Source: a virus
Reading direction: 5' to 3' (one strand)
IMG/VR virus record: IMGVR_UViG_3300046675_000159
Location: 1 to 23,023 of that record
Length of the DNA: 23,023 nt
Notes under the pieces: generated by a model
Told to the model about the DNA's origin: nothing
The model's database searches: none
Seen by the model: the letters and a program-made list of their open reading frames with translations, nothing else
Translations under genes and position numbers: made by a program
Shown: in pieces, positions 1 to 23,023 of the stretch
How positions within the stretch are numbered: position 1 is the stretch's first letter
Layout of the letters: each line of letters opens with the position of its first letter

Positions 1-2
1 GT

Positions 3-719
3 GGTGTAAGCGCCCTGCCGCAGGGGGTTTGCAGGGCTTATAGCAACAGCTTCACATTCACCCCAGGCCTTGGCGACATCGTCCTTTATTCCTACGGCCT
101 ATGCGGCATCAGACGCACCGCGATCCTGCAAGAGCACATGGCCGACGCCCACATGGCGGCGAACCTTCTCCTGGCCGACTGGTCAACCAAGGGCGTCAAT
201 CTCTGGCAAGTTTCTAAAGCCACGATCACGCTTGAGGCGGGCGTCGGAGAATACGACGTTTCGTCCGAAACGCTCGTCATGCTCGACACGTATCTGACGG
301 TTCCGGATGGCATGGACCGCATCATGCTCCCCGTCAGCCGCACCGAATTTGCGAGCTACCCCAGGAAAGACCAGCAGGGCGTCCCGACTGTCTTCTGGAT
401 GGATCGCCAGCTTCCAGGCAGCGGCGTCTTTCACATCTGGCCCGTGCCTGACCGCGACACTTACACCCTGACCTATTATTTTCTGTCGCAGGCGCAGGAC
501 GCCAACTACGCAAACGCCCAGCAACCGGCGGTCCCGCAGGAGTGGCTCTACGCCTTCGCCACCGGCCTGGCCGAGAAGCTGGCGATGTCATGGGCGCCAG
601 AGCGGCTGGCCTTCCTTTCGCCTATTGCTGAAAAAGCCTACGACACCGCCTCACGCAGCGGCGTCGAGACGGCGACCCAGTACATCAGCCCGCAGATCGG
701 CGGATATTACAGAAACTGA
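3..719 (+). CDS. Phage head-completion / head-tail connector protein, 5' partial
   Basis: The reading frame is open from the left edge to the TGA at 717-719, so the gene starts upstream of the window. An ATG at 138 exists, but the residues before it (SFTFTPGLGDIVLYSYG, then GIRRTAILQEHMADAHMAAN) look like the conserved N-terminus of small connector proteins of short-tailed phages, so a start at 138 would truncate the protein. The helical N-terminal part (TAILQEHMADAHMAANLLL, then WSTKGVNLWQV) is followed by a beta-rich middle and ends in IGGYYRN. Such proteins sit between portal and tail and close the head after DNA packaging. It is followed 10 nt later by a small CxxC gene. The family assignment rests on remembered sequence style, not a search, and a T7 gp11-like or P22 gp4-like role cannot be separated here. 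Confidence 0.7.
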   Translation, partial: GVSALPQGVCRAYSNSFTFTPGLGDIVLYSYGLCGIRRTAILQEHMADAHMAANLLLADWSTKGVNLWQVSKATITLEAGVGEYDVSSETLVMLDTYLTVPDGMDRIMLPVSRTEFASYPRKDQQGVPTVFWMDRQLPGSGVFHIWPVPDRDTYTLTYYFLSQAQDANYANAQQPAVPQEWLYAFATGLAEKLAMSWAPERLAFLSPIAEKAYDTASRSGVETATQYISPQIGGYYRN

Positions 720-729
720 GGAGCGAGCC

Positions 730-732
730 GTG
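730..732 (+). promoter_or_regulatory. Ribosome site that decides a GTG start
   Basis: GAGGAG at 718-723 overlaps the preceding stop codon and sits 6 nt before GTG 730. It supports GTG 730 over the upstream ATG at 625 for the small CxxC protein. Confidence 0.75.
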
Positions 733-1230
733 GGCTACAGTTCGAAACTCGGCAGAGCGAGGATCAATTCCCGCAACCCGCAGGCAGCGGCGATCTGCGA
801 CCGCTGCGGCTTCGTCTTCAATCATGTCGATCTCCAGTGGCAGCACGACTATGCCGGCGCCATGATGATCAACAAGCGGATCCTGATCTGCCATGCTTGC
901 CTCGATGAGCCGCAGCAGCAGCTTCGCGCCATCGTCCTGCCAGCCGATCCGATGCCGATCATCAATCCGCGTCCGCAGGAATATCGCGCGACCGAATCCA
1001 ACACTCGACAGGCCAGCGGCTACGACACGGTCGACGCCAAGACTGGCATCCCGGTCCCAGGCGGGCCAGCCCGCACCACGCAGACTGACGACACCCGCGT
1101 CACGCAGCAGACCGGCGCGCCCAGCGGGACGAGGAACCACAGGCCCGGCACCGATCCGAATGCGCCCGGCAACGCCGATCCGGGCTTGCCCTACGACAAT
1201 ATCGATGTTCCAGACACGGGGCCTCTCTGA
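730..1230 (+). CDS. Small zinc-finger-like phage protein (two CxxC pairs)
   Basis: The start chosen is GTG at 730, because GAGGAG at 718-723 lies 6 nt upstream; an ATG at 625 in the same frame would overlap the previous gene by 95 nt and lacks this support. The 166-residue product has Cys pairs at about residues 23/26 (CDRC) and 54/57 (CHAC) separated by a Trp/His-containing stretch, a spacing fit for one zinc knuckle. The C-terminal third is low complexity, rich in Gly, Pro, Asn and Thr, and probably unfolded. It lies between a connector gene and the fibre genes. Small CxxC proteins at this place occur in related phages, but their function is unknown to me; a virion or assembly role is only a guess from position. 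Confidence 0.7.
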   Translation: MGYSSKLGRARINSRNPQAAAICDRCGFVFNHVDLQWQHDYAGAMMINKRILICHACLDEPQQQLRAIVLPADPMPIINPRPQEYRATESNTRQASGYDTVDAKTGIPVPGGPARTTQTDDTRVTQQTGAPSGTRNHRPGTDPNAPGNADPGLPYDNIDVPDTGPL

Positions 1231-1232
1231 CA

Positions 1233-3104
1233 ATGGCAAACGTCCAGATCCCCAACCTTCCCGTCGCCCTCGCGCTTTCCGGCGACGAATCGCTTGAGGT
1301 CGTGCAGGGCGGCGTCTCGATGCGCGCCACCACACAGCAGATGGCGGGCCTAGCTCCTCCGGGGCCGCCGGGACCGACAGGGCCAAAGGGCGACAAGGGC
1401 GACACTGGCAACACGGGACCGCAAGGCCCGCAGGGCGCCCAAGGCACGCCTGGCGCCGCAGGCAACGCTGGCGGCCTCGACGGTCAGATCCAGTATAACA
1501 ACGGCGGCACCTTCAACGGCTTTGTGACCAGCGGCGACGGCACGCTGACCCGCTCCAGCCTCGGCGCTTTCACGCTGACTGTCACCAAGACCAACAATGT
1601 GCCGTTCGGCCCCTACGCCACGGCGCCTTCGTTGCCCTTGTTCACCAGCAGCGTGGCTGGCGTGGTCCCGGCGTCAGGCGGTGGCACAGCCAATTTCATG
1701 CGCGCGGACGGCACATGGGCCGCGCCAGCGGTTTCGACGGCGGCTGGCGGCTCGCCCGGCCAGATCCAGATCAATGTCGCGGGCGCGTTTGGCGGCGTGA
1801 ACCTGAATGGCACCGGCTCCGTGGTTGGCACCAACAATGCGGTAAGCGTGACTTTCGCGTCTCCACTGGCCGTCAGCAGCGTCAGCGGCAACGCTGTGTT
1901 TTTTGTCAACAAAGCCACCAGCACGTTCAAGAGCGTCATTTCCGGCCTTTCGAACAACACATCTCGCTGGGATCTGGTCCTTGGCGACACCGCCACAGAA
2001 ACCGGCAGCAGCGCCGGGTCCAATTTTGCCCTCACGCGCTACACTGATGCCGGTTTGCTTATCGACAGCCCGCTTACGGTCAGTCGCGCCACTGGCCAGA
2101 TGACGTTCACGCAGCCGATCAATGCGCCCGGTCTGGACATGCGCAACAGGCTGATCAACGGCGAGTTCAAAATTGATCAATGGAATAACTACAGCACGAA
2201 GACCCCCACGAACAGCACCTTTGTAGCCGACAGATGGGTGTATTCTTGCTCTCAAGCCAGCAAGTTTTCCTCGGCAGCAATAAACAACAGCGGCCTCGCT
2301 TTGATTGGCGGTGAGTTCCAAACCTACATGGAACTGACAGTGCTCTCTGCATACACGCCTCTTACTGCCGACTATTTCAGTATTGTCCAAACCATAGAGG
2401 GAGTTAACTGGTACGATCTCGGCTTTGGCTTGTCCGGCGCGAAGCCGGTAGCGTTCTCTTTTTGGGTTAACACCACCGTCACCGGCACACATTCTGGGTC
2501 GCTCAGGAACGACAACGCCTCCAGATCCTACCCGTTCTCGTTTTCGGTGCCACTAGCTAATACGTGGACGAAGATTATTGTCCCTATCGCAGGGGATACC
2601 GGCTCGACATGGCAGGGGTTCACCAACGGCGCTGCGGCTTCAGCTATGATCAATCTAGGCAGCGGGGCGACATACCAAGGTCCGGCGGGCTTCTGGGCAA
2701 ACAGCAACTACGTCGCGGCGTCCGGGTCCGTTAATGTGGTGGCGAACGCAGCCGCGAAGTTCAGGATCACGGGCGTTCAGATCGAGCAGGGATCAGCGGC
2801 GACGGCGTTTGAGAGAAGGCCATTCGATACAGAGGTGCGGATGTGCCAGCGGTACTTCCAAGGTGGTAGTGGCGTTTGCTCTCAATACAGCCCAATAAGC
2901 GGAAACGCGCTGTACACTCCGCTCAACTTCGTGGCGTCCATGCGCGCATCCCCTTTGGTTGCCGTCAGTCCGAATGGTGGGACCGGCTGGGCTTCTGTCA
3001 CCTATGCTGGCGTCACGGCCACGGGTTTTTCCCTACAATCCACTTCTAACATAGTGGGCGGCGTAGCGTTCAACTTCACTTACACAGCCAATGCGGAGCT
3101 TTGA
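1233..3104 (+). CDS. Tail fibre protein with collagen-like stretch (fibre 1)
   Basis: A 623-residue modular fibre. Residues 1-40 form the short module seen at the start of all three fibre genes here (IPNLPVALALSGDESLEVVQ). Residues about 43-81 are Gly-X-Y triplets of collagen type, which would trimerise as a rod. The middle contains QIQYNNGG and QIQINVAG segments and one copy (around 1965) of the 90-residue unit that is repeated five times in the 3807-7403 gene. From about residue 303 (MRNRLINGEF, then VADRWVYS) to the end is a beta-rich domain of the kind found at tips of appendages and often called carbohydrate-binding-like. The ATG at 1233 follows the previous stop by 2 nt; its ribosome site is weak, which suggests translational coupling. 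Role: host-surface recognition. Fibre assignment is strong, the receptor unknown. Confidence 0.85.
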   Translation: MANVQIPNLPVALALSGDESLEVVQGGVSMRATTQQMAGLAPPGPPGPTGPKGDKGDTGNTGPQGPQGAQGTPGAAGNAGGLDGQIQYNNGGTFNGFVTSGDGTLTRSSLGAFTLTVTKTNNVPFGPYATAPSLPLFTSSVAGVVPASGGGTANFMRADGTWAAPAVSTAAGGSPGQIQINVAGAFGGVNLNGTGSVVGTNNAVSVTFASPLAVSSVSGNAVFFVNKATSTFKSVISGLSNNTSRWDLVLGDTATETGSSAGSNFALTRYTDAGLLIDSPLTVSRATGQMTFTQPINAPGLDMRNRLINGEFKIDQWNNYSTKTPTNSTFVADRWVYSCSQASKFSSAAINNSGLALIGGEFQTYMELTVLSAYTPLTADYFSIVQTIEGVNWYDLGFGLSGAKPVAFSFWVNTTVTGTHSGSLRNDNASRSYPFSFSVPLANTWTKIIVPIAGDTGSTWQGFTNGAAASAMINLGSGATYQGPAGFWANSNYVAASGSVNVVANAAAKFRITGVQIEQGSAATAFERRPFDTEVRMCQRYFQGGSGVCSQYSPISGNALYTPLNFVASMRASPLVAVSPNGGTGWASVTYAGVTATGFSLQSTSNIVGGVAFNFTYTANAEL

Positions 3105-3105
3105 C

Positions 3106-3810
3106 ATGAGCGCCGCAGACATTCTCAGCCTCCCTGTCGCCATCGGCCTTTCGGGCGAGGAGTTCATCGAGGTCGTCCAGGGCGGAACGCTCCATCGCGC
3201 CACGGTCAAACATTTCAGCAAGCGGCTGCTGGAGGGCGAGATCCCCAACGGCGTCCTCGTGCTGGACGGCAAGGAAGGTCCGCCAGGCGGCGCAGGCCCG
3301 CCCGGACCGCCTGGGGAAGGTCTGCCCGGCCCGCCGGGTCCACCCGGCCCGCCGGGTCCACCCGGCTCGCGGGGCGCGATCTTCACGCCGGCGTCTGGCG
3401 CCGTCATCCGCTCGTGGTCCGTCTACGACAGCAATCAGCATGTGTTCAAGGAACGCTATTTCCTGGGCGCCGACTTCCAGAAGAAGAATTTTTATCCGCA
3501 ACTGATGCTCGCGCCGGCTGTGTCGACCGTCGGCAACCGGCTGCGGTTGCGGGCCAAGATCTGGTGCAGCGGCACGGACACCGATTGCGTCATCAATGGC
3601 GGCTTATTCCTGAACGGAACAAAAGCGGTGAGCGTCGCGCGCGCCTTCGCTGACGCGCCGCTGCTGTTCGACTACGAATGCATCCCAGACACCACGGCGG
3701 CGCAAATGTTTTCTTTCTGCGTCGGCACGGCTGAGAGCGGCGCTGATTGCATTGTCAATATGCCGCACCTAGTCCAGAGTTGCCTCGTCATCGAGGAGAT
3801 CCAGGCGTGA
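3106..3810 (+). CDS. Short tail fibre/appendage protein with collagen-like stretch (fibre 2)
   Basis: A 234-residue protein. ATG 3106 is preferred over ATG 3091 because GGAG at 3095-3098 sits 7 nt upstream and the N-terminus then aligns with the two neighbouring fibres (LPVAIGLSGEEFIEVVQGG). Residues about 57-90 are near-perfect Gly-Pro-Pro triplets with a small interruption (GEGLPG); two adjacent 18-bp units (3328-3345, 3346-3363) are identical at the DNA level. The C-terminal 140 residues form a beta-rich globular domain with Cys residues (WCSGTDTDCVINGG) that I do not recognise; it could be a small receptor-binding head. The stop codon overlaps the next start (GTGA, 3807-3810). Fibre or appendage is inferred from the shared N-terminal module, the collagen rod and the position. 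Confidence 0.75.
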   Translation: MSAADILSLPVAIGLSGEEFIEVVQGGTLHRATVKHFSKRLLEGEIPNGVLVLDGKEGPPGGAGPPGPPGEGLPGPPGPPGPPGPPGSRGAIFTPASGAVIRSWSVYDSNQHVFKERYFLGADFQKKNFYPQLMLAPAVSTVGNRLRLRAKIWCSGTDTDCVINGGLFLNGTKAVSVARAFADAPLLFDYECIPDTTAAQMFSFCVGTAESGADCIVNMPHLVQSCLVIEEIQA

Positions 3811-6800
3811 GCGACATCCAGATCCCAAACCTGCCGCCCGCTACCGACTTGACTGGCTCGGAGCAACTGGAGATCGTTCAAGCCGGCGTCTCGGTGCGCG
3901 CCACGATTGCGCAGATCATCACTGACGCCAATGTTCCGACGGCCTCCAGCACTCTGCCAGGGATGGATGGCGGGGCCTCGGCGGGTGTCGAGGTGACCTA
4001 CTCGCGCGGCGATCACATCCACCCGACCGACACCACGCGCTACGCCGCGAGCAATCCGGCAAATTATGTGACAGCGACCCAGGTCACCGCCGCGCTGGGG
4101 CCTTACGCCCTGATCGATAGCCAGGCGTTCACCGGGACGCCCTCGATGCCGACAGGCGCCACGGGCGTCACTCAGACGGCGGCGGATAGCTCGACCAAGC
4201 TGGCGACCACAGCCTTCGTCAAGGCCCAAGGCTACGCGCCGACATCGTCCCTCGGCACGATGTCCGTCCAGAACGCCAATGCCGTGGCGATCATCGGCGG
4301 CTCCATCAACAGCACGACCGTCGGCGCAACCGTGGCCAGCACCGGCGCCTTCACCACCTTGAGCGCGGTCACCAGCGCCAACTTCACCACCGCCGGCACA
4401 GTCACTATCAATCCGACCACGCTCGGCCATGTTGACAATACGGCGGTTGGAGCGACCACGCCCAGCACCGGCGCCTTCACCAATCTGAGCGCCAGCGGCG
4501 CAGTGTCGGGCGTCGGCTTCACCAATCTGCTCTCGACCTACGCCAAGATCGATTCTCAGGCTTTCACAGGGACGCCCTCGTTGCCCACCGGCACGACAGG
4601 CATCACCCAGGCTACCGCCGACAGCACGACCAAATTGGCGACCACGGCCTTCGTCAAGGCCCAGGGCTACCAGACGGTTGCAGCCCTCGGCACCATGTCC
4701 ACCCAGAACGCCAACGCCGTGGCGATCACTGGCGGCACGATCAACGGCACGTCTGTTGGCGCGACCACGCCCAGCACCGGAGCTTTCACCAATCTGTCGG
4801 CGTCGGGCACGGTATCGGGCGCCGGCTTCACCGCGCTGCTGGCTCCCTATGCGACCACGGCGTCCCTGGGGACGATGTCCACCCAGAACGCCAATGCCGT
4901 GGCGATCACCGGCGGCGCGATCAATGGCACGACGATTGGCGCCACCACGGCGGCGGCTGGCACCTTTACCAACCTGACCGCGACCGGCACGGTTTCCGGC
5001 GCCGGCTTCACGACGCTGCTGACGCCCTACGCGCTGGTCAATTCTCAGGTCTTCACTGGGACGCCCAGCCTGCCGACAGGCACCATCGGCGTGACGCAGG
5101 CGGCGGCCACCAATAACACGACGCTGGCGACCACGGCTTATGTGAAGTCGCAGAACTACCTGACCGCCAACCAGACCATCACGCTTTCGGGCGATGTCAC
5201 TGGATCTGGCGCTGCGGCAATCGCGGCGACGGTCGTCCAGCTTCAGGGCCGACCGCTGTCGGCCTCCCTGCCCGCCACCGGCAACCTGATGGGCTGGAAC
5301 GGCACGACGTGGGGTCCGGTCGCGGCTGGCGCGGCGGCGGCGGGCGGCACTAACACCCAGATCCAATATAACAACGGCGGCGTCCTCGGCGGCATTTCGC
5401 AGAATGGTAGCGGCACCGTGGTGATGACCACCAACTCGACTGCTGTCGTTCACCAGAACACGCTCGGCGTTACGGGCGCAGCGGCGGCGAACGACGCCGC
5501 CTTCACGCTGAACAAGTCCGCGTCGGCTCAGAAAAACATCATCTATGGGCAGACGGCGACATCGCTTCGCTGGAGCGTGACCCTTGGCGACGTGACGGCG
5601 GAAGGCGGCAGCAACGCCGGTTCAGACTTCAACATTTCGCGCTATACCGATGCAGGCGGTGCGCTCGACAGCCCGCTCAAGATCGTTCGCTCGACCGGCG
5701 TCGCCACGTTCGCGCAGGCGCTATTTTCGGCCAACCACACCGTCACGGGTGCTGCGGGCAATAACGCCGCTGTGATCATCAACAAAGCCGCTGCCGGGTT
5801 CTACAGCGGCATCGAGACGCAGACCAACGGCTCACGGCGCTGGCTGATGATGCCGGGTGACAACACGGCGGAAGGCGGCAGCAACGCTGGCTCCGATTTC
5901 CTGATCAATCGCTACAGCGACACGGCGGTGTTTATCGACACGTCGTTCAAGATTGTCCGCTCGACAGGGCAGGCGACCTTCGCATCGCCCGCAAAGTTTC
6001 CGTCCAATGCGGTAAACGCCAACACTAACCCCGGCGGGTTGGACGGCATCACTATCGAGGGCGCTACTGGCGCGTTGGGCATCGCATCCACCAGAGCCGG
6101 GTTATTGCGCTGGCGCGCAGCTTTTGGATCGACTACGGCGGAAAGTGGAAGCAACACCGGGTCTGACTTTATCCTAAGTCGCTATGCCGATAATGGAACT
6201 TCGATTGACGCCCCGTTCTCCATCAGTCGAGCGACCGGCGTCGCCACCTTCGCCAATGCGCTTATTTCCGGCAACCACACGGTCAACGGCCCAGCATCGA
6301 CCGACGCCGTACTGACCCTCAACAAGCCAGCATCTGGGTTTCAAAGCATAATCTACGGGCAGAAAGCTGGCGTGAACCGCTGGGCCGTGTCGCTCGGCAA
6401 CAGCACTGCTGAAAGCAGCAACGCTGGGTCTGACTTTTACGTCAATCGGTATAACGACGCTGGGACATACATAGACAGCCCGCTTTGGGTTAATCGCTTG
6501 ACCGCACAAGCCAACTTTTCGGGCGCGATAATCACCACCGCCGGAATTGCAACCCTCGCGCCCCCGGCTGGCGACGCCGCCATCTACTTGGCTAAATCAG
6601 GGTCCGCCAAAACCAACCTCATTGTCGGGCAGACTGGCGCAAGCAATCGCTGGTTCATGGCGATGGGCGACAATACAGCGGAAAGCGGCGGCAACGCCGG
6701 TTCTAACTTTGCTCTGTCCCGCTTCAATGACGCTGGAGCTTATATAGACACCCCATTTTTTATTAACCGCAATGATGCCACTGTTGGATTTTCCAGCACT

Positions 6801-7403
6801 GTTACGGCTAATGCTTTCAAAGCAAGCGGTCCTTATGCGTTACAGGTTACTGGTCTGGAAGTTGGCTCCGGGCCAACGTCCTACACTCAGTACCCCGCTA
6901 TATGTAATCCATCTTATGGCTCGATGAACATCTATTGTCAGCACATACCCGGCACTGTAGTCCAGTGGGCGCTGTCTATTGCGAGTGCTGGCACCTTTTC
7001 ATTTGACGGCAGCGGCAACGGGAAGGCGCCGGGAACGTGGGTCAGCCTCTCCGACCTTCGCGTCAAGACCGACATCAAGGAAATCAAGTCGGCCCTCGAA
7101 AAAGTCGGCAGGCTCACCGGCTGCACCTACGAGCGCACCGATCTGCACAATTTGGACGGCACTCGGTCCATGCACGCCGGTCTGATCGCACAGGACATTC
7201 AGGCAGTGCTGCCCGAAGCCGTGTTCGAAGACAAGACGCCGGATGGAAAGATATTTGGCGAGGACGAGCCGGGCAGGCTGTCCTACGCAACAAACGGCGT
7301 CGTGGCGCTGCTGGTCAACGCCGTCAAGGAACTGACGGCGCGCGTTGAGGCGTTGGAAGCGGCTGCTGCCCCGGCGCCAGCCAAGACAAGGAGAAGCAGA
7401 TGA
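3807..7403 (+). CDS. Long tail fibre/tailspike with C-terminal S74 self-cleaving chaperone (fibre 3)
   Basis: GTG 3807 is chosen because GAGGAG at 3793-3798 is 8 nt upstream and the protein then begins with the shared fibre module (SDIQIPNLPPATDLTG). It has 1198 residues. Residues about 40-450 carry two interleaved repeat types: FTGTPS followed by TKLATTAFVKAQGY, and GTMSTQNANAVAI. Residues about 557-1008 hold five 90-residue repeats. The end is an intramolecular chaperone auto-processing domain (peptidase S74): SDLRVKTDI with presumed catalytic Ser1082 and Lys1087, then AGLIAQDIQAVLPEAV and a C-terminal coiled coil (VNAVKELTARVEALEAAAA). In this family the chaperone trimer folds the beta-helical shaft and cuts itself off just before the Ser, so a mature fibre of about 1081 residues is predicted. 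The last codons overlap the endolysin gene by 4 nt. Confidence 0.88.
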   Translation: MSDIQIPNLPPATDLTGSEQLEIVQAGVSVRATIAQIITDANVPTASSTLPGMDGGASAGVEVTYSRGDHIHPTDTTRYAASNPANYVTATQVTAALGPYALIDSQAFTGTPSMPTGATGVTQTAADSSTKLATTAFVKAQGYAPTSSLGTMSVQNANAVAIIGGSINSTTVGATVASTGAFTTLSAVTSANFTTAGTVTINPTTLGHVDNTAVGATTPSTGAFTNLSASGAVSGVGFTNLLSTYAKIDSQAFTGTPSLPTGTTGITQATADSTTKLATTAFVKAQGYQTVAALGTMSTQNANAVAITGGTINGTSVGATTPSTGAFTNLSASGTVSGAGFTALLAPYATTASLGTMSTQNANAVAITGGAINGTTIGATTAAAGTFTNLTATGTVSGAGFTTLLTPYALVNSQVFTGTPSLPTGTIGVTQAAATNNTTLATTAYVKSQNYLTANQTITLSGDVTGSGAAAIAATVVQLQGRPLSASLPATGNLMGWNGTTWGPVAAGAAAAGGTNTQIQYNNGGVLGGISQNGSGTVVMTTNSTAVVHQNTLGVTGAAAANDAAFTLNKSASAQKNIIYGQTATSLRWSVTLGDVTAEGGSNAGSDFNISRYTDAGGALDSPLKIVRSTGVATFAQALFSANHTVTGAAGNNAAVIINKAAAGFYSGIETQTNGSRRWLMMPGDNTAEGGSNAGSDFLINRYSDTAVFIDTSFKIVRSTGQATFASPAKFPSNAVNANTNPGGLDGITIEGATGALGIASTRAGLLRWRAAFGSTTAESGSNTGSDFILSRYADNGTSIDAPFSISRATGVATFANALISGNHTVNGPASTDAVLTLNKPASGFQSIIYGQKAGVNRWAVSLGNSTAESSNAGSDFYVNRYNDAGTYIDSPLWVNRLTAQANFSGAIITTAGIATLAPPAGDAAIYLAKSGSAKTNLIVGQTGASNRWFMAMGDNTAESGGNAGSNFALSRFNDAGAYIDTPFFINRNDATVGFSSTVTANAFKASGPYALQVTGLEVGSGPTSYTQYPAICNPSYGSMNIYCQHIPGTVVQWALSIASAGTFSFDGSGNGKAPGTWVSLSDLRVKTDIKEIKSALEKVGRLTGCTYERTDLHNLDGTRSMHAGLIAQDIQAVLPEAVFEDKTPDGKIFGEDEPGRLSYATNGVVALLVNAVKELTARVEALEAAAAPAPAKTRRSR
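5475..6830 (+). repeat. Five-copy 270-nt (90-residue) in-frame repeat array in the long fibre gene
   Basis: The Arg-Trp dipeptide codons that mark each unit fall at 5568, 5838, 6108, 6378 and 6648, exactly 270 nt apart each time. Each unit reads roughly RW..xLGD.TAE, then GSNAGSDF, RY.DAG..IDSP and a TGxATF-like end. DNA identity between units is only partial, so the array is old and diverged, yet its length register is kept. One more unit is in the first fibre gene, around 1965. It probably encodes successive rungs or subdomains of a trimeric shaft. Confidence 0.85.
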
Positions 7404-8011
7404 TCGACCGCGAGTTTTTCTTCGACACCGTCCGCGACGAGCTTTTCCCCAGCGGGATGGCGCAGTCTCAGGTGGACGGCATGAACAATCTGCTCAACAT
7501 CTGGGAGGCCGACTACGCCGCCGCCAACCCGCGCGACGGCAAGATGTGGCTGTCCTATGGGCTGGCGACCGTCTACCACGAGAGCGCGCAGACCATGCAG
7601 CCCATCGAGGAATACGGCAAGGGCGAGGGCCACAGCTACGCCGATCCGGATGGCCCCTACGGCCAGTCCTATTACGGGCGCGGCCATGTCCAATTGACCT
7701 GGTTCGAAAACTACGAAAAGGGCGAGGCGGTCTTCAAGGAGAAGTTCGACCGCAACGTGCCGATGGTCAAATATCCGCATCGCATGCTGGAGGAGGAAAC
7801 CTCGGCGGTGATTTTATATGAAGGCATGATCGACGGCTGGTTTACCGGCGTCGGCCTGCCCGATTTCTTCAGCGCCGAAGAGGGCGAGGAAGACCCCTAC
7901 AACGCTCGCAAGATCATCAACGGCCTCGACAAGGCTTCGACCATCGAGGGCTATTACTGGCAGTTCAAATCCGCTCTGAGGGACCAAGCTGATGCGGAGA
8001 GCAGTGTTTAA
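7400..8011 (+). CDS. GH19-family (chitinase-like) endolysin
   Basis: A 203-residue muralytic enzyme; ATG 7400 overlaps the fibre stop (ATGA) and AAGGAGAAG lies just upstream. GH19 hallmarks are visible: HES at residues 60-62 with Glu61 as the likely general acid, a second acidic cluster EEYGKGEG (residues 70-77), and YYGRGHVQLTW (91-101), the family's substrate-cleft signature. GH19 phage enzymes cut the glycan strands of peptidoglycan. No signal peptide or separate wall-binding domain is seen, so release through a membrane lesion made by another protein is expected; the overlapping downstream gene is the obvious candidate. The acidic stretch EEGEEDPYNARKIINGLD near the C-terminus fits the usual GH19 fold end. 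Assignment is confident; exact bond specificity is not shown. Confidence 0.88.
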   Translation: MIDREFFFDTVRDELFPSGMAQSQVDGMNNLLNIWEADYAAANPRDGKMWLSYGLATVYHESAQTMQPIEEYGKGEGHSYADPDGPYGQSYYGRGHVQLTWFENYEKGEAVFKEKFDRNVPMVKYPHRMLEEETSAVILYEGMIDGWFTGVGLPDFFSAEEGEEDPYNARKIINGLDKASTIEGYYWQFKSALRDQADAESSV

Positions 8012-8219
8012 TGGATCGGTCGTCGTCGCCGTCCTGACTGCCGCCGCCAACGGATCAATCGAGTGGCCGGGAGTTCTCGTCACGCCTGAACATATCGTGC
8101 AAATCCAGAAAGTGCTGTTCGCCGCCTTGAGCGTCTGGGCGGTCGCGTTGCCCTTTATCTTAAAAGCGAGCAATAGTATTGACGACAGGGCGAAAGCCCA
8201 CAAGGAGCCGCCGTCATGA
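7992..8219 (+). CDS. Small membrane protein, putative holin
   Basis: A 75-residue protein with a clear hydrophobic helix at about residues 41-57 (VLFAALSVWAVALPFIL) and a weaker hydrophobic stretch near residues 9-19, ending in a charged tail (DDRAKAHKEPPS). ATG 7992 has GAGGGA at 7978-7983, 8 nt upstream, and lies inside the last 20 nt of the endolysin gene; GTG 8004 is a possible alternative start. Overlap with an endolysin, small size and a polar C-terminus fit a holin or other lysis membrane protein, but sequence alone does not prove pore formation. The stop overlaps the next gene (ATGA, 8216-8219). Confidence 0.6.
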   Translation: MRRAVFNGSVVVAVLTAAANGSIEWPGVLVTPEHIVQIQKVLFAALSVWAVALPFILKASNSIDDRAKAHKEPPS

Positions 8220-9001
8220 CGACGCCAAACGCCCTTACCTATAACGGCTTCATCAGCGCCATCGCGGTTCTGGCTGTCACCCAGACCAAAGCCGATCCGC
8301 TCGACCCGAACGGGACGCTTCACTTTGTCGAGCCGAATCTCGACAGCATTGTCCCGCAGATGCTGAATTATGCGGAGTTGCGCATTCAGCGCGACCTCGA
8401 CCTTCTGGTGGGGCAAACGCAGTCTGGCGCCTATGCGCTGGCGTATAAAGACTGGTCTATTCGGGTTCCGGTAAACGATTTCGTCGTCGTTCAGAACATC
8501 GTGCTGCGCGATAATCTCGGAGGCCCTGTGATAAGCTTGACCCCCGTGACGACGGAATTTATGACGAACACGTATCCAGACAACGCATTTCTTGGAACCC
8601 CAAAATACTTCGCCGCTTTCGGCACCGATTCATCGGGAGGAATATCAGATCTTTTTTACACCATTGCGCCATCAGCGGATCGCCCCTATCAGGTTTTCGT
8701 CAGGGGCCTCGCGCGCTTGCCATCGCTGTTTAGTTTTGCTGGTACGCCGCAAACCAACAGCGCCTCGACGTTCATCTCGACGAACATGCCCGATCTGCTG
8801 CTGATGGCGAGCATGATCTTCGTCAGCGCGCACCAGCGCAATTTCAGTTCCGCCGGCTCGGACCCGCAGATGCCCGTCAATTACGAGCAGCAATATACGA
8901 CGCTGCTCAAGGCCGCGAGCATCGAAGAGATGCGCAAGCGGTTCCATTCGATTGGCGGATCTGCCGAGACGCCGTCCCTCGCCACCGCATCAACGAAGTA
9001 G
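8216..9001 (+). CDS. Virion adaptor-like protein (head-tail connector family)
   Basis: A 261-residue protein beginning with ATG 8216 in a 4-nt overlap with the putative holin gene. The N-terminal third is helical and includes VPQMLNYAELRIQRDLDLL, a pattern I associate with adaptor proteins bound to the portal in podoviruses of the P22/SU10 type; the middle is beta-rich (WSIRVPVNDFVVVQNIVL, VISLTPVT) and the C-terminal part helical (NYEQQYTTLLKAASIEEMRKR). It is followed 4 nt later by the gp10-like stabilisation protein, a gene pairing usual in head-completion modules. Its function would be to join the portal to the tail hub. The exact family cannot be confirmed without a profile search. A stretch around 8520-8700 looks richer in A+T than the rest. 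Confidence 0.6.
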   Translation: MTTPNALTYNGFISAIAVLAVTQTKADPLDPNGTLHFVEPNLDSIVPQMLNYAELRIQRDLDLLVGQTQSGAYALAYKDWSIRVPVNDFVVVQNIVLRDNLGGPVISLTPVTTEFMTNTYPDNAFLGTPKYFAAFGTDSSGGISDLFYTIAPSADRPYQVFVRGLARLPSLFSFAGTPQTNSASTFISTNMPDLLLMASMIFVSAHQRNFSSAGSDPQMPVNYEQQYTTLLKAASIEEMRKRFHSIGGSAETPSLATASTK

Positions 9002-9005
9002 CGCC

Positions 9006-11192
9006 ATGCCTCACGCAACGCTCAAACTCAAACCTGGCGTCAATACCAACGAGACGCCTGTCTTGAACGAGGCGGGGGTTTCGGCGTGCAACCTGATTCG
9101 CTTCAAGTTCGACCCGCAGGGCCTCGGCCTGATCGAGAAGCTTGGGGGTTGGGCCAAGTTCAAAGCCAATGCGCTTCCAGAAGTTGTGCGCCACCTCTAT
9201 GCCTGGCAGGCAATCAACGCCGATAAGTTCATCGTCGCCGGGATGCAAGGCACGGGCGGCCTGTTTCTCATGCAAGCGAGGCAGCTACCTAACGGCAATT
9301 ATGTCGATGATCCGGGTCTGGTGTCGACGCCAAACATCACGCCGCTTTTTAACTATTCCGATGCGGCGCCAGCTTACTCCACTACCGCAGGAAGCCCGAT
9401 TGTCAGCATTTCCGATTCCACGATGACCAACGCCATCCACATTACGGATGCAGTTTACATCGCCACGCACGTCGCTATCGGCGGCATCGTGCTTTTTGGT
9501 CAGTACCCGATCTATAGCGTTGCAAGCACCACGCAATTTTCGATCATGTCGCTGACGCTGTTGGGTCTGCCCAATTCGGCGCTATCCACATCCACCGCAG
9601 GCGTGTTGCCGACATTCACGACTGTGCTGGACGACTTTGTCGTCACTGTCACTCTCCCCAATCATGGCTACGTGATAGGGAGCTATTTTCCGCTTCTCAT
9701 CCCGATCACCGTCGGCGGCATCACGCTTCAGGTAGCCTCGTATCCTATCCAGAAAATCATCGACGCCAACAGGTTCACCATCTATGCGCAGAACGTGGCT
9801 ACCTCAGTGGCGACAGCGACGCTGAACAGCGGCAACGTCCGAATGATCTACAATGTCGGCGGCATCCCGATCACCACGCAGAGCGGCTACGGCACGCCAT
9901 TCCGCGCGACGCCCGGATTTGGCTACGGCAAGCCAGACGTGATGACCGCCGGTTTTGGTTATGGTCTGGGCGGCGCCGTCCCTGCCATCCCAGGCACGCC
10001 GGCGTTTGCGAACGACTGGGCCTTGGACAACTGGGGGAGCACCTTGCTCGCCAGCCCTGAAGGCGCCGTGATCGACGGCATTCCCGTGTCGGGGATTTAC
10101 GCCTGGACGCCTGATCAAGGCACGACGGTCGTTGCGCTGATCCCCGAAGCGCCGCCGGTCAACGATGGCTTCTTTGTCGCCATGCCGCAGCGCCAGATCG
10201 TCACCTGGGGGTCGAGCTTCGATGGCGTGCAGGATCCGCTGCTGATCCGCTGGTGCGATGTCAACGATTACACGACCTGGACGGCGACGATCACCAACCA
10301 GGCCGGATCGTATCGCGTGCCGAAAGGGTCAAGAATCGTCGGCGCCATTCAGGGGCCGCAGCAGGGCCTGATCTTCACCGATCTGGCCGTATGGGCGATG
10401 CAGTATATCAGCCAGCCCTACATTTATTCGTTCAACGAAATCGGCAACGGTTGCGGCTTGATCGCGCAGAAAGCGGCGACGTCGCTCAATGGTACGGTCT
10501 ACTGGATGAGCCATCGCCAGTTCTTCCAGCTTTCAGGCGGCGGCGTCCAGCCGATCCCATGCCCCATCTGGGACATTGTTTTTCAGAGCATTGATCGCCG
10601 CTTTTACGACAAGATCCGGATCGCGCCGAACTCGATGTTCAGCGAGGTTTCGTGGTTTTTCACATCAGTCAATTCGCCTAATCAGGAGAACGACAGCTAC
10701 GTCAAATTCAACTATGTGCTGAACGTGTGGGACTATGGAACGCTGTCGCGCTCGGCATGGATACCGCAGAGCGTGATCGGCGCGCCGCTCGGCGCTATCC
10801 CCGACCCAACCAGCGGAAAAAATTATGTCTACCAGCATGAAATCTCGCCAGACGCCGATGGCCAGGTGCTGAACTCCTGGTGTACGACGGGCTATTTCGC
10901 GCTGTCCGATGGCGACAACAAGATCTTCGTCGATGAAATCTGGCCGGATATGAAATGGGGCCAGTACGGCGGCACGCCGAACGCCACGGTCAGCTTCACT
11001 TTTGGCGCGACCGATTTTCCGAACGTGGCGCCGACGCAGTTTGGTCCTTTCAGCTTCACGTCTGCCGACACTTACACCACGCCTCGACTGCGCGCGCGCC
11101 TGCTGCAGGTGACTATCTCCAGCAATGATCTCGGCTCGTTCTGGCGCCTCGGCGGGATGCGGTATCGGATGGCTCCGGATGGGAAATACTGA
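9006..11192 (+). CDS. Packaged-DNA stabilisation / tail hub-like structural protein (gp10-like)
   Basis: A 728-residue protein. ATG 9006 is favoured over an in-frame ATG at 8952, which would overlap the upstream gene by 50 nt and would add an Arg/Pro-rich leader; a weak GAAG precedes 9006. The start LKLKPGVNTNETPVLNEAG followed by IRFKFDPQGLGLIEKLGGW is typical of a family of short-tailed-phage structural proteins usually called stabilisation protein or gp10-like. Other typical blocks are LDNWGSTLLASPEGAV (from residue 340), RWCDVNDYTTW and SWFFTSVNS. Such proteins form the beta-propeller-like hub or nozzle under the adaptor ring that keeps DNA inside and holds fibres. It overlaps the next gene by 1 nt (TGATG). 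The role is by family resemblance, not proven here. Confidence 0.65.
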   Translation: MPHATLKLKPGVNTNETPVLNEAGVSACNLIRFKFDPQGLGLIEKLGGWAKFKANALPEVVRHLYAWQAINADKFIVAGMQGTGGLFLMQARQLPNGNYVDDPGLVSTPNITPLFNYSDAAPAYSTTAGSPIVSISDSTMTNAIHITDAVYIATHVAIGGIVLFGQYPIYSVASTTQFSIMSLTLLGLPNSALSTSTAGVLPTFTTVLDDFVVTVTLPNHGYVIGSYFPLLIPITVGGITLQVASYPIQKIIDANRFTIYAQNVATSVATATLNSGNVRMIYNVGGIPITTQSGYGTPFRATPGFGYGKPDVMTAGFGYGLGGAVPAIPGTPAFANDWALDNWGSTLLASPEGAVIDGIPVSGIYAWTPDQGTTVVALIPEAPPVNDGFFVAMPQRQIVTWGSSFDGVQDPLLIRWCDVNDYTTWTATITNQAGSYRVPKGSRIVGAIQGPQQGLIFTDLAVWAMQYISQPYIYSFNEIGNGCGLIAQKAATSLNGTVYWMSHRQFFQLSGGGVQPIPCPIWDIVFQSIDRRFYDKIRIAPNSMFSEVSWFFTSVNSPNQENDSYVKFNYVLNVWDYGTLSRSAWIPQSVIGAPLGAIPDPTSGKNYVYQHEISPDADGQVLNSWCTTGYFALSDGDNKIFVDEIWPDMKWGQYGGTPNATVSFTFGATDFPNVAPTQFGPFSFTSADTYTTPRLRARLLQVTISSNDLGSFWRLGGMRYRMAPDGKY

Positions 11193-11605
11193 TGACAGCT
11201 TCGCTTACTGACCTCCTTTCCGCCGCCAAAAATATCGCCCAGGCGATCAATGACGCGGCGCGGGCCTATGTCGGCGTACAGGGGTCGCAGGTGTCAAACT
11301 CTGTGGCCGCTCAGACGCAAATTGTCAGCGGCGCGGGCCGTGTTTGCATGATGAACGTGATTGTCGCAGGCACCACCGCAGGCCGTATTTACGACACTGC
11401 CGACGCCAGCAGCACCAACAATGTCGTGCATATTCTGGCTGCAATTCCGATGACCATCGGCAGCTATTTTGTCAATATGCCGTTTAACGACGGATTGCTC
11501 ATCACGCCAGGCACGGGCCAGACGGTGACGGTCAGTTACTCGACCGGATCCGCTGCGGGCGACCAGACAGCTTCGTCCTCTGGCAGACAACTGAGGGGCT
11601 TCTGA
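11192..11605 (+). CDS. Small beta-rich phage structural protein of unknown function
   Basis: A 137-residue protein. The ATG at 11192 shares its A with the previous TGA. A short N-terminal helix (LTDLLSAAKNIAQAINDAAR) is followed by what looks like a beta sandwich: IVSGAGRVCMMNVIVAGTTA, RIYDTADASSTNNVVHILAA, and LLITPGTGQTVTVSY. Similar small proteins are common next to tail-hub and ejection genes in related phages, where they may decorate the head or tail or form part of a short appendage. I do not know an assigned function. The lack of catalytic motifs and the position argue for a virion component. Confidence 0.6.
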   Translation: MTASLTDLLSAAKNIAQAINDAARAYVGVQGSQVSNSVAAQTQIVSGAGRVCMMNVIVAGTTAGRIYDTADASSTNNVVHILAAIPMTIGSYFVNMPFNDGLLITPGTGQTVTVSYSTGSAAGDQTASSSGRQLRGF

Positions 11606-11606
11606 C

Positions 11607-12236
11607 ATGCCGCTGATCAAATCGGCCAGCAAGGAGGCCGTATCGAACAATATTTCCGAAATGATCAAGGCGGGCCATCCGCGCGATCAGGCGATTGCCG
11701 CCGCGATGGACACCGCGCGGCGCGCGCGGGCCGATGGCGGCGGCATGCCGACGCTGCCTGACGTTCCGAGCACGGTTCACGCACATCTGTCGGCCAAGGT
11801 TCATACCGGCCCGATCCATAGCGCGGTCGCGGGCCGCACCGATCATTTGCCTGTTCACGTTCCGAGCGGCAGCTACGTCATTCCCGCCGACGTCGTCAGC
11901 GGCATGGGCGAAGGCAACACCAACGCCGGCTTTAAGGTCGTCAAGCGGATGTTCGCCGGCTTGCCTTATGGAAAGAAGCCTGCCCAGCCTTATGACCAGG
12001 GCGAAGGCCTCTATGGATCGGGCATCGGCGCCGGTCACGCCAAGGGTGGCAAGACAGGAAACGACGTCAAGGTGGTGGTCGCAGGCGGCGAGTACACCTT
12101 GACGCCTGAAGAAGTGACGGCGGCGGGCGACGGCGACATGGATCGCGGCCACCGCGTCCTCGATGATTTTGTAAAACAGATGCGCGGCCACATCGTCAAG
12201 ACGATGTCGAAGCTGCCCGGACCGAAGCGGGACTGA
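11607..12236 (+). CDS. Phage virion-associated protein with internal duplication
   Basis: A 209-residue protein starting at ATG 11607 with GAGGGG at 11593-11598. The first 40 residues (KSASKEAVSNNISEMIKAGH, then DQAIAAAMDTARRAR) are a short helical module seen at the N-terminus of many small phage proteins of unknown role. Two segments resemble each other: VHVPSGSYVIPADVVSGMGE followed by a helix, and VVVAGGEYTLTPEEVTAAGD followed by VLDDFVKQMR, so the C-terminal two thirds appear to be a tandem duplication. Gly/Lys linkers (AKGGKTG) resemble those in the large downstream proteins. It sits between structural genes; a role as scaffold, packaged protein or assembly factor is possible but not shown. 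Confidence 0.6.
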   Translation: MPLIKSASKEAVSNNISEMIKAGHPRDQAIAAAMDTARRARADGGGMPTLPDVPSTVHAHLSAKVHTGPIHSAVAGRTDHLPVHVPSGSYVIPADVVSGMGEGNTNAGFKVVKRMFAGLPYGKKPAQPYDQGEGLYGSGIGAGHAKGGKTGNDVKVVVAGGEYTLTPEEVTAAGDGDMDRGHRVLDDFVKQMRGHIVKTMSKLPGPKRD

Positions 12237-12238
12237 AA

Positions 12239-12742
12239 ATGAGCGACATACGAGTGAGATACGGCGTTCCAGCCGACGTGCATAATTTCATGGACCTGAC
12301 GGCCATGTGCGCGGAAGAGAACGGCCTGCTCGCGGTGAACAAGCGGAAAGTGCTGGAGGAAGTGTGGGCCAGCCTGAACTGCGATCACGGCGTGATCGGC
12401 GTGATCGAGGGCGACGAAGGCATGCTGGAGGCCGGCATCCTGCTCCGCGTGGACACCACGCCCTACAGCGTCGAGGAAGTCCTGTGCGAACGCGCGATCT
12501 ATGTGCGTCCGGAATATCGCAAAGTGCAGCGGAGCCTCTACCAGGGCGGGCGCGCCAGCTACCTGTGCGAGTTCGCCAAGAACGCCGCCACGCGCCTCGA
12601 ATTGCCTCTTCTGATCAGTATTTTGTCAACGCATCGCGCTGCTGGTAAGGTGAGACTTTACGAGCGGCATTTTGGAACGCCGGCAGGCGCCTATTGGCTT
12701 TGGAACGCGAAGACGGGCCATAAGCAAGAAGCTGCGGAGTAG
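12239..12742 (+). CDS. GNAT-like acetyltransferase protein, degenerate cofactor loop
   Basis: A 167-residue protein beginning 2 nt after the previous stop. The order of secondary structure fits the GNAT fold: IRVRYGVPADVHNFMDL at the start, a central strand pair (GVIGVIEGDEGMLEAGILLR), then ERAIYVRPEYRKVQRSLYQG (from residue 84), where GNAT enzymes carry the acetyl-CoA pyrophosphate loop, and a C-terminal RLYERHFGTPAGAYWLW. The usual R/Q-x-x-G-x-G/A loop is not intact (YRKVQRSLYQGG), so cofactor binding may be weak or altered. Its place just before the ejection genes suggests action on a virion protein or on a host target during infection; the substrate is unknown. Confidence 0.6.
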   Translation: MSDIRVRYGVPADVHNFMDLTAMCAEENGLLAVNKRKVLEEVWASLNCDHGVIGVIEGDEGMLEAGILLRVDTTPYSVEEVLCERAIYVRPEYRKVQRSLYQGGRASYLCEFAKNAATRLELPLLISILSTHRAAGKVRLYERHFGTPAGAYWLWNAKTGHKQEAAE

Positions 12743-12747
12743 ACGTC

Positions 12748-15700
12748 ATGGGCGGCAAGACACAGCAGGCTTCATCTCAAGTCACGATCCCGCCGGAAGT
12801 TTTGGCGCGCTACAACAGCGTGAACGCGCAGGCGCAGCAGACCGCCGCCACGCCTTTCCAGCAGTATTCGAGCGATCCGAATGCCTTTGTGTCGCCCATG
12901 ACGACGGCCCAGAATATGGGCCTCCAGCAGACCGCGAATTATGCCAACGCCGCGCAGCCTGGCCTTCAGCAGGCGATGGGCATGACGGCGGGGGCCAGCG
13001 GCCAGGCCAATCCGTGGGAATTGACTGGCGACAAGATCAACCAGTACACGAACCCGTACACTCAGAACGTCACCAATCAAATGGGCGCTCTGATGAACCA
13101 GCAGGCCAACCTGTCTCAGTCAACTCAGATGGGCAACGCCATCAAGAGCGGCGCCTTTGGCGGCGACCGCGCCGGCGTGGCGGCGGCGAACCTTCAAGGC
13201 CAGAATGCGCTCGCCTACGGCAACGCCATGGCTCCGGTTCTCCAGCAGGGCTACAACACCGGCCTCCAGACCGCGATAGGTCAGCAGGGCGTCGATCTCG
13301 GCGCGCAGCAGGCCAACCTGCAGCGGATGATGACCGGCGCGAACCAATACGGCCAGTTGGCCGGCGCGGGGCAGCAGGCGGGCCTCGCCGGCGCACAGGC
13401 GATGATGGGCGCGGGCCAGGTGCAGCAGCAGACCCAGCAGGCCGGCCTGACGGCGCTTTACAACCAGTTCCAGCAACAGCAGTCCTATCCCTTCCAGGTG
13501 AACCAGTTCCTCGCGAATATCGCGGAAGGCACCGGCTCGCTGTCGGGCCAGACGACGAACTCCACCCAGCAGGCGCCGTTCTTTTCTGATCGCCGCCTCA
13601 AGGAGAATATCAAGCGAATCGGCACCGCCAAGAACGGCTTGCCGATCCACAGCTTCAACTACAAGGACGATCCTGAAAAGCTGTCCCGCCTCGGCTTCAT
13701 GGCCGACGAGGTCGAGAAGAAGCATCCGGAGGCGGTGGGTCTGGCCGGCGGCTACAAGACCGTCGATCACGAGCAGGCGATGAAGAGCGCCGGCGGCAGC
13801 GTCACCGATTTCGACCAGAACGCGGCCTACGGTCGCGGCGGATTCGACCTCGGCGGCGCCACCAGCACCTATGACCCATCCTGGCAGTCTGTCGGCCAGC
13901 GGCACCTGGCGGGGCTGCAAAGCCCGCAGCAGGGCAGCAGCTTATATGGCTCCAAGAGGCGCCACGTTCCGGAAGCGTCGGGTGGCCGGTACAGCTTGCC
14001 GAACGCGCCTGCCGTGCCGGGGGTGAAGCCGACAGGTCTGAGCCAGGCCATCGGAACGGCGCAGTCGGCTGTGGGCCTCGGCCAGACGCTTGGCGACGCC
14101 AAGGACAAATATTTCTCCAGCAAGGATACGCCGCCGGCTGCAACCACCAACGCACCTGCTGCAGGCGGCGCGCCCGCAGTAGTGGCGAAAGCGCCTGGCA
14201 CACCAACTGACGCTGCTGACGTCACGTATTTGAACCGGGGCGGTCTGGCCGATGGCGGCCCGCCTGTACCGGCTGTCGCTGCCGCCTCGATGGCTGGAAG
14301 GCCAGCGGAAGGCGTCGCCAATGTCGTTGAGCCAACGGATGCTTACAAGGCAGGTCTAGGCCACGCCGTGGAGGCGCAGGAAAACGCCAACAGGATACAG
14401 GATGCGGCGCGCGCGGAGGCGGCGACGTCTCCCATTTCGTTCAAGCCCGACTGGGACTATCCGGGGCTGGGAGCGACCGATCTGCAACGCTCGGCCAAGG
14501 TGTACGGCGCCGGCACGTTGAACGGATACTACGATCCGACGCACGGTGGATCTTATCTTGGTTTCGAGCGCGGCGGCTATGCGACGGACGGCGCCGTGGG
14601 CGGCAACGCGGACGTGCTCAAGACCCCTGATCCGAACGCCACGCAAGACACGACCCAGATGAACATTCCGGACAAGCAGTCAACCTACAAGCTGCCTGAT
14701 CCGCCCAAGACAGGCGGCGCTGGCGGGAAGAGCGGAGCCGGCCAGGCTTTGGGCGCGGCCAAGTCGCTTATGGGCCTCGCCTCTCTCATCCCCGGCGTCG
14801 GCGCCGTCACCGGCCCTCTCGGCGCCGTGATGGGTGCGGGCGAGGCGCTGGCCGGCGCCAGCGGTGGTCTGATGGTTGCAGGCGGTCGCCGCCGCAAAGG
14901 CAAGCGCAAGGGCCTGGCCGTCGGCGGTCAGGGCGAGGGCGTTGATTACATGAGCAAGACGCGACAGATTGATCCTGAAATAGCGGACATCGCAGATTCG
15001 TGGGCGCCCACTTCCGACCCTCGCACGGGTGCAGATTACATGAACGAGAGCCGGCAGGGGCGTGAGACTGAGCATCAGTATTCCGTCAATAATGATCAGG
15101 CGCCGCTGACCACGAGCGCCAACACCGGCCTCGCCGGTCAGGGCGTGGATTACATGAGCGAAGCGCGGCAGGGGCGCGAGCCGGAACTCAGAAGCTCCGT
15201 CCATCCCGCCATGACGGCGTCGAATGCAACGCCGGAAGAGCAGACTGCATATCTCAAGGAGCACATCCCGCGTGAGGACATGCACAAGGTGATGTCGCCT
15301 GCTGCCTTGGCGAAGGCGTATCCGCCGACGCAAGAAACGCCGGCGCCGGGTGTGCTTGGTCCGTGGTCGAGCCGATCCGCGTCTGCCTCTGTCCCTAATT
15401 CGGGCGAGCGCCTGCTTAACACTCAGCCGTCCACACGCGAGGCTCAGACTGGCGCGGCGCCGGTCGAAGGGTCTGGTTTCGACAAACCGCTTAACCTCGG
15501 AAGCGCGCAGCTTCCCACTGCGGCGTTCCCCAGCGGCGGCGCCACGCCCGAACAGGCTGCGGCGGCGAATGCATTGCGCAGATCTCCTGAAGCCGCCGCA
15601 CTCGCGGGCGCGGAGGAAGCGCGTCAAGGCAAGGTTCAGGACGCCGTCGCGATGAAGCGGGATTACGACGCGCGCCATGCACAGTCTTGGGGCGATTCGT

Positions 15701-17436
15701 TGACGGGCGTGAAGCCTGAACTGGCGCCTGAAACACCCGAACAGGAGCAGGCTCGTCTCTCGCGCTACGATTCGACCACGCCAGCGACTGCCGAGCAAGC
15801 CACTGCCGGCCCCATGACGCAGCCTGGTCTTAGGCCGTCAGATGTCGCCGCGCTCGCTGACAAGCCGGCGCCCGCGCCTGGCGTGGCGGCTGCGGAAGCC
15901 CCCGCAGAGCACGAAGCCGGTCTGGTTCTTCCGCCCGAAGCCAGAGGCGCGCCGCCTCCAGGGGTGACCGACGCTCGCACCTTCCCTCGTTCAGCGACGC
16001 CGCTCGGCGGCGAAGCTCCCGCCCCTGTCGTGAAGCCTGCGGCGCCGGTGGCTGCTCCTGTTCCGGTGCCGCCGCGTCGTCCGTCCCCCGGCGTCGCGCC
16101 AGCCGCTCCTGCGGGCGCGGCGGCCAGAGCGCCAGTCGATGCCAACGGCAACCCCATCGAGCAGTTCTTCAGCGGCCTTGGTCGCGGCGTGGGCGATTTC
16201 TTCCACGGCGTTGGCAACATCTTCACGGGCGGTGCCCAGCAAGCCGGGAATGTCGTCAATGCGGCGGGCCAGACAGTCAATAGGGCAGGACAGGCCGTCG
16301 GTCAGGCTGTTAATTCTGCGGGCCAGGCCGTCAGCAACGAAGTCCACGGGCGCATCAACGAACTGATGACCGGCTCGCCAAAGATGGCGCCGCCAGCCGC
16401 CAATTTTCGCGCCCAGGGCGTCGATCAGCGCCTGATCAGCAACCTTACGGAAGCCACGAGAGGTCTGCCGCAAGGCTGGCATGCGCAAATGGAATCCGGC
16501 TACCGCGACAAAGATCCGCGTCAGCATGGCAGAGGCGCGGCGGTTGACGTCGCGCTCTACAATGAGAAGGGCGAGAGGCTTGCCAACTACCAAGACCCGA
16601 CCACCTTCCGCGCCTATGAAAAATTTGCGCAGGATTTCAGGGCGGCGCAGCAACACAACAACCCCGAATTGAACGACGCCACGCGCTGGGGCGGCTATTT
16701 CAGCGGCAAGGCGCGCGTTCCCGGTCAGAAATATGATGCTGAACATCCCTATGGCGCGGTCGATCTGATGCACTTCGACCTCGGCGGGCGGCAGGGCCTC
16801 GGCATGCTCGGCGGCGACTGGGAACATGGCATGACGGCGAAACAGCATGCGCTGTTCCCCGGCGCTGTGTCTGTCGGCATGGGCCAGCGCCCTGAAGGCG
16901 GATATCCGACAGCGGTCGCCACCAGCAGCGATGGCGCCAGGACCAGCGCGACGGGACAGGTATCGCCGGGATACCACAATGGCGTTCAGGGCATCCTCGC
17001 GCAGGAGGAAAGCTTCCGTGACAAGCCGTATTGGGACAAGTCCGCCGGCGGCGGGGGCGCGTGGGCTATTGGCTACGGCACCCACATGGTCGCGGGCGCC
17101 GACGGCAAGATGCGCCCCGTGCAGCCGGGTGACACCATCACGCCACAAGGCGCCCACCAGAACATGGTGCAGCGTCTGCAAACGGAGTTTCTGCCGAGAG
17201 CGGTGCAGAAAGTCGGGGGCCTCGATACCTGGCGCGCCCTGCCGCGCAATGTCCGCGATGGCCTCGGCTCGACCATCTGGAACTACGGCAATCTGCCCGA
17301 CCGGGTTGCTTTCGTAATCCGGAATGGCGGTGGCCCCGCCGAGATCGCAAACGCGGTGTTGCAACTCGGCGGCAAGACAGAAGCAGCCCGCGAGCGCCGC
17401 GCGCGTGAAGCGGCGCACATTCGTGGTGGAGGTTGA
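12748..17436 (+). CDS. Giant internal virion/ejection protein with S74-like, M15-like and GH24 muramidase domains
   Basis: A 1562-residue protein; ATG 12748 has GGAG at 12736-12739. Residues 1-275 are Gln/Ala-rich and helical, like N-termini of ejection proteins. Residues 280-345 (SDRRLKENI, Ser280 and Lys285; GFMADEVEKKHPEAV) resemble the S74 chaperone core. Residues about 360-1130 are low complexity, with three RGG/DGG linkers (362, 497, 608), a hydrophobic Gly/Ala segment plus RRRKGKRKG (about 665-725) and three DYM(S/N) repeats (733, 763, 801). About 1135-1209 is an amphipathic AGQxV repeat region. Residues about 1215-1370 look like an M15-type peptidase (HGRGAAVD, His1260/Asp1267; MHFDL, His1342). 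Residues about 1415-1562 are GH24-like lysozyme (ESFRDKPYWD, Glu1421/Asp1430; AIGYGTH). It probably opens peptidoglycan during DNA entry. It overlaps no neighbour; the next gene starts 2 nt later. Confidence 0.82.
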   Translation: MGGKTQQASSQVTIPPEVLARYNSVNAQAQQTAATPFQQYSSDPNAFVSPMTTAQNMGLQQTANYANAAQPGLQQAMGMTAGASGQANPWELTGDKINQYTNPYTQNVTNQMGALMNQQANLSQSTQMGNAIKSGAFGGDRAGVAAANLQGQNALAYGNAMAPVLQQGYNTGLQTAIGQQGVDLGAQQANLQRMMTGANQYGQLAGAGQQAGLAGAQAMMGAGQVQQQTQQAGLTALYNQFQQQQSYPFQVNQFLANIAEGTGSLSGQTTNSTQQAPFFSDRRLKENIKRIGTAKNGLPIHSFNYKDDPEKLSRLGFMADEVEKKHPEAVGLAGGYKTVDHEQAMKSAGGSVTDFDQNAAYGRGGFDLGGATSTYDPSWQSVGQRHLAGLQSPQQGSSLYGSKRRHVPEASGGRYSLPNAPAVPGVKPTGLSQAIGTAQSAVGLGQTLGDAKDKYFSSKDTPPAATTNAPAAGGAPAVVAKAPGTPTDAADVTYLNRGGLADGGPPVPAVAAASMAGRPAEGVANVVEPTDAYKAGLGHAVEAQENANRIQDAARAEAATSPISFKPDWDYPGLGATDLQRSAKVYGAGTLNGYYDPTHGGSYLGFERGGYATDGAVGGNADVLKTPDPNATQDTTQMNIPDKQSTYKLPDPPKTGGAGGKSGAGQALGAAKSLMGLASLIPGVGAVTGPLGAVMGAGEALAGASGGLMVAGGRRRKGKRKGLAVGGQGEGVDYMSKTRQIDPEIADIADSWAPTSDPRTGADYMNESRQGRETEHQYSVNNDQAPLTTSANTGLAGQGVDYMSEARQGREPELRSSVHPAMTASNATPEEQTAYLKEHIPREDMHKVMSPAALAKAYPPTQETPAPGVLGPWSSRSASASVPNSGERLLNTQPSTREAQTGAAPVEGSGFDKPLNLGSAQLPTAAFPSGGATPEQAAAANALRRSPEAAALAGAEEARQGKVQDAVAMKRDYDARHAQSWGDSLTGVKPELAPETPEQEQARLSRYDSTTPATAEQATAGPMTQPGLRPSDVAALADKPAPAPGVAAAEAPAEHEAGLVLPPEARGAPPPGVTDARTFPRSATPLGGEAPAPVVKPAAPVAAPVPVPPRRPSPGVAPAAPAGAAARAPVDANGNPIEQFFSGLGRGVGDFFHGVGNIFTGGAQQAGNVVNAAGQTVNRAGQAVGQAVNSAGQAVSNEVHGRINELMTGSPKMAPPAANFRAQGVDQRLISNLTEATRGLPQGWHAQMESGYRDKDPRQHGRGAAVDVALYNEKGERLANYQDPTTFRAYEKFAQDFRAAQQHNNPELNDATRWGGYFSGKARVPGQKYDAEHPYGAVDLMHFDLGGRQGLGMLGGDWEHGMTAKQHALFPGAVSVGMGQRPEGGYPTAVATSSDGARTSATGQVSPGYHNGVQGILAQEESFRDKPYWDKSAGGGGAWAIGYGTHMVAGADGKMRPVQPGDTITPQGAHQNMVQRLQTEFLPRAVQKVGGLDTWRALPRNVRDGLGSTIWNYGNLPDRVAFVIRNGGGPAEIANAVLQLGGKTEAARERRAREAAHIRGGG

Positions 17437-17441
17437 CAATG
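17428..17441 (+). promoter_or_regulatory. Ribosome site that decides the start of the second ejection gene
   Basis: GGAGG at 17428-17432 lies 6 nt before ATG 17439 and directly touches the alternative TTG at 17433, so the ATG is the better start. The site lies inside the last codons of the giant upstream gene, which links translation of the two. Confidence 0.8.
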
Positions 17442-19064
17442 GCTGACCCAACGACTGACGACGTCATGATGGGCGCTGACGCCGGCGCTCCTGCTCCTGC
17501 GGTTGTGGCGCCGGGCAGGGTTGATGCGGATCCTGTCGTCGCCAAAGCCATGCCTGTGGCCAGGGACGCGGCGCCGTCGCCGCCCCTGTTCGCGCGCAAG
17601 CCTGTTGCTGCGCCGGCAGAAGAGAAGGGCGGCGGGCAGAAGGGCGGCGACTGGTTCGGACAGAACCGTAGCTGGCTGATCCCGCTGTTGAGCGGCGTCG
17701 GCGGCATGGCGTCGTCGAATAGTCCTTACCTCGGCACCGCAATCCTGCAGGGGCTGGGCAAGGGTGCGGAAGCTTATGGCAGCGAGCAGCAGAACGAGGC
17801 CGATCTGGCCAGCAGGCAATCCGGAACGCGCCGCAATGATGTCGGCACGGTGAAGGAAGCCCTTGATATCCAGAAAGGCGCCATCTACAAAAAAGCCGGC
17901 ATCGACACGGTCGCCCTTGAAGGCGGCGGCGAGATGTCCTTTGCCCAGTGGATCGCGCTGGACAAGCTCGGCAAGGCGCCGCCTGTCGTTGGCGCGCAAG
18001 AAATTCGCAATTCAGAAGCGTACACGAAGGGCACGAACGCGCCCAGCACGTACACGGGCGGACCCGGCGGACCGGGTGTGCTTGGCGATCCAGGTCATCC
18101 TGGCGGTCCTGCTGGCGGTCCTGCTGGCGGTCCTGCTGGCGGTCCTGCTGGCGGTCCTGCTGGCGGTCCTGCTGGCGGTCCTGCTGGCGGTCCTGCTGGC
18201 GCGCCAGCCCCTCATTTCCTGCCGGATGCCCAGCCGCAGTTGCCGAAGACACACGAGGAAGCCGCGAACGCCGTTGGCGAAAAGGGCGGGGCGATCCTGG
18301 ATGAGGCGTCGAACCGTTACCTCATGAATGAGGGCGACTATAATGACGCGAAAAGAGCGTCGGCAGGATTGGAGAAAGGCATTCCGGCGGAAGCGGAAGC
18401 CGCTCGCAGCCAGCGCGTCAATCTGTATCAGATGGCCGATAAAATACTCCAGCAGCCCGACGAGGGTTTTCTGAAGGCTGATGCTCTCGGCACCGTCAAG
18501 CACACTGTCGCGGGCTATTACAACGCCTTGCTCGACGTCGCGCATTTGACGCCGGATCAGATGAAAATGCTCCGGATGGACGACAAGGACATTGGCACCG
18601 GAACGGCAATCGATAAATTTTCGAAAAGCCTGGGCTTCCTCTCCGCTAGTGGCATGGATCAAAATTCGTATGCCGCCCTCCAGCAGGCGCTGGCTATGGT
18701 CCCGAATAAGGACATGAGCAAAGAGCAGGCGATCCAGGTGCTCCACGGGATGGTTGTGGGCCACCAGAGAGCCATCGACCGCGATGCATACCTTGCCGAC
18801 TGGAAGCGGCGTTCCGGCGGCGATCACCCCGGCACGTCTCGTTGGACCGGCATCGACGCCATGCATGCCTTCGAAGCTGATCACGGCGACAGATACGGCA
18901 AAGAGGGCAAGGCGTTCGAAGACGTGATGCGGATGAAGCACGGCAAAACCGGCAAATATCTCTTCTCCGATATCGTCAATGGCTCGACGGACGCGCGCGG
19001 CCTGGACAAGAAGCTCGGCATACCGGGTTTCTCTCGCTGGTTCCACAATTACGGAGGGAGTTGA
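17439..19064 (+). CDS. Presumed internal virion/ejection protein with GGPA repeat
   Basis: A 541-residue protein. ATG 17439 is preferred to the in-frame TTG at 17433 because GGAGG at 17428-17432 is 6 nt before the ATG and would touch the TTG. The N-terminal 60 residues are Ala/Pro/Val-rich and probably unfolded; a Gly-rich hydrophobic stretch follows (WLIPLLSGVGGMASS, then TAILQGLGKGAEAYG). Residues 222-253 are eight exact GGPA units after a short collagen-like lead (GGPGGPGVLGDPGHP). The C-terminal half is helical and charged (AEAEAARSQRVNLYQMADKI, DQMKMLRMDDKDIGTGTAID). I recognise no enzyme motif. Its place between two large ejection-like genes and its composition support a packaged internal protein; this is inferred from context only. 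Confidence 0.6.
   Translation: MADPTTDDVMMGADAGAPAPAVVAPGRVDADPVVAKAMPVARDAAPSPPLFARKPVAAPAEEKGGGQKGGDWFGQNRSWLIPLLSGVGGMASSNSPYLGTAILQGLGKGAEAYGSEQQNEADLASRQSGTRRNDVGTVKEALDIQKGAIYKKAGIDTVALEGGGEMSFAQWIALDKLGKAPPVVGAQEIRNSEAYTKGTNAPSTYTGGPGGPGVLGDPGHPGGPAGGPAGGPAGGPAGGPAGGPAGGPAGGPAGAPAPHFLPDAQPQLPKTHEEAANAVGEKGGAILDEASNRYLMNEGDYNDAKRASAGLEKGIPAEAEAARSQRVNLYQMADKILQQPDEGFLKADALGTVKHTVAGYYNALLDVAHLTPDQMKMLRMDDKDIGTGTAIDKFSKSLGFLSASGMDQNSYAALQQALAMVPNKDMSKEQAIQVLHGMVVGHQRAIDRDAYLADWKRRSGGDHPGTSRWTGIDAMHAFEADHGDRYGKEGKAFEDVMRMKHGKTGKYLFSDIVNGSTDARGLDKKLGIPGFSRWFHNYGGS
18102..18197 (+). repeat. Perfect 12-bp tandem repeat, 8 copies
   Basis: The unit GGCGGTCCTGCT occurs eight times with no mismatch and encodes Gly-Gly-Pro-Ala each time with the same four codons. 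A diverged ninth unit (GGCGCGCCAGCC) follows. The unit length is a multiple of three, so gain or loss of copies keeps the frame. The lack of third-position changes points to recent expansion by slippage or unequal exchange. It is not a CRISPR array, because there are no spacers. Confidence 0.95.
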
Positions 19065-19067
19065 GCC

Positions 19068-21131
19068 ATGCCGTCGGTAGACGAGTACAATGCTCCCGAA
19101 CCTGCAGTAAAGGCGGCGCCTGCGGTCGCGCCAAGCGGCGACAAGAGCGATCTCAGCGAATACAACATCCCGCCCAGCGGCAGCGCAGGCTCGACGGCTT
19201 CCGCAGACGCGGAGAAAGAGCCGAACTGGGCGACCATGCCCGTTTCGGAAATCGCCAAGCGCGGCGCTCAGACTTTTATTCCTGCGGCGGTGGTGGGGGC
19301 CGGCAACATGGCGCAAGGCGCGGCCCAGGCGGTCGCGCACACAGTTGAAACGGGCGAGCTTCCCGGCAAGGGCCTGGTCGAGGCCGGCGATGCGTGGCTC
19401 AACAGGAAGCTTTCGGGCTATGCGCCAGAGACGATGAAGGTGATCAACAAGGCGATAGGCTATACGCCGCCGACGGACGAGAACTACACCAAGACCGTCG
19501 AGCCTGGCACCGAAGCCGTCGAAGATCTCAAGAGCCGGTGGGGAAGCCGCGCCGCCATCGCCAAGGGTTTCGGGACCAACACTCCCGCGATGCTGCTGGA
19601 CGCCGCCACCTTCATCGATCCGGCGCTGCGACTGGGCAAGGGCGCGTCTGCATTGACCGCCGGCAAGTCCGCAGCCAGTCTAGGGGAAAAGGCCACCGCC
19701 GCCGACCTCGGCCAGGCCGTCCACGGCGCCGCGTCTGAGGCGCTCGCCGCGAAAGACGCCGCCTACAAGCAAGCCTTCGGCCACACCGCTGTGTTCGATC
19801 CCGCTGCGGCCCAGCCCATCATGGGCGAAGTGCAGGCCAACCTCGCGAAAGTGCCGAACTTTCCAGGCTTGAACCGTCTCGACAAGCACCCGCACCTCGC
19901 GGACGCCAAGGTGGCTTATGACCATCTGAATGATAGCCTCAGAAATATCGATCCGCATGATTTCACCATGCCGAACATGGAGAACATCCGGCGCGACCTC
20001 CAGCAGAAGGCGATGGAGACAGAGAGCGGCCCCGCTCGCTACATGATCGGCCAGATGATCGACGGAATCGACAGCGGCATCAGCAAGGTGGCGACGAAGC
20101 CGGGGATGTACGCCGGCGACGGCGCCGCCGTGGCCTCCGATATGGCCAAAGCTCGCAAGTTGAACGTCGACTGGATCAAGCAATTTGGCAGCGAGGCGCC
20201 GTCGAGCTTCAAGCCCACGATGGGTGTGCTTCCGAAAGACCTGGCGACGGCTGATGACAGCCATTTCCACGCTGCCGGCACGGGCCTCGGCAATGCGCTG
20301 ATGAACGAGGGCAAGGGCGGCGTTCTCTACAATCACCTCAAGCAATTCGTGCCGAAAGAAACCCTCGACAACTACCTGCGCGAGCCGATGCTGGCGGGCA
20401 AATCCGCAGACGTGACGAAGCGGCTGAACACGCCCATCGCGCAGGATGTCTTTGGCTCCGAACTGGACAGGGCCAAGAAGTTGGCCGCCACGCAGGACAC
20501 CAGGACGCTCGCGGGCAAGGCGGCTTCGGTTGGTAAGTGGGGGTTGGAGGCAGCGGCGCCTATCGTTGGTCACGCGCTGTTTCCGGGTGGCGGCGGCGCC
20601 TTGGCTGGATTAGCAGCGAGTGGTGTCGGGGAGCTTGCGAGCAGGAAGTTTTTCCCGCACGGCGTCGGCAGCAGGGCGCCGCTCTATGAGCGTTTTGTGG
20701 GGGATTCGACGCCCCCGTTGACGAAGATCGAGGCCGCGAAGCGGGCGGTGAACCCGCTCACCTGGGCGAAGCCATCGACCTACACGCCGCTGCTCAACCC
20801 CGTAGCTTACAAAGAGGCGGCGCTCCCGTTGACGGGCGCCGGCGCAATCGGCCACAGGGCGGCTGAAGCTCCGCACACGGCGGCGGCGGTCACCTCGACT
20901 GCGCCGACCGAATCCGATCCGCTGGCCGGAATGTCCTATGGCTACGACCCCACGGGGCAGAACCGATTCGCCAAGGGCGGCGCCGTGAAAGGTCACCAGC
21001 ATCTGGTCGACCGGCTATTCGCCGCGCACGAGCGCGCCAAGCGCGAGGAAAAGGCGCATACTGCGGGCATCCTGCACCAGCCTGACGAGGCGGTCGCAAA
21101 AGCCCTCCACGTCGCCCAGGCGGCTATCTGA
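19068..21131 (+). CDS. Presumed internal virion/ejection protein
   Basis: A 687-residue, mostly helical, Ala-rich protein. ATG 19068 lies 3 nt after the previous stop with GGAGGGAG at 19053-19060. Two short N-terminal repeats (VDEYNAPEP and LSEYNIPPS) are followed by a Gly/Ala hydrophobic helix (IPAAVVGAGNMAQGAAQAVA), a long helical middle (NMENIRRDLQQKAMETESG) and a Gly-rich hydrophobic segment near residues 500-525 (LFPGGGGALAGLAASGVGEL). The last 54 residues (FAKGGAVKGHQHLVDRL to VAKALHVAQAAI) match a C-terminal tail I recall from large virion proteins of alphaproteobacterial phages. Such proteins leave the capsid first and may form a channel across the cell envelope. No enzyme motif is seen, and the assignment is by context and composition. 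Confidence 0.6.
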   Translation: MPSVDEYNAPEPAVKAAPAVAPSGDKSDLSEYNIPPSGSAGSTASADAEKEPNWATMPVSEIAKRGAQTFIPAAVVGAGNMAQGAAQAVAHTVETGELPGKGLVEAGDAWLNRKLSGYAPETMKVINKAIGYTPPTDENYTKTVEPGTEAVEDLKSRWGSRAAIAKGFGTNTPAMLLDAATFIDPALRLGKGASALTAGKSAASLGEKATAADLGQAVHGAASEALAAKDAAYKQAFGHTAVFDPAAAQPIMGEVQANLAKVPNFPGLNRLDKHPHLADAKVAYDHLNDSLRNIDPHDFTMPNMENIRRDLQQKAMETESGPARYMIGQMIDGIDSGISKVATKPGMYAGDGAAVASDMAKARKLNVDWIKQFGSEAPSSFKPTMGVLPKDLATADDSHFHAAGTGLGNALMNEGKGGVLYNHLKQFVPKETLDNYLREPMLAGKSADVTKRLNTPIAQDVFGSELDRAKKLAATQDTRTLAGKAASVGKWGLEAAAPIVGHALFPGGGGALAGLAASGVGELASRKFFPHGVGSRAPLYERFVGDSTPPLTKIEAAKRAVNPLTWAKPSTYTPLLNPVAYKEAALPLTGAGAIGHRAAEAPHTAAAVTSTAPTESDPLAGMSYGYDPTGQNRFAKGGAVKGHQHLVDRLFAAHERAKREEKAHTAGILHQPDEAVAKALHVAQAAI

Positions 21132-21141
21132 GGATTCGGAC

Positions 21142-22155
21142 ATGGTGACCTTCACAACGAACAAAAACCTGTCCAAGCCCGCTAACGGCGCGCCGGCTTG
21201 GGACACTCCGACCAACCATGACTGGGACGTGGTGGACGTGGCGCTCGGCGGGGTTGGGAGGTTCAATCTCGCCGGGGCTTCCGGCCAGATACTGCTCAAT
21301 TCCGCGTTGCCTAACATTCCGCCGCAGGTTGGCGACAATACGCACATCCCCCCTGTTTTTAGCTGTGTCGGCGCAATAGCAAACGACGTCGCTCTGGTAA
21401 TTCCGGCGGGGATTACCGGGCATTGGATCATCAGCAATTTCACCACCAACCCGCACAGCTTGTGGTTCAGCACCAACGCCGCCGGGGCGAACAGCGTCTC
21501 TTTGCCGCAGGGACTGACGTCGCACGTCTATTCAGAGGGCACATACGTTTATGCCATTGGCACCACGGCCACGGCACAGGCATTGGCTCAGATTGGCGAG
21601 GTCAAGTTGTTCGCCTCGCCTTTCATTCCAGCCACCTGGCTCCTCTGCGCTGGCCAGCCCGTCAGCCGCACGACCTATTCGCTGCTGTTCGCCTACATTG
21701 GCAACATCTACGGCAACGGCGATGGATCATCGACATTCAACGTGCCCGATATGCGCGGTCGCGTTGCCGCCGGCGCCGACAACATGGGCGGCGGCTTCGC
21801 CGGTCGCCTGAATGGCTGGAGCATTGGCGTCAACGGTGGCGCCTCCCAAAGCGCGTTGACAGATCCCAGTCAGCTACCGTGGCACGATCACGGCGCCGGC
21901 AACCACGGCCACGGCGCAAACCAAGACGGCCACCAGCATGCTATTCCAAACTATGTGATTACCGGCGGTGGCGGAAACGTGGGCGTAGGCGCGCCTGCGT
22001 GGGGCATCGCGCAGAACACCGGCACCGACTGGAGACAGCCAACCGTCAACATCGCCAACAGCGGCAATATCATATACGGGCAGGGCAGCAGCGTCCCGTT
22101 CAATATCGTGCAGCCGACGCAGGCGATGAATTATATTATCTACGCCGGCGCCTAG
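21142..22155 (+). CDS. Phage tail-collar-domain protein
   Basis: A 337-residue protein. ATG 21142 has GAGGA at 21130-21134. The N-terminal 40 residues (FTTNKNLSKPANGAPAWDTP, then WDVVDVALGG) are a module typical of phage appendage proteins. Residues about 152-210 are a clear tail-collar domain: GEVKLFASPFIPATWLLCAG, then YIGNIYGNGDGSSTFNVPDM and RGRVAAGADNMGGG. It is followed by a His cluster (WHDHGAGNHGHGANQDGHQH, residues 247-266) and ends MNYIIYAGA, both usual for the family. In T4-type fibres comparable His residues bind metal ions within the trimer tip, so metal binding is plausible here. Role: receptor-binding or collar appendage. The stop shares CTAG with the opposite-strand gcrA-like gene. 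Confidence 0.85.
   Translation: MVTFTTNKNLSKPANGAPAWDTPTNHDWDVVDVALGGVGRFNLAGASGQILLNSALPNIPPQVGDNTHIPPVFSCVGAIANDVALVIPAGITGHWIISNFTTNPHSLWFSTNAAGANSVSLPQGLTSHVYSEGTYVYAIGTTATAQALAQIGEVKLFASPFIPATWLLCAGQPVSRTTYSLLFAYIGNIYGNGDGSSTFNVPDMRGRVAAGADNMGGGFAGRLNGWSIGVNGGASQSALTDPSQLPWHDHGAGNHGHGANQDGHQHAIPNYVITGGGGNVGVGAPAWGIAQNTGTDWRQPTVNIANSGNIIYGQGSSVPFNIVQPTQAMNYIIYAGA
22152..22155. other. Convergent stop codons sharing CTAG
   Basis: The plus-strand tail-collar gene ends with TAG at 22153-22155, and the minus-strand gcrA-like gene ends with TAG read from 22154-22152. The two genes therefore overlap tail to tail by 4 bp. There is no room for an intergenic terminator, and no GC-rich hairpin followed by a T-run was seen within about 60 nt on either side. 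Confidence 0.9.
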
Positions 22156-22571
22156 CTTGCCAACCTTTGGACATGGCATGCGAGCATGTGCTTGCGGCAG
22201 TAGACGGTCACGCCGGGCCTGTCGACCGTCTCGCAGCAATAGGTCACGCCTGCCGGCGAGCGCGGATCTCCGAACGGATATCGGCAGGTGAAGGCCGTCA
22301 GGCTCATGATCGTTCGATCCTGGATGGGCGGCGCGGCGGGCGCTGCGATTGTCTTCATCTTGGGCGTCCTCGGCGGTCTGGGTTTATGGGGCGTCAGAAC
22401 GCTCACGGCCCGACTGACGTCGAAGCCGCGAGCGCGGAGCCTGGATATGACGCCGATGATCGCGTTCTTGGTTTTTCCCAGTTTTTCGCCGGCTTCCGTT
22501 CCACTGAAGCCGGCCTTCCACAGGGCCAGGATCGCGATCTCGTCGCTGTTCATTTCAATTCGTCTGGTCAT
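22152..22571 (-). CDS. gcrA: GcrA-family transcription regulator, phage-encoded
   Basis: A 139-residue protein with both ends of the GcrA family. Residues about 8-47 (MNSDEIAILALWKAGFSGTE, then LGKTKNAIIGVISRL) match the N-terminal helix-turn-helix. Residues 93-139 match the C-terminal Cys/His part: CRYPFGDP (Cys96), YCCET (Cys112/113), YCRKH (Cys125, His128). In Caulobacter and relatives GcrA binds the sigma-70 holoenzyme and activates promoters carrying CcrM-methylated GANTC. A Pro/Lys-rich linker joins the two parts, as in cellular GcrA. ATG at 22571 overlaps the upstream gene by 17 nt; ATG at 22553, 1 nt after that gene's stop, is an equally reasonable start, and neither has a strong ribosome site. 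The gene symbol marks the family, not proven orthology. A phage copy could redirect host RNA polymerase. Confidence 0.85.
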   Translation of the reverse strand: MTRRIEMNSDEIAILALWKAGFSGTEAGEKLGKTKNAIIGVISRLRARGFDVSRAVSVLTPHKPRPPRTPKMKTIAAPAAPPIQDRTIMSLTAFTCRYPFGDPRSPAGVTYCCETVDRPGVTVYCRKHMLACHVQRLAS

Positions 22572-22782
22572 CTACGATTTTCTCGTATTTCACGCCGCAG
22601 AACGGGCAGTATGTCGGAACGACGAGCGGCATCTTTTTGCCTATGCTGCTGACGATTTTTTCAGTCGCGAGCAGCGTAGGGATAACGACCAGGTGACCAT
22701 TGGTGATGTGAAAAGCCTGGGCCAGCTTGGTGTTATTTTCGGCAATCATCGCATTCATTTCGTCGGCGCAATTACAGGTCAC
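22555..22782 (-). CDS. Small zinc-ribbon-like protein
   Basis: A 75-residue protein. The start is GTG at 22782-22780, because GGAGG lies 6 nt upstream of it; the in-frame ATG at 22794 is part of that ribosome site, and longer starts (22902) would run through the neighbouring gene. Cys pairs at the two ends (CNC, residues 3 and 5; CPFC, residues 59 and 62) could bind one zinc. Between them is AEMNAMIAEN-type helix and LVVIPTLLATEKI strand sequence. Small phage proteins with this layout are common in regulatory or early modules, with no function known to me. The start overlaps the upstream small gene (GTGA) and the stop overlaps the gcrA-like gene. Confidence 0.72.
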   Translation of the reverse strand: MTCNCADEMNAMIAENNTKLAQAFHITNGHLVVIPTLLATEKIVSSIGKKMPLVVPTYCPFCGVKYEKIVDDQTN

Positions 22783-22940
22783 GGCGTCCTCCATGTCGCG
22801 AGGGGTTTCGGGTTGAAAAGCATCGAGGCCTCCACCGTGGCATTGTGGTGGGCCTTGACGCGATGAAGGACGTAGGGTGCGGCGAGCGTCGAGACGCTCC
22901 ACATTGCTACAGCCAAGCTTAAGCTTAATTTCTTCACCAT
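22779..22940 (-). CDS. Small secreted or membrane-anchored protein (53 residues)
   Basis: ATG at 22940 to TGA at 22779 encodes 53 residues: a basic start (MVKK), a hydrophobic stretch (LSLSLAVAMWSVSTLAAP) and a soluble tail (YVLHRVKAHHNATVEASMLF and NPKPLATWRTP). This is the form of a signal peptide or single membrane anchor. Its stop overlaps the next GTG start (GTGA) and its start overlaps the stop of the gene cut by the right edge (ATGGTGA), so the three genes look translationally coupled. No strong ribosome site is seen. Function unknown; a lysis accessory or envelope-acting early peptide is possible. Confidence 0.55.
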   Translation of the reverse strand: MVKKLSLSLAVAMWSVSTLAAPYVLHRVKAHHNATVEASMLFNPKPLATWRTP

Positions 22941-23023
22941 ACCGCCGCCAACATTGCTAGAGCCATCGCCGCCGAAATAGCGCCGATCATGTAACCTTCC
23001 CAGAAATCGTTCGTTGTTACGGG
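22934..23023 (-). CDS. C-terminus of a small membrane protein, 5' partial
   Basis: The minus-strand frame is open from the right edge to TGA at 22936-22934 and encodes 29 residues: TTNDFWEGYMIGAISAAMAL followed by AMLAAVW. The last 18 residues form one hydrophobic helix. An ATG at 22990 with GGAAGG just upstream could start an 18-residue peptide, but FWEGYMIGAI reads like a continuous end of a longer protein. It overlaps the start of the 53-residue gene by 7 nt. Confidence 0.4.
   Translation of the reverse strand, partial: PVTTNDFWEGYMIGAISAAMALAMLAAVW

Follow-up and report, generated by a model that had tools for sequence, protein, structure and literature searches.

Absence of GAGTC/GACTC and of a set of restriction-type hexamers from a phage genome fragment points to Type II restriction-site elimination

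The stretch of DNA analysed here, referred to as the window, is a virus record of 23,023 bp that represents the tail and structural third of a phage genome (Table 1). The N-terminal sequences of three adjacent tail genes (1233-3104, 3091-3810 and 3810-7403) are alike, a resemblance which suggests that these genes encode paralogous tail fibres sharing an attachment module. An earlier note on this DNA had named a GcrA-like protein among the products of the window, and this identification is sound, as the protein scores 44.4 bits against PF07750, above the curated threshold of 26.9, and matches the GcrA chain in the PDB at 3.5e-6. No nucleotide match to the window was found in annotated phages, and PF00589 (tyrosine integrase), the one integrase model searched, has no match in the window or in records G001, G003, G004, G005, G024 and G028. 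The window's relatives carry no tRNAs, and its phage lineage is probably lytic. A phage-borne adenine methylase was considered, and the family searched, N6_N4_Mtase (PF01555), matches 0 of 29 records. A protein search of genome contigs for the host returned nine matches, all on MAG contigs of mixed taxonomy, which are probably misbinned phage contigs.

Table 1. Features of the 23,023 bp window
Feature	Positions	Strand	Evidence
Whole window, no GAGTC/GACTC and 18 hexamer classes absent	1..23023		exact counts, codon shuffle
SU10-type adaptor (head-tail connector) protein	138..719	+	Pfam PF24175, 5.4e-11
Tail fibre protein with collagen-like repeat	1233..3104	+	phrog_4492 tail fiber, 6.7e-36
Long tail fibre/spike, S74 intramolecular chaperone domain	3810..7403	+	Pfam PF13884, 8.6e-13
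Endolysin-like protein	7400..8011	+	phrog_181 lysis, 6.9e-19
'Stabilization' virion protein; family marker and tree protein	9012..11192	+	phrog_3287, 2.9e-58
Tail collar-domain protein	21142..22155	+	Pfam PF07484, 6.6e-22
GcrA-like protein, 139 aa	22152..22571	-	Pfam PF07750; PDB chain 7ye1_G

The absence of GAGTC and GACTC (together GASTC), first reported in the earlier note, is real and strongly non-random. Exact counting on both strands of the 23,023 bp gives 0 for each word, and the accompanying counts also held: GAATC (8) and GATTC (11), together GAWTC, occur 19 times, and the neighbouring words are present (CAGTC 19, AAGTC 12, TAGTC 3, CACTC 12, AACTC 10 and TACTC 4). Among the 512 reverse-complement 5-mer pairs, GAGTC/GACTC is the sole pair with zero copies in the window. 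The earlier estimate of about 50 expected sites does follow from base composition, which gives 48.3, but it is overstated in comparison to better null models, which give 13.5 and 23.4±4.1. The first of these is a maximal-order Markov model, whose expectation is not near zero and under which a complete absence has a Poisson chance of ~1.4e-6, or ~7e-4 allowing for the 512 pairs. The second was obtained by shuffling synonymous codons within 17 genes of the window, the minimum in 2000 shuffles being 12. Codon shuffles for the relatives were made on mechanically called ORFs, and the values drift by a few units from run to run, with the GASTC expectation for the window ranging from 20.6 to 23.4. 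GAWTC is not significantly depleted, with 17 sites in genes against a codon-shuffle expectation of 23.7±4.3 (P 0.066). Eliminated sites have been defined by CB < 0.1 and an expected number > 15 (PMC6286503); with the observed/expected ratio (O/E) used here and CB not recomputed, GASTC falls within these limits on codon shuffling (0 against 20.6-23.4), while its Markov expectation of 13.5 is just below the size limit. A zero for GASTC beside 19 GAWTC sites near expectation is the pattern expected of a target of MlyI/PleI/BstNBI-type systems. It is not the pelagiphage-type loss of all GANTC, the 19 GAATC/GATTC sites lying inside the codon-shuffle range.

When words of four to six letters were compared with codon shuffles, many besides GASTC stood at zero. 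In G001, a 138 kb relative of the window, 1618 hexamer classes reach an expected count of 25 or more; 12 of these have no copy at all, none has an O/E between 0.01 and 0.05, and the remainder is smoothly distributed. The loss is specific to one base, with CGGCCG in this genome at 0/126 (observed/expected, here and below) against 276/242 for CGGCCA and 191/189 for AGGCCG, CCGCGG at 0/108 against 170/176 for CCGCGA, and GGGCCC at 0/68 against 164/141 for AGGCCC. Degenerate restriction motifs are wholly or almost wholly lost, as seen for GRGCYC (GAGCCC 0/81, GAGCTC 0/30 and GGGCCC 0/68) and CYCGRG (0/78, 0/58 and 2/26). From the G001 hexamers with O/E <=0.15, 18 classes have 0 copies in the window where codon shuffling expects 170.3±11.2, a figure that is descriptive since the classes were chosen with the window counts known. 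The list omits words that overlap GASTC, as well as GCACGC, which is zero in G001 but 9/22 in the window, and CTTTAA, of which the window has 1 copy; adding GCACGC and CTTTAA changes the figure to 10 against ~197. Hexamers absent from the window include CGGCCG, CCGCGG, GAGCCC, CCCGAG, CAGCTC and GAGACC, three of which individually also have O/E <0.1 with more than 15 copies expected (CGGCCG 0/25.5, CCGCGG 0/23.5 and GAGCCC 0/15.3). CGATCG stands at 0/13 in the window. Elsewhere the same 18 classes are found at 110/154 in G019, 223/300 in G023 and 435/633 to 421/481 in bacterial chromosomes. CAGCTC, GAGACC and GCACGC are asymmetric hexamers, and elimination is less well recorded for sites of this type. 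A depletion of GGCC (180 against 281 under the Markov model) was rejected as a separate effect, being largely the absence of CGGCCG and GGGCCC. Much of the sequence is common to the window and its relatives, so that an absence seen in both is not wholly independent evidence. The earlier note had taken the zero for GASTC as a mark of strong selection, and the finding that the eliminated motifs form a discrete set, mostly of Type II site form, supports this indirectly.

Relatives of the stabilization protein are encoded at 53 viral loci, the closest being 62-65% identical over the full length and originating from IMG/VR samples 3300046xxx. G001 (L094-L100, 1-138254) is made up of two halves of ~69 kb, collinear with one another and for the most part 77-94% identical; the window is collinear with both, at ~67-88% nucleotide identity where aligned, and half A carries DNA polymerase A, SU10-type portal, helicase and nuclease genes. 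The join of two genomes in G001 may represent an assembly fusion, a mosaic genome or tandem prophages; to judge by GASTC site spacing, G028, which comes from a different sample, may cross the same junction. A C5 cytosine DNA methylase (PF00145) lies in half A at L097:18814-19815 and is also found in G005 and G028, with no other match among 14 records tested; it is not an obvious reason for the loss of GASTC.

The nearest relatives already have a GASTC O/E of ~0.10-0.25, and strong depletion is therefore a property of the lineage, with the step of the window from few sites to zero only marginally beyond its sisters, at whose rate ~2-5 sites would be expected. G001 retains 22 GASTC sites in 138 kb, unlike its zero hexamers, so the pressure on GASTC would have been weaker, older or newer than that on the hexamers. 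In the marker-protein tree, strong GASTC depletion occurs in the clade of the window (0.00-0.23), in the GTAC-lacking clade L036/L042/L053 (0-0.30), in L018/L023 and in L177, while GAWTC is eliminated in L177, L016 and L109/L018/L023, and CCWGG in many members. On this distribution, GASTC and GAWTC change independently. CCWGG, GAWTC, AGCT or GTAC is absent or nearly so in L177, L109, L018, L102 and G020; L109 and L016 have lost GAWTC alone, and L177 is without either half of GANTC (1/40 and 0/42). L013/L051, which belong to the next larger group round the window's clade, have not lost the hexamer set (CGGCCG 13/21 in G026), so its elimination probably arose along the branch leading to that clade. 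The single relative with an integrase, G022, has a GASTC O/E of 1.19.

One could propose that GASTC is rare throughout the host chromosome and that the phage mirrors this. High-GC alphaproteobacterial chromosomes do show a mild deficit (O/E ~0.5-0.6, regions averaging ~0.6), with single genomes down to 0.14-0.21, and part of the deficit in the phage lineage may thus be background. Host composition, however, could about halve the GASTC expectation but not alone yield zero, and GASTC spans 0 to 1.2 within one phage family. The chromosomes also have no exactly eliminated hexamers, against a dozen in the phage lineage, and in a 280 kb sample (~250 kb of ORFs) from five alphaproteobacterial genomes, not one of 185 testable palindromes is eliminated. 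Mirrored host composition is consequently an unlikely explanation. High-GC alphaproteobacteria (regions L117-L176) are poor in GASTC and not in GAWTC.

CcrM and GcrA read GANTC, the middle base being indifferent to CcrM, and for this reason they fail to predict a split between GASTC and GAWTC. The earlier note had raised avoidance of one class of GANTC methylation/GcrA sites as a cause. In the form considered here, GANTC sites would be costly to a gcrA-bearing phage when CcrM methylates them or GcrA binds them. The GcrA-like protein of the window, the division of the pelagiphage phylogeny by GANTC depletion (PMC9516812) and the loss of both GANTC halves in L177 are compatible with this idea. 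Against it, GAWTC alone is lost in L109 and L016, and GAWTC, equally a CcrM site, is spared, at 18/22.8 in the window and ~0.6-0.9 in its relatives. The published GcrA motif YGAKTCK (K = G/T) includes GATTC and so crosses the split, and the gcrA-bearing relatives G019 and G011 still have GASTC at 0.39-0.46 with other sites purged. In high-GC alphaproteobacteria the GASTC ratio is similar with (0.60) and without (0.63) a GcrA match. Avoidance of GANTC as such is therefore highly improbable here. A sequencing, assembly or masking artefact, or chance, might be suspected for one 23 kb metagenomic record and one of 512 5-mer pairs tested, but its probability is negligible: the same motif set recurs in relatives from several samples, ~170 hexamers are expected against 0 in the window, and G019 and L010, both from metagenome 3300046812, have opposite lists (GCCGGC 0/31 against 43/37; CGGCCG 15/21 against 0/20), a contrast that neither library preparation nor assembly would readily produce.

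The loss is exact, discrete, lineage-specific and of restriction-type words, which argues for selection by Type II restriction, and we consider it very likely that this phage lineage evades restriction through absent recognition sites, GASTC included. We infer restriction enzymes to be the agent: Type II enzymes of past hosts would have selected against exact motifs, which would have been removed genome-wide through point changes, synonymous and other. The GAGTC-cutting restriction system suggested in the earlier note gains indirect support from the place of GASTC in a discrete set of motifs of Type II form. By analogy, the enzyme concerned may resemble MlyI/PleI, as the loss of GASTC would match AlwI-family Type IIS systems like those of MlyI, PleI and BstNBI, in which GAGTC is cut and the methylase can read GASTC. 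The endonuclease MlyI cleaves GAGTC, while the methylase of the system recognises GASTC (PMC4081073), AlwI-family systems with GASTC have been described (PMC9799307), and a methylase predicted to read GASTC was measured at GAWTC (PMC6700114), so enzymes for each half-class of GANTC exist. In a survey of almost 4000 prokaryotic viruses, elimination was found mostly at orthodox Type II sites and in non-temperate phages (PMC6286503). As a point against this enzyme type, the AlwI-family endonuclease model PF09491 matches only one of 289 alphaproteobacterial genomes, sampled at class level around a Beijerinckiaceae MAG; this match adjoins an adenine-methylase-like ORF in a small genome that is not a known host. 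The model matches 0 of 56 genomes around an Acidithiobacillales MAG and none of the control genomes. Two variants were rejected, a Type III-like strand bias, as the residual GASTC sites of the relatives are in both orientations, and a longer true motif, as the flanks of the residual sites in G001 vary.

Restriction-site elimination is a known kind of counter-defence, and the absences described here are best read as a case with a long motif list. A dozen exact motifs stand at zero with their one-base neighbours intact, and the lists differ among related phages, even within one sample. Lists of absent words could predict the restriction systems, and hence the hosts, of uncultured phages. The loss of one half-class of GANTC is probably unrelated to CcrM and GcrA, which calls for caution in reading GANTC depletion as cell-cycle biology. 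On a more speculative reading, to which we give very little credence, the list of absent words would be a record of the restriction repertoire met, including an SAGCTS-like set and GCACGC, for which no known enzyme was matched, and a GAGTC endonuclease could borrow the GANTC methylation of CcrM for self-protection in place of a dedicated methylase; if true, this would make a cell-cycle mark a defence mark.

Our findings can be set beside several known systems. The phiCbK-like Caulobacter phages also carry a GcrA homologue (PMC3556154), but they form a group of large siphophages and are likened to the window by gcrA alone, the paper being silent on GANTC. GANTC-depleted pelagiphages are likewise phages of Alphaproteobacteria in which a cell-cycle methylation motif is lost in some lineages only (PMC9516812); there the whole of GANTC is concerned, whereas here the GASTC half alone is lost and GAWTC is retained. 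The Type IIS systems of MlyI/PleI/BstNBI and the AlwI family, with a GAGTC site and a GASTC methylase, correspond in motif exactly to the eliminated class (PMC4081073, PMC9799307). The closest parallel in kind is the site elimination of Rusinov et al. 2018 (PMC6286503), an exact loss of Type II sites that is strongest in non-temperate dsDNA phages, in comparison to which at least 12 hexamer classes are here gone together, over 138 kb of relatives and including the asymmetric CAGCTC, GAGACC and GCACGC.

Follow-up and report, generated by a model that had tools for sequence, protein, structure and literature searches.

Why would a phage place two domains of the peptidoglycan-hydrolase type, one behind the other, at the end of a single protein that appears to be ejected into its host? 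The question is raised by E1, a protein of 1562 residues encoded at 12748..17436 of the window, by which is meant the whole stretch of DNA analysed, whose 23,023 bases are the entire viral record and have a GC content of 62%. Its genes are late genes of a short-tailed, P22-like phage; portal and capsid genes are absent from the 23,023 bases. Its contents comprise three tail-fibre genes, a GH19-like endolysin, a gp10-like protein, a GNAT-like acetyltransferase and three large putative ejection proteins, E1 to E3, which start at 12748, 17439 and 19068 and are followed by the gene of a tail-collar protein. E1 to E3 and the gp10-like, GH19-like and GNAT-like genes all lie on the plus strand. The tail-fibre genes (1233-3104, 3091-3810 and 3747-7403) follow one another and have the motif LSG.E.LE.VQGG in common at the N-terminus; collagen-like GPP repeats occur in two of the three.

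Is E1 an ejection protein at all? A preliminary description had named it as one, and its surroundings agree. The synteny anchor is the P22 gp10-like (phage stabilization) protein at 8952..11192 (phrog_3287, 2.6e-58), the gene in the corresponding place in MW202675 being annotated "phage stabilization protein", and the P22-like gene order is found, with E1 after the gp10-like protein and more ejection genes downstream. PHROG annotations are transferred labels, and with that reading E1 matches a virion structural protein family (phrog_6121, 4e-21), a DNA ejection protein family across residues 1-344 (phrog_4287, 3.6e-9) and, less strongly than the first, a tail fibre protein family (phrog_1980, 4e-11). 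Synteny and PHROG matches together place E1 in a putative P22-like ejection operon. The tail fibre match, along with the occurrence of M15 and GH24 domains in endolysins, is what would speak for E1 as part of the tail or as an enzyme of the lysis stage instead of an ejected head protein, but this is improbable: that match probably arises through the S74 domain of E1, the virion structural match is stronger, the whole head of the protein matches the DNA ejection family, and both the long low-complexity linker and the fusion to E2 seen in relatives argue against it, as does the presence of a separate endolysin gene. The latter (7400..8011; phrog_181 endolysin, 6.9e-19) encodes a GH19-like product that is probably the lysis enzyme. 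Directly upstream of E1 lies the GNAT-like acetyltransferase gene (12239..12742; PF13508, weak), which adjoins the gene of the S74 protein in nearly all relatives (76 matches).

The reading frame of E1 is uninterrupted from its ATG through 1562 amino acids and encodes five parts. A Q/A/N-rich N-terminal domain (residues 1-279; 12748..13584) forms the conserved head of the family and is found in 102 viral-contig relatives. It is followed by an internal S74, or intramolecular chaperone, domain (residues 280-348; 13585..13791; Pfam PF13884, 1.5e-7), which opens with SDRRLKENI at residue 280, and by a linker of low complexity, rich in Gly, Ala and Pro by composition (residues 349-1221; 13792..16410). 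The C-terminus holds an M15_C-type zinc L,D-peptidase domain (residues ~1222-1380; 16411..16887) and a GH24-fold domain (residues ~1405-1562; 16960..17433). The motifs from which two cutters had first been proposed are all where they were described, with HGRGAAVD at 1260-1267, MHFDL at 1341-1345, ESFRDKPYWD at 1421-1430, starting 80 residues after MHFDL, and AIGYGTH at 1440-1446, and the domain limits first suggested (1200-1400 and 1400-1562) were about right. Chance co-occurrence of these motifs is ruled out by conservation and structure. Within the linker, residues ~661-740 form a conserved hydrophobic stretch with a basic patch, and hydropathy peaks at residue 677. The other three lineages of the clade described below (L026, L029 and L030) keep 91-96% identity over residues 661-720, and the flanks diverge. 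The segment may touch a membrane. Three copies of a G-x-DYM-xxx-RQ motif also lie in the linker (14936-15185).

The two C-terminal domains were scanned and modelled separately. In the first, the zinc ligands of the H-x6-D type and a distal histidine correspond to H1260, D1267 and H1342, with the catalytic aspartate, D1339, three residues before H1342, and all four residues are invariant in 42 of 42 aligned sequences. The M15 enzyme EndoT5 uses H66, D73 and H133 as zinc ligands and D130 as catalytic aspartate (PMC10487532), and the local spacings in E1 equal those of its H66/D73 and D130/H133 pairs. R1253, which is at least 90% conserved, stands seven residues ahead of the first zinc histidine, an arrangement that matches R294/H301 of VldE, where the arginine likewise lies seven residues before the histidine (PMC11667670); W1314 is also conserved. 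The AlphaFold2 model has a pLDDT of ~80-92 across most of the domain and adopts the LAS-type M15 fold, aligning with LysECD7 (Z 10.8, rmsd 3.0 over 99 residues) and ChiX (Z 10.6) and matching LysB4 and Ply500 as well; the top three Foldseek matches are M15 endolysins at a probability of 1.00. A zinc site of this family between residues 1200 and 1400, as first proposed, is thus borne out by conserved ligands and the predicted fold.

Sequence searches see this domain faintly. It has no Pfam match at E<=10, and of seven members scanned two match Peptidase_M15_4 (best 0.0079) and one matches VanY weakly (0.017). The PDB sequence search gave a weak match only, to VldE (E 0.6 for the domain alone, 0.001 with a profile). 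A protein search found copies ~45% identical in tape-measure proteins of Rhizobium phages, so that close relatives of the domain sit in another class of entry protein. A first scan of genome contigs gave zero loci; the later profile search located the domain 76 times in viral contigs and at three loci in alphaproteobacterial genomes. The host of the phage is probably an alphaproteobacterium, since the relatives point there. The early proposal that the peptidase cuts cross-links holds for the type of enzyme and needs qualifying as to the target, as the bond that an M15_C enzyme should cut is L-Ala-D-Glu in the stem peptide and not the cross-link proper.

What of the second domain? Scanned alone it matches Pfam PF00959 at E 2.2e-6, which passes the gathering cut-off; the Pfam scan of full-length E1 did not detect it. 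Its AlphaFold2 model (pLDDT 83) aligns by VIA-align with PHAb10 at Z 17.4 and with P22 lysozyme at Z 16.1, and E1421 and D1430, in a Glu-X8-Asp arrangement, are invariant in 28 of 28 GH24 sequences. Matches to TALE proteins in a PDB sequence search of this domain were spurious. Published T4L-like structures are reported to have a Glu-X8-Asp-X5-Thr motif (PMC8228626), and at the threonine position of this triad E1 has Ala1440, with a longer loop, while most relatives have Arg. Muramidase activity is not assured, because this third residue is Ala1440, and the domain is therefore named here by its fold, with no claim that it is a working GH24 enzyme. The broken motif gives some footing to the idea that only the M15 peptidase is catalytic, with the GH24 domain, its muramidase activity lost, serving as a module that binds the wall or positions the protein on it. 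Yet none of the 28 diverse sequences departs from the glutamate and the aspartate, the predicted fold is preserved (Z 17.4), and the domain is kept in L030, where the first cutter is swapped, so that loss of activity is possible but the less probable outcome. Of the proposed GH24 muramidase following the M15 domain, then, the predicted fold is firm, while its activity as an enzyme is less sure.

How widespread is such a protein? A search of viral contigs with the first 352 residues of E1 gave 102 relatives (38-88% identity among the matches listed), of which 80 were kept, and removal of near-copies left 44 non-redundant sequences, E1 included. All 44 share the N-terminus, the internal S74 domain and a long C-terminal extension, so an arrangement that includes an S74 block, at first taken to be uncommon, is the rule in this family, and the rare part is the pair of cutters. 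In 40 of the 44 the S74 protein is fused to E2, the second ejection protein, which in the window is encoded at 17439..19064 and is homologous to the C-terminal part of the fused proteins (BLAST E down to 9e-39, to residues 771-1199 of L036). In the fused members a stretch of 406-654 residues separates S74 from the point where the E2 motif starts. Pfam recognises a wall hydrolase, either within this interval or C-terminally, in roughly half of the members (SLT in 11, Phage_lysozyme in 6, Phage_lysozyme2 in 2, VanY in 1 and Amidase_2 in 1). Fused members with a clear Pfam match have a single cassette, and the lack of a match in the others is not proof of absence. The linker of E2 contains a tandem array of Gly-Gly-Pro-Ala. 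One 138 kb contig, IMGVR_UViG_3300046559_000446 (L004 and L008), has two similar but non-identical ejection modules, perhaps because two phages were joined in assembly.

Two cutters and a separate E2 occur together in only one clade, formed by the window and the L026, L029 and L030 lineages (support 100/100), and the pair is either M15 with GH24 or Amidase_2 with GH24. Among the 69 M15-bearing frames examined, GH24 is also present only in this clade. The comparison of L030 with the window shows 76-95% identity over most of residues 1-420 (head ~85%) and 91% over residues 661-720; likeness is lost up to about residue 1380, with Amidase_2 in place of M15, and returns at the GH24 domain. This swap suggests that the module evolves by exchange. 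Could E1 and E2 nevertheless be joined in translation by a programmed frameshift? Inspection of the overlap by eye showed no slippery site of canonical form, and ahead of the ATG of E2, in the window as in L026 and L029, stands a GGAGG, which in the window lies within the end of E1 (17428-17432); E2 is therefore treated as a separate gene. E3 (19068..21131), assigned by position, has 67% identity to its counterparts in L026 and L029; it has no PHROG match and no PDB match, and its recognised homologues are confined to the neighbours of the clade. A further form is found in the Bradyrhizobium phage ppBeUSDA76-2, where an S74 protein of 367 residues ends just past S74 and two separate genes come after it; its row has a very long branch in the tree, which does not order the short, fused and split forms.

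The internal position of S74 raises a second question, namely whether E1 cuts itself and so releases its wall-cutting part. To our knowledge, phage S74 domains are C-terminal, and that of the tail fibre at 3747-7403 is conventional in this respect, with a coiled-coil-like tail behind it, unlike the internally placed domain in E1. The domain is internal in 44 of 44 members, and in complete relatives the reading frame runs on for 800-1340 residues beyond it. Nine relatives (L038, L047, L052, L059, L066, L072, L076, L087 and L096) have a second internal S74, which in L059, L066, L072, L076 and L087 ends about 45-100 residues ahead of the E2 motif. The C-terminal position with a trimerising coiled coil that marks membership of the S74 group is not what is found in E1, where no such coil is evident by eye after the internal S74, and the domain is therefore described as of the S74 family by sequence and not as a proven self-cleaving chaperone.

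Its Ser-Lys dyad is nonetheless complete in E1, with S280 (13585-13587) and K285 (13600-13602) at a spacing of +5, and the Ser, Asp and Lys are invariant in 44 of 44 first copies and 9 of 9 second copies. E1 might thus be a self-processing polyprotein, cut before S280 into an assembly part of 279 residues and a cutter-bearing fragment of 1283 residues, an idea that is compatible with ejection as proposed below but that we hold to be somewhat doubtful: for many S74 domains the annotation comes from homology alone, and the coiled coil, though apparent in the tail fibre at 3747-7403, is not evident after the S74 of E1. In its favour, besides the invariance of the dyad, are the same spacing in the self-cleaving dyads of endoNF (S911/K916) and MyRF (S587/K592) and the precedent of MyRF, in which an internal S74 is able to cut, with a coiled coil driving trimerisation (PMC8326128). 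Broader still, and rather unlikely as a whole, is the picture of ejection polyproteins that form a widespread and so far undescribed family, in which an internal self-cleaving S74, sometimes two, would free an N-terminal assembly part of 250-550 residues from an ejected part that cuts the wall and forms the tunnel, the clade of the window having E1 and E2 as separate genes and a second domain in the wall-cutting part.

The reading best in accord with the evidence, to which we give a probability of roughly 0.78, is that E1 is the first ejection protein of a P22-like short-tailed phage, bears a two-domain wall-cutting cassette and is ejected with E2 and E3. The C-terminus would then be an exchangeable cassette, of two domains in this clade. 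On attachment of the tail E1 would leave the head together with E2 and E3, early if the analogy with T7 holds, and the flexible Gly/Ala/Pro linker would let both cutters reach the peptidoglycan, where the M15_C-type zinc L,D-endopeptidase would cut stem peptides and the GH24-fold domain would cut, or at least bind, glycan. A local hole in the wall would thereby open and provide the route for a periplasmic tunnel. In T7 an ejection protein bears a hydrolase domain that is believed to breach the wall ahead of tunnel formation, and domains of this kind are exchanged among ejection proteins (PMC8954989). The separate GH19-like enzyme would act in lysis, at the end of infection.

How does E1 compare with known systems? 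Its pairing of two such domains is real, and two-domain entry lysins are already known, mainly from phages of Gram-positive bacteria, phi29 gp13 and HydH5 being examples. Gp13 has a lysozyme-like domain as well as its peptidase. Like E1 as proposed here, it is an entry lysin from a phage with a short tail, in this case a peptidoglycan hydrolase that is associated with the tail and has an M23 D,D-endopeptidase (PMC9662197). It differs in that it sits at the tail tip, comes from a Gram-positive phage, has M23 in place of M15 and has no S74; phi29-like phages of Gram-positive bacteria are without ejection proteins (PMC8954989). HydH5 of the S. aureus phage phiIPLA88 is likewise virion-associated and has CHAP and LYZ2 as its cutters, both of them active (PMC3150257), but belongs to a Gram-positive siphovirus and is built from other domain families. 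Closer in role are T7 gp16, SU10 gp20 and K1E gp35, ejected proteins with a peptidoglycan hydrolase for which domain swapping is described; in the parts of these accounts that bear on them, one cutter is described for each and an internal S74 is not mentioned (PMC8954989, PMC9509320), and the gp16 homologues of P22 and Sf6 are given as having no hydrolase domain (PMC8954989).

The single domains have relatives of their own. The predicted fold, zinc ligands and catalytic aspartate of the M15 domain match those of EndoT5, LysECD7, ChiX and the MT3 domain of VldE and tape measures, although EndoT5, LysECD7 and ChiX are free-standing enzymes and the M15 of E1 is a module in a putative ejection protein. 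The GH24 domain shares its predicted fold and its catalytic Glu and Asp with the endolysins P22 lysozyme, PHAb10 and T4L, differing in the Ala at the triad Thr. The S74 of E1 resembles in sequence and Ser-Lys dyad those of endosialidase, the T5 L-shaped tail fibre and GA-1 gp12, but theirs is freed from a folded N-terminal trimer (PMC8326128), whereas that of E1 is internal with ~1200 residues after it. Its possible self-cleavage, as read from the dyad, would be the newest point of E1, and the broader internal-S74 family may be a more interesting object than the double cutter. As to the latter, Gram-negative phage entry lysins typically have a single catalytic domain, and endopeptidase domains are found almost only in Gram-positive phages (reviewed in PMC6116005), a rule that would be broken by a P22-like ejection protein with a paired peptidase and GH24 domain.
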